From positions 62,001 to 126,000 of the forward strand of contig NZ_JAHXDN010000004.1 of NCBI RefSeq assembly GCF_019375555.1: a stretch of DNA of 64,000 nucleotides, given 5' to 3'. Position 1 is the stretch's first letter; each line of letters starts with the position of its first letter. The notes under the pieces were generated by a model. That model was not told the origin of the DNA, made no database searches, and saw only the letters and a list, made by a program, of their open reading frames with translations. Positions 1 through 64,000 of this stretch are shown here, piece after piece. Source of the stretch: Roseobacter insulae. GTDB lineage: Bacteria > Pseudomonadota > Alphaproteobacteria > Rhodobacterales > Rhodobacteraceae. The position numbers and the translations under genes are program-made.

Positions 1-591
1 ATTGGTTATCTGATCGACCGGCGACTTTCTGTACCCGCCTGTGAAAAGCAAAAAGGGTACTTGCGCCCGGCGAGCGGTCTCGGCGTCGATTTCGCTGTCT
101 CCGACATATATGAGCTTTTCTCCATCGAGATCTTCAAAAGCTGCTTTCAGCATGGCCGGATCCGGCTTCCGTGTGGGCAGGCTGTCTCCACCCCAAACCG
201 TATCGAAAAAACGTTTTATGTGCAGATGATCAAGGACGGCATGACAGGGGCCGATCAACTTGTTGGTACAAATGCCAAGCGCATGATGTTCACGAAGTTT
301 TTGCAGGCTGTCTTCAACACCCGGGTACAGACGGGTCTGGTCGAAGGATGTCGCATATTTTGCCACGAAGGCCTCTGTCAGATCCTCTTGCCGGTCGGGA
401 GGAATGTCCCTGAGGTCGCGCATCCTACGGATGAACACATCAATCCCGTTGCCGATGAAGCTGCGGGTCTCGGCCAGGCTGAGAGGAGCGATATTATCCT
501 GTGCGAGCAGCGCGTTGGCGATGCCCTGTATCTCCGGCGCACTGTCGATCAGCGTCCCGTCCAGATCAAAAACGATGCGAGCGCGGATCAC
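1..591 (-). CDS. HAD-family phosphatase, phosphoglycolate phosphatase-like (partial, 3' end outside window)
   Basis: A haloacid dehalogenase hydrolase, 197 codons visible and open at the window edge. The first residues carry the nucleophile motif FDLDGT (residues 8-13) followed by LIDSAPE, typical of the Gph/phosphoglycolate phosphatase branch. Later come a CTNK motif (motif II region), KPDP with the catalytic lysine, and VGDSEID (motif III/IV acidic pair). No signal peptide, so it should be cytosolic. The GTG start at 591 overlaps the stop of the 39-codon ORF before it (GTGA), so it is translationally coupled to the phn-type transporter operon. It probably removes phosphate from an imported or derived phospho-compound. 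The exact substrate (phosphoglycolate, a sugar phosphate or other) cannot be read from the sequence. Confidence 0.85.
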   Translation of the reverse strand, partial: MIRARIVFDLDGTLIDSAPEIQGIANALLAQDNIAPLSLAETRSFIGNGIDVFIRRMRDLRDIPPDRQEDLTEAFVAKYATSFDQTRLYPGVEDSLQKLREHHALGICTNKLIGPCHAVLDHLHIKRFFDTVWGGDSLPTRKPDPAMLKAAFEDLDGEKLIYVGDSEIDAETARRAQVPFLLFTGGYRKSPVDQITN

Positions 592-707
592 GGGCGGACC
601 ACCATGTGGCCCTGCGCGACCCGCTCGACTAGGCTGTCGCAGGCACGCAGACGGAATGGCGCAGTTGCATATCCTGCAAAGGTTTCCATATCGCGCCCCG
701 TCTTCAT
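588..707 (-). CDS. 39-aa coupled small ORF between phnE2 and HAD phosphatase
   Basis: The ATG at 707-705 overlaps the phnE2 stop by ATGA. Its own TGA (590-588) overlaps the GTG start of the HAD phosphatase. The predicted peptide is 39 residues, begins MKTGRDMETF and ends QGHMVVRP, is rich in Arg and Val, and has no membrane segment or signal peptide. I do not recognise a family. Overlap at both ends argues for real translation in the operon, either as a small protein or as a coupling leader for the phosphatase. It could also be a worn-down remnant of a longer gene. Confidence 0.5.
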   Translation of the reverse strand: MKTGRDMETFAGYATAPFRLRACDSLVERVAQGHMVVRP

Positions 708-1519
708 ATGATCGCTCCGCGTACCTTGGCCGATACCCATTCGCTTATGATAACCGCAACAAGGATTACGATCAGGATGAGGCTCACCTGTGGCCATGCA
801 AGCACGTTCAGAGAGGCGGACAATTGCAACCCGATGCCGCCTGCGCCAACCAGTCCCAGCACCGTGGATTCGCGGATGTTGATGTCCCAGCGGAACACGG
901 CAATCCCGGCAAAGGCGGGCAGGATTTGCGGGACGATCCCGTAGGCCATGACCTGCCACCGGGACGCGCCGGTGGCTGTGATCGCTTCAACCTGCGCATG
1001 GTCGATCTCTTCTATGGCCTCATAGAGCAGCTTTGCGCAGAACCCGATGGAGCGAATTGCAATGGCGATCACACCGGCAAAAACGCCGGGACCGATAATG
1101 GCGATCAACAGCAGCGCCCAGATCAGCGAATTGATCGACCGGGTCGAGACGATGATCAGCAGGGCAACCGGCCGGATCAAAAGCGCCGAAGGGGTTGTGT
1201 TGCGCGCGGCGAGGAAAGCAACGGGTACCGCCAGGAACAGCGCGATGAGAGTGCCGAGGGTTGCGATGTTCAGCGTGTCCCAGATGGGGCGTCCGAGTTG
1301 GGTGATGTATTCCCATTTCGGCGGTGTGGCACGCGTCCAAATGTCGTTGGCAATACGCGGAGCGTCCCAGACAAAAAACCATGTCGTGGCGTCAGAGATT
1401 ATCTGCCAGCAATATACGAACGCCGCCACGCCAAGCAGCCAGCCGAACCACCGCCCAAGGCTTTCCTTCCCTGTCCGGCGACGCCAGACTTGTGTGCCAT
1501 CCCGGTCAAGTACTGGCAT
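704..1519 (-). CDS. phnE: Phosphonate-type ABC transporter permease, PhnE family (second copy)
   Basis: 271-aa integral membrane protein of the PhnE/binding-protein-dependent permease family. The hydrophobic segments and the EAA-type coupling loop (VEAITATGASRWQVMAYG, about residues 185-202) are followed by the PhnE hallmark [14 protein letters not shown]. The start codon overlaps the stop of the upstream phnE (TAATG), and the stop overlaps the next small ORF (ATGA). With PhnC and PhnD it should form an importer for phosphonates, phosphite or phosphate esters. Two adjacent phnE genes giving a heterodimeric pore are common in alphaproteobacteria. The family is firm. The transported substrate is not fixed by sequence, and no C-P lyase gene is visible nearby. 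Confidence 0.9.
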   Translation of the reverse strand: MPVLDRDGTQVWRRRTGKESLGRWFGWLLGVAAFVYCWQIISDATTWFFVWDAPRIANDIWTRATPPKWEYITQLGRPIWDTLNIATLGTLIALFLAVPVAFLAARNTTPSALLIRPVALLIIVSTRSINSLIWALLLIAIIGPGVFAGVIAIAIRSIGFCAKLLYEAIEEIDHAQVEAITATGASRWQVMAYGIVPQILPAFAGIAVFRWDINIRESTVLGLVGAGGIGLQLSASLNVLAWPQVSLILIVILVAVIISEWVSAKVRGAII

Positions 1520-2334
1520 TATTGCACCCTCGCCCGGACGATGCCGGAAACATATTCCAGCGCCATCACGATCCCGATTATCATGATCAGGATCGCGGCG
1601 GCCGTGTCGTATTCATATCGGTCAAAAGCCGTGTTCAGCGTGGCTCCGATGCCGCCCGCGCCGACGAGGCCCAGAATTGCGCTTTCGCGGAAATTGATGT
1701 CGATGCGATAGATGGAGAGCCCTACGAGCCGTGGCATGACCTGCGGTTGCACGCCGTAATTGATCCATTGCATCCAGCGCGCGCCCGATGCCCTGATCGC
1801 CTCCGCCTGTACCCGGTCCATGGATTCGATATCCTCTGCGAGGAGTTTGGAGAGAAATCCGATGGTGGCGAAGGACAGGGTCAAAAATCCGGCCAGCGGT
1901 CCGAACCCGAAGATGGCGACGAGCAGGATGGCGACGATGATTTCCTGCAATGCCCTGCTGATCGCAACTATGCCGCGGCAGGCGACATACACGGGCAGAG
2001 GGGCGATATTGCGTGCCGCTCCCAAGCCGATGGGGATCGAGATCAATATGCCGACGACAGAGGCGGCGACCGTCATCACGATGCTCTCCAGCAGCCCAGC
2101 CCAGATATCACTGGCCCGCGACACGAAATCCGGGCTGGTGAAGGCAAGGATGAACGCCCAGCCACGATCAAGGCCTTCGTATACACGCCCCCAATCGACC
2201 TCGATGGTCATGACAGCGGCAATCATATAGGCGACAAAACCAGCAATCACCGCCCAGCGGAGCGCCGGGTTCGTGATGAAATGCGGCTTGCGCCATGAGG
2301 TGCCGAGCTTGTCCTCAAGCTGGATGTCGCTCAT
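1519..2334 (-). CDS. phnE: Phosphonate-type ABC transporter permease, PhnE family (first copy)
   Basis: 271-aa permease paralogous to its downstream neighbour. It has several hydrophobic helices, a coupling loop around [20 protein letters not shown] and the PhnE signature [15 protein letters not shown] near the C-terminus. Its ATG overlaps the phnC stop (ATGA) and its stop overlaps the next phnE start (TAATG), so the two permeases are made in a coupled 1:1 fashion, as expected for a heterodimer. The N-terminal ~30 residues are soluble and followed by a first hydrophobic helix. Confident on family and operon role. Confidence 0.9.
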
Positions 2335-3128
2335 TGCGCCGCCTCGATCTCGTTGCCGTTGTCGTCAACGGCTTCAATAGTCGCCTCCCAGTCCTCTTCG
2401 CCGTAAATCTCGGTCAGTTTCCCGGGCGTCAATCCGTTTGGCGGCCCATCAAAGACGATCTCTCCGAAACGCAGGCCAACAACGCGCGGCACAAACATCT
2501 GCGCAAGAGCCACGTCATGGATGTTGATGATCGCTGCCAGCCCACGTTCGCGGCATAGTTCGGTGATCAGGCGCATGATCTGGCGACTGGTTTTCGGGTC
2601 GAGGGATGCGGTGGGTTCATCCACCAGCAACAACTTGGGGTTCTGGATCAGCGCGCGACAGATGCCGACACGCTGGCGCTGACCGCCGGAAAGCTCATCA
2701 GCACGCTTGTCGGCCATGTGCAGCAGCCCCACACGGTCGAGCAGGCGAAACGCCTCGTCCACATCCGATTGCGGGAACCTGCGCAGAAAGGATCGCCAGA
2801 AGCCCACGAAACCGAGCCTGCCCGACAAAACGTTTTCCATCACGGTCAACCGTTCGACCAGCGCGTATTCCTGAAAGATCATGCCCATCTCGCGCCGTGT
2901 CTTGCGCAGGCCCGTGGCGCCCAGCTTCACAAGATCAACCCCGTCAAGGAGGGCTTCACCACTTGTGGGCTCCACGAGGCGGTTGATGCAGCGTATCATG
3001 GTGGACTTGCCCGCGCCCGATGGTCCGATCAACGCGAGCACTTGGCCCTTCGGGACCTCCAGATCTATCGCCTTGAGCGCTTGGTCACCCGTCTTATATG
3101 TTTTTGTTAGTTTTTTTAGCTGCAGCAT
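2331..3128 (-). CDS. phnC: Phosphonate-type ABC transporter ATP-binding protein PhnC
   Basis: 265-aa ABC ATPase. Walker [10 protein letters not shown] lies at residues 35-43, the signature [15 protein letters not shown] and Walker [13 protein letters not shown] in the second half, followed by the H-loop (NIHDV). This arrangement and length are standard for PhnC. It energises the two PhnE permeases encoded immediately downstream (ATGA overlap with the first). It is separated from phnD by 65 nt that contain a hairpin, which could let the binding-protein part of the transcript outlast the rest. Cytoplasmic face of the inner membrane. Confidence 0.92.
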
Positions 3129-3152
3129 GCCCTGCCCCTGAGACTGATCGCA

Positions 3153-3170
3153 GGCCCACGGCTGTGGGCC
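3153..3170 (-). promoter_or_regulatory. Intra-operonic hairpin between phnD and phnC
   Basis: Perfect 7-bp stem with a 4-base loop (minus strand GGCCCAC-AGCC-GTGGGCC) in the phnD-phnC gap. There is no T-run after it in the minus direction, so it is more likely an mRNA-stabilising or attenuating hairpin than a full terminator. Such structures often follow periplasmic binding-protein genes and raise their expression relative to the membrane components. Confidence 0.55.
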
Positions 3171-3193
3171 CGCTGTTTCTTTCTGGTAGCAGA

Positions 3194-4168
3194 TTATTCG
3201 CAGGCGTAGGAAACGCCGTTGGCCGCATCGATTTTGCGGATCACGTCCCAGAATTCCTGATAGGTCATCTCAAGGAACTGGCCTTCGTTGGACTTCGAGA
3301 ATTCGGCTTCCAGCGATGTGCCTTCCCAGTCGAAACTGAAGAACGCATTGCGAATGCTCTCCTGCAATTCCGGCGTGAGGTTATAGACGGTGCCAAAGCC
3401 GGTCGTCGGGAAAGTCTGTGACTTGTAGATGGTGATCACATCGTCTTCGCTGATCACGTCACGGCTGATCATGCGCGACTTGACCGAGTTGGCGATGGAA
3501 GCAGCAAGATAGTCCTTATTGGCCACGCCGAGGATCGAGTTGTCGTGCTTGCCGGAATAAACCGGCTCGAAATCGCGTTCGGGGAGAAGATCGAAATCAC
3601 TCTTCAGGATCGCGGAGGGCGCCTTGAAGCCCGAATTGGATGTCGGAGACGTAAAGGCGAGTTGCTTGCCCTTGATGTCTTCGACCTTCTCGATGCCGGA
3701 CCCCGGATATGTGATGATCTCCATCTCATAGCCGAAGTTGCCGTCCTTGGAGGCCATGATAGTGAAGGGCCGGAAGCCTGCACAATTCACGGCCAAGGGG
3801 TTTGAACCGGTATTGAAACCTGCAATGTGCAAACGGCCTGACCGCATCGCTTCGATCTGGGCGGCGTTGTTCTGAACCGGAAAGAAGACGACATCTTTGC
3901 CGGTTTCCGCTTCGAGATGTTCCAGAAAATCCGACCATGCCGTTTTGTACACTGCGGGGTCTTCCACCGGTGTGTAGGCAAAAATCAGCGTGTCCGGGTC
4001 GATCTGCTGAGATGCGTCCGTCGGAATATCGGCGATCAGGTCGCCATCGGCGTCGCAAAACCGCTCATCCAGATCGCCGCGCGGGCATTCCTGCGCGGAT
4101 GCCATCGAGCCGATCGATAGAAAGGCGATCGCGGATGCACTCAGCATCAGTTTCCAATTAAGTTTCAT
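3194..4168 (-). CDS. phnD: Phosphonate/phosphate-ester ABC transporter periplasmic binding protein PhnD-like
   Basis: 324-aa secreted solute-binding protein. The N-terminus has a typical signal peptide (MKLNWKLML...MASAQ), then a short Cys-containing segment (two cysteines about ten residues apart, plus a final Cys near the C-terminus) that may form disulfides. The body has the PhnD-family start [13 protein letters not shown] and the ligand-loop region [14 protein letters not shown], where Ser/Thr residues normally hold the phosphonate or phosphate group. A strong GGGAGG ribosome site precedes the ATG. It lies 32 nt after the DeoR-type regulator gene and before phnC, so it is in the same transcript. 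Substrate not determinable: phosphonates, phosphite or organophosphates are all possible for this family. Confidence 0.9.
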
Positions 4169-4200
4169 TTATTCTTCCTCCCTGGTTTTGATTGTCTTAA

Positions 4201-5046
4201 TTACTGACTTTGCTGCGCACTATCTGCAACACGAATATCCACCCTTGCCGCGATCAGTGCATCCAGCAAATCCTGTTCCGGCCTTGCGTCGGCAAACACG
4301 GTGTTCAGCCCCTCGATGCCCACAACCCGCGCCAAACCTTTCTGACCGAACTTTTCAGATCCTACCAAAAGCTGGCAGGTCGATGCGCGTCTCAACATCT
4401 CCCTTTTGACGGCCGCGAAGCCGTGAACGGTCTCTGAGACACCGTCCTTGCACAGCCCGGATGCACCCATCATGCACCGGTCCACATTGTAATTCCGCAA
4501 AAACTCCAGTGTCTCCGTGCCGATCACCGCGCTTTCGGACGCCTGATACTCTCCCGGGCACAGCAGGACATTTATCGCCCCGTGGCCGAGCGTCATGGCA
4601 ACCGGCAGCGAGTTGGTGATAACAGTGCAGGACACACCACGATAGGCCAGCGCTTTTGCCAGTTCGATGGTCGTGGAACCTGAATCGATCATAATCGTTT
4701 CGCCCTCACACACTTCGGCGGCAGCGAGAGTGGCGATGCTCGCGCGTTCGGCGACGCGGCCGGCGGTGCGCTCTTCAAGACTGGGATAATGTCCCTGAAC
4801 AGGAACAGACGCACCACCGTGGGCACGATCAATCAGCCCATCCTTTGCCAGGGCATCCAAATCCCGCCGCAGCGTCTCGGCCGATGCATTGAAGCGCTGT
4901 GCAAGGTCGCTGATCCGCACGTGCGGGCGCAGCTTCAGCTCAAGTAAAATCTGCTTGCGACGCTCTGTCTTTTTAAGCTTGCCATTGCGGTCACCCAATC
5001 TCGTATCCTGAGCTGCTGTTTCCACTGAACGACCGATCCCACTCAT
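4201..5046 (-). CDS. DeoR/GlpR-family transcriptional regulator
   Basis: 281-aa regulator. An N-terminal tail of about 23 residues is followed by a DeoR helix-turn-helix (residues 45-63, then RRDLDAL) and a C-terminal sugar-phosphate sensor domain with the ligand motif DSGSTT (121-126). DeoR-family sensors characteristically bind phosphorylated sugars or other small phosphates. It is the first gene of the phnDCEE operon (32 nt before phnD) and divergent from the Na/Pi-cotransporter operon, so it probably controls both from the shared 150-bp region. The effector is unknown. An organophosphate derived from the imported substrate is a reasonable inference. Confidence 0.88.
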   Translation of the reverse strand: MSGIGRSVETAAQDTRLGDRNGKLKKTERRKQILLELKLRPHVRISDLAQRFNASAETLRRDLDALAKDGLIDRAHGGASVPVQGHYPSLEERTAGRVAERASIATLAAAEVCEGETIMIDSGSTTIELAKALAYRGVSCTVITNSLPVAMTLGHGAINVLLCPGEYQASESAVIGTETLEFLRNYNVDRCMMGASGLCKDGVSETVHGFAAVKREMLRRASTCQLLVGSEKFGQKGLARVVGIEGLNTVFADARPEQDLLDALIAARVDIRVADSAQQSQ

Positions 5047-5138
5047 TTACCGCCGTAAGACTGAGGTCTTTCACAGCATTTTGCAATTTCTTTGTTGCTT
5101 AAACCACAATTGGATGAACAGAATTGGGAAACTGCAGC

Positions 5139-5160
5139 CTGACATGGAGTTGACTACAAT
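5139..5160 (+). promoter_or_regulatory. Weak Pho-box-like or promoter element in the divergent deoR / Na-Pi intergenic region
   Basis: The divergent region 5047-5199 contains CTGACAT and TTGACTA spaced 11 bp apart, the spacing of PhoB half-sites, but the second unit matches the CTGTCAT consensus poorly. TTGACT could equally be a -35 hexamer for the rightward operon. No DeoR operator could be identified with confidence. Low-confidence site recorded only because of the phosphate-related genes on both sides. Confidence 0.2.
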
Positions 5161-5199
5161 CGCTTTGCCTGTGTTTTCCCCAATCATCGAGACCCCGTC

Positions 5200-6861
5200 A
5201 TGATCATGCTTGCCGCGCATCTGGCCGCGGCGGTTGCGCTGCTGCTGTGGTCGGTTCGGTTGATCCGGACAGGGGTTGAGCGAGCATTCCTGCCGCAACT
5301 CAAGCGCCGGCTGAAGACCCTTGCAGGCAATCCGATATCTGCAGCCTCGGGCGGCGGTCTCGCCGCGATGCTGATGCAGAGCTCGACCGCGGTGGCGCTT
5401 ATTGGTGCCGGATTCGCGGTTTCGGGAATACTGGCGCCGCAAGCCGCGCTGGCGCTTTTGCTGGGAGCAGACCTCGGCTCGGCACTTATGGCGCAGGTTC
5501 TGGTATTGCCGGTTCAGGGTGTCATCCCCTTTGCATTGCTGACCGGGATCGTGACTTTTCTCAAGGCAAGCAACCGCAAGATCAAACAGATCGGGCGAAT
5601 TATCCTGGGTGTCGCGCTGGTCCTGATGTCACTGGAGATGATCCGAACCGCGACCTTGCCCATCGCCGGAAACGAAATCGTCCAGGCAATCGGGACCTAT
5701 TTTGAAGCAGATTTAGTGAGCGCCTACGCCGTCGGCGCATTGCTGGCGTGGGTCATGCATTCCAGCCTTGTCGCGGTGCTGACCTACGCCGCCTTTGCCG
5801 CAGCGGGAGTGATCGCGGGACCGGTAGCAGCGGCGATGGTGATCGGGGCCAATCTTGGCGGCGCGCTCATTCCCTTCGTTCTTTTGTGGTCCGGCGAACG
5901 CCCGGCAAGGCTTGTTGTTGCCGGCAACCTTGTCGCGCGCGGTCTGGTCACTGTCCTCATGCTTCTGCTTCTGATCGGTGGCGTCATCGATATGACCCTT
6001 CTGGGCGCGGCGGCAGGCCAGCAGGCAATTGTCCTTCACATGCTGCTCAACGGCGTTCTGATCATACTGGCCCTTCCGTTTGTCGGACCGCTGCTTCGCG
6101 GGATCGACGGCGCATTGCCAAAGCATCCGCAGGCCATGAGCGATAGTGTGTCCGCACTGGACCGCGATGCGTTTGATCATGCTCCGCTGGCCTTGGCCTG
6201 CGCGCAGCGTGAACTGCTGCGGATGGCTGAAACCGTGCAAGCGATACTCGTTCCGGTCATGCACCTGTTCCGCGGATGGGATCCGGAACTTGCGCGCGTG
6301 ATCGAACGGCGTGAGGATGATATCGACCGGATGCATTTCGACGTGAAGATCTATATTTCGCAGCTTCGTGAGACTGAACTGAACGACGCTGAAGGCAAAA
6401 AGACATTCGACATCGTTGCGACCGCAAACAGTCTTGAGGAAGCCGCCGACAGGATTGCGGTGAACCTTGTCGCACTGGCCAGGAAGATGCACGATGGCGG
6501 GCTTGCGTTTTCGGATCAGGGGTTGGCCGACCTTGAAGACTTTCATGACCAGGTTGTTTCAAACGGACAGCTGGCGCTGAGTGTTCTGACCACCGGTGAT
6601 GCAGAGGCCGCACGGCAGCTTGTCGCTGAAAAGGACCGCATTCGGGTCGAAGAACAGAAATTGCAGGAAAGGCACCTCAAGCGGTTGCAGCCGGGTCCAT
6701 CCGCCAGTCTGGACACCACCAACATCCATCAGGAATCACTGCGCTTGCTCAAGCAAATCAATGCGGCGCTGTCCTACGTGGCATACCCGATTGCCAAGGA
6801 AACAGGGGACTTGCTGGACAGCCGCCTTGCGCGTGCAGACGGGCTAGGAAGCCGGGTATGA
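5200..6861 (+). CDS. Na+/Pi cotransporter family protein with C-terminal PhoU-like domain
   Basis: 553-aa protein of the NptA/YjbB type. The first ~310 residues are highly hydrophobic and contain the paired transport motifs, the canonical QSSTA at residues 60-64 and a diverged second repeat around HSSLVAVL (about 189-196). The remaining ~200 residues are helical and PhoU-like (EEAADRIAVNLVALARKMH). It moves inorganic phosphate across the inner membrane. Related YjbB-type proteins export Pi when cytoplasmic Pi is high. First gene of an operon containing an organophosphate-type ABC importer and a phosphatase-fold gene, so release of surplus Pi after dephosphorylation is an attractive but unproven role. 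Its stop overlaps the next small ORF (ATGA). Confidence 0.88.
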   Translation: MIMLAAHLAAAVALLLWSVRLIRTGVERAFLPQLKRRLKTLAGNPISAASGGGLAAMLMQSSTAVALIGAGFAVSGILAPQAALALLLGADLGSALMAQVLVLPVQGVIPFALLTGIVTFLKASNRKIKQIGRIILGVALVLMSLEMIRTATLPIAGNEIVQAIGTYFEADLVSAYAVGALLAWVMHSSLVAVLTYAAFAAAGVIAGPVAAAMVIGANLGGALIPFVLLWSGERPARLVVAGNLVARGLVTVLMLLLLIGGVIDMTLLGAAAGQQAIVLHMLLNGVLIILALPFVGPLLRGIDGALPKHPQAMSDSVSALDRDAFDHAPLALACAQRELLRMAETVQAILVPVMHLFRGWDPELARVIERREDDIDRMHFDVKIYISQLRETELNDAEGKKTFDIVATANSLEEAADRIAVNLVALARKMHDGGLAFSDQGLADLEDFHDQVVSNGQLALSVLTTGDAEAARQLVAEKDRIRVEEQKLQERHLKRLQPGPSASLDTTNIHQESLRLLKQINAALSYVAYPIAKETGDLLDSRLARADGLGSRV

Positions 6862-6998
6862 GCAAGAAATACGCGCGTCTGGTCGATGAACACGACAGGG
6901 CCGAAAGCCTGAAGACACTTGCCAAACGCTTTAACAGTATGGCGATCATTGGAAATTTGCGCAAAGCCTCAAGAAGCTGCGCACAACAAGAGCCGTAA
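6858..6998 (+). CDS. Hypothetical 46-aa basic protein coupled to the Na/Pi transporter
   Basis: Small ORF whose ATG overlaps the TGA of the Na/Pi-cotransporter gene (ATGA). It ends 36 nt before the AfuA-type binding protein start. The peptide starts MSKKYARLVDEHDRAESL, continues with a predicted amphipathic helix rich in Lys/Arg, and has one Cys near the end. No signal peptide or membrane helix, and no recognised family. The coupling and the tight operon position favour a real gene. Comparative conservation would be needed to be sure. Confidence 0.5.
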   Translation: MSKKYARLVDEHDRAESLKTLAKRFNSMAIIGNLRKASRSCAQQEP

Positions 6999-7034
6999 AA
7001 GGCCGGTCAAACGAAAACCATGGGAGGAAAAAAC

Positions 7035-8060
7035 ATGAAGAGATTTGCTACCACATTAGCGGTATCGGTGCTTGCGCTATCCGCGTCGCTGTCGGCCGCG
7101 CAGGCCGACAAGCTGACGTTTTACTGCAGTGCGCAGGAAGACTGGTGCCAGTTGATGGCCCGCAGTTTCGAGGACGCGACAGGCATTGATGTAAACATGA
7201 CACGGAAATCGTCGGGTGAAACCTTCGCCCAGATCCGTGCGGAATCGTCTAATCCGAAGGGCGATGTCTGGTGGGGCGGTACAGGCGACCCACACCTGCA
7301 GGCAGCCGAAGAAGGTCTGACGATGGAGTATGTCTCGCCGATGCGCGACCAACTGCATGATTGGGCCATCAGCCAGGCCGAAAGTGCCGGCAACAAGACC
7401 ATCGGTATTTACTCCGGCGCTCTTGGCTACGGCTACAACACTGATCTGCTGGCCGCCAACAACCTGCCAGAGCCGTCGTGCTGGAAAGACCTGTTGAAGC
7501 CTGAATACAAAGGCCATGTGCAAATGGCGAACCCGAATTCCTCCGGCACGGCTTATACGACGCTGGCGTCAATGGTGCAGATCTTCGGCGAAGACGAGGG
7601 TTTTGACTTCATGAAGGGGCTGCATGCCAACATCAACCAGTACACGAAATCAGGGTCTGCGCCCATCAAGGCGGCCGGTCGTGGCGAGAACACCATTGGC
7701 ATTGTCTTCATGCATGATGCGGTCAAACAGGCCGTGTCCGGTTTCCCGGTGAAGGTCGTCGCACCTTGCGAGGGAACAGGCTACGAGATCGGCTCCATGT
7801 CGATCATTGATGGCGCCCGCAATGAGGAAGAAGCCAAAAAGTTTTATGACTGGGCGCTAAGTACCGAGGCGCAAAACCTTGCGCTGCAGGTCAACGCCTT
7901 TCAGGTGCCTTCGAACAAGGGAGCGGAAACGTCTCCATCTGCGCCCGATATGAGCACGATCAAGCTGATAGACTACGACTTCAGGAAGTACGGCTCCTCC
8001 GACGAACGCAAGCGCCTGCTGCAAAAGTGGGATGAAGACGTTTCGGTTTTGCCGCAATAA
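7035..8060 (+). CDS. AfuA/FbpA-like ABC transporter periplasmic binding protein
   Basis: 341-aa periplasmic binding protein. I chose ATG 7035 over the in-frame ATG at 7020 because GGGAGG lies between them at ideal spacing for 7035. A signal peptide (MKRFATT...AAQA) is followed by the family motif KSSGETFAQIRAE (58-70) and VWWGGTGDPH (78-87). These are characteristic of the branch historically annotated as iron(III)-binding, whose member AfuA is known to bind hexose phosphates instead. Two adjacent cysteines (31 and 38) may form a disulfide. Phosphatase-family neighbours and the Na/Pi transporter support a phosphorylated ligand. The precise ligand is inferred, not shown. Confidence 0.85.
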   Translation: MKRFATTLAVSVLALSASLSAAQADKLTFYCSAQEDWCQLMARSFEDATGIDVNMTRKSSGETFAQIRAESSNPKGDVWWGGTGDPHLQAAEEGLTMEYVSPMRDQLHDWAISQAESAGNKTIGIYSGALGYGYNTDLLAANNLPEPSCWKDLLKPEYKGHVQMANPNSSGTAYTTLASMVQIFGEDEGFDFMKGLHANINQYTKSGSAPIKAAGRGENTIGIVFMHDAVKQAVSGFPVKVVAPCEGTGYEIGSMSIIDGARNEEEAKKFYDWALSTEAQNLALQVNAFQVPSNKGAETSPSAPDMSTIKLIDYDFRKYGSSDERKRLLQKWDEDVSVLPQ

Positions 8061-8063
8061 ACC

Positions 8064-10283
8064 TTGCGCGCATCCGAAAACGATAAGACCACTCACCCGG
8101 TACTGACCTTATGGATCATCGCCGGGTGGGTCGGCTACTGCCTTCTGCCATGGTACATGCTGGAAGACGGATTGCTGTCGTTTGAGTGGCTGGTGGATGG
8201 CTATCCGTTCGACGAAGACTATGCGCCCGCCCTCTTCCTGATCGGCCAGGGTGAAAAACTGTGGCTCGCACCGCTGCTTTTGGCACTGGCGCTGCCGCTT
8301 CTTGCGCTGCGTCGCACGAAATCGGACCCGTGGTACGCGCGCCTGCTGATCCTGTCCGGCGCGATGGGCTTTGCCTGGTTGATTGCACAGGGTTTTGGCA
8401 TTGGAATCCGTGGCTACAACTTTGACTGGCTCAGCGCGTTACTTGGCGATCTGGGCGACCGACAGTTCGGCATGGGCTACGGTGCTATGATCACGGCATC
8501 GGCGTTTCTGTTCCTGCTGACGCAGGGCATTGCCGCCCGCGGTGCCATCAATGGCGATGTTTTTGTTGTCGGCGCAATTGGCGGGGTGATCGCCATTGTC
8601 ACCACCTTCGTGTTCTTTCCCATCGCCAAGATGCTGTTTGCCGCCTTTGTTACAGAGGACGGCGCCTATTCCCTGTCCGTCTTCGCCGCCAAGTTCTTTG
8701 ATGATCGCCTTTGGGGGCTGGGGTGCCTTGCGGGTGCCAGATGTGGGGCCGCGTGGAATTCACTCTTTCTCGCCCTTCTTGTCGGGTTCATCACAACCGT
8801 TCTGGGCCTGTGTTTCGCGCTGGTCGTGACGCGTTCGGGCTTTCGCTACAAACGCGCGATCCGGGCGCTCACGGTGCTGCCGATTATCACGCCGCCCTTT
8901 GTGATCGGGCTGGCGCTGATCCTGCTTTTCGGATTGTCCGGGACAGTCACCGTCTTTTTCGCTGATGTCTTTGGCACGCAACCGACGCGCTGGCTCTACG
9001 GGATGCCCGGCGTGCTGATCGCGCAGACACTGGCCTTCACCCCCATCGCCTTTCTTGTCCTCATCGGCGTGGTCGAGGGTGTGTCGCCGTCAATGGAGGA
9101 GGCCGCGCAGACATTGCGCGCCAACCGGTGGCAGACGTTTCGCACGGTTTCCCTGCCGCTGATGCGGCCGGGTCTGGCAAATGCCTTCCTGCTGGGCTTC
9201 ATCGAAAGCATGGCCGACTTTGGCAACCCGCTTGTCCTGGGCGGAAATTTCGATGTCCTCTCGACCGAGATTTTCTTTGCTATCGTCGGCGCGCAATACG
9301 ATCAGGGTCGCGCGGCGGTTCTGGCCATGGTTCTGTTGTTTTTCACGCTTTCCGCGTTCTATGCACAACGCGCCTGGCTGGGGAAAAAGAGCTACACGAC
9401 GGTGTCAGGAAAGGGAGATGCAGGCGTGCATCCGTTGATGCCGACGGGCCTTGCTGCGCCTGTCATGTGCGTGGCTCTGGGGTGGGCTTTGTTCACAGCT
9501 GTCGTTTACGGCATGATCATCTACGGCAGCGTGGTCGAGCTGTGGGGCGTGAACAACTCACTGACCTTCAAGCATTATATCACCGCCTTTTCGGTGCGTT
9601 TTGAAGCCGAGGGCATCCGCTGGACGGGCGCGGCATGGGATAGTTTCTGGACGACGATCACCATTGCAGCCATCGCCGCACCGCTGACCGCCGCTGTGGG
9701 TTTGGTAACGGCTTACCTGCTCACACGGCAAAGCTTTGCCGGCAAGAACGCCTTTGAATTCGGCACCATGCTCAGCTTTGCCATTCCGGGCACAGTGATC
9801 GGAGTAAGCTATATTCTCGCGTTCAATGTGCCGCCGATCGAGATCACGGGAACCGGCGTTATTCTGGTGGTCAGCTTCATCTTCAGGAATATGCCCGTCG
9901 GCGTGCGCGCGGGAATTGCCAGTATGAGTCAGCTCGACAAATCGCTTGACGAGTCGTCTCTGACGCTGGGGGCGAATTCGTGGCAGACCTTCCGCCGCGT
10001 GATCCTGCCACTGCTGAGGCCCGCGATCCTCGCCGCCCTAGTTTACAGCTTTGTGCGCGCAATGACCGCGATTTCAGCCGTCATTTTCCTCGTATCAGCT
10101 GAATATGACATGGCGACCAGCTACATCATCGGGCGTGTCGAAAACAACGACTACGGGCTCGCAATTGCCTATTCCACGACGTTGATCTTTGTGATGCTGT
10201 CCGCCGTGGGCATTCTACAGTTCCTCGTTGGCCGGGTGCAGATCGGTCGGCGAACCAATTTCGGCGCAGGGAGGTCGACATGA
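8064..10283 (+). CDS. AfuB/FbpB-like ABC transporter permease, two fused permease domains
   Basis: 739-aa membrane protein with two binding-protein-dependent permease domains in one chain. EAA-type coupling loops are visible at SMEEAAQTLRANRWQTF (about 343-359) and SLDESSLTLGANSWQTF (about 632-648), each followed by the usual PLLRP-type segment. An extra N-terminal membrane region of ~200 residues precedes the first domain. TTG at 8064, three bases after the binding-protein stop, is the best start since the next in-frame ATG (8156) would cut the first helix. Its stop overlaps the ATPase start (ATGA). It forms the whole pore for the AfuA-type importer. Confidence 0.88.
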   Translation: MRASENDKTTHPVLTLWIIAGWVGYCLLPWYMLEDGLLSFEWLVDGYPFDEDYAPALFLIGQGEKLWLAPLLLALALPLLALRRTKSDPWYARLLILSGAMGFAWLIAQGFGIGIRGYNFDWLSALLGDLGDRQFGMGYGAMITASAFLFLLTQGIAARGAINGDVFVVGAIGGVIAIVTTFVFFPIAKMLFAAFVTEDGAYSLSVFAAKFFDDRLWGLGCLAGARCGAAWNSLFLALLVGFITTVLGLCFALVVTRSGFRYKRAIRALTVLPIITPPFVIGLALILLFGLSGTVTVFFADVFGTQPTRWLYGMPGVLIAQTLAFTPIAFLVLIGVVEGVSPSMEEAAQTLRANRWQTFRTVSLPLMRPGLANAFLLGFIESMADFGNPLVLGGNFDVLSTEIFFAIVGAQYDQGRAAVLAMVLLFFTLSAFYAQRAWLGKKSYTTVSGKGDAGVHPLMPTGLAAPVMCVALGWALFTAVVYGMIIYGSVVELWGVNNSLTFKHYITAFSVRFEAEGIRWTGAAWDSFWTTITIAAIAAPLTAAVGLVTAYLLTRQSFAGKNAFEFGTMLSFAIPGTVIGVSYILAFNVPPIEITGTGVILVVSFIFRNMPVGVRAGIASMSQLDKSLDESSLTLGANSWQTFRRVILPLLRPAILAALVYSFVRAMTAISAVIFLVSAEYDMATSYIIGRVENNDYGLAIAYSTTLIFVMLSAVGILQFLVGRVQIGRRTNFGAGRST

Positions 10284-11356
10284 GCGACATGACAATTGCC
10301 AGCAAAGCCGCGCCAGTACGGTTCGAGAATGTCTCCAAGGTTTTTGGCAAGGATGTTATTGCCGTGGATAACATCAACCTGAATGTGGATGCCGGCAAAC
10401 TGGTCACCCTGCTCGGGCCGTCCGGTTGCGGTAAAACGACAACCCTTCGCATGATCGCGGGGCTGGAGATGGCCAGTTCCGGGCGTATCCTCATCGGTGA
10501 CCGCGATGTCACGAAACTGCCTGCCACGGATCGTGACGTTTCCATGGTTTTCCAGTCTTACGCGCTTTTCCCTCATATGAGCGTTCTGGAAAATGTCAGG
10601 TATGGGCTGACGTTTTCCGGCTTCGGCAAGGAAGAGGCGCGGGCACGCGCGCTTAAAGGGCTGGAACTGGTGGGACTGAAAGGATTTGATGGCCGCCTGC
10701 CGTCGGAGCTGTCCGGCGGCCAGCAACAGCGTGTCGCGGTGGCGCGTGCCCTGGTTCTGGAACCGCAGGTGCTCCTGTTCGACGAACCTTTGTCAAATCT
10801 CGATGCAAAGCTGCGGCGCCAGGTGCGCGAAGACATCCGCGCAATCCAGCAGGATCTCGGGCTGACCGTCGTCTATGTGACCCACGACCAGGAAGAAGCG
10901 CTTGCCGTATCGGACGAGATTGTGGTCATGCGAAACGCCGCCATCGCCCAGATCGGCACGCCGCGACAGCTTTACGACGCCCCCAACGACCGGTTCGTGG
11001 CGGACTTCATCGGTGAAGCCAACCTGATCGGGTGCCAGATCGTGGCGGTGGACGGAGACGTGGCCACCATTGAAATCGAAAACTACCGCCATGATCTGCC
11101 CGCGCGCGGCCTTGGACCAGGTTCAGCGACGCTGGCTGTGCGGCCCTCGCGTATCGTCATCGGTGGAGAGACGGGCGTAAAAGCAAGCGTTGCCAAGGCA
11201 ACCTATGTCGGCGTGCGCATGGAGTACACGCTGACCGGAGACTTCGGGCAGGTTTTTGCAGTGCAGGATAATGTCGACACGCCTTTCGAGGTCGGGAGCG
11301 AGTTGCGGATGACCTTTGCCGGGAAGGGGCCGGTGCTGCTCCCCGACGAAGGTTAA
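10280..11356 (+). CDS. AfuC/FbpC-like ABC transporter ATP-binding protein
   Basis: 358-aa ABC ATPase with Walker A GPSGCGKTT (46-54), signature LSGGQQQRVAVARAL, Walker B VLLFDEPLSNLD and a C-terminal TOBE-type regulatory domain of about 110 residues. The CUT1/FbpC-type architecture and length fit the partner of the fused permease encoded just upstream (4-nt overlap). The stop codon directly abuts the ATG of the histidine-phosphatase gene. Confident on function as the motor of this importer. Substrate inferred from the binding protein. Confidence 0.9.
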   Translation: MSDMTIASKAAPVRFENVSKVFGKDVIAVDNINLNVDAGKLVTLLGPSGCGKTTTLRMIAGLEMASSGRILIGDRDVTKLPATDRDVSMVFQSYALFPHMSVLENVRYGLTFSGFGKEEARARALKGLELVGLKGFDGRLPSELSGGQQQRVAVARALVLEPQVLLFDEPLSNLDAKLRRQVREDIRAIQQDLGLTVVYVTHDQEEALAVSDEIVVMRNAAIAQIGTPRQLYDAPNDRFVADFIGEANLIGCQIVAVDGDVATIEIENYRHDLPARGLGPGSATLAVRPSRIVIGGETGVKASVAKATYVGVRMEYTLTGDFGQVFAVQDNVDTPFEVGSELRMTFAGKGPVLLPDEG

Positions 11357-11923
11357 ATGGCCTCGTTGATCTTCGTATCGCACCCCGAAGTTGCAGTGGA
11401 TGCAGCCTGTCCGGTCACCCAGTGGGGCCTGAACGAGACCGGGCACGCACGGGCGCGGGCGTTCGCGCGCTCTGCTCTTCTGTCTGACGTTACTGCCATT
11501 TGGTCCAGTGAGGAACGTAAAGCTCGGGACACGGCAGAACACCTTGCAGCTTATCTTGACGTGCCCGTGCAGCAGGACGTTTGCCTGGGGGAGAATGACC
11601 GGACGGCCACGGGATTTCTGCCACCGGAGGTTTTCGAACGCGCGGCGGATGCGTTCTTTGCAAACCCGGAGACCTCGTTCAGGGGATGGGAGCGCGCAAC
11701 AGATGCGCAATCGCGGATCGTGACCGCCGTTCGATCCATCGTCGCGGGCCACGGGCGCGGTGATCTGGCAATCGTATCGCATGGCGCGGTTGGCACGCTT
11801 TTGTACTGCGCCCTGTCGCGTCTACCGATCAGCCGGGTACACGATCAGCCGGGCCAGGGACATTACTGGTCGGCTGACTTGGGTAATCTGGTGCCACGTC
11901 ATCCCTGGAGATCAATCGGTTAA
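11357..11923 (+). CDS. Histidine phosphatase-fold protein with altered RHG motif
   Basis: 188-aa protein of the histidine phosphatase (phosphoglycerate mutase-like) superfamily. The phospho-acceptor His is at residue 9 in the sequence VSHPEV, so the usual RHG/RHE arginine is replaced by Ser. The second catalytic His is in VSHGAVG (142) and the middle region IWSSEERKARDTAE fits the fold. The ATG directly abuts the ATPase stop, so it is the last gene of the importer operon and convergent with the inositol-monophosphatase gene. It may hydrolyse the imported phosphate ester. The missing Arg could mean altered or weak activity, but His-Pro-Glu variants occur in related small families. Confidence 0.75.
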   Translation: MASLIFVSHPEVAVDAACPVTQWGLNETGHARARAFARSALLSDVTAIWSSEERKARDTAEHLAAYLDVPVQQDVCLGENDRTATGFLPPEVFERAADAFFANPETSFRGWERATDAQSRIVTAVRSIVAGHGRGDLAIVSHGAVGTLLYCALSRLPISRVHDQPGQGHYWSADLGNLVPRHPWRSIG

Positions 11924-11925
11924 GC

Positions 11926-12732
11926 TCAGGCCTTCCACGCCGATACTGCAATTTTCTTCAGGGTGTCGAAAACCTCCGGCGTTCCCGTGATCACACGCCC
12001 GCCGTTGCGGATCATCTCGTCGGCGTCCTGCTTTTCGACGATCCCGCCCGCTTCTTCGATCAGCAATTGGCCGGCAAGGCAGTCCCACGCGTTCATGTGT
12101 TCCTCGACATAGCCCAGAAGCCGCCCGGCTGCGACATAGGCAATCGACAGCGCCCCGCTGGCATTGCGATGAAACATGGCACCATGGTCGAGAAGTGCTT
12201 GCACGACCGGCACGACATTTCGAGCGTCAATTCGGTTTGAATACCCTACGGCGACGGTTCCACTATCCAGACCAACCCCTGTTTTCACATGGATGGGAGC
12301 ACCGTTCAGCATGGCGCCACCGCCGCGAATTGCCGCGAAAGTCTCATGTGTAATCGGGTCGTGGATCACGCCGACCTGCGTTTTGCCGTCGGCCACGCCG
12401 GCCAGAACGATTGTCCAGTTCGGGATGCCGTTAACAAAGTTTGTCGTGCCGTCTATGGGGTCGATAACCCAGTCGAACCCGCTTTGGCCCTGCGTTGCGG
12501 CATGCTCCTCACCGAAGATACCATCGCGCGGCCAGCTTTCGGAAATATGATCCCGGATCAGCAATTCCACATTGCGATCCGCGTCGCTGACCCAATCCTG
12601 AGCGCCCTTCTGATCAACGTTAAGCTCTTGCCTGTTTTCGAAATAGCCGCGCGCCTTTCGGCCAGCCAATTGACAGAGATCGATCGCAAAAGCGGATTTT
12701 TCTTCCAGGTTCATTGGGTGAGATTGAGCCAA
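11926..12732 (-). CDS. Inositol monophosphatase family phosphatase
   Basis: 268-aa Mg-dependent phosphatase of the IMPase/SuhB/HisN family. All metal and catalytic motifs are present: GEE (74-76), DPIDGTTNF (91-99) and AWDCLAGQLL starting at about 215. Predicted cytosolic. It ends two bases from the stop of the histidine-phosphatase gene on the other strand, so the two phosphatase genes converge. Substrates of the family include inositol phosphates, histidinol phosphate and PAP. Here the neighbouring organophosphate importer makes a sugar- or inositol-phosphate substrate plausible. Start ATG 12732. A second ATG six codons on is also possible. Confidence 0.88.
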   Translation of the reverse strand: MAQSHPMNLEEKSAFAIDLCQLAGRKARGYFENRQELNVDQKGAQDWVSDADRNVELLIRDHISESWPRDGIFGEEHAATQGQSGFDWVIDPIDGTTNFVNGIPNWTIVLAGVADGKTQVGVIHDPITHETFAAIRGGGAMLNGAPIHVKTGVGLDSGTVAVGYSNRIDARNVVPVVQALLDHGAMFHRNASGALSIAYVAAGRLLGYVEEHMNAWDCLAGQLLIEEAGGIVEKQDADEMIRNGGRVITGTPEVFDTLKKIAVSAWKA

Positions 12733-13015
12733 GTGACCGCAGAATGCAATGCAGCCATCCTACCCCGAAGTCAGACCCTCTGGTCCGAAATCAGCCAGGG
12801 GTCGAGAGCCTGGACAGTAGCGGCCACGGTCACTGCGGCCCACTTGGGTGGCGATGTCTTTGGCGCCCATATTCAGCGCGATGCAAGCGCCAAAAGCGGT
12901 ACCTGTGCGGTCAGGAAACCGACCTAGTCGGCGGGCTATCATCTGAACTAGCCAGGGAGGTATGCACTGTTCACTCAAGCCGTGGTCGGTCTCCGATGTT
13001 CTGTTGCGGGAAGAT

Positions 13016-13795
13016 TTAGATGCTACACGCGTCGGCGAGCCGCAGTTTTTTGAGTGCTGGCAGAAAATTGTTCTGACGTGCGACCGCGCCGGTCGAAGCC
13101 AGCCCGATGCAGTATTTTGAGCAGTGCTTCGTCGGATGCAGATGCAGGCCCCGCAGAATTTTGTCAGCATGTCCGTTGCCGCGGGCGGATTTCGTTTCAA
13201 TGATGAACATGTCAGGCTCAACCGCACGCGCGACACCGTTTGCCTCGAACTGAAGACGGGTGTCGATGGTCATGCGCTCTCCGCCTTGCTTGGCGACCAG
13301 TGTGATGCGCAAGTACTTCATGGCGATCACGGGATGCAGCGTTTTGCCGAAACCTTCCGCGTAGATGTCGCGGTAGTTGGCTTCGATGAATGCGACCGCC
13401 CGATCGTTCAGCGGGTTTGTCTGATCATTGACCTTCAGCCGCTTCTTGACGGTTATCTTGCGCTTGTCCTTCAGCTTCACTTCGAGATAGCTGAAGCCGG
13501 CGTCCACATATTCGCGCACCCTGACCTTGCATCGTTTGCGGCGACCCTGGTGATGGTCGTAATAGCCGCGCAGTTCTGCGTCATCGTAATATCTGGTCGC
13601 ATAGGTGAAAGCGCGCTTGCCATCGATCTCCAGAACGTCGAAACGTTCAGAGAACTTCTCCAAGGCAGGTTTAAAAGTCGCGGCCGGAAGAATGTACTTG
13701 TTATCAAGACGTTCAAGCATGGCCGCTTTGCTGTTCAGCCCCTCTAGGCTGATCTTTTCAAAACCGGCGAGCGTTTGTGCGACATTGAGATCCAT
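13016..13795 (-). CDS. VTC-domain protein (polyphosphate polymerase-like)
   Basis: 259-aa protein of the VTC/CYTH-like tunnel family. Charged substrate-tunnel motifs are visible: ERLDNKY (28-34), the basic strand KRCKVRVREY (87-96), LEVKLKDKRKITVKKR (104-119) and the metal-type acidic strand FIIETKS (197-203). In eukaryotic VTC4 this domain makes polyphosphate from ATP. Bacterial single-domain homologues are usually found with a DUF4956 membrane protein, exactly as here (26-nt gap, same strand). A strong AGGAGG precedes the ATG. No membrane segment of its own. A role in polyphosphate synthesis is inferred from fold and neighbourhood. Confidence 0.85.
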   Translation of the reverse strand: MDLNVAQTLAGFEKISLEGLNSKAAMLERLDNKYILPAATFKPALEKFSERFDVLEIDGKRAFTYATRYYDDAELRGYYDHHQGRRKRCKVRVREYVDAGFSYLEVKLKDKRKITVKKRLKVNDQTNPLNDRAVAFIEANYRDIYAEGFGKTLHPVIAMKYLRITLVAKQGGERMTIDTRLQFEANGVARAVEPDMFIIETKSARGNGHADKILRGLHLHPTKHCSKYCIGLASTGAVARQNNFLPALKKLRLADACSI

Positions 13796-13821
13796 GTCAG
13801 CCTCCTGAGTTTTTTGGGGGG

Positions 13822-14397
13822 TTAAGCCTTGCGGAAGAACACGTTGATACGCGCCATGTCGTTGATGTAATCGAGCGCGGTGATTTGATAGGACATCACA
13901 TCGACACCCAAGCGGTTGGACAGGTCCTTGCGCATGGTTTCGGGGTCCGACAGGGCGTGCGGGTCGATCTTGTCGAGCGTGATCTTGACGCCATCGGCAG
14001 ACTGTAGAATGCGCGGATGATCAAGTGCCCACGCCCCCGCCAGAACCAGCGAGACAATCACGCCGACAAAGGCGATTTCCGTGCCTTGAATCGAGCAGAT
14101 GACAGCGATAGCGATCGCGCCAAAGAAATAGGTGATTTCGACTTTTGAAATCTGCTCTGATCGCAGGGTGAAAAGTGCGAGGATTGCAAACAGGCCAAAC
14201 CCGGCCGCCAGACTGAATTCCACGGAAGAAAGCACCGTGAGCACGCCAAAGGCGAAAACGTTGAAAAGCGACGCCGCCGTCACAAGTTCCTTGTCGCGAT
14301 AGCGGCTATAGTACAATCCGAAAACCAGCACCAACATGGCGACAATGTTGATGATGAATCGAATGAGCGTTTCGGGGGCGAGAACTTGTTCGAGCAT
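13822..14397 (-). CDS. DUF4956 family membrane protein, partner of VTC protein
   Basis: 191-aa integral membrane protein. I start at ATG 14397 (MLEQVLAPETL) because AAGGA lies at proper spacing and the longer frame adds a non-hydrophobic tail. About four to five hydrophobic helices fill residues 10-125, followed by a soluble C-terminal domain (KITLDKIDP...RINVFFRKA). DUF4956 proteins co-occur with VTC-domain proteins and are thought to form the membrane part of a bacterial polyphosphate synthesis/translocation unit. First gene of the two-gene operon, and the upstream region carries a Pho-box-like triple repeat. Confidence 0.85.
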   Translation of the reverse strand: MLEQVLAPETLIRFIINIVAMLVLVFGLYYSRYRDKELVTAASLFNVFAFGVLTVLSSVEFSLAAGFGLFAILALFTLRSEQISKVEITYFFGAIAIAVICSIQGTEIAFVGVIVSLVLAGAWALDHPRILQSADGVKITLDKIDPHALSDPETMRKDLSNRLGVDVMSYQITALDYINDMARINVFFRKA

Positions 14398-14490
14398 ATT
14401 TGTGATCCTTGACTGGCGCCTCGGAGCAGGCACCCTACGGATCAACTATTGCGCAGGACGCATGAACTCATCCTGTGCGGCTGATTACCC

Positions 14491-14523
14491 GCGTGTAACA
14501 GATTAATGAACGTTTTGTGACAA
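14491..14523 (-). promoter_or_regulatory. Pho-box-like triple 11-bp direct repeat upstream of DUF4956-VTC operon
   Basis: On the minus strand, reading toward the operon, three consecutive 11-bp units run TTGTCACAAAA, CGTTCATTAAT, CTGTTACACGC. Each starts with a relative of the PhoB half-site CTGTCAT, and the first two are followed by a 4-nt A/T spacer (AAAA, TAAT), the organisation of known Pho boxes. The site ends about 94 bp upstream of the DUF4956 start. Individual units match five to six of seven consensus bases, so binding is inferred. Confidence 0.5.
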
Positions 14524-14923
14524 CCCTTTTGCAACCGGAAGCGCCTATCCGGTCTGGCGGACCGTGGGGTCAAATGCGGTTGCTCAAGGTGACCGTTGTC
14601 CGCAGTCACAAATCCACTCGGATCATGGTCCCGTACGAAACCCCAAGCGGAAAAAAACGGTCAGTCGCTCTGCGTGCAAGGTTGTCCGCATTCACCGCGC
14701 CACGGCAATATGATCCAAACGCCCTCCGAGGAAGCGGTAACCCGCAGATCGATCACCGGTACGAGCCAATGAAAGCACCGCCAATCCGATGTAGCGCGCT
14801 CCGCAAGTTGGCCCGGCGGCGAGGATTGTGGTAACATCCGCCGAGTGCGGGACTGAGCTTTGTAAGACTTTAAGCATGTCCCGGTCACGGGATCTTTGCG
14901 CATCCTACGGCGAGGGCTCATTT
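14524..14923. other. Intergenic region without recognised gene
   Basis: About 400 bases between the Pho-box-like repeat and the next gene on the plus strand. Open frames here have no ribosome site or family resemblance. It must hold the promoter of the SH3-like protein gene, but no convincing -35/-10 pair was identified. Confidence 0.4.
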
Positions 14924-15610
14924 ATGGTCGCGACAGGGCTTCGCGCATTATCTTGTTCGGTCATCGGAGTGGCGACTGTCGGCGCAGGCGACCCATGCTT
15001 AGCGCAGACCAGCGACCCGGCGGTCGTAATGGCCGCGCCCGAAGACAATGGCCCGAGAAGACTGGAGGTGATGACCGACGGTCTTGTGTTGTATTCTGCG
15101 CCAGCAACCGACGCCGACACACGCACCGAATTTCCCCGAAGCGCTGTTCTTTCGAACCTGGGATGCGCCGCAGTTTCGGGCGAGGTCTGGTGCAAGGTTA
15201 TCCCCCTTCGCGGAGGTAACGAGGGCTATGTTCAGGCCGCGTATCTTCAGCCTGCCAAAGGTCCCGACGGCATCATCCCAACCGGAACCGACACCAGCAA
15301 ACAGCGGGCGCGGGCGAACGACTTCGATGCGACAAGCACGATTTCCTGTGCGCAGGAACAGGGTCAAGCCCTGGGACAATGTCGTGCCGCGATTGCGCGC
15401 AGCGGCGGCGGCGATGCGACCGTTTTTGTGACATTTCAAAACGGTTTTACGCGCCATCTGTTTTTTACGCACGGCCAATTCATGCGGGCCAACGCGACGA
15501 TGTCCGGCGTTGGCACGGATACGGATTGGCAGTTGATCGGCGACACCTACACGATCCGCGTCGATGACCAGCGATATGAAATGCCAAAGGCGTTCTTGTT
15601 GGGGAAATGA
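14924..15610 (+). CDS. Secreted SH3-like domain protein of unknown function
   Basis: 228-aa predicted periplasmic protein. The ATG at 14924 gives a signal peptide (MVATGLRALSC...LAQT), whereas the longer frame adds an unlikely hydrophilic leader. Residues ~40-110 look like a bacterial SH3_3 domain (VLYSAPATDADTRTEF, VWCKVIPLRGG, GYVQAAYL). The C-terminal ~90 residues begin with a possible disulfide-forming Cys pair and form a second, beta-rich domain of unknown function. It stands alone, convergent with the PQQ sugar dehydrogenase and separated from it by a strong terminator. Role in the envelope is only a guess. Confidence 0.75.
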   Translation: MVATGLRALSCSVIGVATVGAGDPCLAQTSDPAVVMAAPEDNGPRRLEVMTDGLVLYSAPATDADTRTEFPRSAVLSNLGCAAVSGEVWCKVIPLRGGNEGYVQAAYLQPAKGPDGIIPTGTDTSKQRARANDFDATSTISCAQEQGQALGQCRAAIARSGGGDATVFVTFQNGFTRHLFFTHGQFMRANATMSGVGTDTDWQLIGDTYTIRVDDQRYEMPKAFLLGK

Positions 15611-15626
15611 CGCGCATGTGCCCGGA

Positions 15627-15660
15627 AGACAGCGCCGTCCCCGGACGGCGCCGTCTGTTT
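15627..15660. terminator. Bidirectional terminator between convergent genes
   Basis: Long GC-rich inverted repeat (AGACAGCGCCGTCC / GGACGGCGCCGTCT) with almost no loop, followed by GTTT on the plus strand, in the 55-base gap between the SH3-like protein stop and the PQQ dehydrogenase stop. It should terminate transcripts from both sides. Confidence 0.8.
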
Positions 15661-15665
15661 GATGC

Positions 15666-16934
15666 TCAGGGCGTGATCTTGTGGATCATCCCTTCGTCAA
15701 TAGCCGCGTAGAGGCTGCCGTCCGGTCCCATGACCAGCGACCGGAAGCGCCCCGGCTCCATTGGCAGGGTCATCTCGGTCACGTCCACAACATCGGTGCC
15801 GTTGTCGGATAGCTGGATCACATCGATACGCTGGCCGAGCGGCGTGCCACCAAAGCCGATGCCCATGATGCCAACCACAAGGGCGCCCTCCCAGTCACCC
15901 CAGGCCGCGCCTTCGAGAAAGGCCGCCGATGACGTGCCTTGTGACCAGCCGTTGTTGTTCCAGATCGGTGGCATGGCGTCCGGGTAGGTTTCGAAATCGG
16001 TCATCGGCATATACGCCGCACGCTGGAAACGGTTCAGGCCCACCATCTGGTTTGGCGTGTAGCCGCAGTAGTTGTCAGGACAGTCGCCACGTCCAGCCAT
16101 GTTCGGGCGCGGGTCCCATCCGGCATTGCCGCCATTGCGCAGAACCGTGATCTCGTCCGAATGCCAGGGCCCGTGCTCTGCCGTGATCGCAGTGCCGGTC
16201 TGCGGGTGAAAGGCAATGCCCTGCACGTTCCGGTGACCATAGGTGTAGGTGCGTTTATCGAAGCCGACAGGCGGGGTGTTTTCATCCGCGGGCGCGCCGG
16301 TGGTGTCGATGCGCAGAACCTTGGAGCCCATCATCGTCGGGCTCTGCGGCACCACGCCGTTGTGGGTATCGCCTGTTGTCAGATAAAGATAACCGTCCGC
16401 CGGATTGAACCGGACACGACCGCCGTTATGTGCGCCGGGGCCGCCGAACGGGTGGTCGGAGGCCTTCATTTTGTAGGGCACATCTTCGACGATATCGGTC
16501 CGGTCAGAGACGTTCGAGAAATCATCGCTGACCACAAAGCGCATCAGGCGATTGGTGTGCGGTGTCACCATGTTTGAGGTCGAATAGACATAGATGCGCC
16601 GGTTGTCGTCAAAGTCCGGATCAACCGCGACGCCCATCATACCGGCCTGGCCCTCGCAGAAGAGATCGTCGGCATTGGACCCATAGCCTTCAACCCCGCC
16701 CATGCCCAGAATGGCCATCGTATCACCCGATGGCAAGAGAACCGAAAGGCCCTTGCATTTTTCAGTGTAGAACATCGTTCCGTCGTCCAGGAACGCCATG
16801 TCCCATGGATTTTCAAGGTCTTCCAGCACGACTGTATGCGAAAGACTGGTCGTGTTTTGCGCGATTGCCGGGGCTGCGCCGAAAATCGTGCCAACAGCAA
16901 ACATAAGCGCCCAAGAGCGTTGCAAAGTAGCCAT
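15666..16934 (-). CDS. PQQ-dependent sugar dehydrogenase (soluble GDH-B / aldose dehydrogenase-like)
   Basis: 422-aa periplasmic protein with a signal peptide (MATLQRSWALMF...AIAQN). It folds as the six-bladed GSDH beta-propeller. Diagnostic strings include ENPWDMAFLDDG, GMMGVAVDPDF, the catalytic-site region GAHNGGRVRFNP, YGHRNVQGIAFHP and TAEHGPWHSDEI, which hold PQQ and Ca in the family. It oxidises an aldose to a lactone and passes electrons to a cytochrome. A c-type cytochrome gene sits just upstream in the same direction. GGGAGG precedes the ATG. The natural sugar is unknown, and some relatives are non-PQQ propellers. Confidence 0.85.
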   Translation of the reverse strand: MATLQRSWALMFAVGTIFGAAPAIAQNTTSLSHTVVLEDLENPWDMAFLDDGTMFYTEKCKGLSVLLPSGDTMAILGMGGVEGYGSNADDLFCEGQAGMMGVAVDPDFDDNRRIYVYSTSNMVTPHTNRLMRFVVSDDFSNVSDRTDIVEDVPYKMKASDHPFGGPGAHNGGRVRFNPADGYLYLTTGDTHNGVVPQSPTMMGSKVLRIDTTGAPADENTPPVGFDKRTYTYGHRNVQGIAFHPQTGTAITAEHGPWHSDEITVLRNGGNAGWDPRPNMAGRGDCPDNYCGYTPNQMVGLNRFQRAAYMPMTDFETYPDAMPPIWNNNGWSQGTSSAAFLEGAAWGDWEGALVVGIMGIGFGGTPLGQRIDVIQLSDNGTDVVDVTEMTLPMEPGRFRSLVMGPDGSLYAAIDEGMIHKITP

Positions 16935-17085
16935 GTTTTCCTCCCAAAAGGTTCTGTTTCATCCCGCTCGATGGATGTGGGGCACTTGTTACGGTGGCTG
17001 CCTCAGCCCGGATGGGTAGTCTTCAGTAATTCCAAAATCTGTTTTTGATCCCAGTTTCGAAATCTGCCCTCACCACGCGTCGTCG

Positions 17086-17460
17086 CTATTCAAGCAAGGC
17101 GATAAAAGTCGAAATATTGAGGATGTCTTCGTCGGATAGTTCTTTCGCGCGGGGCGCCATCAAAGCCGTGTTCGGACCTAACTTTTCGCCTGCGCGATAT
17201 CGTTCCAGCTTATCGACAAGATAGGACACAGTTTGATCACGAAGCTTCGGGTAGCTGGCCATGCCTTTCGCTGTGGGGCCGTGGCAGGCACGGCATGTTT
17301 TCCTGTAGAGCACCTCACCCAGACCTGCGTCACCCGACCTTGCGTCGGCTTTGGCATCGGTGACGCCTTCTGCCTGCGCCGGGTTTCCTGAGTAAGACGC
17401 CGCAGCAAACAGGGCCATCGCAACAATGGCCATAGACGGTAAGGACAGCGAAGCCTGCAT
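17086..17460 (-). CDS. Periplasmic c-type cytochrome, single haem
   Basis: 124-aa class I cytochrome c. ATG 17460 is preceded by AAAGGAAC and starts a signal peptide (MQASLSLPSM...GNPAQA). The haem site CRACH is at residues 56-60 and the probable Met axial ligand at 101 (ALMAPRA). It lies 151 nt upstream of the PQQ sugar dehydrogenase on the same strand and is the likely electron acceptor for that enzyme, handing electrons to the terminal oxidase chain. Confidence 0.88.
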   Translation of the reverse strand: MQASLSLPSMAIVAMALFAAASYSGNPAQAEGVTDAKADARSGDAGLGEVLYRKTCRACHGPTAKGMASYPKLRDQTVSYLVDKLERYRAGEKLGPNTALMAPRAKELSDEDILNISTFIALLE

Positions 17461-17919
17461 CTCGTTCCTTTCTGTTATTCGGTGCATCGGCGCTGCTGGA
17501 GATAAGACACCGGCCAGAACAGAAATTCCTTTTGTCGGCTCCACCAGCGTAGCGCGGCTTGCGTCAGAAAATCAACCTTGATGGGGCAGCATGAGGGTGG
17601 CTTGGCCGTCACCTGAAAATGGGTGCGGTCAATTTTGCCAGCGTCACCTCGCGATACGTTTGCTTTGATTGCACCAACAGCGGCGGCAGATGTGAGCGTT
17701 CGCCCTTGGTTCAAATGCGGTGCCGTACCGGGCGCTCAACCGCCATCCGGTGCGGCCCTGCCAAGCGATGTTCTGGCCTTAAGGATTGCGTCTTTATCTC
17801 CGATTTTGTTTTTGCCACGGGCCGACCGTCTCTCGCGCCACCCATTGCAGCGGATTTGCCCCCATGCGCTCACGGGAAGCGCGAACCCCCTGCCCCGCTT
17901 ACGCCAGTGTGAGAAGTTT
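17461..17919. other. Intergenic region without recognised gene
   Basis: About 460 bases between the divergent cytochrome c gene and the AraC-type site A. Overlapping open frames have no ribosome site, family match or coding-like composition. It should contain the cytochrome promoter. Confidence 0.4.
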
Positions 17920-17955
17920 CGGCGGTTACGTCATATTGCCCGGCGGTCGCGTCAT
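17920..17955 (+). promoter_or_regulatory. Tandem direct repeat site A (probable AraC-type operator)
   Basis: CGGCGGTTACGTCAT (17920-17934) and CGGCGGTCGCGTCAT (17941-17955) are direct repeats with a 21-bp period, i.e. two helical turns on one DNA face. The site ends 58 bp before the homocysteine S-methyltransferase ATG, where an activator would contact RNA polymerase. Two more copies lie at 26976-27011 and 28412-28447, flanking the AraC gene. Confidence 0.7.
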
Positions 17956-18013
17956 TCGCAGGCGGCATGGCGCTGCGTAGTTTGCTCTCAGACAAGCAAA
18001 ACACGGTGACGCC

Positions 18014-18970
18014 ATGACGCAACCAAAGTATCGAAACCGCCTGCCGCAACTTGGCACCACACATCTGTTGACCGATGGCGGCATCGAGACCACTCTGATT
18101 TTCCACGAGGGGCTGGATCTGCCGCTCTTTGCCGCCTTTACTCTGCTGAGTAGCGAGCAAGGGCAAGACGCCCTGCGACGGTACTATGAAAGCTACATTC
18201 AGGTGGCGCACGCGCAAAGCGCGGGCCTGATCCTTGACAGCGCGACCTGGCGTGCCAGCCGCGTCTGGGGCGCACAGCTAGGCTATGATGCGAGGGCACT
18301 GGCGGACGCCAATCGCGCAGCTGTCGCCATGCTCTTTGATCTGCGCTCGCGGTACGAAGGCGCGGCGCCATTCGTCGTCAGCGGGAATGTGGGGCCCAGG
18401 TCGGATGGCTATATCGCTGACGAATTACTGACGCCAAGTGCCGCAGACGCCTATCACGCCGAGCAGATCGCGACGCTTGCGACGGCAGGTGTCGACATGA
18501 TCAGTGCAATCACCATGACGCACGCCGGTGAGGCAGCCGGGATCGCACGGGCCTGCAGGCGATTGGGCATGCCCCTGGCGCTGGCCTTCACGGTAGAAAC
18601 TGACGGGCGGCTGCCGTCCGGACAGACGCTGGGTGACGCGATCCGCGAGGTCGATGCCGACCCGTCCGGTGGCCCCAGCTACTACATGATCAATTGCGCG
18701 CACCCGGATCACTTCCGGTCAGCGTTGCAGACCCGGGAAGACTGGCCGCTCAGGATAGGCGGGTTGCGCGCAAACGCGTCGCGCAAGAGCCACGCCGAGC
18801 TTGACGAGGCCGAAACGCTTGACGTGGGCGACCCGAGGGCGCTTGGGCGTGACTATGCCAGCCTCTTGCCGCTGTTGCCGAACCTGCGTGTCTTCGGCGG
18901 CTGCTGCGGCACCGACCATCGCCATATTCATGAGATCGGCCATGCCTGTCTCCCGGCGCGGGCCGCCTGA
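18014..18970 (+). CDS. Homocysteine S-methyltransferase family protein (first copy)
   Basis: 318-aa zinc methyltransferase of the MmuM/BHMT type. The three Zn-ligand cysteines are visible: C228 in MINCAHP and C297/C298 in GGCCGTD. The N-terminus LTDGGIETTLIF and the substrate region SGNVGPRSDGY fit the TIM barrel. It transfers a methyl group from a donor (S-methylmethionine, betaine or similar) to homocysteine or an analogue. Members of this branch lack a cobalamin domain. First gene of a plus-strand operon running to 25235, just after AraC-type site A. A paralogue is at 62130-63065. The methyl donor is unknown. Confidence 0.85.
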   Translation: MTQPKYRNRLPQLGTTHLLTDGGIETTLIFHEGLDLPLFAAFTLLSSEQGQDALRRYYESYIQVAHAQSAGLILDSATWRASRVWGAQLGYDARALADANRAAVAMLFDLRSRYEGAAPFVVSGNVGPRSDGYIADELLTPSAADAYHAEQIATLATAGVDMISAITMTHAGEAAGIARACRRLGMPLALAFTVETDGRLPSGQTLGDAIREVDADPSGGPSYYMINCAHPDHFRSALQTREDWPLRIGGLRANASRKSHAELDEAETLDVGDPRALGRDYASLLPLLPNLRVFGGCCGTDHRHIHEIGHACLPARAA

Positions 18971-18982
18971 ACTTCCAAGATA

Positions 18983-19000
18983 CCGCCGTCCGGACGGCGG
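18983..19000 (+). promoter_or_regulatory. Perfect GC palindrome / intra-operonic hairpin
   Basis: CCGCCGTCCGGACGGCGG is a perfect 18-bp palindrome 13 bases after the methyltransferase stop. There is no T-run, so it may stabilise or attenuate the mRNA rather than end it. Similar hairpins occur in the next two gaps of this operon (19770-19796, 20682-20705). Confidence 0.5.
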
Positions 19001-19050
19001 AGCTAACCGCGGCAGTGCCGCACATATTTGCAAACCAAAAGGAACAGATC

Positions 19051-19758
19051 ATGCGAACTCTTACACTTCTTCTGATGACCTCAACCCTCGCCGCGCCGGC
19101 CTGGGCGGTCGATGCGGACGGGCAAGGCCCGGCGGTCGCTTTCGACATCACCTTCCTGTCCCACGTCGAAGCGGGCGTGGCAGAGCAGGATGTCTACGTC
19201 ACGCGCGGATCCTCGCAGGGCAAAGTCTATCGGCCCGGTCCTGATGACAGCAACCTCAACGCACCGCTTTTCGCCGCCGCCAAACCGCAGCCGCATGATC
19301 CGGGCAACCCCGCAGCCGTTGGCCCGTTCAAAAAGGGCGCAAAGCTCGATCTGACCCTTGGTGACTGGCTGTCCGCTTCTGGCATCGGACACTACCATGT
19401 CGAAGATGGCGCAGGTCATCTGACCGTCGAGTTCGAGGGGCTTGTTCCAAACGGGGTCTACACGCTGTGGCACTTTTTCATGGTCAATGGCGAAACCGAT
19501 CCGTTCATCGGCACATTCGATCTGCCGGTGGGCGCGTTCGACGGCAGCCAGTCGGTTTTTGTCGCCGATGCGGAAGGATCTGCCACTTTCGATCAGAGCT
19601 TTGACACAGCGCTGCAATTGTCCGGCGAACAGCTGACTGCGGGCCTTGCAGTCAACTGGCACAGCGACGGCATGACCTACGGTGTCATGCCCGGCGATTT
19701 TGGCGAAAGCGCACACATCCAGCTTTTCACCGCGCTGCCGCAGCGCCCGGGCCTCTGA
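19051..19758 (+). CDS. Secreted protein of unknown function
   Basis: 235-aa protein. ATG 19051 follows AAAAGGAAC and begins a clean signal peptide (MRTLTLLLMTSTLAAPAWA). The mature part is beta-rich, with the strings DVYVTRGSSQGKVYRPG, GIGHYHVEDGAGHLTVEF and YTLWHFFMVNGETDPFIGTFD. The last resembles superoxide-dismutase-like or anti-sigma-anchor folds seen in secreted proteins, but I cannot assign a family. No cysteines in the mature part. Second gene of the methyltransferase operon. A different secreted protein sits next to the paralogous methyltransferase at 61398. Confidence 0.7.
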   Translation: MRTLTLLLMTSTLAAPAWAVDADGQGPAVAFDITFLSHVEAGVAEQDVYVTRGSSQGKVYRPGPDDSNLNAPLFAAAKPQPHDPGNPAAVGPFKKGAKLDLTLGDWLSASGIGHYHVEDGAGHLTVEFEGLVPNGVYTLWHFFMVNGETDPFIGTFDLPVGAFDGSQSVFVADAEGSATFDQSFDTALQLSGEQLTAGLAVNWHSDGMTYGVMPGDFGESAHIQLFTALPQRPGL

Positions 19759-19769
19759 CGCCCACTGCC

Positions 19770-19796
19770 GGCGCGGGGCCGATCGGGGCCCGCGCC
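19770..19796 (+). promoter_or_regulatory. GC-rich intra-operonic hairpin
   Basis: GGCGCGGG pairs with CCCGCGCC, with the small inner palindrome CCGATCGG, in the 67-base gap between the secreted protein and the OsmC gene. No T-run. The OsmC ribosome site AAGGAG lies just downstream, so the structure may shape relative expression. Confidence 0.5.
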
Positions 19797-19825
19797 GATT
19801 TCAACACAGAAAAGGAGACCTTCAC

Positions 19826-20389
19826 ATGACCTTAAATACGGAAACTTCCCAGAAGAACGGCGTCAACGTTCAGGCATTGCTTGACGCACGCGCAGCCCTT
19901 GAGGCGGCGCCCGACGCCGCGCAATTCACCTGGCGCGCAGCCTGTGAGTGGATTGATGGTGTTCACAGCCGCTCCACAATCGAAGGGTTTTTCGGCCTCG
20001 GAGAAGAACAGAGCCACAGGCAGGGGTTCTCGATCGACGCGGATCACCCGCCACAATTCGCAGCCGAAGACATGGGGCCAACACCCGTCGAAATCGTGCT
20101 GAGCGCCCTGGCAAGCTGTCTGACGGCGGGCGTCGCGTCGGTGGCCGAAAACCGCGGCATCAAGCTCCGGTCGGTCAGGGCGATGCTTGAGGGCGACATG
20201 GACATCGCCGGAATCCTTGGCATCGACGCGGATGTCCGCAACGGCTTCAAGGCCGTGCGCGTGACGTTCGACATCGACGCTGATGCCTCGAGCGAAGACA
20301 TCGCGGCACTGGTCGCACAAGCGCAGAAGCGTTCCGCCGTCTTCGACATTCTCACCAACCCAACTGCCGTTCAGGTGACCGTCGTCTGA
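19826..20389 (+). CDS. OsmC family protein
   Basis: 187-aa OsmC/YhfA-like protein. The start ATG 19826 is preceded by AAGGAG. The family core is visible: PTPVEIVLSALASCLTAGV with the conserved peroxidatic-type Cys in ASC, then RGIKLRSVRAMLEG and a C-terminal SAVFDILTNPTAVQVTV, where the second Cys of classical OsmC is replaced by Ser. OsmC proteins reduce organic hydroperoxides or handle reactive thiols. One-Cys variants may bind rather than reduce. Third gene of the thiol/methyl operon, consistent with sulfur or redox chemistry. Confidence 0.82.
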   Translation: MTLNTETSQKNGVNVQALLDARAALEAAPDAAQFTWRAACEWIDGVHSRSTIEGFFGLGEEQSHRQGFSIDADHPPQFAAEDMGPTPVEIVLSALASCLTAGVASVAENRGIKLRSVRAMLEGDMDIAGILGIDADVRNGFKAVRVTFDIDADASSEDIAALVAQAQKRSAVFDILTNPTAVQVTVV

Positions 20390-20427
20390 CGCCGCCTGAC
20401 CGCAGCAGCTTACGAAAGGACTTTGCA

Positions 20428-20664
20428 ATGCACACTCATGCTCAAGAGGCGGAGGCCCGCTGCCGGAAAGCCGAACGACCAACCGCGCCGGAAGCCAATC
20501 TGATCAGCAGGATCCGACAGTTCATCCTCACCCGGCGAGGCACGCCCCGCCGCCGGCCAATCGGTCGGCTTGACAGGCACATGGACGAAAGGCTGCTCAA
20601 CGATATCGGACTGACGCGCGGCGATCTTTTTAGGCCGGTCCGACGAACCGACCTGCCGTTCTAA
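20428..20664 (+). CDS. DUF1127 domain small protein
   Basis: 78-aa Arg-rich protein. The C-terminal half carries the DUF1127 signature (RPIGRLDRHMDERLLNDIGLTR, seen as DERLLNDIG at about residues 52-60). The ATG follows GAAAGGA at good spacing. DUF1127 proteins in alphaproteobacteria have been linked to RNA binding and turnover. In this operon it may tune expression rather than act in metabolism. The N-terminal half has no recognisable motif. Confidence 0.82.
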   Translation: MHTHAQEAEARCRKAERPTAPEANLISRIRQFILTRRGTPRRRPIGRLDRHMDERLLNDIGLTRGDLFRPVRRTDLPF

Positions 20665-20681
20665 CCTGCACGGGTTCCAAA

Positions 20682-20705
20682 CAGGGTGCCCGCCCGGGCG
20701 CCCTG
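20682..20705 (+). terminator. Stem-loop between DUF1127 and monooxygenase genes
   Basis: CAGGGTGCCC pairs with GGGCGCCCTG (one mismatch, 4-base loop), followed by ACCTCTCTTAG, a modest pyrimidine run. It could be a leaky terminator or an mRNA-processing hairpin. It lies 54 bases before the next ATG. Confidence 0.45.
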
Positions 20706-20759
20706 ACCTCTCTTAGAAACACAATGTGGCCGGGTTTTCCGGACGCAGAAGGCAGCGAC

Positions 20760-21992
20760 ATGAAACACGCAACCGCCATCATCATCGGCGCAGGGCATGC
20801 CGGCCTCGCCATGAGCCGGGCCCTGACCTGCCGGTCTGTCGATCACGTCGTTCTCGAACGTGGCGGTCCGGGCCACGCCTGGCGCACAGAGCGTTGGGAC
20901 AGCCTGCATATGATTACACCCAATTGGGCCAATGGCCTTCCCGGCGCGCCGTACAAAGGTCCCGACCGTGACAGCTATATGTCGGCCACGGCATTCGCCG
21001 ACAGTCTGGAGCTGTATGCGAAAACGATAGCCGCCCCGGTGCGCGGCGGTGTGACGGTCACACGGCTTACCCGCGAGGCTCAGGGGTTTCGCATCGAAAC
21101 CGACCAGGGGCCCTACAGCGCCGAGACAGTTGTGAACGCAACGGGCGCAACCCGGCTGCCCAGGGTGCCCGCGCTGTCAGGGGACATCCCGCCAGGCATT
21201 CTTCAGATCACCACGGATCGCTACCGCAATCCTGCGGCCCTGCCGCCCGGCGACGTTCTTGTTGTCGGCGCATCGGCGTCCGGCGTTCAGATCGCCCGCG
21301 AACTGCAGCTTTCGGGCAGGCAGGTTATTCTGGCGGTAGGCGGACACCTGCGCCTGCCGCGCCGCTACCGCGGGCGCGACATTGATCACTGGCTTGATGT
21401 CTGCGGCATAAGCGACGAACGCGCGGGCGAGATCGAAGACCTCTCTCGTGCGCGCAGGGTACCCTCTGCACAGCTTCATGGCGCCAGCGCGGTCGATCTG
21501 AATGCACTGCAGGCCCTTGGCGTTGAAATCACCGGGCGATTGTCTGCGCTGCGCGATGGCAGGGCACTTTTCTCGGGTGGTCTTGAAAGCCTCACATCAT
21601 CCGCGGATCTCAAAATGAACCGCACGCTTCAGCGCATTGATGACTGGATCGCAGCCATGGCAGAACCCGGCCGGATCACCGCACCCGACCGGCCGGAACC
21701 GACCGTCCTGGGCACCACCCCCCGCCTCTCACTGGAACTGAGCGGGTCTCTTCGCACAGTCGTCTGGGCGACCGGATATACGGCTGACCACAGGTGGATG
21801 GATATGCCGCTCTTTGATGCCCGCGGTCGGCTGCGGCACGACGGCGGCATCTGTCCGGTGCAGGGGCTTTACGTGCTGGGGCTGCCCATATTGCGCCGCC
21901 GCCGGTCGCACCAGATCTCGGGGGCGGCGGCGGACACGCATGATCTTTCCATTCATATCGAACGGCACCTCGACGCGTGCCGCGCCGCCTGA
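20760..21992 (+). CDS. FAD-dependent NAD(P)H oxidoreductase / flavin monooxygenase-like
   Basis: 410-aa two-dinucleotide-binding flavoprotein. FAD site GAGHAGLAMS is at residues 9-18. A second Rossmann motif, GASASGVQIAREL, near residue 180 should bind NAD(P)H. The N-terminal WRTERWDSLHMITPNW and later VVWATGYTADH are typical of CzcO/flavin-monooxygenase-like proteins. It probably oxygenates a small S- or N-containing compound. The start ATG 20760 places the FAD motif at the usual distance. In operon with cysteine synthase and methyltransferase genes. The substrate is not evident. Confidence 0.82.
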   Translation: MKHATAIIIGAGHAGLAMSRALTCRSVDHVVLERGGPGHAWRTERWDSLHMITPNWANGLPGAPYKGPDRDSYMSATAFADSLELYAKTIAAPVRGGVTVTRLTREAQGFRIETDQGPYSAETVVNATGATRLPRVPALSGDIPPGILQITTDRYRNPAALPPGDVLVVGASASGVQIARELQLSGRQVILAVGGHLRLPRRYRGRDIDHWLDVCGISDERAGEIEDLSRARRVPSAQLHGASAVDLNALQALGVEITGRLSALRDGRALFSGGLESLTSSADLKMNRTLQRIDDWIAAMAEPGRITAPDRPEPTVLGTTPRLSLELSGSLRTVVWATGYTADHRWMDMPLFDARGRLRHDGGICPVQGLYVLGLPILRRRRSHQISGAAADTHDLSIHIERHLDACRAA

Positions 21993-22019
21993 ACAGGCCG
22001 CGTAAAAAGGAGCTTAAAC

Positions 22020-23591
22020 ATGTCGAACTTATTCGTTGAACTTGCCGAAAAGCAGAACGCCGGGTCTGGCGTCACAAACCCGAACCGCGCGGCCCGGAAC
22101 GGACCGAGGGCATCCATTCTCGACACCATCGGCGGCACACCGGTGGTCCGTCTGAACAACATCGGGCCGGACCACGTGGCGCTTTTTGCCAAGCTTGAGG
22201 CCTTCAACCCGCTGGGATCGGTCAAGGACAGGCTGGCGCTCGCCGTGATCGAGGATGCGGAGCGGTCGGGTGCGCTGAAACCCGGTCAGACCGTCATCGA
22301 GGCAACGTCGGGCAACACTGGCATCGGACTGGCCATGGTATGCGCGCAAAAAGGCTACCCGCTGGTGATCGTCATGGCCGAGAATTTCAGCCTCGAACGC
22401 CGGAAACTGCTGCGGTTCCTGGGCGCAAAGGTTATCCTGACGCCCGCCTCCGAGCGTGGAACGGGTATGTTTCGAACCGCCGAACGGTTGGCCGAGGCGC
22501 GGGGCTGGTTCTTTTGTCGACAGTTCGAAAATGAAGCCAACGCAGAGTTTCACGCGCAAACGACCGCTCAGGAAATCCTCGGTGACTTCGAGGAAATCGG
22601 GCTTGACTACTGGGTGACCGGGGTCGGCACGGGTGGCACGTTGAACGGCGTCGCGGGTCAGTTGAGAGAGCACAGCCCCGACACCCGCATCGTCGTTGCG
22701 GAGCCCGACAATGCGCAGCTCCTCGCCAGCGGCGTGCCGCAACTGCGGCGACCGGATGGGGCGGCCGCGCGCAGCCATCCGAACGCGCGCGCCCATCCCG
22801 TGCAGGGCTGGACCCCCGACTTCATCTCCAAGCTGGCCGGTGACGTACAGGACGCTGGCCGGATTGATATCTTCCAACCCGTCCCCGGCGCGGACGCGCT
22901 GCGGGTCGCGCAGGAGCTGGCGCGGCGGGAGGGCGTTTTCTGCGGGATCAGCGGCGGGGCCACCGTCGCCGCGGCGATTGCGCTGGCGGAAGGTGCACCC
23001 GAGGGCAGCACGATCCTCGCCATGGTCCCCGATACGGGCGAGCGATATCTGTCAACACCGCTGTTCGATCACATCAAGGTTGAAATGGACGAAGAGGAGG
23101 CGGAAATTGCGCGATCCGCCAGGGCGCAGGCACCGGTGACACCACCGGCGTCCACCCGGAATGAGCCGGCCCCGCCGGTCTCCGAAGAAATGCTCGATTT
23201 CGTCAGGGCGGTCATAGACGATGCAAACGATCCTGTTGTGATGTTCGGTTTTGAGTGGTGCGAGTTCTGCTGGGCCGTAAGGCGTCTCCTTGATGCGGCC
23301 GGGGTGCCTTTCCGGTCCATCGATGTCGACAGCGCCGAGTATCGCCAGGAGGATCGGGGGGGCGAGGTGCTGCGCGCGCTCTTCTCGCATACGGGTATGC
23401 GGACGGTGCCACAGGTCTTCATTGGCGGCACGCTGGTTGGCGGTGCGGACGAGGTGCTTGCAGCGGCGGATGACGGCACGCTTGCCCAGAGGCTGACGCA
23501 ACTCACGCCTCCGATTGATTTCAGACCGGTCGCTAATCCGATGGATTATCTGCCAAAATGGGTGCGCCGCCCCGCGAGAGCTGGGGTCTGA
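22020..23591 (+). CDS. Cysteine synthase fused to a glutaredoxin-like domain
   Basis: 523-aa fusion. Residues ~30-350 are a PLP-dependent O-acetylserine sulfhydrylase-type enzyme, with PLP lysine K69 in LGSVKDR, TSGNTG (96-101), the glycine loop GTGGTLNG (203-210) and GISGG (309-313). After a Pro/Ala-rich linker (~365-388) a glutaredoxin domain follows, with active site CEFC (C414, C417) and TVPQVFIGG (462-470). The architecture suggests local redox control or thiol supply to the synthase. AAAGGAG precedes the ATG. Standard CysK is ~310-330 residues, so the extra ~170 are the glutaredoxin part and linker. Central gene of the AraC-site-A operon. Confidence 0.9.
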   Translation: MSNLFVELAEKQNAGSGVTNPNRAARNGPRASILDTIGGTPVVRLNNIGPDHVALFAKLEAFNPLGSVKDRLALAVIEDAERSGALKPGQTVIEATSGNTGIGLAMVCAQKGYPLVIVMAENFSLERRKLLRFLGAKVILTPASERGTGMFRTAERLAEARGWFFCRQFENEANAEFHAQTTAQEILGDFEEIGLDYWVTGVGTGGTLNGVAGQLREHSPDTRIVVAEPDNAQLLASGVPQLRRPDGAAARSHPNARAHPVQGWTPDFISKLAGDVQDAGRIDIFQPVPGADALRVAQELARREGVFCGISGGATVAAAIALAEGAPEGSTILAMVPDTGERYLSTPLFDHIKVEMDEEEAEIARSARAQAPVTPPASTRNEPAPPVSEEMLDFVRAVIDDANDPVVMFGFEWCEFCWAVRRLLDAAGVPFRSIDVDSAEYRQEDRGGEVLRALFSHTGMRTVPQVFIGGTLVGGADEVLAAADDGTLAQRLTQLTPPIDFRPVANPMDYLPKWVRRPARAGV

Positions 23592-23595
23592 GGCC

Positions 23596-24339
23596 ATGGA
23601 CGCAGCATTTATCCGTCTCAGCCACAAACCGGAACCCCTTGATCGGCCAGTCTGGGCGGCGTTGAAAACGCGTCACACCGGCTTTGCCGAAACAGATGGC
23701 CCGGCCTGCGCCTATTCCGAAGATGTTGCGCCCTTCGGGGCCGTTGACCCAACTGCGCCAGAGACGCAGTCCTGCTTGGAACGCCTGACCCGGCGGCGCA
23801 TGAACGGTATTGTTTTCATGCAATCCGACGTGGTGCAGGTTCCCGCAGGGCTCGCCTGCACGCGTGAGGCAGCCGGGGTGCAGATGATACTCGCACAGCC
23901 TGTCGCGGCAGGTGAAGCGGGCATGATTTCGCGTCTGACGCCGGGCGATGTGGCGGAGATGCTGGGCCTTGTGGCACGTGCCGAGCCCGGCCCATTTGCC
24001 GCCCGCACCCATCTGCTGGGGGCGTATTGGGGCATTCGGCGCGGGGGTCGCCTCGTGGCCATGGCGGGAGAGCGGCTGCGGCTGCCCGGCTATTGCGAGA
24101 TCAGCGCCGTCTGCGTTCACCCGGCGTACCAGGGACAGGGGTTCGCCCGCCGGCTGGTGATGCATGTGGCGCGGGGCATAGTGGCGCGCGGTGAAACCCC
24201 GATACTGCACACTTACGCGGACAACCACGCGGCAATCGCCCTCTACCATCATCTGGGGTTCCGCGTAAGCCGCCAGATGCACATCGTGACGCTGGTGCAT
24301 GCCGACGCGCGCGCAACAGCTCCGCTTCCGCCAGGGTGA
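23596..24339 (+). CDS. GNAT family N-acetyltransferase (FR47-like)
   Basis: 247-aa protein. The C-terminal half has the acetyl-CoA site: CEISAVCVHPAYQGQGFARRL (about 173-193, with the Q/RxxGxG/A variant QGQGFA), then HTYADNHAAIALYHHLGF. The N-terminal ~110 residues are a divergent second domain, common in FR47-type proteins. It starts four bases after the fusion-gene stop, so it is cotranslated. The acceptor could be an amino acid or thiol. N-acetylating a cysteine conjugate would fit the neighbours but is inference. Confidence 0.8.
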   Translation: MDAAFIRLSHKPEPLDRPVWAALKTRHTGFAETDGPACAYSEDVAPFGAVDPTAPETQSCLERLTRRRMNGIVFMQSDVVQVPAGLACTREAAGVQMILAQPVAAGEAGMISRLTPGDVAEMLGLVARAEPGPFAARTHLLGAYWGIRRGGRLVAMAGERLRLPGYCEISAVCVHPAYQGQGFARRLVMHVARGIVARGETPILHTYADNHAAIALYHHLGFRVSRQMHIVTLVHADARATAPLPPG

Positions 24340-24398
24340 CGCGCCCGGGCGACCCCAAAGTTGGCTACAACTTTCACTCATGTTTTCCGGAGACCGTT

Positions 24399-25235
24399 AT
24401 GAATACCAATTCACAGACAGGTTTTTTTCATGTTGAGCGTTCCGGGCAGGCGCATGCGACACCTGTCATGGCACTGCATTGCTCGGGCGCGAACGGGTCG
24501 CAGTGGGCGCATCTCGCCCCTCTTTTCAACGGCGATACCGCCTTCATTGCCCCGACCCTTGCAGGACCGGAGGCAGCCGCCGCGGGCTGGACGATGCAGT
24601 CCTATACGCTGACAGAAGAAGCCCGGCCCCTTGTGGATCACCTGCGCAGGGCGCGCCGACCGGTGCACCTCGTCGGTCATTCTTATGGCGGGGCCTTGGT
24701 GCTTCACATCGCGCGCCACTACCCGCAGCATGTCGCTTCCCTGTGCCTTTATGAGCCCACATCCTTCAGCCTCCTTGCGCGGTCAGACCCGAATGATCTG
24801 CGGCTCTACCACGAGCTTGAGACGTTTGCCGCCTCGTTGGCAGAAGAAGTGCGCACTGGCCACGCGGCTTATGTTGCCGAGGCATTCACTGACTTTTGGG
24901 GAGGCTTGGGCGCCTGGTTGGCGCTGCGACCGGACAGGCAGCAGGAACTGATAGCCTGGGCACCGAAGGCAGCGTTGGACTTCGGTGCGCTGCTCTACGA
25001 GCAGCAGGGGCCGCATTTGCCGCCCTCCCTGCCCGTGACGCTGATAAGCGGCGCACAGACCCGTGCCCATGCACAACGGGTTGTCGCCTTATTGGCGGAA
25101 GAAATGCCGCAGGCAATTCTTGTCGAACTCGCCGGGGCCGGGCACTTGGGTCCTTTCACCTTCCGCAAAAAGGTATCGGGTATTATCAGAGATCACGTTG
25201 AACAGCTGTCCGGTCGTGCATCACGCATGACGTGA
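24399..25235 (+). CDS. Alpha/beta hydrolase
   Basis: 278-aa alpha/beta-hydrolase fold enzyme. The nucleophile elbow GHSYGG (Ser at about 96) and C-terminal His in AGAGHLGPF are present, with an oxyanion-type LHCSGANGSQW near the N-terminus. CCGGAG precedes ATG 24399. No signal peptide, so cytosolic. Last gene of the operon beginning at 18014, followed by a GC hairpin. Substrate unknown: an ester, thioester or amide. Confidence 0.82.
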   Translation: MNTNSQTGFFHVERSGQAHATPVMALHCSGANGSQWAHLAPLFNGDTAFIAPTLAGPEAAAAGWTMQSYTLTEEARPLVDHLRRARRPVHLVGHSYGGALVLHIARHYPQHVASLCLYEPTSFSLLARSDPNDLRLYHELETFAASLAEEVRTGHAAYVAEAFTDFWGGLGAWLALRPDRQQELIAWAPKAALDFGALLYEQQGPHLPPSLPVTLISGAQTRAHAQRVVALLAEEMPQAILVELAGAGHLGPFTFRKKVSGIIRDHVEQLSGRASRMT

Positions 25236-25249
25236 GCCGCGCGCGCGGC
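25236..25249 (+). terminator. Candidate operon-end hairpin
   Basis: GCCGCGCGCGCGGC is a perfect 14-bp palindrome immediately after the hydrolase stop, followed by CTTTGG. It lacks a proper T-run, so efficiency is uncertain, but the position fits the end of the eight-gene operon. Confidence 0.4.
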
Positions 25250-25615
25250 CTTTGGCGAACAAAAACAACTGATCAACCCGACGACCGGGGCCGGCGGAAG
25301 CCGAATACGGGGACTGGAGAGGCGGGCGATAGGCATGTCTAAAATTACCCTGTGGTGCCCGACCTGGTGAAAGCCCAGATGGCCGACTGTTTGCGGCACC
25401 CAAGCTATCCGCCCTGCATGGGGGTGCATATTATGCTGCAAATCCCGTTCGATTTATGCGGTGCACGCAAAATGTGCCCGGAGAGCTTGCGCGATCTGCC
25501 CGCCAGACTGAGATGTGCGTGGTTGCCTGACAACGGGCACAGGTGCCGCCCCTGAGGTGATCACATTCGCAGCCCCGCTGTGTTCGCGTGAACTTCATGC
25601 GCCCGCGTTACCGCG
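25250..25615. other. Intergenic region without recognised gene
   Basis: About 365 bases between the hydrolase operon and the palindromic pair upstream of the AraC gene. Short frames only, none with a supported start. Nothing else recognised. Confidence 0.4.
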
Positions 25616-25659
25616 ATCAGGTACCTGCAACCGCTGCCGGGCATGTGCAGGTACCTGAT
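25616..25659 (+). promoter_or_regulatory. Paired palindromes upstream of the AraC gene
   Basis: ATCAGGTACCTGCA (25616-25629) and its exact inverse TGCAGGTACCTGAT (25646-25659) flank a 16-bp spacer. Each contains the perfect palindrome CAGGTACCTG, and the centres are 30 bp apart, about three helical turns. This looks like two operator sites for a dimeric regulator, some 180 bp upstream of the AraC start. It is unlike the AraC-type repeats A-C, so a second regulator may act here. Confidence 0.6.
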
Positions 25660-25841
25660 ACGCAATATCGTTTCAGTGTAAATTCAGGTTTTCTTCAGGA
25701 TTTGCGGCTGAGCGGTGTGTAGGTGGCAAGGACTAAGCTGACCAGTCACCGAAACGGGACTGAAAAAATATTCAGCTCAAATCACGCATTGAGAATTGAA
25801 CCGCAAGTAGTTTTTGCCAGTACCAGAGATTTGGAACCGAT

Positions 25842-26840
25842 ATGAAACGTAATCCTTTGACAGACATTGTGGACTCCCTTGACCTCGTGGGAGCGATCTT
25901 CCTGAGCGCCGACTTTACTGCGCCTTGGTCCATCACCTCGCATGTTACCGAGAAAGACTGTGCGCCCTATATGTCGATACCGGGTCAGATTATTGCCTAT
26001 CACATCGTGACAGAGGGCGAGGCGGTAGTGTCGCTCGATACGTCGCGCGGCCACAGGGAATACTGTCGCGCAAAGCCGGGAGACGTCATTTTTCTACCAT
26101 CGAACCCGCTTCACGTGCTGTCCAGCGAGGGCAGCCGAAGACCGGCGTGCGGACATGATCTGCTGCTGCCTTCGGATCCGGACGGGCTTGCGCGGATTGC
26201 CCATGGCGGCGGTGGCGACCGGACGCGGATCCTTTGTGGTTTCATTGGCAGCAATACGGTGCCAAGTCCGCTGTTCGACATGCTGCCGGAGCTTCTGGTG
26301 ATCAGCATCGAAAGCCTTGAAACCCGCTCCTGGATCGAAGCCTCTGTCGCCATGGCGGCGCGGGAACTGGCGTCGGGGCGTCATGCTCGCGACATGGTTG
26401 CATCCGCTCTGTGCCGCCTCCTGCTCATCGAGGCCCTGCGCACGCATATTGAGACCAACCCGACGCCCGTGGGCTGGTTGAGCGGCATGGCCCATCCACG
26501 CATCGCACGGGCGCTGGCGCGCATTCATGCCGATGTGTCGAACCCGCCGCGCGTGGAAGATCTTGCCAAACACGTTGGCATGTCGCGCTCCTCCTTCGTG
26601 GACCGGTTCAGTGAAGTGATGGGTGTGGGGCCGCGCAAATACGTTCTTGCGCAGCGGATTTCCACGGCCAAGTCGCTGTTGCGGGAGACAGAGCTTCCAA
26701 CGGCCGCGATTGCCTTTCGCGTCGGATATGACGCACCGGAGGCGTTTTCACGCGCTTTCAAAAAGGAAACCGGCACGTCCCCTGCTGCCTGGCGCACCGC
26801 TGAGAAGCGGGCGCTTTGGGACCCTGGGGCAGTTGCCTGA
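25842..26840 (+). CDS. AraC family transcriptional regulator with N-terminal cupin-type sensor
   Basis: 332-aa regulator. The N-terminal ~200 residues form a cupin_6-like ligand domain (HIVTEGEAVVSLD, KPGDVIFLPSNPLHVLSS). The C-terminal ~100 residues carry the two AraC helix-turn-helix units (DLAKHVGMSRSSFVDRF and AIAFRVGYDAPEAFSRAFK). It sits between the methyltransferase operon and the esterase gene. Three tandem direct repeats with a 21-bp period, the geometry typical of AraC-type binding, lie near these genes, so it is the obvious candidate activator. The effector is unknown. Confidence 0.9.
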   Translation: MKRNPLTDIVDSLDLVGAIFLSADFTAPWSITSHVTEKDCAPYMSIPGQIIAYHIVTEGEAVVSLDTSRGHREYCRAKPGDVIFLPSNPLHVLSSEGSRRPACGHDLLLPSDPDGLARIAHGGGGDRTRILCGFIGSNTVPSPLFDMLPELLVISIESLETRSWIEASVAMAARELASGRHARDMVASALCRLLLIEALRTHIETNPTPVGWLSGMAHPRIARALARIHADVSNPPRVEDLAKHVGMSRSSFVDRFSEVMGVGPRKYVLAQRISTAKSLLRETELPTAAIAFRVGYDAPEAFSRAFKKETGTSPAAWRTAEKRALWDPGAVA

Positions 26841-26975
26841 GCCAAGAATCCGGGATGGTGTTTCGAAGGCAGCGCGCGGCTGACATTCATCCTTCCGGCG
26901 AAGGCGGATTATGCGAGGTCATCGTCAGTCCCCTGACCCGTGTCCCCGGCACATCTGGGGCCGCGTTAGGTGATT

Positions 26976-27011
26976 TGGCGGTTGGGTCACACCATCCGGC
27001 GATTGCGTCAT
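26976..27011 (+). promoter_or_regulatory. Tandem direct repeat site B (probable AraC-type operator)
   Basis: TGGCGGTTGGGTCAC (26976-26990) and CGGCGATTGCGTCAT (26997-27011), period 21 bp, clearly related to sites A and C. It ends 59 bp before the ATG of a small ORF (27071), almost the same distance as site A to its gene. It lies upstream of the esterase gene. Confidence 0.65.
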
Positions 27012-27070
27012 TCGCCTCCGGGCATGCGGGTCGTAATCAGGCAAGGCCCCCGTGAAGAGGAACTAAAGCC

Positions 27071-27187
27071 ATGAGATCTCATTTTCGCAGTCTGACGCGC
27101 GGTCCGGGTTGGCAACCTTGTGACCCAAAAAAGGGAATGCGCCTGCCAGACCTGCCGGGCAGTCACCTCCAAGCCCCGGGAGAGTGA
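27071..27187 (+). CDS. Candidate 38-aa leader/small protein
   Basis: Short ORF with a good ribosome site (GAGGAAC, 8-nt spacing) positioned 59 bp after AraC-type site B. The peptide starts MRSHFRSLTRGPGW and ends HLQAPGE. It contains one Cys and many basic and Pro residues, with no recognised family. It may be a small protein, a leader peptide for the esterase gene, or chance. Support is its ribosome site and spacing only. Confidence 0.3.
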   Translation: MRSHFRSLTRGPGWQPCDPKKGMRLPDLPGSHLQAPGE

Positions 27188-27349
27188 TAAGTGGCCGCAC
27201 TCCTGCAAGGGTCTTCCGGCCGTGACAGAGCCGGGTCTCAAAGCCGTGGCCCGATCTGCGGGGACGCGCGCCATATGTGGAACGGCGGGCACGGATATTC
27301 CGGACATCAAGGTAGCGGCGTGGCGTCTTCGATGGGAGCGGAGATCAAA

Positions 27350-28315
27350 ATGCATTTCTGGAACAACGCGACGACGCTCCGGGCCGCGGACCTGATAGCC
27401 TATGCCCTGCGCCTCCTGGCCGCCGCTGTCCATGTGCTCTTGATGGCCGCAACCGCCGCCGGTGCAGGTACGGTCTTCACGCAGCAGACCACCGAGGCAG
27501 GAACACACGCCCCGGCGATTGAATACGATGTTTACGTGCCGGATGATCAATGTGCACAGGGGACGCGGTTGCCTGTTGTTTACTTTCTGCACGGGTTTGG
27601 CGCTTCCGGGGCGGAGTGGCAAAGCTTTGGTGATCTTCCCGCGACCCTCGACCAGCTCATCTCCAACGGGACCATTGCACCGATGATCGCGGTCATGCCA
27701 TCGGCAGGGAAAAGCTGGTATGTTGACAGTGCCCGGTTTGGCGGACCCGGAGATTACGAAAGCGCCATTGTGCTGGGGCTTGTCAAAGAGATCGACAGCC
27801 GGTTCCCCACCCTCGCCCACGCGAATGGCCGAAGTGTGGTTGGCGTCTCGATGGGCGGATACGGTGCACTGCGCCTCGCATTCAAGCATCCCGACCTCTT
27901 CGGGTCGGTGGTTGCCCTCAGCCCCGGGCTGTTCAAGCCGGGCGGGGCATCATGGCGTCACGGTCCGGGCGGCGCGCGATACGCAACACGCGAACGCTGG
28001 TACGAGAAGACCTTCGGAGAGCCCTTCAATATGGGTCGCTATCTTGTCGAGTCGCCCTTTGCCTACGCCCCGCTTGCGGCCATGAGCGAGGATATGCCCG
28101 ATGTGCTGCTCGCCGTCGGTGACGACGATTACTTCGGTGCATATGACGGCACGCTGGAGATGTTCCTCGACCTTCGCCTGCTGGGTCTTAAGCCGGAACT
28201 TCGCGTCCGGGACGGCGGACATGACTGGTCGTTCTGGCGGGCCATTCTGCCGGAAACAATGCAGTTCATTGATCGCCACTGGATTGAAGACATCGGGCAG
28301 GGGCCAGCGCGGTGA
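27350..28315 (+). CDS. Secreted/membrane-anchored esterase of the esterase-D (PF00756) family
   Basis: 321-aa protein. ATG 27350 follows GGGAGCGGAG and begins a hydrophobic export segment (about residues 10-40). The longer GTG frame (27191) adds an unlikely leader. The enzyme body has HGFGASGAEW (81-90), the nucleophile elbow GVSMGGYG with Ser at 167 and the catalytic His in DGGHDWSFW near 295. Family members hydrolyse S-formylglutathione, acyl esters or feruloyl esters. The predicted extracytoplasmic location argues against a housekeeping formaldehyde role. Probably in the AraC regulon (site B upstream). Confidence 0.8.
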   Translation: MHFWNNATTLRAADLIAYALRLLAAAVHVLLMAATAAGAGTVFTQQTTEAGTHAPAIEYDVYVPDDQCAQGTRLPVVYFLHGFGASGAEWQSFGDLPATLDQLISNGTIAPMIAVMPSAGKSWYVDSARFGGPGDYESAIVLGLVKEIDSRFPTLAHANGRSVVGVSMGGYGALRLAFKHPDLFGSVVALSPGLFKPGGASWRHGPGGARYATRERWYEKTFGEPFNMGRYLVESPFAYAPLAAMSEDMPDVLLAVGDDDYFGAYDGTLEMFLDLRLLGLKPELRVRDGGHDWSFWRAILPETMQFIDRHWIEDIGQGPAR

Positions 28316-28411
28316 TTGACTGTCGCCGGTGCGCGCTGGTGCACGCGCATGACGGCCTGACGGTCGGGAGGTACGGATAGGTGCACGACCTCGTGCGCAG
28401 TCCGAACATCC
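28316..28411. other. Short intergenic stretch before site C
   Basis: Part of a 303-base gap between the esterase stop and the next supported start (28619). Apart from site C nothing is recognised. A frame starting at ATG 28519 exists but overlaps the better-supported candidate below. Confidence 0.3.
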
Positions 28412-28447
28412 CGGCGGTTCGGTCATGTCGCCCGGCGGTTGCGTCAT
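28412..28447 (+). promoter_or_regulatory. Tandem direct repeat site C (probable AraC-type operator)
   Basis: CGGCGGTTCGGTCAT (28412-28426) and CGGCGGTTGCGTCAT (28433-28447), period 21 bp, followed by TCG as at sites A and B. It lies upstream of the candidate ORF at 28619 and of the ketopantoate-reductase-like gene, suggesting these belong to the same regulon. Confidence 0.65.
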
Positions 28448-28618
28448 TCGGGGAAAGCCGCTGCGGAAGTATACCGGCCTCGTCTTCAAATGAGTTCATC
28501 CGAGCAAGGTCTACGCTGATGCACGGACAGGCGGCGCAACGGCACAGCGCTGCAACCCCGTGTCTGACCGCACCGCAGATCATGCATTACGTCGCTATTC
28601 AAGGAGAAAACGTCAGCA

Positions 28619-29092
28619 ATGATCCACTTGATCCCTATCATTTCCTTGCATCACCGGGCGTCCGTGGGCCACAGGCAGGCGTCCGACCGGTTTCCGCGCT
28701 GGGACGCTATGCGGCCAAAGATACCGGCAACGCTCGGATTGGCAGATATGCCTGCGGGATCCATCGACTTCGATGTCCTGATCGGGCGGCCGGAGGGGGT
28801 CGGCAGTGGCACTGACCCTGCGACGCGCACCCTGATTTTCGACCATCTGCATGCGGCAACGAAAGCCTCTTCCGTCGGTCTGTGCAGCTCTGTCAAACAC
28901 ATGGTCGCTCAGCGGGCGTTCGAAAAAACCAGCTGTCGCCGTCTCGCGTCGTTTGACAACGGGATATTCGCCCGATGGGGGTCCGATGGCCGACACTTCG
29001 ATAGCGGCGGTCTCCTGACAGGCATGTCCGGCCATTGTCATTCGTCGACACACGCACGTCAATTCCATGTAAAATGTCACCGGGCAATTTGA
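28619..29092 (+). CDS. Candidate hypothetical protein, 157 aa
   Basis: The ATG is preceded by a strong AAGGAG (spacing about 10), and the frame ends 9 bases before the next gene, as in an operon. The middle region (IDFDVLIGRPEG, DPATRTLIFDHLHAATK) has the codon bias of neighbouring genes. The ends look less protein-like, and I recognise no family. Opposite-strand and alternative frames across the same stretch are also open, so this could be a decayed gene. Confidence 0.4.
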   Translation: MIHLIPIISLHHRASVGHRQASDRFPRWDAMRPKIPATLGLADMPAGSIDFDVLIGRPEGVGSGTDPATRTLIFDHLHAATKASSVGLCSSVKHMVAQRAFEKTSCRRLASFDNGIFARWGSDGRHFDSGGLLTGMSGHCHSSTHARQFHVKCHRAI

Positions 29093-29101
29093 GAGGGTAC
29101 C

Positions 29102-30040
29102 ATGCGGATCGCGACAATGGCCACTGGTGGCATAGGCGGTTTTCTCGCCGTGAGGCTGAGCAAGGCAGGGCACGAGGTTGCAACGGTTGCGCGGGGTGAC
29201 CACCTCGCCGCTATCCGGCAGAATGGTTTGACCCTCGAAGGGCCATCCGGCGTGCAAACGGTTCAGCCCTGGATGGCCACGGATAACCCGGCGCAGGTCG
29301 GGCCTGTTGATGCGGTCATCTTCGGCGTCAAGGGCAATTCACTTGAAGATGCCGCGCGCGCTTGTCTGCCCATGCTGCAGGACCAAACGGTTGTCGTGCC
29401 CTTCCTGAACGGGGTCGAGGCCGCGGACCGGTTGCGCCTGGTCCTGCCGGAACGGAATGTCGCTAATGGCATGGCCCAGATATCCACGACCATCGCCGCG
29501 CCCGGTGTCATCAGACAAACCGGGGCGTTCAACGCCTTCACCTTCGCCGAGACCGACACTCGCCCCTCCAAGCGTATTGATGCGTTGCGCGCCGCGATCG
29601 ACGACGCGGGGTCTTCTGCCCCGCCAACCGATGATATCGAACGCGATGTCTGGATGAAATTCGTCCTGTTTTCCGCCATATCCGGTGTCACCGCAGCAGC
29701 CCGTTGCACGATCGGCGACGTAACGGGCAATCCCTACCTTGGCGGGCTCTTCCGCACTGTGGTCGCGGAAACGGCGTCGCTCGGTCGCGCCTTGGGTGTC
29801 GCCCTCCCCCCTGACGCGGAGCAAAAGATCTGGGCAGATACACAGGCGCTGCCTCCGGGCATGCGGGCGTCGACGGCGATTGACCTCGAAAACGGTCGCC
29901 CCCTTGAAATCGACTGGATCTCGGGCGCCGCCGTTCGGTTGGCGAAAAGAGCCGGGCTGGAGGTGCCTGCGAACCATACGCTCTACGCGGTTCTGCTGCC
30001 GCATAAAAACGGCCGATCCGTCCGACCCGAGCCCTCGTGA
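29102..30040 (+). CDS. 2-dehydropantoate 2-reductase family protein (PanE/ApbA-like)
   Basis: 312-aa NADPH-dependent ketoacid reductase. The N-terminal nucleotide motif GGIGGFLAVRL (9-19), FGVKGNSLEDA with the family Lys, LNGVEAADRL, and the C-terminal domain with VWMKFVLFSAISGVT and STAIDLENGRPLEIDW match PanE/ApbA. Pantoate synthesis is the textbook role, but roseobacters often carry several paralogues acting on other 2-oxo acids. The position behind AraC-type site C suggests a specialised reductase. The fit of the N-terminal motif (TGGIGG in place of GAGAIG) is slightly atypical. Confidence 0.82.
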   Translation: MRIATMATGGIGGFLAVRLSKAGHEVATVARGDHLAAIRQNGLTLEGPSGVQTVQPWMATDNPAQVGPVDAVIFGVKGNSLEDAARACLPMLQDQTVVVPFLNGVEAADRLRLVLPERNVANGMAQISTTIAAPGVIRQTGAFNAFTFAETDTRPSKRIDALRAAIDDAGSSAPPTDDIERDVWMKFVLFSAISGVTAAARCTIGDVTGNPYLGGLFRTVVAETASLGRALGVALPPDAEQKIWADTQALPPGMRASTAIDLENGRPLEIDWISGAAVRLAKRAGLEVPANHTLYAVLLPHKNGRSVRPEPS

Positions 30041-30507
30041 TGCCCGTCCCCTGTCGCATGTCAAAGCCTGAGCAAATCCGGCATGCTCTGAATGCCTTGA
30101 ATAGCCGCGATCAGAGATCCCCGGCCAATCCTGCATCTCACCGCGCGCACAATGGATTGAGAGCGTATTCCGGCAAGGACACCGTGCTCACACCCAATGC
30201 GGCTCGGAAAGAACTGCGCGTCAGAAGTCGAAGGCATCCGCAATGGTCTGCACCCAGGCCAGTCGGGCCAATCGCAGGGCTTTTCCTGCCATACTGGACC
30301 GACGGGTTTGTTGATGGACACACATGACGCCGGTACGCGGGTTTGGGCGCCTTTCGAACCCGTCAGGATGGGAAGCGAGGGCACATGACCACGGCGTTTC
30401 AATCATTTTCGACAGCGCGCAGCAAAATGGCGCTATCACTTTTTTGTGCGTGCCTGCAGGCAGAGGTTTTCTGAGCATCTTCCTGCAGATATAGAGCGGA
30501 GATCTAT
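30041..30507. other. Intergenic region without recognised gene
   Basis: About 470 bases. Minus-strand frames of ~100 codons cross it but lack ribosome sites and look like random GC-rich translation. The 3' part (30471-30492) has CTGAGCATCTT then CCTGCAGATAT, loosely similar to the 11-bp repeats upstream of the second winged-helix regulator (63157-63178). Confidence 0.35.
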
Positions 30508-31728
30508 TTGAAGTCATTTATTGGTGATCTGATGCAGCTTTCTATTGAGGGCTGGCGGATTGACGTAGCCGCCAGAACGGCGCAGCGAGGTGGTCGGACA
30601 GAACAGCTCTCGCCCCGGGCGCTCAGGCTTTTGCAGGTCCTTGTGAAGGCCAACGGGGCCGTGGTGCCGCGTGGCAGGCTGCTGGACCGGGTTTGGCCCA
30701 ATGTCACAGTCGGAGACGACAGTCTGACGCAGGTTGTCTCCGAGGTGCGGCGCAAGCTTGGAAATCGTGATCTGATCGCGACGGTCGCGCGCGGCGGCTA
30801 TCGGCTGACGGCGTCCTCCCTCGTCCGGACCGCCGAGCGAGAATTACCGGACATTGAACCCGGGTCATTTTTCTCGATCGACGCTTACACGCTGTGCATC
30901 GAAGCCCGCGACTGCTTCCAGCGCGGAGGCGAAGGATCGCAGCGCGCATTTGTCGATCTGGCGGCGGAAGCCGCCGCTGCTGCCCCCGAATTTGCCGAGG
31001 CGCGGGCGCTGCATTCGCTGGCCCTGCTGAAACGTCACATATTCTGGTCCGAAGGCGAGACGCTGCTGGACGCCGCGTTGGCGGAATCCGAGGCTGCGAT
31101 CCGGCTTGACCCGGAATTGGCCCATGCCCATCTGACCGAGGCCGCCATCCGCGTGTCCATGGGCGCAATCGAACCCGGGCGACGGTCGCTCGAACGTGCG
31201 CTGGCACTGGGTTCAAAGGATGCCGAGCTGCATCTGGAAGCCGCCATTCTGCTGTTGACCATGGGGGAGCAGCGTTCGGCGGGGGCGCTGGCGATCAGGG
31301 CGGCTGCGCTGGCGCCGGAAGACTTCGGCGCGGACCTGCTGGCCGCTCGCATGTACCAGCACAGCGATCCGGTTCGGGGCCATCTTTACGCCGAACGGTC
31401 GCTGCGCAAGGTCCGGGCAAAACTGGCGATAGACCCGCACTCGATGCGTGCGCTTTACGCGCTGGGACCGCTGCTTGCACAACTTGGCGACCACCGTGGC
31501 GCGCGCTCTGCACTGGAAAGCGTTGCACATCACGACAGCCCGTTGGAGTACTACCGCGCAATGGGCCTTTGCCAGATCGGCGATACCACTGCCGCACTGG
31601 AGCGCCTTGAGTTTCTGGCCCTCCGCGGGTGGCGCCATGCCTGTATCCTTGACAAGGACGGGGGTTTTCGGTCGTTGCAATCTGACGCGCGGCTCAAGCG
31701 TCTTCAGGCAGATGTCCTGGCCGCTTGA
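30508..31728 (+). CDS. Winged-helix (Trans_reg_C) regulator with TPR-like C-terminal region
   Basis: 406-aa protein. Residues ~8-105 form an OmpR/CadC-type winged helix (LSPRALRLLQVLVKANGAVV, DRVWPNVTVGDDSLTQVVSEVRRKLG, IATVARGGYRL). The rest is Ala/Leu-rich alpha-helical TPR-like repeats (for example AAIRLDPELAHAHLTEAAIR and AAILLLTMGEQRSAGALAIR). No transmembrane helix is obvious, so it may be a soluble regulator with a protein-interaction sensor. TTG at 30508 has GGAG upstream. ATG 30532 is an alternative. Targets unknown. Confidence 0.78.
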   Translation: MKSFIGDLMQLSIEGWRIDVAARTAQRGGRTEQLSPRALRLLQVLVKANGAVVPRGRLLDRVWPNVTVGDDSLTQVVSEVRRKLGNRDLIATVARGGYRLTASSLVRTAERELPDIEPGSFFSIDAYTLCIEARDCFQRGGEGSQRAFVDLAAEAAAAAPEFAEARALHSLALLKRHIFWSEGETLLDAALAESEAAIRLDPELAHAHLTEAAIRVSMGAIEPGRRSLERALALGSKDAELHLEAAILLLTMGEQRSAGALAIRAAALAPEDFGADLLAARMYQHSDPVRGHLYAERSLRKVRAKLAIDPHSMRALYALGPLLAQLGDHRGARSALESVAHHDSPLEYYRAMGLCQIGDTTAALERLEFLALRGWRHACILDKDGGFRSLQSDARLKRLQADVLAA

Positions 31729-32068
31729 TCCGGGTGTCAACTCTTTACCGTCTTTGCTTGGAATACACCGCAAGCCGCCGGGTGGCGAACCCGCGCTGCG
31801 GTTCGAACCCAAGGCACCAATCTGGCCTCGGTTCGATGCCCGCGCGATGTCAACCGGCAGTGTGCAATCGAAAGGTTACATTACATCGGCCCGAACACTC
31901 TACGTCTGCTTGTTTGCGCCGCAACGAGGCAGTCGCGGTTCATCTTCTGCAATACTCCATGGCGGTGCCGCGTACCAAGGCCTTTCAGCCCCTTCGGCAA
32001 CGTCGGCCTTCGCCCGCAGCATTCGGCGCAAACCGATACGTACACATAGCTGCCCGGCTTGGGTGCAC
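31729..32068. other. Intergenic region without recognised gene
   Basis: 340 bases between two convergent genes. Frames here are extensions of antisense translation. No clear terminator hairpin with a T-run was found, and nothing else is recognised. Confidence 0.35.
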
Positions 32069-34462
32069 CTACGAACCAGTTCCGTATTGGCGCAGCGGCA
32101 GCCCGAACGGGCGACCGGGTGACAGACCACTCGCCGTAGACGCGATGGCCTCAGCGTCGATGCCGAAATGTCGATACAAATCCAGCACGGTTCCTGTCTG
32201 ACCAAAGTGCTCAACCCCCAAACCCGCCGTTCGGTGACCCACCACGCCACCGAGCCAGCTCAGCGTCGCAGGATGTCCGTCAATCACGGTGACGATAATG
32301 GCGTGACGCGGCACGTCCTGCAGCAATCGTTCAATATGCCCGCGCGCAGATGCGTCGCCTTGAGACCGGACGCGTTGCGCCGCCTGCCATCCGGCGTTCA
32401 GGCGATCTGCCGATGTGACTGCGAGGACCCCGATGTCGCGACGGGAGTTGGCCAACAGACCGGCGGCGGCAATGGCTTCTGTTGCAATAGTGCCCTGGTA
32501 CGCGATTACCAGTTCGCAGTTTGGTCCCGGCTGGCGCAACCAATACGCCCCGTCAACGATGCCGCGCCGCAGGCCGGGATCAAGGGTCCGGGTGGGTTGT
32601 TCAAGCGGTCGCGTCGACAGCCGCAGATAAACCGCGCCGCCGGTTTCGTCGCGCAACCACGTGCGTTCGTCCTGCACCGCATCTCCGTCGCGCTGCATGT
32701 AGTCAAATGCCCATTCCGTGATCACGGCCAGTTCGTCTGCGTAAGCCGGTTCGAAAGCTGCCAGACCATCCTGGCTCATACCGATCAGCGGGGTGGCAAC
32801 GGACTGATGGGCGCCACCGTCCGAGGCGAGGCTGACACCGGAGGGGGTGCCTACCAACAAAAACCGGGCGTCCTGATAACAGGCATAGTTCAACGCATCG
32901 AGCGCACGGCTTACAAAGGGATCATAGAGGGTTCCGATCGGCAAAAGACGCTCTGCGAACAGTGAATGGCTCAGCCCCGCTGCTCCCAGCAGCAGGCACA
33001 GGTTCATCTCGGCGATACCCAGCTCGATGTGCTGACCTTTGGGGGAGAAGCGCCATTTTTGGGTACTGGGAATTTGTTCGGCGCGAAACGTGTCCGCCAC
33101 CTCGGTGCGGCCAAACAACCCGCGCCGGTTCACCCACGGGCCGAGATTGGTCGAAACCGTGACATCGGGCGACATGGTCACGATACGCTCTGCAAGAGCC
33201 GTCTGGCCCTTTGCCAGCCCATCAAGCATTTTGCCGAACGCGGCCTGGGTCGAGATCACTTTGTCGCCCGGTGGCGCAATCGGTGGCACCACGATGTCAA
33301 CGGACGACGCGCGGCGTGGTCCATGTGCGAAAAACGGCACGCGGCCCAGTGCTTCTTTCAGAACGTCGGCCTCGCCGGTCAAACCTTCAAAGGGGTCCCA
33401 TTCATGGCCGGTGCGCACGCCCATGTCCTCTTGGAAAGAGGCCATTTGATCCCTGGTCATAAGCCCCGCATGGTTGTCTTTATGTCCCGCCAGCGGTGTT
33501 CCCCACCCTTTGACGGTGTAGGCGATAAAGACCGTCGGGATGTCGTCGGAGATGCCATTGAAGGCCTCCGTCAGGGTTTCGAGGCAATGCCCGCCAAGGT
33601 TGGTCATCAGGCAGGCCAGTTCGGCATCCGTGCGACGGTCCAACAGGGCGGTCACAGGGCCCTGATCTCCGATCTCGTTCAGCAGTCGTGCGCGCCATGC
33701 GGCCCCACCCTGATACGTCAGCGCTGAAAAGATCGAGTTCGGGCAGGTGTCGATCCATGTGCGCAGGGCGTCGCCACCGGGTTCCGCAAAGGCGGCCCGT
33801 TGCAGCGCACCATGCTTCAGCATTTCGACCCGCCACCCGAACGCCTCAAAGATGCCGGCAATCCGGTCTTTGAGGCCCTCATGCACAATTCCGTCAAGAC
33901 TTTGACGATTGTAATCAATGATCCACCAGGTATTCCGCAACCCGTGTTTCCAGCCTTCCTGAAGACATTCGTAGATATTGCCTTCGTCCAGTTCGGCATC
34001 GCCCATCAGAGAAATCATCCTGCCCGGCGCGGTCACCTCGGACCAGTCTTTGGCAATCAGAAAGTCCTGTACCATGGACGCGAATGCAGTGATGGCCACG
34101 CCAAGACCCACCGAACCGGTCGAGAAATCCACATCATCCACGTCCTTGGTGCGGCTGGGGTAGCTTTGCACGCCGCCGTAGCCACGAAAGTTCTCCATAT
34201 TCTCGCGAGACTGTTTGCCCATCAGGTACTGAATCGCGTGAAAGACCGGCCCTGCATGCGGTTTGACGGCAACACGGTCCTCCGGCCGTAGAACAGCAAA
34301 ATAGAGGGCTGTCATGATCGACACCATCGAAGCGGACGAGGCCTGATGACCGCCTACCTTGATCTCGTCACTGTCGCGCAAGTGATTGGCGTTGTGGATT
34401 GTCCAACACGCCAGCCAGAGCACCTTCCTTTCAATTTCCTTGAGCTGCGTCAGATCGGTCAT
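32069..34462 (-). CDS. Thiamine-diphosphate enzyme, AceE/transketolase-like
   Basis: 797-aa protein resembling homodimeric pyruvate dehydrogenase E1 and transketolase. The ThDP-binding motif begins GDAELDEGNIYE and ends at IIDYNRQSLDG. The second half has the pyrimidine-binding Glu region ELGIAEMNLCLLLGAAG and a C-terminal transketolase domain (ASARGHIERLLQDVP, HPATLSWLGGVVGHR). Classical AceE is ~890 residues and transketolase ~670, so this is an intermediate branch with no lipoyl-enzyme genes nearby. Likely decarboxylates or transfers a two-carbon unit from a 2-oxo acid. Last gene of the eight-gene operon, start overlapping the thioesterase stop (ATGA). Confidence 0.75.
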   Translation of the reverse strand: MTDLTQLKEIERKVLWLACWTIHNANHLRDSDEIKVGGHQASSASMVSIMTALYFAVLRPEDRVAVKPHAGPVFHAIQYLMGKQSRENMENFRGYGGVQSYPSRTKDVDDVDFSTGSVGLGVAITAFASMVQDFLIAKDWSEVTAPGRMISLMGDAELDEGNIYECLQEGWKHGLRNTWWIIDYNRQSLDGIVHEGLKDRIAGIFEAFGWRVEMLKHGALQRAAFAEPGGDALRTWIDTCPNSIFSALTYQGGAAWRARLLNEIGDQGPVTALLDRRTDAELACLMTNLGGHCLETLTEAFNGISDDIPTVFIAYTVKGWGTPLAGHKDNHAGLMTRDQMASFQEDMGVRTGHEWDPFEGLTGEADVLKEALGRVPFFAHGPRRASSVDIVVPPIAPPGDKVISTQAAFGKMLDGLAKGQTALAERIVTMSPDVTVSTNLGPWVNRRGLFGRTEVADTFRAEQIPSTQKWRFSPKGQHIELGIAEMNLCLLLGAAGLSHSLFAERLLPIGTLYDPFVSRALDALNYACYQDARFLLVGTPSGVSLASDGGAHQSVATPLIGMSQDGLAAFEPAYADELAVITEWAFDYMQRDGDAVQDERTWLRDETGGAVYLRLSTRPLEQPTRTLDPGLRRGIVDGAYWLRQPGPNCELVIAYQGTIATEAIAAAGLLANSRRDIGVLAVTSADRLNAGWQAAQRVRSQGDASARGHIERLLQDVPRHAIIVTVIDGHPATLSWLGGVVGHRTAGLGVEHFGQTGTVLDLYRHFGIDAEAIASTASGLSPGRPFGLPLRQYGTGS

Positions 34463-34860
34463 ATGCGGGAACCTGCTGATGCAAGCAGCGTCGCCTGATC
34501 GACGATGGCGCGCGCGATGCGGCCTTTGCCAATGCGCCCGGCGGCATCATCGGCCCATACATCGAACCAGTAAAGCGCCCCATCGCGTTCGGTAAATCGG
34601 GCCGTAGCCGTCACAACTCCGCCGACCGCAGTGGGCGCTGTGTGCGAAACCTCGATCCGCGCACCGACTGACACTTTGCCATCCTCTAAAAATGGCGCGA
34701 GCAGCGCCGCGCAGGCCCGTTCCATATCCGCAATCATAAATGGCGTCCCGAACACCAAAGGCAGCGCCTCGCCAGCGCCCGCCAAAGCCGACGCTGTGCG
34801 CATTTCATCTACTTTGCCACGAAGGTGATGCGTCGCACCGGTTTCAAGTGTCGTTGCCAT
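34459..34860 (-). CDS. Hotdog thioesterase, fluoroacetyl-CoA thioesterase-like
   Basis: 133-aa hotdog-fold protein resembling FlK. The equivalents of the FlK Thr-Glu-His triad are visible: Thr in TPFMIADMERAC, Glu in the same helix, and His in VSHTAPT. It should hydrolyse a small acyl-CoA. It lies in an operon with a BKACE enzyme, which produces an unusual acyl-CoA plus acetoacetate. In carnitine degradation a BKACE and a thioesterase act in series in just this way, so a similar two-step release is likely. Overlaps the downstream gene by 4 nt. Confidence 0.8.
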   Translation of the reverse strand: MATTLETGATHHLRGKVDEMRTASALAGAGEALPLVFGTPFMIADMERACAALLAPFLEDGKVSVGARIEVSHTAPTAVGGVVTATARFTERDGALYWFDVWADDAAGRIGKGRIARAIVDQATLLASAGSRI

Positions 34861-34876
34861 CTGCCCGCCCTTCTCT

Positions 34877-35581
34877 CTAAGCGCTTGTTAGTGCTAAAAA
34901 ACCCGCTGTGTGAAACCGCACCAGCGTTTCGAAGCTGTCTTCGGGAGGGCGCTGCCCGTCGCGCCCCGACAGCCGTTCAGGGCGGCCAGTGGCGGCGCAG
35001 ATACCCAGCATTGCGGCAACCATTGCCGAAAAACCGTCAACCACGTCTTCCGGCTCGGCGCCAGCCAAGGCGCGTTGCAGTTCAGCGATATAGGCACGGG
35101 CGGTTTCATCATAGTGGCGCGCGATGATCTCCGTCCCGAGAGGCGAGTTTGCAAGGCGGCCCATCAGGGCGGCGTAGTTGCGCCATCCGACATCACCATG
35201 GCTGGCGGACTGGATGAAGGGGCTGACATAATCGCGCACCAGTTGCATAATCGGGATTGCGCCATCACCCGCCCGCTGTTTTGCTTCCTCGAGTGCCTCG
35301 CGTCGCAACGCGGTCATGATATCGGCGCGGCGTGCAACCACGGCATCAAACAGCTGCTCCTTCGGGCCGAAATGATAGCCGACGGAGTGGATTTGCAGGC
35401 CCGCCACCGATGCAACGTCACGAATGGATGCGCCATCGTAACCTCGGTCGGCAAAGAGCTGTTCGGCGGCGTCCAGAATACGTTCGCGGGTCTGTTCCGA
35501 CCGGCCCCCCTTGGGACGCCCCGGTTTGCGGGCTGTTTCGGGTTCCGGGATCACATTCAGACTGCGGAGTTGCTGTCGCAC
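34877..35581 (-). CDS. TetR family transcriptional regulator
   Basis: 234-aa regulator. Residues ~25-75 are a TetR helix-turn-helix (RILDAAEQLFADRGYDGASIRDVA, followed by SVGYHFGPKEQLFDAVV). The C-terminal ligand domain includes a segment like the CerR-type domain. The GTG start at 35581 has AGGAGGT at ideal spacing within the end of the BKACE gene. Encoded inside the operon it probably represses. A palindrome overlapping the likely -10 of the operon promoter (41410-41427) is a good operator candidate. The inducer is probably a pathway intermediate. Confidence 0.85.
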   Translation of the reverse strand: MRQQLRSLNVIPEPETARKPGRPKGGRSEQTRERILDAAEQLFADRGYDGASIRDVASVAGLQIHSVGYHFGPKEQLFDAVVARRADIMTALRREALEEAKQRAGDGAIPIMQLVRDYVSPFIQSASHGDVGWRNYAALMGRLANSPLGTEIIARHYDETARAYIAELQRALAGAEPEDVVDGFSAMVAAMLGICAATGRPERLSGRDGQRPPEDSFETLVRFHTAGFLALTSA

Positions 35582-35583
35582 GG

Positions 35584-36510
35584 TTATTCAACCTCCTGTC
35601 GGGGAGGCAGTGCCAATATGTCGCAGGCCTCCTTTGCTGAGGCCACGCGGCACCCCAACGTCTCGATCAGGGCCTTGACCGTCGTCACCTGGTCCGCGTT
35701 CGAGGCCGCAAGCACGCCCGGCCCTGCCCAGAGCGAGTCTTCCAGCCCGACGCGCACATGGCCGCCGCCTGAAACCACGGTCGCGGCAACCCGCATCTGG
35801 TGCGCGCCAGCCCCAAGTGCGGACCAGACCATATCATCGCCAAAGAGCCGCAGCGCCGTGCGACGCATATGCGCAATATCGTCGGGATGCGCACCGATCC
35901 CACCGAGCAACCCGAAAACGGTTTGCACGAAGAACGGCGGTTTGACCGCGCCCTTGTCAGCAAAATGCGCGAGATTATAGAGATGTGCAGTATCATAACA
36001 CTCAAACTCAAACCGGGTGCCATTGTCCCGGCAGGTGTCCAGGACATAGTCGATATCCTTGTAACTGTTCCGGAACACCAGATCCCGGGAGTCTTCCAGA
36101 TGCGCCTTTTCCCATCCCTCCAGATCCGGGTAGCGGCTCTGCATCGGAAACAACCCCATGTTCATCGAACCCATGTTGAGCGAGGCAAGTTGCGGCGCAA
36201 ATCTTTCTGCTGGCTGGACACGTTCCTCCACGGTCATGTAAGGGCTGCCGCCTGTGGTCAGGTTGAGCACGGCATCCGTTTGCGCGGCGATCTGTGGGAC
36301 AATGCGGCCAAAACCCCCGATACTCTGGTCAGGCTGTCCAGTCTCGTCATTGCGTGCATGCAGATGCAGAATGGCCGCCCCCGCCTCCGCCGCCGCAACG
36401 GCCGAAGAAATGATGGTGTCCGAAGAGGCAGGCAGATGCGGCGACATGGAGGGCGTGTGGATTGCGCCTGTGATGGCGCAGGTAATGATGACCGGGCGAC
36501 GTTTCGACAT
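35584..36510 (-). CDS. BKACE family (3-keto-5-aminohexanoate cleavage-type) enzyme
   Basis: 308-aa TIM-barrel protein of the beta-keto acid cleavage enzyme family (DUF849). The Zn-binding HLHAR (H49, H51) and start VIITCAITGAIHTPSMSPHLP match. NLTTGGSPYMT, GSMNMGLFP and RVGLEDSLWAGPG are further family strings. The reaction is beta-keto acid + acetyl-CoA giving acetoacetate + a new acyl-CoA. Specificity differs widely between members (3-keto-5-aminohexanoate, dehydrocarnitine and others) and cannot be told here. The neighbouring FlK-like thioesterase probably hydrolyses the acyl-CoA product. Confidence 0.88.
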   Translation of the reverse strand: MSKRRPVIITCAITGAIHTPSMSPHLPASSDTIISSAVAAAEAGAAILHLHARNDETGQPDQSIGGFGRIVPQIAAQTDAVLNLTTGGSPYMTVEERVQPAERFAPQLASLNMGSMNMGLFPMQSRYPDLEGWEKAHLEDSRDLVFRNSYKDIDYVLDTCRDNGTRFEFECYDTAHLYNLAHFADKGAVKPPFFVQTVFGLLGGIGAHPDDIAHMRRTALRLFGDDMVWSALGAGAHQMRVAATVVSGGGHVRVGLEDSLWAGPGVLAASNADQVTTVKALIETLGCRVASAKEACDILALPPRQEVE

Positions 36511-36518
36511 TCGGGCTC

Positions 36519-38999
36519 CTATCCGGTTGTTGCCTGCTCGGCGTCCCGGATCAATCCGCGCAGAATGGGCGGTGTAACCGGCAGTGAGGTGATTTTAACA
36601 CCCCGGTCAGACAATGCATCTTCGATTGCGCTTGTCAGCGCCGATGGCGCCCCAAGCCGGCCGCCTTCGCCGCCTCCCTTAATACCGTATTCGGTAAAGG
36701 GCGACGGGGTCTCAACATGGCCCAGCTTGAAGTTGCGCGGCATTTCATTTGCCGTCGGCATAGCGAATTCGGCAAAGTTGGGATTGGTGAATTGCCCATC
36801 CGCATCATAGAGAAACTGCTCGCTCAGCGTGGTGCCGATACCATTGGCCGTGCCGCCCCAGACCTGCCCGGCCAGCGTGCGCGGGTTCACCATCGTCCCG
36901 TTGTCATGAACGGCGGCATAGTCAAGGATATCGACCTTTCCGGTGCCGGGATCCACTTCGACGGCAACAATGTGACAGATATGGCCGACAATGGGGTAAA
37001 ATATCCCCAGATGGCTGCGGTCTTCCGCCGGGTCGGTTGAAAGCGGGTGATCATACACCGCCGTGGTCTCGATGCCGCTGTCGAATTCTTCACCATCGGG
37101 AAAGCTGAGCCGGAAGAAGCTGGAGGTCAACGCGATTTCGCCAAATGCTTTCTCCTGATCTTTCAGGCCTTTGACGGCGACCTTGCCGTCGCGCAGTTCA
37201 ACATCTTCCGGGCGGCGTTGCAGCATGTGCGCCCCGAACCGTTTCAGTTTTTCCTCCAGTTTGATGGAGGCGCTGACGCAGGCACCGGCGATCATCGCCG
37301 TAAAGCGGCTGCCCTGCGGGCCAACGCCGTTAAAGCCCGACTGGCTGTCGGAATAATTGAACACGATGTCCTCCGGCGCGATGGTCAGACGCTCCGCCAG
37401 GATTTGCGCCACCACCGTTTCGGGAGAGTTCCCCACCATCGGCGAATTCAGGGTTACAAACATCTTGCCTGACGGATCCAGCCGCACGGTGATACCTTCT
37501 GGTGTCGAGGTCAGCGTGAATCCGGGTGTTTCCCTGTTGTTCAGCGACCACCATTCGGTTGGACCGTATACGCTTCGTTCCATACAGGTTGCGAGGCCGA
37601 TGCCGACGCATCGCCCCTCGGCACGCAGGGCGGCGGCCCTGTCGCGCCACGCGTCGAAATCGAACATCGCTTGCGCCTCGGCCAGAACCTTCTGGAAATC
37701 GCCGCTGTCATAGATGTTCCCGGTCGGGATCATATAGGGGAACTGATCGGGCTGAATCATGTTCTGCAGTCGCAGCTCTACCGGATCGCGCCCCAGTTCG
37801 GCAGCGGCTGCATCCGCCATTCTTTCCATAACCCAGTTCGTCACCTCGGATCCGAACCCGCGATATGGCCCCTGCTGCGTCTTGTTGGTCAGCACCGCAA
37901 GCACACGCATGCCGAAGCTTTCAATCCGGTAGGGGCCGGTCACCTGCGCCATTGCGTTGCCGTGCGTACCGACGCCAAATTGAAGATATGCGCCATAGTC
38001 ATCCATCACCGTGAACCGCAGCGATTTGAACGTGCCATCCTCCGTCACCGCAAGTTCTGTATCGTAAAGCCGGTCCGAGCCGTGGCTGTCGGAATTGGTG
38101 AAATGCTCCAGCCGGTCCTCGATGTATTTCACAGGCACACCCGCAAGCCGCGCCAGGCCCGCTGTCAGGATGATAATCTTATGATTAAAAACCTTGGAGC
38201 CGAAACTGCCGCCGGTCAGAACGGGGATGATCCGCAATTCCCCCGGCGATACGCGCAGTGCGCCGCCAATCACAAAGGGGATGAAATTGTAGAAATTGGA
38301 ATTGGAATGGATCGTGTAGCCACCCTTGAACGGATCAAACTGCGCGACGACCCCGCAGGTCTCGATTGCCTGTGCCGACGATCTGTGCCAGCGCAGTTGC
38401 CGTTTGATGATATGGTCGGCTTGTTCAAAATGCTGATCCACATCGCCGAAACTGAAGCTTTCGTCCAGCGCCACATTGCTGTCACGGTCGTCAGGATGCA
38501 ACAAGGCGTCGCCTGTCGCGGTCGCAGACGTTTCCAGATCGACGTTGGCGGGCAAGACCTCCCAGTCCACTTCGATCAGGTCAGCGGCATCCTCCGCGAT
38601 ATAGCGATCCTCCGCGACCACCGCGGCGACGACCTCGCCAACATGGCGCACCTTTCCAACGGACATCGCGTGTTGCGTAATCGGCGGTGAGGCAAAGCTG
38701 GGGCAAGGCTCTACAACCGTTGCCATGTCTTCACCGGTATATACCCCGATCACGCCGGGCACCGCCTTGGCCTTCGTGGTGTCGATGCGGATGATGCGCG
38801 CATGTGCGTGCGGGCTTGATACCATCGCAGCATGTGCCATGCCCGGCACTGATACATCATCGATATACCCACCCTTACCCGACAGGATACGCGGATCCTC
38901 GACCCGCTTCATGCTTTGTCCGATCCAGGTCAGACCTGTGCGGGGTGTCTCGCGTTGACGACTGGGCGGAATGACGTTGCTTTTCAGATGTTTCGACAT
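36519..38999 (-). CDS. Molybdenum hydroxylase large subunit (xanthine dehydrogenase/CoxL family)
   Basis: 826-aa Mo-binding subunit. The N-terminus GQSMKRVEDPRILSGKGGYIDD, the cofactor-binding GGSFGSKV, QGPYRGFGSEVTNW and the C-terminal catalytic-Glu region KGGGEGGRLGAPSALTSAI are all recognisable. The loop at YRGFGSE lacks the AYXCSFR signature of true CO dehydrogenase, so this is a hydroxylase for an aldehyde or N-heterocycle rather than CO. It forms an (alpha-beta-gamma)2 enzyme with the two subunits encoded just upstream in the order medium-small-large. The substrate is unknown. Confidence 0.88.
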   Translation of the reverse strand: MSKHLKSNVIPPSRQRETPRTGLTWIGQSMKRVEDPRILSGKGGYIDDVSVPGMAHAAMVSSPHAHARIIRIDTTKAKAVPGVIGVYTGEDMATVVEPCPSFASPPITQHAMSVGKVRHVGEVVAAVVAEDRYIAEDAADLIEVDWEVLPANVDLETSATATGDALLHPDDRDSNVALDESFSFGDVDQHFEQADHIIKRQLRWHRSSAQAIETCGVVAQFDPFKGGYTIHSNSNFYNFIPFVIGGALRVSPGELRIIPVLTGGSFGSKVFNHKIIILTAGLARLAGVPVKYIEDRLEHFTNSDSHGSDRLYDTELAVTEDGTFKSLRFTVMDDYGAYLQFGVGTHGNAMAQVTGPYRIESFGMRVLAVLTNKTQQGPYRGFGSEVTNWVMERMADAAAAELGRDPVELRLQNMIQPDQFPYMIPTGNIYDSGDFQKVLAEAQAMFDFDAWRDRAAALRAEGRCVGIGLATCMERSVYGPTEWWSLNNRETPGFTLTSTPEGITVRLDPSGKMFVTLNSPMVGNSPETVVAQILAERLTIAPEDIVFNYSDSQSGFNGVGPQGSRFTAMIAGACVSASIKLEEKLKRFGAHMLQRRPEDVELRDGKVAVKGLKDQEKAFGEIALTSSFFRLSFPDGEEFDSGIETTAVYDHPLSTDPAEDRSHLGIFYPIVGHICHIVAVEVDPGTGKVDILDYAAVHDNGTMVNPRTLAGQVWGGTANGIGTTLSEQFLYDADGQFTNPNFAEFAMPTANEMPRNFKLGHVETPSPFTEYGIKGGGEGGRLGAPSALTSAIEDALSDRGVKITSLPVTPPILRGLIRDAEQATTG

Positions 39000-39017
39000 G
39001 GCTGTAATCCTCTCGCG

Positions 39018-39521
39018 TCACACGGGCTGAAGCGTGGTTTCTGTGTTGGCCTCGCGCAGTTTTGCGGCGGCAGAGCGGATGGCGCTGATGATGAATTCAT
39101 ACCCCGTGCAACGGCACAGGTTGCCAGAGATGGCCTCGCGGATTTCATCGTCGCTGGGGTCTGGATTCTGCGCCAGCAGCTCCTGTGCGGTGGCCAGCAT
39201 CCCCGGCGTGCAAAAACCGCATTGCAACCCGTGTTCTTCCCAGAACGCCTGCTGGATCGGATGCAGGGCGTCGCCCTGCGCCAACCCTTCCACGGTCGTG
39301 ATCTCGGCCCCTTCGGCCTGCACCGCAAACATCAGGCAGGAGCGCACGGCTTGCCCATTGACCACCACGTTGCACGACCCGCAAACGCCATGCTCGCAAC
39401 CCACATGGGTGCCGGGCAATGACAGTTCCTGCCGGATAAAATCCGACAAGAGCATTCGGGGCGGCACGGTCGCCTTGCGCAGGCGCCCATTGACGGTCAG
39501 TTCAATCGATCGTTTTGTCAT
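39018..39521 (-). CDS. Molybdenum hydroxylase small subunit, two [2Fe-2S] clusters
   Basis: 167-aa iron-sulfur subunit. ATG 39521 is preceded by GGAGG. The plant-type ferredoxin cluster uses C42, C47, C50 and C62 (GCEHGVCGSC...RSC). The second, helical-domain cluster uses C101, C104, C136 and C138 (QCGFCTPGM, NLCRCTGYE). All ligands are intact. It transfers electrons from the Mo subunit to the FAD subunit. 18 nt before the large-subunit gene, standard CoxS size. Confidence 0.92.
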   Translation of the reverse strand: MTKRSIELTVNGRLRKATVPPRMLLSDFIRQELSLPGTHVGCEHGVCGSCNVVVNGQAVRSCLMFAVQAEGAEITTVEGLAQGDALHPIQQAFWEEHGLQCGFCTPGMLATAQELLAQNPDPSDDEIREAISGNLCRCTGYEFIISAIRSAAAKLREANTETTLQPV

Positions 39522-39552
39522 TCTCATCCTCCATCTCGGAATTGGCCGCTTC

Positions 39553-40413
39553 TCACGTGGACCTCGCCACCGCATCGTTCAGCACGCGCGGCAGCAGCGC
39601 ACGGACCAGATCGCGTTTGTAGGCGGCATCACTTGTCGCGCTGGCGGAAGGGCGTGTCGCCTTGGCTGCCGCCTCCGCGACGTCGTCGAAGAGGGACGCG
39701 TTAGGCGCCTGACCTTTAAGAGCCGTTTCGGCGGCCGCGAGACGTGTTGCACAGTCTTCGACCCCGGCCAGCGCGATGCGTGGCTCTGCAATCCTGCCGT
39801 CGCTTAATCGAAGCGTCGCCACGACCGTGCACCACGCGTAGTCACCGCGGCGCATGGCAACTTCTTCAAATCCCCAACCGGTGCCCGCGCCGGGCTTGGG
39901 AAGGCGCACTTCGGTCAGGATTTCATCCGCCTCAATGGTCGTTTCATAAACGCCGACAAAGAAGTCACGGGCCGCCACGGTTCGGTTGGACCCGACCTTG
40001 GACACCACCATTTCCGCCTCAAGTATCTGCATGATCGCAGGCATTTCCGACGCGGCATCCGCGTGACACAGGTTGCCGCACAGCGTGCCGCGATTGCGCA
40101 CGGCAGCATGTGCGATCCAGCTGTAGGCCTCCGCGATGATGGGCAGGTGCGCCTGGATCAGGGACGACGATTTGATCGCCGCGTGTCTCGCCAAGGCTCC
40201 GATGGCAATAACGTCGCCGTCGTCTTTGATGTAATCCAGTTCGCTCAGCCGGTTGATGTCGACCAGAACGTCCGGCTGCGCCAGCCGGTAGTTCATCATG
40301 GGCACAAGGCTTTGCCCGCCAGCGAGTATCCGGGTGTCTTCGCCCGATGCCAGCAAGGCAAGAGCGGCCTGCAAGTCCTCCGGACGCTCGTATTGGAACG
40401 CAGATGGTTTCAT
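39553..40413 (-). CDS. Molybdenum hydroxylase medium subunit, FAD-binding
   Basis: 286-aa FAD-binding subunit (CoxM type). FAD pyrophosphate loops AGGQSLVPMM (31-40) and RNRGTLCGNLCHADAASEMP (about 107-126) are intact, with the C-terminal CO-dehydrogenase flavoprotein domain following. GGGAGG precedes the ATG. It takes electrons from the 2Fe-2S subunit and passes them to NAD or a quinone. Order medium-small-large is the usual cox-type arrangement. Confidence 0.9.
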   Translation of the reverse strand: MKPSAFQYERPEDLQAALALLASGEDTRILAGGQSLVPMMNYRLAQPDVLVDINRLSELDYIKDDGDVIAIGALARHAAIKSSSLIQAHLPIIAEAYSWIAHAAVRNRGTLCGNLCHADAASEMPAIMQILEAEMVVSKVGSNRTVAARDFFVGVYETTIEADEILTEVRLPKPGAGTGWGFEEVAMRRGDYAWCTVVATLRLSDGRIAEPRIALAGVEDCATRLAAAETALKGQAPNASLFDDVAEAAAKATRPSASATSDAAYKRDLVRALLPRVLNDAVARST

Positions 40414-40435
40414 GTGTTTCCCTCCCTATTTTCTG

Positions 40436-41356
40436 TCAGCCCGCAAAACGTGGTTCGGGCACACCGCGAATGCCCAATCCGCGAATGCGAAACAGGCTTC
40501 CTGCGCCAAACTGGGGTCTGGACTGCTTTGCAAAGCCGTCATGCGTCGCGGGATGGGATACCCGCGCCATTGACGTCACGTAGATGTCCTCAAGGTCGGG
40601 GCCCCCAAACATCACCGAGGTGATGTTGCGCACCGGCATGGAAATCTTGCGCTCTACGCTGCCGTCCGGCGCATAGCGGATCAAATCGCCCGATATGACC
40701 TGGGCGTTCCAAAGATGCCCTTCGGCGTCAACGGTCGAGCCATCGGCAAACCCCGCATCTTCCTTGGTGGAGGCAAAAACGCGTTTGTTTGCAGGGGTTC
40801 CGGAGGCCAGATCGTAATCATAGGCCCAGATCTCGTCCTTGAATGTATCGGCGAAGTAAAAGACCCGGTCGTCCGGGCTCCAACAGGGACCGTTGGAGCA
40901 GATTATCCCGTCTTCGATCTTGTGCAGCGAAAGATCCGGGTCAAGGCGCCATAATCCGCAAATCCCCAGTTCTTCCTTGTCATCCATACCGCCGGCAAAG
41001 AACCGGCCCCTTCTGTCGCATTTTCCGTCATTCAGCCTCGCGCGGGCCGGGTCGCCATCAACCGCAGCGATCAGTTCGGCCCGGCCTGTATCGAAGTCAA
41101 AGGTGTAAAATCCGTCTGCCAGCGCCAGCACCGCACCGCCTTCGTTGCGCAGCGCCAAAGCCCCGATATCCTTTGAAAGAGGCCATGACTTAACCTTGCC
41201 CGTCTGTGGATCAAGCCGCCAAATCGCATCCTTCCCGACGCGCGGCCCGGTGCTGTCCACCCAATAGAGCAAGCCCGTCTGAACATCCCAGACCGGACCT
41301 TCGCCGAGGTGGTTTTCGCACCTGATCAGGCATTCGATCGTGAAGTCCGCAGCCAC
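40436..41356 (-). CDS. SMP-30/gluconolaconase family lactonase
   Basis: About 306 aa, six-bladed propeller of the SMP-30/gluconolactonase/LRE family. Metal-site strings are visible: LGEGPVWD (Glu ligand), RLNDGKCDRRGRFFAGGM (Asn ligand), SNGPCWSPDDRVFYFADT and DGSTVDAEGHLWNA (Asp ligand). I prefer the GTG at 41356 because AAAAGGA lies just upstream. A GTG at 41386 would add ten residues. It probably opens a lactone made in the pathway of this operon. First gene of the eight-gene unit, with a palindrome overlapping its promoter. Confidence 0.85.
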   Translation of the reverse strand: MAADFTIECLIRCENHLGEGPVWDVQTGLLYWVDSTGPRVGKDAIWRLDPQTGKVKSWPLSKDIGALALRNEGGAVLALADGFYTFDFDTGRAELIAAVDGDPARARLNDGKCDRRGRFFAGGMDDKEELGICGLWRLDPDLSLHKIEDGIICSNGPCWSPDDRVFYFADTFKDEIWAYDYDLASGTPANKRVFASTKEDAGFADGSTVDAEGHLWNAQVISGDLIRYAPDGSVERKISMPVRNITSVMFGGPDLEDIYVTSMARVSHPATHDGFAKQSRPQFGAGSLFRIRGLGIRGVPEPRFAG

Positions 41357-41409
41357 ATCCAGATCCTTTTTACATCGGCGACTCACCCGCTAAAATCAGT
41401 TAACACTAA

Positions 41410-41427
41410 TTTATACGTACGTACAAA
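41410..41427 (-). promoter_or_regulatory. Palindromic operator overlapping the promoter of the catabolic operon
   Basis: TTTATACGTACGTACAAA is an inverted repeat with the perfect core TACGTACGTA (41414-41423). On the minus strand its left half supplies TATAAA, a good -10 hexamer, some 55 bases before the lactonase start. A dimeric repressor bound here would block polymerase. The TetR-type protein in the operon is the natural candidate. Confidence 0.6.
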
Positions 41428-41638
41428 TAAATTTTTGCCCCGTGATCGGATTGACATCCGAGCCCTGTCTTAAAGGTCTCTGACCATGTCATCATAGCGG
41501 AATGGCCAGTCCCCAAAACCAGCGTGTCGCGGGCTTCGCGAAGAAGGCCGATCAGACAATAAGGTGCACAAACTCAATAGCGTCTGCCACTCGCTTCCGT
41601 GCTCATTTGAGCAAGAAGCACACGAGCGCCGAGCGGTC

Positions 41639-42913
41639 CTAATGTGCAGAACGGTACATGCCCCGAAAGCTTTCAAAGATCCCGACAGTCCGGCGCGCGA
41701 TACCGGTCCAGCCGAAAGTCCGCCGTGCGAAGCGCGCGCCTTCAACCATCAGCTTTTCGCGTAACCACGGATGTTGCATTGGCATGTTTACCATCGCCGC
41801 GAATTCCTGTGGGCGTGTTGGATCGGCGACCAGCGCGTGACGGCCAAACTCGACCTGCTCAAAGAGGCCACCGCGGGTTGTCAGAACTGTTGGCGTGCCG
41901 CTCGACATCGCCTCTACGGCGGTCATCCCGAAAGGTTCGTAGCGCGATGGGAGCGCAAAGACACCGGGTGCGCGATAATAATCTGCCAGATCGTCATCAT
42001 CCACGTAGCCGCGCCAATCGACGAAATCCGCAACGCCCAGTTCGGCCGCCTGTTTTTGCCAGGATGTGATAAGCGTTTTGTCGTCTTCGGAATTTGCCCC
42101 GGCCGCAAGAACAAGCCGGGCATCCGGTTGTAGCGCGCGTAAATGCGGCAACGCCTGGAGGATCAGATCATACCCCTTGTTCGTCGCGGCACGACCGACG
42201 ACATAGACATCGTTGCGCGACATGTTCAGCCGTTGCCGGATTTCTGCCAGCTGTGTCGGTGTGACGGCGGTGAAGCGCTGTTCGTCGATGCCCGGCGGTA
42301 TCATGGTGATGTGTTCGCCCGGAAGATCATAGTGATCCTCGATCAGCTGGACCTGCTGTTCGCTTGTCGCGATGACGTGATCGCAGCTGCGGTACAGAAC
42401 GAATTCCTTCTGAATGCGCTCTTCGAAGCGGTAGTTTGCCTTCTTCCCCTCGCCCAGGCTCTTCATGTCCTTCGCCTTCCACCAACCGAGCGAGTGGGGC
42501 GTGTGAATATGCGGGATCTGAAGCTCCTCGGCGACCTTCTGGCCGGACACGCCCGCGTCCCAGTAGTGGCTGTTGACCACGTCATAAACCAGCCCGTGCT
42601 TGCGGATCGCGGCAAGTAGGTTCGACACGAAATCTCCGTACCAGTCGTGCATGTCTTCCTTGCGGATGAACTCCGGCCCGCCAAAAGGGATACGCCAGAC
42701 CCGCAGGTTTTCGTTGATGCGATCTTGGGCGGGCTGATCCTCAAACTGCCGTGTGATGACATCGACATTGTACCCCAGCCGCGCGAAACGCTTGGCCAGT
42801 TCCATCACGAACACGACCTGCCCGCCGGTGTCCGGTTTGCCCAACTCGGGTGAGCCGGCCACGTAGCCGTGAAGGGAAATTATCATGAGTGAACCTGAAT
42901 TACCTTCGGCCAT
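41639..42913 (-). CDS. GT4 glycosyltransferase, sucrose-phosphate / mannosylfructose-phosphate synthase-like
   Basis: 424-aa retaining glycosyltransferase. The acceptor-domain start SLHGYVAGSPELGKPDTGGQVVFVMELA, HIHTPHSLGWWKAKDM and the nucleotide-sugar site PSRYEPFGMTAVEAMSSGTP (E-x7-E) match the sucrose-phosphate synthase / MfpsA subgroup. It transfers a glucosyl or mannosyl unit to fructose-6-phosphate. The next gene upstream in the operon is the matching phosphatase. Which disaccharide is made is not readable from sequence. ATG 42913 is taken, but an ATG nine codons later is possible. Product probably a compatible solute. Confidence 0.82.
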   Translation of the reverse strand: MAEGNSGSLMIISLHGYVAGSPELGKPDTGGQVVFVMELAKRFARLGYNVDVITRQFEDQPAQDRINENLRVWRIPFGGPEFIRKEDMHDWYGDFVSNLLAAIRKHGLVYDVVNSHYWDAGVSGQKVAEELQIPHIHTPHSLGWWKAKDMKSLGEGKKANYRFEERIQKEFVLYRSCDHVIATSEQQVQLIEDHYDLPGEHITMIPPGIDEQRFTAVTPTQLAEIRQRLNMSRNDVYVVGRAATNKGYDLILQALPHLRALQPDARLVLAAGANSEDDKTLITSWQKQAAELGVADFVDWRGYVDDDDLADYYRAPGVFALPSRYEPFGMTAVEAMSSGTPTVLTTRGGLFEQVEFGRHALVADPTRPQEFAAMVNMPMQHPWLREKLMVEGARFARRTFGWTGIARRTVGIFESFRGMYRSAH

Positions 42914-42936
42914 GGCGTTTTGCCCACCCTCCGCGT

Positions 42937-43695
42937 TTATGTTTTCTCGTCACAGTTCGGCAAGGCGCCGAAATGCATCAATCCCTCGTGCACACCAGCG
43001 GCATGCGCCATGCGCGCGTGATAGAATGACCGCGGTTCAAGGGCGTCGATCAGTTCCCGTCGGGCGTTGCCCACGGCAATGCGATGTCGCGCTGCAAGGA
43101 ACATCGCCAGATCATTGCCGCTGTCGCCCGCGACCACAAGCCGCGCGCGGTCCACCCCGAAATGCCCGACCAGAAACAAGGTTGCCGCCGCTTTGCCTGC
43201 GCCCTTCGGGATCACGTCGAAGTCGTCAGGGCCGGACGCTATGATCTCGCATGCGATACCTGCTTGCGAAAGCGCGCGCCGGGCATTGGCCTGCGACTGC
43301 TCGCATGAAACGGCGAAGCTGACCTTGTACTTTGTCTGATAAATGCTGTCGTGCGGCACGTGCCCCAGCTCCGATAGAATTTCGAAGACCCTGCGATGTG
43401 GCCAGCCAGAAAACTGCGATTGCCAGGAACCGAGCTGCGCCCCGCCGACCGAAATTTCTGTTCCCAGGGCGGTTATCGTCGCTGCGGGTCTGAGGTTTGC
43501 CGGAAATTCTTCGGCCAACGTGGCTGCAACGCTTGCTGCGGGCCGACTGGAGTTTACCGAGAGTAACAGCGCGTCCCCGGCCTGTTCCAGCGCGTCAGCG
43601 AGTGCGAGCAGTGCGTCAGGGTCGCCAGTAAGCGTATCGTCGATGTCACTGACCAGAAGCCAAGGATGTGCATGTGCTGCGTCGAGGGGGCTCAT
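42937..43695 (-). CDS. HAD-IIB phosphatase of the sucrose-phosphate phosphatase (S6PP) family
   Basis: 252-aa HAD phosphatase. The nucleophile motif VSDIDDTLTGD (15-25) matches S6PP, and VVAGDSGNDLAMF carries the metal-binding acidic residues. It should dephosphorylate the disaccharide phosphate made by the glycosyltransferase encoded 23 nt downstream. Start codon overlaps the stop of the GH32-like gene (ATGA), so the three genes form one operon. Substrate sucrose-6F-phosphate or mannosylfructose-phosphate. Confidence 0.85.
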   Translation of the reverse strand: MSPLDAAHAHPWLLVSDIDDTLTGDPDALLALADALEQAGDALLLSVNSSRPAASVAATLAEEFPANLRPAATITALGTEISVGGAQLGSWQSQFSGWPHRRVFEILSELGHVPHDSIYQTKYKVSFAVSCEQSQANARRALSQAGIACEIIASGPDDFDVIPKGAGKAAATLFLVGHFGVDRARLVVAGDSGNDLAMFLAARHRIAVGNARRELIDALEPRSFYHARMAHAAGVHEGLMHFGALPNCDEKT

Positions 43696-45242
43696 GAAGT
43701 CGCGGGGAAGTCTGCGGCGGGCATTCGCAACTCGGGGTGGCGTGTCGTGGTGTAAACCGTCTCTTCCTCGCTGACCGAGCGGCGCAGCCGCTCCATCGTG
43801 ACGCTATCAAGTTTGAGCTGGGCAGACTCCGCGTAAAAGCCAACCCGCCCCACTGCATAGGCATCGTCAACGACACAAAGGGTCACGTGCCCGTCGATCG
43901 AGAACTCGATATACGTCCCGTGGGCGACGACCTCGATTTGCCACTCGCGCTTCGAGTTGTCTGCTAGGAAGTTCCCGCTCTGCAGGGAAACATAGTCGAA
44001 CGCATTTTCGAATTCCGGGCGCGGGTTTGCACCCCACCGCCTGATCTGGGCGTAGCCTTTAACAAGGTCGAGCGACAGGAAATAGCCGTCGCCCTCTTCC
44101 GAGCAGCGCAGAACCAGGCCGCACTTGCCAAGACCTTCCAGTTGAATGCGCGCCCGCATGCGAAAATCCTCATGCTCACCGGGCAGCAGAAATGCCTCGA
44201 AACCGCTGGGACAGGACACATGAACGCTGCCGTTATCACCGCTGATCGACGCATGCGGGTTTCCAAAAAGCGCGCTGTATTCAGCCGGGTTGGTCACATC
44301 GAAGGGGCTGTAGGTATTTGCATCGAAACCCTGGAAAGAGCGCAGCATCAGGCGCCCGGCATCATCGGTCGTCAGTTCTTTGGGCGGTGGCAGAAGGCGA
44401 GTGACCACATCTTTCCCATGGGCATTCACGCTGCGCTGAAAGAAATTGAACAAAAGGTACCTGTCATCCACGCGGCAGATCCGTGCCGCGTAGTTGCCTT
44501 TCGGCAGCAAGACATTATCCGCGAAATTCTTGTATGGGCCGCCAATATTCTCTGACTGCCAGTACCGGATCTTGGTATCCTCGCGTATCGAGCCGATCAG
44601 GTAGTAGCGCTCTCCCAAATGAAGCAGGTTGGGCACCTCGACATCGTCATAGAGGCCGGGAAAGTAAAACGGCGGGCCGAATTCAAACGTGTCAGGTGCC
44701 GTTTCTTTTGCGACTGCCACGCAGCCGCGGCGGATCACCGGCCCTTGTTTGACGCGCCCTGACGCAAGAAGCAGCCTTTCGCCCGTCGCAGGATCGGTAA
44801 AGAAGAACGGATCGCGGAAGCTGACCCATTTCCGGCCTTCATCGATGCTCGATTCATACCATTGCCCGGAAATCTCCAGCGGGTAAGATCCGTTTTCGCA
44901 CCGCGTCCATGTAAAAAGATCATCCGAGCGCGCCATGCCAACGCGCTGTACGCGACCGTATTCGCCCCGCGACAGCCCGGTGTAAAACATCCGCCATGCG
45001 CCCTCGCGCTCCGGATCTGGCGTCACGTGCATGGTCCACAGCATGTCGTCATCCCAGGCGCCCGGTTCGCCGACAAAAAGGGCATTGGTCACCCGGCGCC
45101 AGGTCATCCCATCCTTGCTGACGGCGTGGGCAATGAAGTCATGGTTGGGCAGTACCAGATGGAACAGGTGGTATAGCCCATCAGCGTAGACGACATCGAC
45201 GTCGCCGATGTCTGACTGCAGGAATCCATGCGATGCATACAT
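43692..45242 (-). CDS. GH32-like glycoside hydrolase (family J, five-bladed propeller)
   Basis: 516-aa protein without a signal peptide, so cytosolic. An N-terminal beta-propeller (about 1-300) has DIGDVDVVYADGLYHLFHL (nucleophile-Asp region), the transition-state motif RDP in WVSFRDPFFF and an acid/base candidate Glu in DVEVPNLLHL, diverged from the ECP of invertases. A C-terminal beta-sandwich (~350-500) follows, as in GH32 enzymes. It probably hydrolyses or phosphorolyses the disaccharide produced by the next two genes, giving a synthesis/degradation set. Catalysis is likely but the diverged E-motif leaves specificity open. Confidence 0.78.
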   Translation of the reverse strand: MYASHGFLQSDIGDVDVVYADGLYHLFHLVLPNHDFIAHAVSKDGMTWRRVTNALFVGEPGAWDDDMLWTMHVTPDPEREGAWRMFYTGLSRGEYGRVQRVGMARSDDLFTWTRCENGSYPLEISGQWYESSIDEGRKWVSFRDPFFFTDPATGERLLLASGRVKQGPVIRRGCVAVAKETAPDTFEFGPPFYFPGLYDDVEVPNLLHLGERYYLIGSIREDTKIRYWQSENIGGPYKNFADNVLLPKGNYAARICRVDDRYLLFNFFQRSVNAHGKDVVTRLLPPPKELTTDDAGRLMLRSFQGFDANTYSPFDVTNPAEYSALFGNPHASISGDNGSVHVSCPSGFEAFLLPGEHEDFRMRARIQLEGLGKCGLVLRCSEEGDGYFLSLDLVKGYAQIRRWGANPRPEFENAFDYVSLQSGNFLADNSKREWQIEVVAHGTYIEFSIDGHVTLCVVDDAYAVGRVGFYAESAQLKLDSVTMERLRRSVSEEETVYTTTRHPELRMPAADFPATS

Positions 45243-45580
45243 GCTGGCAGAATGTCCCGGGGCGCCCTGTTATGCAACCCGGAGCGAACGAAGCAGTGGC
45301 GCAGCTGGGTGACATCGCTCAATTATTTGTCACCGCGCCGCCGCAAACGGCGGATTCGACGCCCCGTGGCCCGTCAGCGACGCAGCCCAAGACCCGCGTT
45401 GCGCCGACCACTCTGTGGCCAACTGCCGGACTACGTGCTTAACGTCTCCCCCCGGTGTTCGGTCGATCCGGATCTCATGAACGCCGTAGCGTCCTTCAGA
45501 CCGCACAAGGTTTGCGTTCCCATGCCATGCCCGGAAGGTACTCATCTCAACCAACATAAGGCACTGCCGAGGTGATCAGG
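45243..45580. other. Intergenic region, promoter side of the sugar operon
   Basis: 338 bases between the DUF1523 gene end and the GH32-like gene start, both on the minus strand. A small hairpin CCGCC-GCAAAC-GGCGG sits at 45338-45353. No gene, no clear T-run terminator and no certain promoter were recognised. Confidence 0.35.
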
Positions 45581-46228
45581 TCACTTGGCGCGCCAGGTAT
45601 CGAGCCAGCGGTTGAGACGTGACCGCCGCGACGCGACGGCCTTTCCCGCAGCATCCACGCCGCCCTGAAAATCTGCCATGATCGGAGCGATGCGCGCTGT
45701 TCTGAAACGATGCCATAGCTTCCAGACGGTCAGAACACCTCCGAAAAAGAAGCACAGGATCAGCGTATTCATCACCGGGAAACCTTTCCCGGCATCCGGG
45801 CCGTCGACTGCGCGAAACCCGATGGCGTTGGTATAAATTGAAAAGAAGGGATTGCGCCACCCGTAGTGTCGCACGGCAATCCACCTCGGCTTGTCATAGG
45901 TCGAGATGAATTCGCTGGCCTCGGCCTGCAGGTTCGAGCTGTCGAATTTGAAGTAGGGGGGCCAGCGCCAGCCGGTATCTTCGTTGCGATAGACCATGAC
46001 CCGCCCGTTTCCCCGGGTCGTGTTGATCAATCGCAGATCACGGTTCTGAGTCTCGTTGTCCCCACTGTCGGCCTGTGCATAAAAAATGCGCGAAAACCCG
46101 GAGAAGTCTTTTCGGATGATTTCGGTTCCGGTCACCCTGACAATGTCAGTCTGCGGCAACGTATAGTGAAATGCCGTGGCCGTAAAAACCCAGAACAAGG
46201 TCCAGAATGTCCATTTGAAAAACGCCAT
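45581..46228 (-). CDS. DUF1523 family membrane protein
   Basis: 215-aa protein. ATG 46228 follows AAAGGACAC and gives MAFFKWTFWTLFWVF, a signal-anchor helix, then HYTLPQTDIVRVTGTEIIR, the DUF1523 hallmark. A second membrane helix (about 152-170, LILCFFFGGVLTVWKLW) precedes a basic cytoplasmic tail, so the middle ~120 residues face the periplasm. Function unknown. It is the last member, 131 nt downstream, of the minus-strand gene set containing the AAA+ ATPase, but it may belong to it only by position. Confidence 0.8.
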   Translation of the reverse strand: MAFFKWTFWTLFWVFTATAFHYTLPQTDIVRVTGTEIIRKDFSGFSRIFYAQADSGDNETQNRDLRLINTTRGNGRVMVYRNEDTGWRWPPYFKFDSSNLQAEASEFISTYDKPRWIAVRHYGWRNPFFSIYTNAIGFRAVDGPDAGKGFPVMNTLILCFFFGGVLTVWKLWHRFRTARIAPIMADFQGGVDAAGKAVASRRSRLNRWLDTWRAK

Positions 46229-46359
46229 GCCACGTGTCCTTTGGATAATCAGCTGCCCGTGTCGTTGCAGCAGCACGACAGACAGGCGCGGGATACGCCG
46301 CGTTTGCCAGTCCGAACGAGGGTGCTGACACTGACAAGATGGATGTGAAGCAACATGGT

Positions 46360-47679
46360 CTATCCTTTAACGGCACCCCAGGGTCCGACGCGCGCTACGA
46401 TGTCCTTTACAGGTGATTTGTGGCCGAAAAGTGCCTTGCGTGCGCCCGTTTTGTCCCTTTGGTATTCAGTGGTCAGAAACGTGACGACATACTCTTTTTT
46501 CGCCTCGCTCCAGCGCGCGTACTTTTTGTAGAAAAGGGACTTATGGCAGATAAACAGCTGCCGGATGTCCTTGCTCGAAAGCTCGCTCAGAAGCATGTTG
46601 ACCAGATCCGCGTCCTTATGATCGCTGGCACGCAGAGTATAGAAGTAAGCCGGGTCTTCAGATGAAATCCTGGGCCAAGCGCCGTCGTTCTCGGCCCAGT
46701 TCACCAGTGCCGCCAGCGTGTGGAATTCCTCCGGCAGCTCCCCCGCATGCTCACGTACGAGACGGCGCATGTCGGTGCGTGACCTGTCTGTCAGGTTCAG
46801 GTCGGCGCCCGCCAGCGCATCGACCAGAATGAAATCCATCTTTTGCCGCAGGATCGCGCCCGCATCTACCCCGCGAGCCTTTGCAATGGGCTCTACCAAG
46901 TCATTGAATTCAAGGAACTTGGCAATGCGGTTGCGCTCCGACAGATCAAAGATGTATTTGATCGGAAGGTCTTCCAGAACAGTCTTCTCGCCGCTTGTGA
47001 TCAGTGCCGGGTGATCCACGTCCTGAAACAGGTACACGCCGCCGAAATGGTCAGACCAGTAATTGCGCTGGTCAAAGCTCATTTCCTTAAGCTCAATCGG
47101 ATTCCGCACCACATCGCCCGTTTCACCCGCAAGCGCGATCATCTGGGCGATCAGAACGTCATCGAACCAGGCATCCTCTTCGTTCAGGAACGTCTCCACC
47201 TTGGTGCTCAGCTTCTGCGCCTGCTGGATCGCACCCGACGTCGTGTCGGCCTCGATCCGAACCCGGCGGATATCTAGCAGGCGCATTGGGGTCGACATGT
47301 CGTAGACTGAATTGATCAGTTCGCCCGCAACAGCATCACGCGCCGTGAGCGCGAAAAGCGCTGATTCATTTTCTTCAATGAACTGGCGCAGGATTCCACG
47401 CGAGGTCGAGAATTTGGCCTCCAGCAGCGGTGCGCGTTTTTGATCAGTTGTCAGCAGGATAAACTGCCGGTTTACACCTGCGTGATTGAGGTAGAGCGGG
47501 TCATCCAACTCAAATCCGATCTCGGGGGAATATCCGGAAATGTCGACATAGAAATCCGTAAGCTTGGTGGTTTTTCCCGTCAGATGCCGGAGCGCGCGGT
47601 TGTACCGTTCCACCAACGTGGGCGACGCCACATGCACAAGATTGCCAAACATCAGGCCCGATTTGATGAGGCGATTCAT
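46360..47679 (-). CDS. Uncharacterised cytoplasmic protein linked to AAA+ ATPase
   Basis: 439-aa protein. ATG 47679 with GAGG upstream is preferred over the longer frame, whose extra residues look random. No signal peptide, membrane segment or catalytic motif. It starts MNRLIKSGLMFGNLVHV and includes TTDQKRAPLLEAKFSTSRGILRQF in the first third and a C-terminal region rich in Lys/Arg and aromatics. It resembles what I recall as DUF6638, unverified. Encoded 65 nt after the AAA+ gene on the same strand. Probably a partner or client-recognition subunit of that ATPase. Confidence 0.72.
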   Translation of the reverse strand: MNRLIKSGLMFGNLVHVASPTLVERYNRALRHLTGKTTKLTDFYVDISGYSPEIGFELDDPLYLNHAGVNRQFILLTTDQKRAPLLEAKFSTSRGILRQFIEENESALFALTARDAVAGELINSVYDMSTPMRLLDIRRVRIEADTTSGAIQQAQKLSTKVETFLNEEDAWFDDVLIAQMIALAGETGDVVRNPIELKEMSFDQRNYWSDHFGGVYLFQDVDHPALITSGEKTVLEDLPIKYIFDLSERNRIAKFLEFNDLVEPIAKARGVDAGAILRQKMDFILVDALAGADLNLTDRSRTDMRRLVREHAGELPEEFHTLAALVNWAENDGAWPRISSEDPAYFYTLRASDHKDADLVNMLLSELSSKDIRQLFICHKSLFYKKYARWSEAKKEYVVTFLTTEYQRDKTGARKALFGHKSPVKDIVARVGPWGAVKG

Positions 47680-47744
47680 GTGCGTACGCCTCGGATCGCC
47701 GACACGGCCAGCCCCGCGACTGGTATGACACACTTAGCCACCAC

Positions 47745-49679
47745 CTACGTCTTCCCCTCCAGATACCGCCTCTTGGCCTCTTCCATCCGTCCCATCTCGC
47801 GCACCGCGTTTTCGATCGCCACTTCATCGGACTTGTCAGCATAGCGGAACTCGCTGTCGGCGTAGCGGTTGATCTCCTGAATGACCATATCCACGGTGAT
47901 TGGTCGGCGCAGGTCTTCGATCATGCCCATCTTGGTTGCGTAGTCCTTGAACAGGAACAGATCCGGGTTTTCCATCCATTCGTCGGGCAGTTCGAAATCC
48001 ATCGCGCGGACTTTGACGGCGTCGGTGATGTTCTTGATCGCCCGGCCGGTGAACCGGTCGTCCGCTTCCTGAATGGCCTTGAGGTATGTGCCCAGTTTGG
48101 CAATCGTGTCGAGCTTGCCGATCTGCTTGTCCACCGCGTCATAGACCCGCAGCAGCCCGTCTTCGTGAGGGCGCGCGTGGCTCTCGAAAGAAGCCGCAAC
48201 CGCCTTCTTGATTTCCTGGGCTGCAAAAGCCTCATGATCGCCCAGAGGGATATCGTGGTTTTTACCCATCAGCAGATTGAGAATATCGATGTAATCCTCG
48301 CGCGTGATCGGCCCGTCGACCAGAAACCGCGCACCGGCCCGCTGGCGCAGGGCGTCATCGACGTTTTCAGGGTAATTCGAGAACATGCCAAAGGTGCAGT
48401 TGCCACGCACCACGGTATTGGCCCCGGCAAAGCTTTCCATCAGCACGGCGGTGATCTCAAGCTGGCCCGCACTTGATTGCCGGTCGCCGCGTTTGCCTGC
48501 AAGCTGGTCGATATCGTCAATGGTGCCAAAGCCGATTACACCGGGATCAATAACGGTATTAATAAAGGCCTTTGCGTTCTGCGCCGATTTGCCCTGGTAG
48601 CTGTCGATGCTGTCCGTGCTCAGATTCTGATAGCGAAAGACATAGCCGGCATTCTGGCAGTAATCGTTGATCAGCCCCGCCATCATCTGAATCAGCGTCG
48701 TTTTGCCGGTGCCCGGTTTGCCATCTCCCATGAAGGTAAAGATAAAACCGCCCAGTTCCGCAAATGGATTGAGGCGCCGTTCGAAGTCGTAGGCCATCAG
48801 CATCTTCGAGAGCTTCAGCGCCTGGTACTTGGCAATATGGTTGCCCACAACTTCATGCGGTTTTTTGAAGGTCATGGTCAGGGTGGAGGATTTCGCCTTG
48901 GAGGCGGGCGTGAAGCCGTGGATCGTGAAATCATCCGCTTCGACACGCCAGCTGGCGCCGGTGAACGCGGCCAGCCGACCGGTGTTCTGGGCGCGCAACG
49001 CGATCTTTTCCATCAGCTGTTCAGCAAAGGCCGTCACCGTGCCCACCAACCGCGCATCGTCATCGGCATGGGCCGCGATGTCCTGATCCAACTCCCACAA
49101 GGCACCGTGCAGCGCCACCTGCGCGTTGTCGGTCAGCACCTCTTCGACCTCGCCCACCTCAACGGAGACTTCGGAGCCATGCGGGCCAAGCAGAAAGGCG
49201 GTGGCATTGGCAAAGACATGCGCCACAACCAGTGCTTCTGCCCCGAGGAATTCGGCGAATTCCGTTTTCCGGCCGGCGGGCAGCGATCCGCTGAAATTGC
49301 TGCGCCGCAGGTCCGACAACCCCGTTGCCTCTGCGTAGTTTTCACCCACGGCCAGTGCGATGGCCAGCGCCCTTCGCATCAGATGCATGACGGTGGCCTG
49401 CAACGGGCTGACCAAAGGGTTGTCGCCATCGGCGGAGCGGATACGGTCAATCAGGTGCACCCCTTCGGGACGCGCGGTCGCGCGGGTCACCAGGCCCGGC
49501 GTGGTGCTGCGGAACCGCCGGCGGCCGCCAACACCGCTGGAGCGTTCCTGGGTCTGCGTCTCCTTGGGCTTGGCAATGCGCGGCGTGTGATCAAAACCAT
49601 CCAGCATGGCGACGGCTGCGTCGTAATGCTTGGCGATATCTTCTTCGCGTAGTTCCATCGTGTCGGCTGTCAGGCTCAT
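47745..49679 (-). CDS. AAA+ family ATPase of uncharacterised module
   Basis: 644-aa protein. The first ~300 residues have no recognised domain. The AAA core starts near 310, with Walker A GDGKPGTGKTT (318-328), Walker B TIDDID (386-391, with Asp in the usual Glu position), a sensor-1-like GMFSNYPENVDDALRQRAGARF (431-452) carrying probable arginine-finger residues, and a long helical C-terminal part. ATG 49679 is chosen because the TTG alternative lacks support. No transmembrane segment. The neighbours on both sides are unknown proteins with the same orientation, so it is likely the motor of a multi-protein cytoplasmic machine. Confidence 0.82.
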   Translation of the reverse strand: MSLTADTMELREEDIAKHYDAAVAMLDGFDHTPRIAKPKETQTQERSSGVGGRRRFRSTTPGLVTRATARPEGVHLIDRIRSADGDNPLVSPLQATVMHLMRRALAIALAVGENYAEATGLSDLRRSNFSGSLPAGRKTEFAEFLGAEALVVAHVFANATAFLLGPHGSEVSVEVGEVEEVLTDNAQVALHGALWELDQDIAAHADDDARLVGTVTAFAEQLMEKIALRAQNTGRLAAFTGASWRVEADDFTIHGFTPASKAKSSTLTMTFKKPHEVVGNHIAKYQALKLSKMLMAYDFERRLNPFAELGGFIFTFMGDGKPGTGKTTLIQMMAGLINDYCQNAGYVFRYQNLSTDSIDSYQGKSAQNAKAFINTVIDPGVIGFGTIDDIDQLAGKRGDRQSSAGQLEITAVLMESFAGANTVVRGNCTFGMFSNYPENVDDALRQRAGARFLVDGPITREDYIDILNLLMGKNHDIPLGDHEAFAAQEIKKAVAASFESHARPHEDGLLRVYDAVDKQIGKLDTIAKLGTYLKAIQEADDRFTGRAIKNITDAVKVRAMDFELPDEWMENPDLFLFKDYATKMGMIEDLRRPITVDMVIQEINRYADSEFRYADKSDEVAIENAVREMGRMEEAKRRYLEGKT

Positions 49680-49746
49680 CTCGGCATCCCCGATCTTCAA
49701 TAGTTACCAGCAACGCACTTGCGCCCTGTTGGGCCCGTCAGGCCAA

Positions 49747-50874
49747 TCAATATCTCAGCACCCGACCACCCGGGCTCACCACGAACTTCGTTACACTGGC
49801 GAACCCCGGCGGATTTTTTTCCGCCAGCACCTGATACGGGCGTTCAGGCAATATGATACTGCGCTCCATACGGGTGGCCCCGGTGTCCACGCCCCGGCCC
49901 GAGAACGGATCAAGCGCGAAAACCTCGCGCTCCACCCTGCCGAACCAGCCGGCGCGCTCCTCGATCACACGTTCGCTTTCCAGCACCTCGTCCGTCCAGG
50001 CGAGCGTCCAGTCCTGGCCTTCGGGGGCCATCGCCTCCTTCAGGACGTCGCGCATCGGGCCCGTCTGGCGGGTGAATGTGTGCGAATACATCGGGCCCAC
50101 ATGTAACCGGCGCAACCTTTTGGGATGCAGATCGTCAAATGCCTCGTCGAAGCCTTTGGCGATGGTCAGAAGCTTGAGCCCGCCAAGCGCCTGCCCCATC
50201 AGGTGCGCCTGAGCTTCGGGCCAGCGGCGTTCGTCATGAGGCAGCGGCGTTCGCCCTGTGTCCTCCACAGTCATCAGGTAGATCGTCGGCAGGTTCACCT
50301 GACTGTCATAGACGGCCCAATGCAGCAGATAGCTGCGGCGACCGTCCACCCCGCCCAGCCAGTAGACTTGTGGATCGTTTTGCGCCCAGAAAAGATAACC
50401 CTTCGTCAGTTCTTCATAGTACAACCGTTGAGACAGAGCGAACTGCAGGCGTGTGGGGGTCTCTCGTTCGCCGATAATCTGCTCGACCATCTGTGCCTTG
50501 AGCCGCTGTGCACTGGGCATGTTGCTCAGGTGGTGATCGGCCTGTTGTGCGTCATTGGCCATGATGAGCAGCTCGTTGAAAACCGGGAACCCGCTTTCGA
50601 CACTGTCCATTGAAAGCGAGCCGAAAAAATGACCGGTGTCGCGCCCGACCAACAGGTATTTCATCGCAAGAGCCCGAAACGTATAGGAGATACCCTGTAC
50701 ATACCCGGTGAGGATTTCCACCTCCTCCTTGCTCAGACTGCCTTCGGCCTGCATGACCGCCGCAACGCGTGCGAGATGCCCGGTGATCCGCTCGAACTTG
50801 GCAAAGTAGCGGCGTGACGCGAAAACATCGGACAGCCCAATATGTCCGTTATTATGGGCACCACTTTCAGTCAT
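49747..50874 (-). CDS. Uncharacterised protein of the AAA+ module
   Basis: 375-aa soluble protein. The N-terminal half is helical (FERITGHLARVAAVMQAEGSL). The middle carries YWLGGVDGRRSYLLHWAVYD and IYLMTVEDTGRTPLPHDERRWP, and the C-terminus is basic and beta-rich (FASVTKFVVSPGGRVLRY). No known domain recognised, and no cysteine. It lies between the coiled-coil gene (97 nt) and the AAA+ gene (67 nt), same strand. I infer a structural or regulatory subunit. Confidence 0.7.
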   Translation of the reverse strand: MTESGAHNNGHIGLSDVFASRRYFAKFERITGHLARVAAVMQAEGSLSKEEVEILTGYVQGISYTFRALAMKYLLVGRDTGHFFGSLSMDSVESGFPVFNELLIMANDAQQADHHLSNMPSAQRLKAQMVEQIIGERETPTRLQFALSQRLYYEELTKGYLFWAQNDPQVYWLGGVDGRRSYLLHWAVYDSQVNLPTIYLMTVEDTGRTPLPHDERRWPEAQAHLMGQALGGLKLLTIAKGFDEAFDDLHPKRLRRLHVGPMYSHTFTRQTGPMRDVLKEAMAPEGQDWTLAWTDEVLESERVIEERAGWFGRVEREVFALDPFSGRGVDTGATRMERSIILPERPYQVLAEKNPPGFASVTKFVVSPGGRVLRY

Positions 50875-50971
50875 CCGGCGTCGGCGTCTCCGATCAGGGG
50901 GGAGTGGCCTGGCTCCGCCACAAGAAGATGCGCTATCGCAACAGTTCTGCAGACCAACCTAAACGTCACAT

Positions 50972-52051
50972 TCATTCCGTGCCATAAAGGTTCTTGTCGT
51001 GCTTATCGATGATCTTCTGGAACCTGCGGGCAAACCGTTCGTCGGCCTTGGCCTTGGCCTCCAATACATCGCGGGCAAAAACCATGTGGTCCTCGTGCGC
51101 TTCCATCATTTCGGCCATCTTCTTGTTTGTCGCAGCACCGATACCTGCCATGGCGGTTTGCGCCTCCTGATCTGTTTCGACGCCGATTTCGTTGATCCGG
51201 TGCGCGACATCCTGTTGCTGCGCCGTTTTCAATGACTTGGTCAGCGCATCATAGAGCACGACGCGTTGCTTGGTGTCGGTTTGCAGCTTGTTTATCAGCA
51301 CCATCTGGGTAGCCGCCTGATTTTGCAGGCTGTCCACCCAGGTTTTTCCCTTTTCGATATAGCGTTCCAGCGTTTGCGACTTGGCCAGTTTGACCTGCTC
51401 CTGCTGAACCATGTCGTTGTAGGTCGTATTCAGATCAGCCAATTCGGTTTCCAGCTTGGTGCGTGCCGCCGCATCGGTTTCATTGGCGATCTTGTTTTCC
51501 AGCTCGATGATCTTGGGATCCAGCGCCTGAATATCGGCGCGCAGGTTTTCAAGCTCCCCGACACTGATTTCTCGCTCGTCCAGCGTTTCGTTCAGATTAT
51601 CGCTCACTTTGGTTTTGTGCTCCTCCAGCGTTGCCAGCTGTCCTTCGAGCAGTTTCACGATGATGTCCGATTTGCTGATCAGGTCCTGCAGCTTGTCATC
51701 GATGCTGGCCGTGCGCACACGTTCCTGTCGCATGCTGTCAGATTTGGCCTTGCTGAAAATACCAACAAACCCCTCCCAGCCGGTCTTGTTGCGCATTTCG
51801 TCAAAATCACGCGAAAAGGCGGATGTGATATCATCCAGTCCCATGATCAGTTCGGCGATATTGGCGTTCATGATTTCGGTATGCGCGTGGACATCTTCCA
51901 GCGAGGCGTTTTCAATATCCAGCATGGCATCTTCGCCACCCTTGATCTTGGCTCGCGCCGTTTCAATTCTGCCTGTCAACTCGGCGATCTTGGCCTGAGC
52001 CTCGTTCACCTGCGCCTGCGACTCTTTAACCTGCGCGCCCAAATCCGCCAT
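50972..52051 (-). CDS. Coiled-coil protein of the AAA+ module
   Basis: 359-aa protein made almost entirely of alpha-helix with heptad patterns (for example residues 3-40, 135-215 and 225-345). It contains no Cys and few aromatics, many Gln/Glu/Lys, and the strings LEGQLATLEEHKTKV and IIELENKIANETDAAARTKLE. ATG 52051 follows AAAGGAC. It may be a filament or scaffold. A distant resemblance to TelA-like helical proteins is possible but I cannot establish it. First gene of the minus-strand module, divergent from the LysR gene. Confidence 0.75.
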   Translation of the reverse strand: MADLGAQVKESQAQVNEAQAKIAELTGRIETARAKIKGGEDAMLDIENASLEDVHAHTEIMNANIAELIMGLDDITSAFSRDFDEMRNKTGWEGFVGIFSKAKSDSMRQERVRTASIDDKLQDLISKSDIIVKLLEGQLATLEEHKTKVSDNLNETLDEREISVGELENLRADIQALDPKIIELENKIANETDAAARTKLETELADLNTTYNDMVQQEQVKLAKSQTLERYIEKGKTWVDSLQNQAATQMVLINKLQTDTKQRVVLYDALTKSLKTAQQQDVAHRINEIGVETDQEAQTAMAGIGAATNKKMAEMMEAHEDHMVFARDVLEAKAKADERFARRFQKIIDKHDKNLYGTE

Positions 52052-52281
52052 CAATTGTCCTTTTCCGATTCATCAGCTTTCTCGTTCGCCACCATATACG
52101 CATTTGTGGCAGGTTTAAGTCTCTTGCATTTCTCTTCCCGGTGACAGCCCGTTTTTTCGCCCCCGTCAGATTGGCGGTGGTGCGCATCGGGCACAGTGCC
52201 ACAGATGCAGCGGGAAACGGCCACGCAACACGCTCCGATTATTTGATCGCGCGAAAAATCGATTCATGTGATGAATGGCGC

Positions 52282-53160
52282 ATGACATTCGACCAGATCC
52301 GGACGTTTCTTTGGGTGGCCCGCCTCGGCGGGTTTCGCAAGGCTGCAGAGCGGTTGTTCCTGTCGCAGCCTGCGGTCTCGACCCGGATCTCCAAACTGGA
52401 GCAAGAATTGCGCGTTCAACTGTTTGAGCGCGGTCAGGGAGACCTGGTGCTGACAAAGCACGGGACACTGCTGTTGTCTTATGCCGAACAGATGCTTTTC
52501 GTGGAAGAGGAGATCAAGCAGCGCGTCGCGAACCCATCAGAGGCGGAAGGCCTGTTTCGCGTCGGCGCGTCCGAGACCATCGCTCAGGCGTGGTTGCCGG
52601 AGTTTCTCGAAGCCTTCAGCGAACATTATCCCCGTGTCAATGTTGACCTGACGGTCGATATCTCGCTGAACCTGCGGGCCGCCCTGTTGGATCGCAGGCT
52701 GGACATGGCGTTCCTGATGGGGCCGGTGTCGGAGTTCACGGTCGAAAACCTTGATCTGCCGTCTTTCGACCTGCACTGGTACCGGTCCACGACAAATGAA
52801 CAAACCGATCTGGGCAAGATCCCGGTTATCTCCTACTCCAGCCAGACCCGCCCTTACCGCGAGTTGATGTCGGAGTTGTCACGGCGGGTCGGCCCGGGCC
52901 TGCGTGTCTATGCGTCGGCTTCCCTGTCAGCGAGCCTTAAGATGATCGCCGCAGGAATCGCCGTCGGCCCCTACCCACGTGCCTTGGCCAACGACTTTCT
53001 GGAAGCCGGACAAATCGTTGAGTTCGACCCCGGCTTTCGCCCGCGGCCTCTCGCATTTACAGCGTCATACCTGTCGGAACCTCGCAGCTTCCTTGTCGAA
53101 AACAGCGCGGTGATTGCACGTGACGTGGCCGTGACATGGGACAGGACACACCCCAAGTGA
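52282..53160 (+). CDS. LysR family transcriptional regulator
   Basis: 292-aa LysR protein. ATG 52282 starts the helix-turn-helix domain exactly (MTFDQIRTFLWVARLGGFRKAAERLFLSQPAVSTRISKLE). The C-terminal part is the periplasmic-binding-like effector domain. It lies upstream of, and codirectional with, the DUF1445/TRAP operon, whose promoter region carries an ATCTAT-N4-ATAGAT palindrome. It probably controls uptake and breakdown of the TRAP substrate. Autoregulation cannot be judged. Confidence 0.9.
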   Translation: MTFDQIRTFLWVARLGGFRKAAERLFLSQPAVSTRISKLEQELRVQLFERGQGDLVLTKHGTLLLSYAEQMLFVEEEIKQRVANPSEAEGLFRVGASETIAQAWLPEFLEAFSEHYPRVNVDLTVDISLNLRAALLDRRLDMAFLMGPVSEFTVENLDLPSFDLHWYRSTTNEQTDLGKIPVISYSSQTRPYRELMSELSRRVGPGLRVYASASLSASLKMIAAGIAVGPYPRALANDFLEAGQIVEFDPGFRPRPLAFTASYLSEPRSFLVENSAVIARDVAVTWDRTHPK

Positions 53161-53169
53161 ATTCAAAAA

Positions 53170-53185
53170 ATCTATCGCTATAGAT
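53170..53185 (+). promoter_or_regulatory. LysR-type operator upstream of DUF1445-TRAP operon
   Basis: ATCTATCGCTATAGAT is a 16-bp inverted repeat (6-bp arms, 4-bp centre) in the 94-base gap between the LysR stop and the DUF1445 start, about 70 bases before that ATG. The length and ATC...GAT ends fit LysR recognition sites. Confidence 0.55.
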
Positions 53186-53254
53186 ACAAAATGATAATTT
53201 GCGTGAAATTGCGGTGGCATGTGATGGTTCTTGGGAATCACGGGGGCTGCCTGA

Positions 53255-54079
53255 ATGACAACGACACGGGTTTCGCATGTCGACCTCGTTGACCAGACCG
53301 CCGCGCAAGTGCGCGCAGCGATCCGCAACGGTGACTATGATGGGCATACGGCCGGGCTGGCGGCCGGAAAGCTCCAGTGCAACCTTGCCATTCTGCCTGA
53401 GCGTTTTGCCCTGGACTTCCTGCGGTTCTGCCAGCGCAACCCCAAGCCGTGTCCCATCGTCGCGGTGGGAGACAGTGGCGACCCGATGCTACCAACGTTG
53501 GGCCATGACATCGACATTCGGACGGACGTCCCGCGATACAGTGTTTTCCGAAACGGTCAGCTGAGCGACGAGGTCACCGACATCTCGCGTGAATGGTCCG
53601 ATGACCTTGTAACGGTTGCTTTGGGATGCTCCTTCACATTCGAAAACGCGCTGCTGCGTAATGGCGTTCCCGTGCGCCATCTCGAAACAGGCAAGAATGT
53701 TCCGATGTATCGGTCCGATATCGCGCTTGTTTCTGCAGGTATGTTCGGGGGCGACATGGTGGTGACGATGCGCCCGATCCCCGAGCATCTCGTCGATCAG
53801 GCCAAGGAGATCAGCAGGCGTTATCCACAAGCACATGGTGCCCCGATCGCGATGGGTGACCCGGCGCAGATCGGGATTTCAGACCTCACGAAACCCGACT
53901 GGGGCGATGCGGTCGAGATCAAGCCCGGCGAGGTGCCGGTCTATTGGGCCTGCGGCGTGACCCCGCAAAACGTTCTTTTGCAAGCAGCGCTTCCGATCTG
54001 CATCACACATGCACCCGGCCACATGCTGATTGCAGATGTCGCCGAGGGTGCCGAAACGACAATTCTGCCAAATCACTGA
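53255..54079 (+). CDS. Putative hydro-lyase, DUF1445 / YcsI family
   Basis: 274-aa protein of the DUF1445 hydro-lyase family. Typical strings are ALDFLRFCQRNPKPCPIVAV, DIRTDVPRYSVFRNGQL, LGCSFTFENALLRNGVPVRH, YWACGVTPQNVLLQA and ITHAPGHMLIADV. Related members are proposed to interconvert or dehydrate hydroxy/amino acids. First enzyme gene of a TRAP-transporter operon (18 nt before dctP), so it probably acts on the imported substrate. No signal peptide, cytosolic. Confidence 0.85.
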   Translation: MTTTRVSHVDLVDQTAAQVRAAIRNGDYDGHTAGLAAGKLQCNLAILPERFALDFLRFCQRNPKPCPIVAVGDSGDPMLPTLGHDIDIRTDVPRYSVFRNGQLSDEVTDISREWSDDLVTVALGCSFTFENALLRNGVPVRHLETGKNVPMYRSDIALVSAGMFGGDMVVTMRPIPEHLVDQAKEISRRYPQAHGAPIAMGDPAQIGISDLTKPDWGDAVEIKPGEVPVYWACGVTPQNVLLQAALPICITHAPGHMLIADVAEGAETTILPNH

Positions 54080-54097
54080 CCAACGAGGAGACCCCCG

Positions 54098-55129
54098 ATG
54101 AACAAGACACTCTCACTGCTGATTGCAAGCGCCGCGCTTGCAACACCTGCCATCGCCGAAAACCTTGCTGTGGTGGGCAGTTGGTCCAGCCTGCCGCTGC
54201 ACAAGCAATACGAGGCCCCGTTCTGGGGCGAAACGCTGCCCGCCGCCTCCGGGGGTACCGTCAGTGTCGAACTTACGACGCACAACCAGATGAGCCTCGG
54301 GCTGGGGGACATCTATCCGTTGCTCGGGCAGGGAGTTTATGACGTGGCGATGACGGTGGCAGACTATGCCGTGGCTGATGCCCCCGAACTTGAAGGGCTG
54401 GATGTGCCGCTGCTGGCCCTGTCCGCGGACGAAGCCCGTGCCATGGTCGATGCAGCACGTCCCATGGTTGCCGATATCTATCGCGACCGCTTCAACTCTC
54501 ACGTACTGGCGATTGCGCCCTATCCGCCTCAGGTGGTGTTCTGCAACGCCGAGATTTCCAGCCTTGCCGATATGGAAGGTCTGAAAGTGCGCGCCTCCGG
54601 TCGGATGACCGCCAAACTGCTGGAAGCTCTGGGGGCCGAGGGGGTGAACGTGTCCTTCTCCGAAGTGCCCGGTGCGCTGCAGAATGGTGTTGTCGACTGC
54701 GCCGTGACCGGCGCCGGGTCTGGCTACAGCGCGGGCTGGTGGGAAGTCTCGACCCATCTGCTGCCGATCCCGCTGGGTGGCTGGGATTCGGTTGTCACCG
54801 CTATGAACATGGACAAGTGGAACAGCCTGAACAGCGACACGCAGGCGTTGATCTCGGCTGAAATCGTCAGTGGTTTCGAGGATCCGGCATGGGACAGCGC
54901 GCAGAATGCCCTGGTCAATGACATCGCCTGCCTGACCGGAAACGGCGAATGCCCCTCGGGCGAGGCGCGCGCGATGACCCTCGTCGAGGTCAGTGACGCC
55001 GACTTCGCCCGCGCGCGTGACATCCTGACCAGCGAAGTGCTGCCAGATTGGGCAGAGCGCGCCGGCGGCGACTGGGCCACACGCTGGAACGAAAGCGTGG
55101 GTCAGGTTGTCGGTGTGACCATCAACTGA
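54098..55129 (+). CDS. TRAP transporter periplasmic substrate-binding protein (DctP family)
   Basis: 343-aa secreted DctP-type protein. Signal peptide MNKTLSLLIASAALATPAIAEN. The body has VVGSWSSLPLHKQYE at the start, the carboxylate-arginine region LKVRASGRMTAKLLEALGAEGVNVSFSEVPGALQNGVVDC and the downstream GSGYSAGWWEV. The conserved Arg in VRASG normally binds a carboxylate, so an organic or amino acid is expected. GAGGAG precedes the ATG. Works with the DctQ and DctM proteins encoded immediately downstream. Confidence 0.9.
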   Translation: MNKTLSLLIASAALATPAIAENLAVVGSWSSLPLHKQYEAPFWGETLPAASGGTVSVELTTHNQMSLGLGDIYPLLGQGVYDVAMTVADYAVADAPELEGLDVPLLALSADEARAMVDAARPMVADIYRDRFNSHVLAIAPYPPQVVFCNAEISSLADMEGLKVRASGRMTAKLLEALGAEGVNVSFSEVPGALQNGVVDCAVTGAGSGYSAGWWEVSTHLLPIPLGGWDSVVTAMNMDKWNSLNSDTQALISAEIVSGFEDPAWDSAQNALVNDIACLTGNGECPSGEARAMTLVEVSDADFARARDILTSEVLPDWAERAGGDWATRWNESVGQVVGVTIN

Positions 55130-55155
55130 CGCAAAGACCAAGGGACGCTCCGATC

Positions 55156-55704
55156 ATGGAACTGACGATGATAAACCGCCTGCGCACAATCAACAGAGCC
55201 GTGGCCCTGACCGTCGGATTTGGCCTGCTGATCTGCGCGGGCTTCGTGTTGATCGACATCATCATGCGCCAGATCGGCTCGTCCCTTGGCGGAACAGAAG
55301 AGATCGCGGGCTACGCCATGGCGCTCGCGACGTCGTGGGGTATGTCCTACACGCTGCTCGAGATGGGACATGTGCGCATTGACCTTCTGCGCAGCCGGGC
55401 CGGCACCTTCGGGCGGGCAATTTTTGACGTCTTTTCCATGGTCGTGATGTCTGCGGTCATCATCACGATCGCAATCAAGGCCTGGCCGGTCGTGGAACGT
55501 TCCCTCGTCAACGGATCAACGGCCAACACGCCGCTTGAGACCCCGCTGATCTGGGTGCAGATGCCGTGGTTCGCGGGTTGGCTCTGGTTTGCTCTGATGT
55601 CCGCGCTCACCACCCTTGCGGCCCTCAGCTTGCTGCTCAAGCGACGTCACGAAGAAACCGAAAGCTTTGTCGGAGCCTTTGCAGAACAGGACACTTTGCA
55701 ATGA
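55156..55704 (+). CDS. TRAP transporter small permease subunit DctQ
   Basis: 182-aa membrane protein with four hydrophobic helices (VALTVGFGLLICAGFVLIDI, MALATSWGMSYTLLEMG, FSMVVMSAVIITIAI and FAGWLWFALMSALTTLAAL). ATG 55156 with AAGGGA upstream. It bridges DctP and DctM in the inner membrane. Its stop overlaps the DctM start (ATGA). Length and topology standard for DctQ. Confidence 0.9.
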   Translation: MELTMINRLRTINRAVALTVGFGLLICAGFVLIDIIMRQIGSSLGGTEEIAGYAMALATSWGMSYTLLEMGHVRIDLLRSRAGTFGRAIFDVFSMVVMSAVIITIAIKAWPVVERSLVNGSTANTPLETPLIWVQMPWFAGWLWFALMSALTTLAALSLLLKRRHEETESFVGAFAEQDTLQ

Positions 55705-56984
55705 TCGGATATGTTTCTGTCGGGCTCCTGGGCCTTCTGGCGCTCTCTATCCCGGTTGGCATCGTACTGTTCCTGCTGGGGTTCGGCATTGACACCTTCT
55801 TTTCGAGTTTTCCGCTTATCCGCGGTCTTGGAAATATGGTCTGGTCGTCGTCAAATTCGGCCACCCTGATCGCAATCCCGTTTTTCGTCCTGCTGGGCGA
55901 AATTCTGGTCCGAAGCGGGGTTGCGACGCGCACTTACGCCGCCCTGGACCGCTGGGTGTCATGGTTGCCCGGCGGGTTGGTGCACGCTAATGTCGCTACC
56001 GCGACCATGTTCTCGGCGACGTCAGGATCCTCCGTGGCGACGGCCGCGACCGTCGCCACCGTCGCCATGCCTCAGGCGGAAAAGCTGGGGTACGATCCCA
56101 AGCTTTTTTCAGGCGCGATCGCGGCGGGTGGCACCTTGGGCATCATGATTCCGCCCTCAATCAATCTGATCGTCTACGGATTCCTAACGCAGTCTTCCAT
56201 CCCACAGCTCTTTCTGGCGGGGCTTGTTCCCGGCATCCTTCTTGCCATCGCCTTCATGGCGGTCACAGCGATCATCTGCCTGATCCGGCCGGATCTGGGC
56301 GGCACCCGTCGCACCTTCCCCTTCGCACAAATGCTGCGGGCGTTGATCGACCTGATCCCGATACTCATTCTGTTTGGGCTCATCGTCGGCTCCATCTACC
56401 TTGGCTGGGCCACCCCGACAGAGGCCGCCGCCGTGGGTGTCGCCGGTGCGTTTTTGATCGCGCTGGCATTTGGCGGAGTGTCCTGGCCGATGCTGACGCA
56501 AAGCCTGACCGGGACCGTCAAGATCACCTCCATGATCATGTTGATCGTGATTGGCGCGTCCTTCCTCAACTTCACCCTCGCCTCGGCCGGGCTTGGCCGC
56601 GAACTGACCGAGTTCATGACAGGGCTTGGACTGACGCCATTGAAGACAATCCTCGTGGTTGTGGTGCTCTATATTGTGCTGGGCTTTTTTATCGAAACGC
56701 TGTCGCTGATGGTTGTGACCATCCCGATCATCGTGCCCTTGGTTGTGGCGCAGGGCTATGATGTGATCTGGTTCGGCATCCTGATGATCGTGCTCATCGA
56801 AATGGCCCTGATCACGCCGCCCGTGGGCCTGAACCTCTACGTGGTGCAGGGCGCACGAAAATCCGGCAGTTTGAACGAAGTCATGCTGGGCGCCCTGCCC
56901 TATTGCCTGACGATGCTTGCGATGGCATTTCTTCTGATTGCCTTCCCCGGCATCGCGCTCTTTCTACCGAATTTCCTGCAATAG
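55701..56984 (+). CDS. TRAP transporter large permease subunit DctM
   Basis: 427-aa polytopic membrane protein of the DctM family with about 11-12 helices. The IPVGIVLFLLGFGID start, FVLLGEILVRSG, ATAATVATVAMPQAEKLGYD, MIPPSINLIVYGFLT and ALITPPVGLNLYVVQG strings fit the family fold. Driven by a sodium gradient in known TRAP systems. Coupled to dctQ by ATGA overlap. Last recognised gene of the LysR-controlled operon. Confidence 0.92.
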   Translation: MIGYVSVGLLGLLALSIPVGIVLFLLGFGIDTFFSSFPLIRGLGNMVWSSSNSATLIAIPFFVLLGEILVRSGVATRTYAALDRWVSWLPGGLVHANVATATMFSATSGSSVATAATVATVAMPQAEKLGYDPKLFSGAIAAGGTLGIMIPPSINLIVYGFLTQSSIPQLFLAGLVPGILLAIAFMAVTAIICLIRPDLGGTRRTFPFAQMLRALIDLIPILILFGLIVGSIYLGWATPTEAAAVGVAGAFLIALAFGGVSWPMLTQSLTGTVKITSMIMLIVIGASFLNFTLASAGLGRELTEFMTGLGLTPLKTILVVVVLYIVLGFFIETLSLMVVTIPIIVPLVVAQGYDVIWFGILMIVLIEMALITPPVGLNLYVVQGARKSGSLNEVMLGALPYCLTMLAMAFLLIAFPGIALFLPNFLQ

Positions 56985-57286
56985 GGGCATTGGGTCAGCT
57001 TTCATCATCCTCAACGCGGATCGTCAGAAAAAACCCCGGAGTACAGGTTTTCTCGCGCCAAGGATTTCGGTTTTGATCTCCGCCGCTTGGGAACTCACGG
57101 TCTTTCTTGGCAGGCAAGCCTCTTGCGCCTACACCCTAGCCTCAGTGTAACACAACGCTCTCTTTCACAGGGTCTCCCGTTCGGCTCTCCAAATGCGCTG
57201 CACCCGATTGTGGTTCACAGGCCAGCCCGCGATGCTGCGCAGGCTCGCCATCATCCGTTAGGGACCTCGCCAGATGACCCGACCCG
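56985..57286. other. Intergenic region without recognised gene
   Basis: About 300 bases between dctM and the convergent DUF1217-repeat gene. A weak hairpin (AGAAAAAACC / GGTTTTCT, roughly 57026-57053) may end the TRAP transcript. Nothing else recognised. Confidence 0.35.
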
Positions 57287-58915
57287 CTAAAACCCCGACA
57301 GGATGATGGAGGCGATATTGGCGCCCGAAGAAGAGCCCAGGCTTTGGGCGCTGCTCGACAGAAGGTAACTCTGCCTCAGGCTTTCAAGCCTTTCAGGGTC
57401 TACGAAATCGGCGACTTCGCTGGTGTCATAAAACTGCTCGGCCCGGCTTTTCAGCACCGACAATTGTTGATCAACGTCAATGCTGCCGAAACTGGATGGC
57501 AACCGGAAGGCCCCCTCGAAGACCTCGCGCAAAGGTGGTGACGCCATGATGGAGAACCAGCTTGCATCATTGCTTGTCCCGGCGTCGACGACTTGCTTCA
57601 GTTCCCGCTCAAGCGCCAGGGCGACGCGCATTGTCGGATCGCTCTCACCCACTTGAATCTCGAACTGCCGGTCGAGATAATTCTGGGTCACTTGCTCGAC
57701 AAACCCTTCGGGATACACCCTCGCGGTTTCAGGCTCACGGAAATTGAACAGGTTGAAAAGCGCTGTAAATCTTTCATCGGGGTACACGTTCACCAAGGAC
57801 GTCGCAACCTCCGGGTCGGAGTTCAAGATGCGTTCGACAAGACCGCGCGAAGCGACGGTGTTGGCAATCCCGAAGAGATCCAACGCGGCGTCGCGCAGCG
57901 CTGTCGCGTCCAGAAAATCATCCGGGCTGTCAAGTGATCCGCTGCTTGCCGAAGCGGCTTCGACAAGTACCTGCAGACGGCTTTTTTCGACAACCGGGTT
58001 GCCGTCGCCATCAAGTGCCGGATCGCCATTCTCGTCCAGAACCGGAGTGTTGAAGCTGAAAGCACCTGCAAAACGCGCAAACCGGTCATCCTCCAGCGAA
58101 TAGACAAAAGACGCCTCGTCATTCAAATCAGAGTTCAGGACGTTTGTCAGAAAATCCGTTGTGTAGATGTCGTCCAGGTCGAATATCTGCAACGCTTCTT
58201 CCAGCAGCACAGGATTATCCAGCAAGTCCGCTGTCGTGGTGATCGTGTCGAAAGAACCCGAAAACGTATCAACGATAGTGTCAAGTTTGCTCTTGCCCTG
58301 TTCTTTCCCGAAGAAGTCAAAGGCTTTCGCAAATTCTACCAAACGCGCATCGGGCATCCGGTTTGCAAATGAGTTTTCGTCCGAGAGGTCGGATTCCAGC
58401 ACTTGCTTGAGGAAATACGTGTTCGAAAGATTTCCTTCCAATCCAAACCTCTCAAGCGAAGCCCGAAGCAGCGAGCGGTCTGCCAACAGGTCATCGGAAG
58501 ACTGAAGCGCCTGCAGCTTTACCGTCAGCTCATCTGCCGTGCGCTCCTGCAGCAGTCGCGGGCCGTCATCGCTTGCGAAATTGAATGCCTGCGCAAAGGC
58601 CAGATATCGTTTGTCGGCAAGGCGGTTCGCCAGTGACTTGTTGTCGCTCAGATCGGAATCCAGAATTCGCTTGATGAATGCGCGATTGTCCAGATCATCG
58701 TCCAGACCGAATGCTCCAAGAGCCACCTTGAGCAGGGTTCTGTCCTCCATGAGTTGATCGGAGGTCTGGATATCCTTCAATTTGTCAGAAAACTGCGTCG
58801 CTTCGCGCGCAATCAGCGGGTTTTGTTCGAAAAGGTTTTGCTGCACGTCGCGTGTGCGTTTCAGAAACGCGTAGCCGGCAACGCCAGACCCGACAACGGT
58901 TGGCACAAACGTCAC
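57287..58915 (-). CDS. DUF1217 protein with four tandem repeats
   Basis: 542-aa soluble protein. Four copies of a ~60-residue DUF1217 unit are visible at about 51-113, 139-202, 228-288 and 330-392. Each has a core like LLxxALxxFGL, then FLxxxLxSDLSDExSF, then a DxRFxxFAxAFxF end. Between units 3 and 4 lies an acidic DENGDPALDGDGN stretch that looks like a Ca-binding loop. DUF1217 proteins are often associated with flagellar genes, but none are next door here. GTG start at 58915 preceded by GGGAG. Very few positive charges and no Cys, so possibly secreted without a signal peptide. Role unknown. Confidence 0.82.
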   Translation of the reverse strand: MTFVPTVVGSGVAGYAFLKRTRDVQQNLFEQNPLIAREATQFSDKLKDIQTSDQLMEDRTLLKVALGAFGLDDDLDNRAFIKRILDSDLSDNKSLANRLADKRYLAFAQAFNFASDDGPRLLQERTADELTVKLQALQSSDDLLADRSLLRASLERFGLEGNLSNTYFLKQVLESDLSDENSFANRMPDARLVEFAKAFDFFGKEQGKSKLDTIVDTFSGSFDTITTTADLLDNPVLLEEALQIFDLDDIYTTDFLTNVLNSDLNDEASFVYSLEDDRFARFAGAFSFNTPVLDENGDPALDGDGNPVVEKSRLQVLVEAASASSGSLDSPDDFLDATALRDAALDLFGIANTVASRGLVERILNSDPEVATSLVNVYPDERFTALFNLFNFREPETARVYPEGFVEQVTQNYLDRQFEIQVGESDPTMRVALALERELKQVVDAGTSNDASWFSIMASPPLREVFEGAFRLPSSFGSIDVDQQLSVLKSRAEQFYDTSEVADFVDPERLESLRQSYLLSSSAQSLGSSSGANIASIILSGF

Positions 58916-59140
58916 AACGGCTCTCCCACGGGAAGTGTCAGAACGCTAGTGGCAATACTTGTTACAAAACGACATTGCATGATCGGCGAAACCTCGGTTG
59001 TTTGCATTCAGCCTTACACCGGATCGGTAAAGAATTCCCTAGCCGGGCTCTGAACGCATCCGGAAGGTGATCTCACGATCCATTGCTAATTGGCCCGATG
59101 CACTTGCGCGACAGGACCACCAGAAACGCACTTAGCGGCT

Positions 59141-60676
59141 TCAGCGCCCTGATGGCGCGGGCTGTGGCGCCAAGCCGGATGGCACACCGGCGGGCAGGAG
59201 ATCGCTGCGGTCCAATGCGCTCGGGTCGGTCAAACTGCCCAGAAACGCGACAATATGGGCGATGTCTTCCCGCGACAGCGAGATCGACGCCAGCGTGTTG
59301 CGCGACCTGATGCGCCCCCGAAGACCATCGGATTTCTGAACCCACCTGTCCTTTTTCTCAAAGGCGCGTATCTGTGCTGCGGTCAGGGGAACGAAGTGAG
59401 TGACAGACCCCCGCCCAGCGGGTCTGATCACTTGATCCAGCCTCGGCAGGCTGATCCGATCACTGTCAAAGGCATCGAGAGAGCTCTCCGGGTCGAGGTG
59501 ATGCCGCACAACCCCTTCGAGGGTCTTGAACGCCCCGCTGTGACCCCAGGGTCCGGTGATTTCAACATTGCGCAGCGACGGCGTTCGGAATGCAAAGAGA
59601 TCTGCTTGATCGAAAGTGACGCGATACCTCCCTTCATCTTCGAGCCGACCGGGCAGACCGGTTTCGCGCCAATAGGTGAAGTCCGCGCCATGGCCCTTGC
59701 CGGGGCCCGTCTGGGGCATGCCAATGGCGTGAAAGCGGTGATCGGTAAGCAGCGGGCCACTATGACACGACACGCAATTCGCCTTGCCGAAAAACAGCTT
59801 CAGACCCTGTTGCGCATCGCGTGACAACATTGACGCATCGCCGGTCCTGAGAAACCTGTCAAAAGGGCTTTGATCCGATCTGAAAGCCTGTGTCTGGAAA
59901 GCGGCGAGGGCTTTGGCGGCGTGGGTGAAGGTGATGTCATCCGCCGCGGCGACGTCATCAAAGGCCAGCCGAAACAGATCGACATATTCGGGGATGGCGG
60001 CAAGGCGCGCGGCAAGCCTTGCCCAGGCAAGTGGGCGGTTGTCGTCAGCCACGGCATCGGCGACAGGGTTTTCATGGCGTTGACCGGCCATTTCAAGCCC
60101 GGAAGTAACCGGGAACAGCGCTTGCGCTGCCAGTGTGCTGGGCAGTCCCGGCGGCAGATCGGACCCGGCGGGATTGGTAAAACCGCTGGTTTCCAACCCG
60201 CTTGCGTCCACCTCCAGACGACCGTCATGAAACATCGACCGGTATTGCCGCGCACCGACGTTCCACAAGGATTGCGCATTGCGCGGAATGCGTCCCGGAA
60301 CCGGGTCGCGGGTGACGCGCTGCGTGCCAACGCCATGGCCACCTTCGCCGATGCCCAGAGCCAGCGCATCACCTGTCCCAAGACCCGGGTCGTGGCACGT
60401 TCCGCACGAGATATTGCGGTTACCGGACAAAACCGGATCGAAAAAAAGCAGCCGCCCCAGTTCATAAAGCGCCTTGGGTGGCGCGCCATCATACAGGTAG
60501 TCCGCGTCTTCCAGAGGCTTGGGCAGGCGATTTTCGCGATAGCCACCAAGCTGACTTTGCGAACTGACACTGCCCAGAAGCAAAATGAACAGGACGCCTG
60601 TAAGGCCGGTGATACAGATCGGCCATCGTGGTTTTAGATAATTCGAGAGCATTTTCACGATTCTGTTTACCTGCAT
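59141..60676 (-). CDS. Dihaem cytochrome c peroxidase / MauG family protein
   Basis: About 511 aa. An N-terminal signal anchor (WPICITGLTGVLFILLL) precedes a dihaem peroxidase body with two CXXCH sites, CGTCH and CVSCH, and the usual FRTPSLRNVEITGPWGHSG region. It reduces peroxide or performs MauG-type oxidation using two c-type haems in the periplasm. No convincing ribosome site distinguishes ATG 60676 from ATG 60652, and the first is taken. Length is above the ~350 of simple CcpA, as in MauG-like relatives. Lies 59 nt after the GNAT gene on the same strand, suggesting cotranscription. Confidence 0.85.
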   Translation of the reverse strand: MQVNRIVKMLSNYLKPRWPICITGLTGVLFILLLGSVSSQSQLGGYRENRLPKPLEDADYLYDGAPPKALYELGRLLFFDPVLSGNRNISCGTCHDPGLGTGDALALGIGEGGHGVGTQRVTRDPVPGRIPRNAQSLWNVGARQYRSMFHDGRLEVDASGLETSGFTNPAGSDLPPGLPSTLAAQALFPVTSGLEMAGQRHENPVADAVADDNRPLAWARLAARLAAIPEYVDLFRLAFDDVAAADDITFTHAAKALAAFQTQAFRSDQSPFDRFLRTGDASMLSRDAQQGLKLFFGKANCVSCHSGPLLTDHRFHAIGMPQTGPGKGHGADFTYWRETGLPGRLEDEGRYRVTFDQADLFAFRTPSLRNVEITGPWGHSGAFKTLEGVVRHHLDPESSLDAFDSDRISLPRLDQVIRPAGRGSVTHFVPLTAAQIRAFEKKDRWVQKSDGLRGRIRSRNTLASISLSREDIAHIVAFLGSLTDPSALDRSDLLPAGVPSGLAPQPAPSGR

Positions 60677-60735
60677 TGCGATTGGCGGCGCGGCGCACGC
60701 CTGCGTTTTCCGGACATTCCGGACGTCCCCCGGTG

Positions 60736-61335
60736 TCAGACCGGTTTGCGGTAGAGAAGCCATTCCGTGCCGTCGTACGACCAGCCAGACTTGACGATCT
60801 CCTCACGTGCCACTTCGACAAAGCCAAGGCTTTCGTAGAGTTTGCGCGCGGGATTCACATCGCCTGTGATCAGGCTGAGAGCCGTGTATCCCGACGTGCG
60901 TGCGCGCGTCTCGGCATGCTGCAAAAGCGCCGTCGCCGCCCCCTGTCCACGTGCGTGCTCAAAGGTGGCCAATACATTGATGTACCACGTCCCGACGGCC
61001 AGGTTTTCGAGCGCCAGCAAGGGGCGGAAAACTGCCGACGCCTGCGCAATATCGGGCGCGGGCGTCCGCTGCTTCAGCGGATAACTGACCAGCGCGGAGA
61101 TCACCAAATCCTCGGCGTCTCGCACCACGTCCGATTTCTGCCAGCTGAAGCCGCCGGCATCCCGCTTTGCCCGGCGGCGGCCGACGTCCATCGCGGTCTC
61201 GTCCCCTTCGCGCATCTGTTCCCACAAGACAAGCGGCAACCCGTCTCCGGCTATCACGATGAGGTCGGCCAGAGCAGCCGCATCCGAGCGTCGGGCGGCG
61301 CAAACCTCGGTCCCGGCTTTTGAAACAATATTCAT
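60736..61335 (-). CDS. GNAT family N-acetyltransferase
   Basis: 199-aa single-domain acetyltransferase. Acetyl-CoA site INVLATFEHARGQGAATALLQ (with R/QxxGxG/A as RGQGAA), then LITGDVNPARKLYESLGF, the usual GNAT motif A and B. N-terminal residues vary. Second GNAT of the window and, like the one at 23596, located in an operon with a homocysteine methyltransferase. Substrate unknown. Confidence 0.83.
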   Translation of the reverse strand: MNIVSKAGTEVCAARRSDAAALADLIVIAGDGLPLVLWEQMREGDETAMDVGRRRAKRDAGGFSWQKSDVVRDAEDLVISALVSYPLKQRTPAPDIAQASAVFRPLLALENLAVGTWYINVLATFEHARGQGAATALLQHAETRARTSGYTALSLITGDVNPARKLYESLGFVEVAREEIVKSGWSYDGTEWLLYRKPV

Positions 61336-61397
61336 TTTCGATATCCTTCAGGTACAACCCGCCCCAGTGGAAATGGGCGGGCGCATTGCAAGGTGGG

Positions 61398-61976
61398 TCA
61401 GTCCCCGGTGACGGTGTGATCCTGTCGCATCAGCAGGGCATGATCGTCCTCGCCGCGAATGCGGAACGTCGCGTTGATTGCCATATGCTCATTGAAGCCC
61501 AGCAAAGTTTGCACGAGCGGCGCGTCAACCCCGGCAAAATCACCCGTCGCACCGGTGATCGGACGGGCGTTTTCCACCCCTATATCCGCGATCTCCGATC
61601 CCTGGGTGACGATCATGTCACCGTCCTTGAAGTCAAACACCTGGCGGCTGATCACCCAAACGCCGGTGGTTGCATTGCCCGCCTCGCCGACGAAGTACCC
61701 GTCGCAGGTCCATGTGCCCAGAACCAGGTCCGGAAAGGCCGGGCTGCCATCCGGCAGAACACCCGCCGTGTCGGCATCCAGCGTGCCCTCTGGATAGATA
61801 TATCCCTGCGAAACGAATGCATTGCCATGTGCGGGCATGCCATTTTCGTGCAGCGGTGTGGCTGCCATGAAAATCCGGGTATGGTCTTCGGCCACATCAA
61901 ATGCGTCCGGGTTGTCGGCATTGGCCGGGCCGATCAGGGGCAACAGCAGGGCTGTCGAAAGAAGAAGGTTTTTCAT
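61398..61976 (-). CDS. Secreted beta-barrel protein (allene oxide cyclase/dirigent-like)
   Basis: 192-aa protein. ATG 61976 begins the signal peptide MKNLLLSTALLLPLIGPANA, and the longer frame is discarded. The mature part (FDVAEDHTRIFMAA, GTWTCDGYFVGEAGNATTGVWVISRQVFDF, ITGATGDFAGVDA and FNEHMAINATFRIRGED) has the repeating beta pattern and GATGDF-type turn of allene-oxide-cyclase/dirigent-like barrels. Role unknown. Sits 62 nt before the GNAT gene in the second methyltransferase operon. Confidence 0.68.
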   Translation of the reverse strand: MKNLLLSTALLLPLIGPANADNPDAFDVAEDHTRIFMAATPLHENGMPAHGNAFVSQGYIYPEGTLDADTAGVLPDGSPAFPDLVLGTWTCDGYFVGEAGNATTGVWVISRQVFDFKDGDMIVTQGSEIADIGVENARPITGATGDFAGVDAPLVQTLLGFNEHMAINATFRIRGEDDHALLMRQDHTVTGD

Positions 61977-62129
61977 TTTTGAAATCCATTTTTGTAGGGT
62001 GGGGAGGAGGTTTGAACGGCGGTGCAATCATATTGCTGTACAACGCCGCCCCCATTCCGGTGGCCCGTCTGCGGGGCGCCGGAATGTCTTGGTCAGGTCG
62101 CGCCCGGGGCACAACCGGATGTTTCGGGG

Positions 62130-63065
62130 TCAGGCAGCCCGCGTGGCCTGACAGATTTCGGCGACATGCCGGTGGTCCGTGCCACAGCAGCCGCCCATGA
62201 CCGTCAGGTTCGGCAGCACATCCGAGAGCCCGGCATAAAGCTGCCCCAGCTCGACCGGGTTACCGTCATCCAGTGTCTCGCAGGCGTCCAGTTCGGCGTG
62301 GCTCATCCGCGACGCATTGGCGCGCAAGCCCATAATCCGCGTGGTCCACTCCCCTTCCAACACGTGCGCAAAATGATCCGGATGCGCACAGTTGATCATG
62401 AAGTAGGCCGGATAGCTGTCTGTTGCCCGGTCCACCGCCGCAATTGCGTCCCTGAGGGTTTCGCCTGACGGCAGCAGCCCGTCCGTCTCCAGTGTGAACG
62501 AGATCGACACCGGTATGTTGATATCTCTGGCTGCGATAACGATACCAATGGCTTCGGCGGAATATGTGAGCGTCGCCGCCGAGACCATGTCAGCGCCAAA
62601 TTCGGCGAACCATCCGATCTGTTGCTTGTGATACGCGGCGGCCTGAGCGACCGTCAGCAGACGCGAGGGCGCGTAGCCATCGTCCTGCGGACCGAGCACG
62701 CCGTTGATCACGAAGGGTGACGCCGGTGTCTCCCGCGCGTCGCGCAATCGGGCCAGGGTCACGATTGCTTCGCGGTGAATTTCCCGCAAATCGTCTTGGG
62801 AGAGTCCAAGCTCGGTCGCCCAGCGTGCGCTGGCCCGCCATGTCGGTGTATCCATGACGAAGCCGCGCTGTTCATCTGTCGCCAATCGCGCATAACGCTG
62901 CATATAGACATCCATGGCGCGCAGTCCCGCGTCCGTTTCCAGCGCCTTGAACGCTGCAAACAACGGCAGCTCGATGCCTTCGTGAAACACAAGCGTTGTT
63001 TCAAGTCCGCCATCCGTGATCATCTGCTTGCCGGCAAGCTGGGGCAATGCGTGTCGATACTTCAT
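62130..63065 (-). CDS. Homocysteine S-methyltransferase family protein (second copy)
   Basis: 311-aa paralogue of the enzyme at 18014. The Zn ligands are C226 in MINCAHP and C293/C294 in GGCCGTD. The start MITDGGLETTLVFHEG and NGVLGPQDDGY match the first copy closely. It heads a minus-strand operon (secreted barrel protein, GNAT, dihaem peroxidase) and is divergent from the winged-helix/TolB-like regulator at 63235. Two paralogues with parallel neighbours suggest related but distinct methyl-thiol substrates. Methyl donor unknown. Confidence 0.85.
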   Translation of the reverse strand: MKYRHALPQLAGKQMITDGGLETTLVFHEGIELPLFAAFKALETDAGLRAMDVYMQRYARLATDEQRGFVMDTPTWRASARWATELGLSQDDLREIHREAIVTLARLRDARETPASPFVINGVLGPQDDGYAPSRLLTVAQAAAYHKQQIGWFAEFGADMVSAATLTYSAEAIGIVIAARDINIPVSISFTLETDGLLPSGETLRDAIAAVDRATDSYPAYFMINCAHPDHFAHVLEGEWTTRIMGLRANASRMSHAELDACETLDDGNPVELGQLYAGLSDVLPNLTVMGGCCGTDHRHVAEICQATRAA

Positions 63066-63156
63066 CTCTCAATCCTTTGTTGGGGTGCCGGAAAGGCGGC
63101 AGGCTGTCGATACGCAAGGACCTACCGGACGGGGCTTGGCCAAGCTTGAGCAAAGG

Positions 63157-63178
63157 CTGAGAAATTCCTGAGATGTTC
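63157..63178. promoter_or_regulatory. 11-bp tandem direct repeat between divergent methyltransferase and regulator genes
   Basis: CTGAGAAATTC (63157-63167) and CTGAGATGTTC (63168-63178) match at 9 of 11 positions. OmpR/CadC-type winged-helix domains usually bind direct repeats of 10-11 bp. It lies 57 bases before the regulator start and 92 bases before the methyltransferase start. Confidence 0.45.
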
Positions 63179-63234
63179 TGGAAGCTGTGGTAGTGCAAGC
63201 GTAACAGCAACTCAGAATATGCGTGTGACAGATC

Positions 63235-64000
63235 ATGAAGGTTTCAATCGGGGATGCCGAAGTAGATTTTGACCGGATGCTGGTCACCCGCGCCGGGGAG
63301 ACGCATCGGCTGACCCGTCAGTCCGCCGGAATTTTAAAGTCACTTGTCGACGCCTCGGGCGAAATCGTCACTAAGGACATGTTGATCGCCCGGGTCTGGG
63401 ACGGGCGGATCATTACCGATGCCACCTTATCCACCGCGATCAAGGAAGCCCGGCGCGCTGTCGGTGACAGTGGCAGTGCTCAGCGGATCATCGAGACGGT
63501 GCATGGGGTGGGCTTTCGCCTGAAGGGCCAGGTTGCGCCGGAGCCAGTTGCAAATCAGTCGCCTCGCAATCAACCCTGCATTGCCGTGCTGCCATTTCGA
63601 AACATCGGGGGAAACCCCGCAGATCACTTTGTGAGTGATGGCTTGACGGACGAGGTCATCTCAAACCTGTCGCGGTTTCGGGATCTGAAAGTCCTTGCGC
63701 GCAACACCTCTGAAGCCATTGCGGCAGGCCGCCTTGATCACGCTCAGATGTTTGACAGGTACGCTGTCGACTATGCCGTCGAAGGAAGCGTGCGGCGCTC
63801 TGATCGAAGGTTGCGTGTCACGGTGCAGGTCGCCTCGACCGACACCGGGGCGATCCTCGTGACGGAGCAGTTCAATCGCGAAGCCTCGCTGGATGCGCTT
63901 TTCGATGTGCAGGATCAGATAGCATCGCTCTGCGCGGGGCGCCTCGCCGGGCCACATGGCCCCGTCGCACGGCAAGCGGCCATCAGAGCGCGCGCGGCCC
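63235..64000 (+). CDS. Winged-helix (Trans_reg_C) regulator with TolB-like/FlgO domain (partial, 3' end outside window)
   Basis: 255 codons visible, no stop before the edge. Residues 1-100 are a CadC-type winged helix (LTRQSAGILKSLVDASGEIV, ARVWDGRIITDATLSTAIKEARRAVG, IIETVHGVGFRL). From ~115 a TolB-like N-terminal domain begins (CIAVLPFRNIGGNPADHFVSDGLTDEVISNLSRFRDLKVLARN). This pattern belongs to adenylate-cyclase-type or TPR-carrying regulators. Its full length will include a C-terminal region not shown here. Divergent from the second methyltransferase operon, which it may control via the 11-bp repeats between them. Confidence 0.8.
   Translation, partial: MKVSIGDAEVDFDRMLVTRAGETHRLTRQSAGILKSLVDASGEIVTKDMLIARVWDGRIITDATLSTAIKEARRAVGDSGSAQRIIETVHGVGFRLKGQVAPEPVANQSPRNQPCIAVLPFRNIGGNPADHFVSDGLTDEVISNLSRFRDLKVLARNTSEAIAAGRLDHAQMFDRYAVDYAVEGSVRRSDRRLRVTVQVASTDTGAILVTEQFNREASLDALFDVQDQIASLCAGRLAGPHGPVARQAAIRARAA

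Follow-up and report, generated by a model that had tools for sequence, protein, structure and literature searches.

Why should two importers, several phosphatase-family genes, a Na/Pi-PhoU transporter and a VTC-type gene lie together in the first 14.5 kb of a 64,000-nucleotide stretch of Roseobacter insulae DNA (the window)? The initial annotation had read them as one flow in which organophosphates are imported, their phosphate is set free and the surplus is stored as polyphosphate. All gene families that it named were recovered, at about the positions given for them (Table 1): HAD, two PhnE, PhnC, PhnD-like, DeoR, Na/Pi-PhoU, AfuA, fused AfuB, AfuC, histidine phosphatase, IMPase, VTC and DUF4956. 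Import and intracellular phosphate removal are supported, whereas polyphosphate storage drops out of the flow. Judged from gene content and linkage, we consider it quite probable that the locus is a salvage island, in which phosphorylated C3 and C6 compounds are imported and their phosphate is removed in the cell, and of which VTC/DUF4956 are no part.

Table 1. Features of the locus, in window coordinates
Feature	Coordinates	Strand	Evidence
HAD (C1-cap, Gph-like) phosphatase, last gpx operon gene	1..591 (3' end 63 bases beyond the window)	-	Pfam HAD_2 ~1e-31
Second permease of Gpx-type importer (labelled PhnE)	704..1519	-	TIGR01097 272.7 bits, over cut-off; conserved with gpxB
First permease of Gpx-type importer (labelled PhnE)	1519..2334	-	TIGR01097 263.7 bits, over cut-off
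ATPase of Gpx-type importer (labelled PhnC)	2331..3128	-	TIGR02315 324.9 bits, over cut-off
GpxB, predicted periplasmic glycerol-1-/glycerol-3-phosphate binding protein	3194..4168	-	phmmer, ligand residues
DeoR/GlpR-type regulator	4201..5046	-	profile matches, orthologue alignment, linkage to gpxB
Predicted operator GCAACAAA-N-TTGCA	5082..5098	-	between deoR-gpx and Na/Pi promoters; inverted-repeat-like
Na/Pi cotransporter-PhoU fusion	5200..6861	+	Na_Pi_cotrans and PhoU domains; distant relative of gene labelled yjbB
AfuA-type sugar-phosphate binding protein (predicted)	7020..8060 (likely start 7035, after GGAGG)	+	phmmer, ligand residues
AfuB-type fused permease, 739 aa	8064..10283	+	two BPD_transp_1 stretches
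AfuC-type ATPase	10280..11356	+	profile matches
Histidine-phosphatase-family protein	11357..11923	+	His_Phos_1 1.5e-20; begins at base after afuC
IMPase-family phosphatase	11926..12732	-	Inositol_P 1.4e-52; recurrent afuABC partner
VTC-type tunnel (TTM) protein, possibly polyphosphate polymerase	13016..13795	-	VTC 2e-28; outside conserved island
DUF4956 protein	13822..14445	-	DUF4956 1.4e-47; outside conserved island

Linkage, regulator and the Na/Pi-PhoU transporter

Linkage was followed in 149 genomes of the family, one per genus, which are mutually related, so that the Fisher values (nominal p below) overstate independence. The co-occurrence table takes the best place per genome, omitting the second AfuA of G026, the second GpxB of G101 and, for HAD-IIA and IMPase, a small number of second places. 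gpxB was found in 48 family genomes, and the neighbourhoods, from which G019 and G069 are excluded, comprise 47 loci from 46 genomes; a second set, the named gpx loci, holds the best 80 by similarity to the query and overlaps with the family set (e.g., L198 and G079). gpx and afu co-occur modestly (16 genomes versus 10.0 expected, nominal p 0.0098), no more than 12 kb apart in nine of the 16 genomes with both and on separate contigs in the other seven, and the co-occurrence of gpx and IMPase is not significant (nominal p 0.083). Among related genomes the storage part is scattered, whereas the import and phosphatase parts are much less so.

Eighteen genomes have the DeoR/GlpR gene, and in 16 of them no more than 201 bases separate it from gpxB; its true start is probably internal, since the alignments of 16 of 17 orthologues begin only at residue 17-23. 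In answer to a presumed inducer, the regulator would act at a single operator, with its own gpx operon on one side and the divergently transcribed Na/Pi-PhoU gene on the other. This candidate site is conserved: the pattern occurs once in the window against 0.03 expected, and it precedes DeoR in 17 of 28 loci, its core with at most one mismatch in 25 of the 28, although the core was derived from the same 28 loci, the independent controls being the window expectation and the genome-wide reversed pattern. A genome-wide regulon was rejected and no second target is claimed because the genome holds two sites against one for the reversed pattern. An operator shared with afuA was likewise discarded: in L071 a NUDIX-family gene separates deoR from afuA, in L172 and L173 only one-mismatch cores precede afuA, the second half-site being missing, and afuA in the window is not directly flanked by the operator. 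The initial annotation did not mention this operator, which is better supported than the Pho box discussed below.

Relatives of the Na/Pi-PhoU gene recur beside DeoR-gpx and beside ugp-like operons, and a rhizobial plasmid carries an annotated yjbB near afuABC-IMPase-ugpBAE; co-occurrence with gpx is borderline (nominal p 0.044, computed with 27 of the 51 Na/Pi-positive genomes). The ugp-like operons, an unrelated importer type for which Ugp models are best at scores below curated cut-offs, have HAD-IIA and Na/Pi-PhoU relatives, a pairing that is not an unbiased rate because the loci (L153-L159 and L162) were selected by those very matches. The UgpBAEC glycerol-3-phosphate operon has its imported compounds in common with the island; it differs in its transporter family and in its metallophosphoesterase. 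Na/Pi-PhoU may thus let phosphate out instead of taking it in: most likely it would vent a surplus, since in these esters each phosphorus comes with only three to six carbons, which is more phosphate than a cell using them as carbon needs. Uptake of phosphate freed outside the cell is a possibility that we take seriously without favouring it: the family name and Na+ coupling speak for it, whereas the recurrent partners are importers that deliver phosphate as esters, and YjbB has been described as a Pi exporter (PMC11389368), though the window protein and the annotated yjbB in L256 share just 30% identity.

AfuABC and its phosphatase-family neighbours

The AfuA-like protein matches AfuA (PDB 4r72) at 7e-95 in phmmer, and all seven tested hexose-phosphate ligand residues are matched (S65, Y131, T177, H232, D233, E256, Q295). 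The sugar-phosphate motif H205, D206 and E229 of AfuA is present, and the His-Asp-Glu triad is kept in 51 of 53 AfuA-type segments. The canonical catalytic motif of histidine phosphatase branch 1 is RHG; the window protein has SHP, and all 14 segments of its relatives have [ST]HP, although the Pfam profile still matches. With the catalytic Arg lost, its activity is uncertain. GEE, WVIDPIDGT and WDCLAG are IMPase motifs, and the window IMPase has all three. In 14 of 31 genomes an IMPase gene is found no more than 5 kb from afuA, and the two co-occur at a Fisher p of 1.2e-10 among these related, non-independent genomes. The coupling of import to phosphatases, as initially proposed, survives in that two phosphate-ester importers each lie repeatedly beside an intracellular phosphatase-family gene; it is less certain for the histidine phosphatase without RHG.

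AfuABC is known as a hexose-phosphate transporter, with homologues reported in alpha- and beta-proteobacteria (PMC4546632), and the window system is close to it in sequence and has its Ser, Thr, His-Asp and Glu ligand residues in common. It differs by its occurrence in marine alphaproteobacteria with an IMPase recurrently beside it, sometimes a histidine-phosphatase gene, and often gpx nearby, neighbours that the available text of that paper does not describe for AfuABC homologues; among the papers listed, a literature search at the level of titles and abstract openings showed nothing on the afuABC-IMPase arrangement. Most likely this is a hexose-phosphate-type importer, its substrate in this species being read from the ligand residues of the binding protein.

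A cargo of iron, 2-aminoethylphosphonate or pyridoxal phosphate appears unlikely, even if the superfamily takes in FbpA-, PhnS/AepX- and P5PA-type proteins. Iron draws on PDB 8x1a, which its depositors named an iron(III)-binding protein and which at 2.2e-93 is almost as close as AfuA, and on the AfuC-type ATPase, whose best NCBIfam model is ferric, below its cut-off; but HitA, the best of the next iron-binding group, reaches 1.5e-12 against 7e-95 for AfuA. The 2-aminoethylphosphonate transporter AepXVW (PMC8316502) has its binding-protein superfamily (pfam13343) in common with the window protein, which, however, misses the phnS2 cut-off (233 versus 393 bits) and carries AfuA-type ligand residues, with no phnWX or phnWAY among the 14 genes examined. 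For pyridoxal phosphate, Asp206 and Glu229 of AfuA are present here and both are Ala in P5PA; and against all three cargoes, a phosphatase-family neighbour recurs. The suspicion that AfuA is widely misannotated as iron-binding is weaker than the case for the Gpx binding protein below: the 40 plasmid relatives listed include one named iron transporter and six named only 'ABC transporter substrate-binding protein', the rest being unannotated. Two PDB or plasmid neighbours of the protein bear iron names.

Storage genes and the Pho box

VTC occurs in five of the 149 genomes, in each beside DUF4956, and near gpx or afu only in R. insulae; neither gene appears in the fetched flanks of the 80 named gpx loci (best 80 by similarity). 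A storage arm as a conserved part of the island was ruled out on these grounds, and VTC/DUF4956 look like chance neighbours. The Pho box consensus is CTGTCAT-N4-CTGTCA. The initial annotation assigned no position to its Pho-box-like repeat; the sole match just upstream of DUF4956 (14496-14512) has three mismatches, and with this one consensus and up to three mismatches the window holds 18 matches versus 13.8 +/- 3.7 expected, which is not above chance because 15 of 100 shuffles reach 18, and Pho regulation is unsupported.

A single Pho-regulated flow from organophosphate import through release to VTC/DUF4956 polyphosphate storage is thus very unlikely, notwithstanding that all its parts lie within 14.5 kb here and that VTC and AfuA have four genomes in common versus 1.0 expected (nominal p 0.0068). 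The VTC model (pLDDT 82.5) does resemble yeast VTC proteins, its best Foldseek matches, in the TTM tunnel fold (8e-11; query TM 0.57-0.63 to yeast VTC chains), with no solved relative by sequence at E 0.01. The DUF4956 model is poor (pLDDT 54.8). A literature search on bacterial VTC listed mostly unrelated work.

The probable Gpx-type importer and the possible fate of glycerol 1-phosphate

A single operon holds the binding protein, ATPase and permeases initially labelled phnDCEE. The binding protein matches PDB 9lf9/9lfb, which are GpxB with glycerol 1-phosphate (G1P) and with glycerol 3-phosphate (G3P), at 2.4e-149 in phmmer, and has all nine ligand residues (T111, G112, Y138, S168, N169, S170, H199, R223, T247), eight of which are present in 131 of 131 segments and T247 in 130. 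Its operon make-up, closeness to the solved binding protein and nine ligand residues are those of the Gpx glycerol-1-/glycerol-3-phosphate transporter reported from Phaeobacter sp. MED193 and Marinobacter (PNAS, December 2025; PMC12718374), and it is most likely, on this resemblance, a Gpx-type importer. That it is a genuine phosphonate or phosphite importer is highly improbable, and phosphonate import for C-P lyase was discarded as the main reading, because, although PhnC and PhnE exceed NCBIfam phosphonate cut-offs, database names are phosphonate-type and the genome encodes a C-P lyase, the binding protein misses the PhnD equivalog cut-off (139.3 versus 261.1 bits) with every GpxB ligand residue present, and the C-P lyase locus (PhnJ lies on another contig) carries a separate importer set (phnC, two phnE, a phnD-like stretch) about 5 kb from PhnJ. 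Misannotation is clear for GpxB, since 36 of the 40 plasmid relatives listed are named phosphate/phosphite/phosphonate binding protein; it is clearer here than for AfuA.

Downstream of phnE2 stands a HAD-IIA gene in 27 of the 47 gpx loci from the family set and in 53 of 74 assessable named loci (best 80 by similarity), and is absent from this slot in 20 and 21, respectively; in at least two of those 20 the contig ends there. A Pfam scan of three neighbourhoods without HAD (L201, L210 and L228) found no phosphatase. In the window, the slot is filled by an unrelated C1-cap HAD, complete at L070:938-1591 as a 217-aa frame (window base 1 is L070:1001), with canonical motif I DLDGT and a score below the phosphoglycolate phosphatase equivalog cut-off (PGP_bact TIGR01449, 172.8 versus 180 bits). 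In 90 of 96 rows the relatives' HAD-IIA have F or Y where motif I normally has its second Asp, and for that reason they may not be ordinary phosphatases; they weakly match PDB 4i9f and 7po7 (8e-11 and 3e-11), named glycerol-3-phosphate phosphatases.

GlpD accepts only G3P. The GpxB and UgpB importers make no distinction between G1P and G3P (PMC12718374), so that some enzyme must handle G1P. HAD glycerol-3-phosphate phosphatases are known (PA0562/PA3172; PMC9765544) and belong to the same superfamily; the relatives' HAD-IIA differ from them by the aromatic residue, and action of the window HAD on glycerol phosphate is putative. The HAD-IIA might be an atypical phosphatase for glycerol phosphates or, on a bolder view, an enzyme that turns G1P into G3P by phosphoryl transfer. 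A tentative and rather doubtful extension is that the gpx-operon HADs supply the step still missing inside the cell when archaeal lipid backbones are recycled, with Na/Pi-PhoU as phosphate overflow valve, in which case a canonical HAD could have taken over the slot in the window. Literature searches listed mostly unrelated work on G1P with HAD, AraL or AraM, and nothing tying glycerol-1-phosphate, phosphatase, DeoR and Roseobacter together.

In the salvage island as we picture it, the Gpx importer would bring in glycerol phosphates and AfuABC hexose phosphates; the cytoplasmic HAD phosphatase would free phosphate from the former, and IMPase, perhaps together with the aberrant histidine-phosphatase protein, from the latter. 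The freed glycerol would enter the GlpK/GlpD route, both enzymes being encoded by the genome. New relative to the published transporter would be the HAD genes coupled to it, a regulator with a candidate site and the putative Na/Pi partner; the words 'phosphatase', 'DeoR' and 'glpD' do not occur in the main text of PMC12718374, whose figures or supplement may show neighbours. That paper asks for work on gpx regulation, and its available text does not treat the fate of G1P after import; the conserved HAD slot, the regulator gene with its candidate site and the Na/Pi transporter are concrete candidates for both, testable in culturable roseobacters. Its abstract estimates that GpxB is carried by about 5 to 10% of microbial cells in the surface ocean. 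Phosphorus-cycle surveys that go by gene names are affected, since an importer with a phosphonate-binding database name probably transports phosphate esters.

Conservation of the locus and identity of its first importer

The locus at the left of the window is real and conserved in part, and both of its transporters are of known kinds. Profile matches recovered every gene family listed in the initial annotation, in a genome of 4.88 Mb on 17 contigs. The importer labelled phnDCEE there is referred to here as gpx: its binding protein falls below the curated PhnD cut-off, with PhnC and both PhnE above theirs, and matches PDB entries 9lf9/9lfb (E 2.4e-149), the Marinobacter GpxB structures with glycerol-1-phosphate (G1P) and with glycerol-3-phosphate (G3P) (PMC12718374). 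All nine ligand residues named in the text of that paper are found in the window protein. Of 131 homologous segments, in which some organisms are represented twice from two collections, 130 keep T247 and all share the other eight residues. Among named genomes, the closest GpxB matches come from Ruegeria and uncultured Roseobacter. C-P lyase is encoded on a different contig of the window genome, where phnC, two phnE and a phnD-like stretch make up a phn importer of its own.

Coordinates of the features (window positions, the window being G000:C12:62001-126000, unless a locus is named)
Feature	Position	Strand
HAD gene, extending 63 bases beyond the left window edge	1..591	minus
GpxB	3194..4168	minus
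DeoR	4201..5046	minus
Candidate site	5082-5098	
Na/Pi-PhoU	5200..6861	plus
AfuABC-type importer	7020..11356	plus
Histidine-phosphatase-family gene	11357-11923	
DUF4956	13822-14445	
RHS/YD-like ORFs, immediately left of the HAD gene	L003 11291-11915	minus
Run with the other HAD-IIA	L152 (G000:C12:189000-207000) 8663-14153	minus
gpx genes of NT-26 plasmid NZ_FO082821.1	L253 7932-11425	

Of the 40 PLSDB relatives of GpxB listed, 36 are named phosphate/phosphite/phosphonate binding protein and the other four are unannotated. Plasmid-borne homologues with 69-71% identity occur in NT-25, Sinorhizobium M14, Rhizobium Q54, Martelella and Agrobacterium. The NT-26 plasmid carries a ~70% identical homologue with phnC and two phnE, no HAD being listed near these genes, a few kb from annotated azurin-dependent arsenate reductase/arsenite oxidase subunits and aioR. 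Where gpx travels with arsenic genes, as on this plasmid, glycerol phosphates are perhaps an arsenate-free source of phosphorus.

We surveyed 149 family genomes, one per genus, scoring presence at set E-values. In descending order, Na/Pi-PhoU was found in 51, GpxB in 48, HAD-IIA relatives in 47, AfuA in 31, IMPase in 29, the DeoR orthologue in 18 and VTC in 5. Of the 47 gpx loci of family genomes, 27 have a co-directional HAD-IIA gene after the second permease (linkage to gpxB was seen in 26 of the 149 genomes), and a gene of this kind occupies the slot in 53 of the 74 named-genome loci with at least 900 bases available to judge it, the median gap in named loci being 27 bases between aligned parts. 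In the window genome the slot holds a C1-cap, Gph-like HAD instead, and the genome's own HAD-IIA relative lies ~130 kb away. In three named loci a HAD sharing 57-58% identity with that of the window comes after HAD-IIA, and in eight a C1-cap HAD stands directly upstream of gpxB. Since two unrelated HAD subfamilies occur at one operon, these gene arrangements argue for a phosphate-handling role. The second motif-I Asp is replaced by Phe/Tyr in 90 of 96 HAD-IIA rows, so that these proteins would not be textbook phosphatases; motif I of the window HAD reads DLDGT.

The genome's other HAD-IIA belongs to a run of co-directional genes that also encodes a glycerol-1-phosphate-dehydrogenase-like protein (at 151 bits, short of the cut-off of 413), an SDR, an epimerase-like protein and an ABC ATPase; a related set occurs at locus L169. 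Left of the window HAD gene are ORFs that by eye resemble RHS/YD-repeat fragments, which suggests a rearranged left border.

The regulator and the Na/Pi-PhoU transporter

DeoR adjoins gpxB in 16 of the 18 genomes possessing it. Of 28 loci examined for the promoter region of DeoR, 25 contain ATGCAACAAA there with at most one mismatch, and 17 contain GCAACAAA-N(3-8)-TTGCA. The latter pattern matches once in the window (0.03 expected) and in 30 of 273 loci, several of them overlapping stretches that cover one site; 29 are, by coordinates, stretches containing a DeoR promoter. The remaining one, L272, is a second match in the window genome, in a stretch without a DeoR promoter. Because the window site lies between deoR-gpx and Na/Pi-PhoU, a single regulator may govern both through this predicted site. 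The rise of gpx proteins with G1P or G3P as carbon source relative to glycerol, described in PMC12718374, fits substrate-driven control.

Of 80 named gpx loci, 20 have Na/Pi-PhoU in their flanks, and Stappia and Nitratireductor (L229, L237, L238) carry the genes on a single strand in the order gpx-HAD-IIA-Na/Pi; gpx-Na/Pi co-occurrence is borderline (p 0.044, with 27 of the 51 Na/Pi genomes entered). Ugp-like operons appear to be a second importer type with partners similar to those of gpx. Locus L154 reads GlpR-ugpC-ugpB-ugpA-ugpE-metallophosphoesterase-Na/Pi-PhoU with HAD-IIA divergent, the Ugp names being best profile matches, all below curated cut-offs; by homology to L154 the set recurs in L153, L157, L158, L159 and L192, and L162 has it too except for HAD-IIA, which is missing from the stretch. 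Such genes neighbour gpx in three loci, L080, L192 (HTCC2255) and L233. In the HAD-IIA tree, which has a midpoint root and one very long branch, the ugp-linked rows form a single clade (support 100/100) that stands among those from gpx loci. L131's gpx row groups with rows from outside gpx operons, and this pattern fits repeated recruitment.

The AfuABC-type importer and its neighbours

The nearest solved relatives of the window AfuA are AfuA (4r72), 8x1a, which its depositors named iron(III)-compound-binding protein, and P5PA. Residues S65, Y131, T177, H232, D233, E256 and Q295 coincide with AfuA residues reported in the text of PMC4546632 and PMC8427247, where the His-Asp-Glu triad is the defining feature of the sugar-phosphate motif; the triad is kept in 51 of 53 AfuA segments (exceptions L127 and L128). 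P5PA lacks its Asp and Glu, whereas the window AfuA has both. Of the 40 plasmid relatives of AfuA listed, one is named an iron transporter, six have generic names and the rest are unannotated. In the histidine-phosphatase-family protein downstream of afuC, [ST]HP[EQ]V stands at the RHG position in 14/14 relatives' segments.

AfuA and GpxB occur together in 16 genomes against 10.0 expected (p 0.0098), within 12 kb of each other in nine and on separate contigs in seven. In 15 genomes IMPase and afuA are at most 12 kb apart, and in 14 of these at most 5 kb; gpx and IMPase do not co-occur significantly (p 0.083). A second AfuA cluster (L082, L121, L125, L126, L143 and others) is a different regulatory arrangement: upstream of afuA stands a divergently oriented two-component system (c14, c16), joined in some cases by a HAD (c19). 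A pair similar to c14/c16 stands beside gpxB in L131 and L257.

Possible polyphosphate storage and a proposed phosphate flow

The initial annotation joined import, phosphate release and polyphosphate storage into one flow. Clustering holds for DeoR with gpxB, for IMPase with afuA and partly for gpx with afu, but the storage pair drops out as part of the island: among five VTC genomes, VTC is linked to gpx/afu in that of the window only. AfuA and VTC are common to four genomes against 1.0 expected (p 0.0068), unlinked outside the window, and the ties of VTC/DUF4956 to the salvage genes are this co-occurrence and position in one genome, nothing else. From its structure model, VTC is predicted to fold as a tunnel like the yeast VTC proteins, and it may well make polyphosphate. 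DUF4956 neighbours VTC in 5/5 genomes; by eye it looks like a membrane protein of several helices with a mixed domain at its C terminus (the model is poor), possibly a polyphosphate channel.

Our searches of the text of open-access papers turned up no description of phosphatase-family genes coupled to the importers, of the regulator and its site, of the Na/Pi partner or of the gpx-afu pairing. We propose that in Roseobacter insulae Gpx would probably take up glycerol phosphates and Afu hexose phosphates, that phosphate would be freed by HAD and IMPase, and that the freed glycerol would pass through GlpK and GlpD, both of which score above cut-off in the window genome. As the Na/Pi protein YjbB is described as a phosphate exporter in the text of PMC11389368, surplus phosphate may, by analogy, leave through Na/Pi-PhoU.
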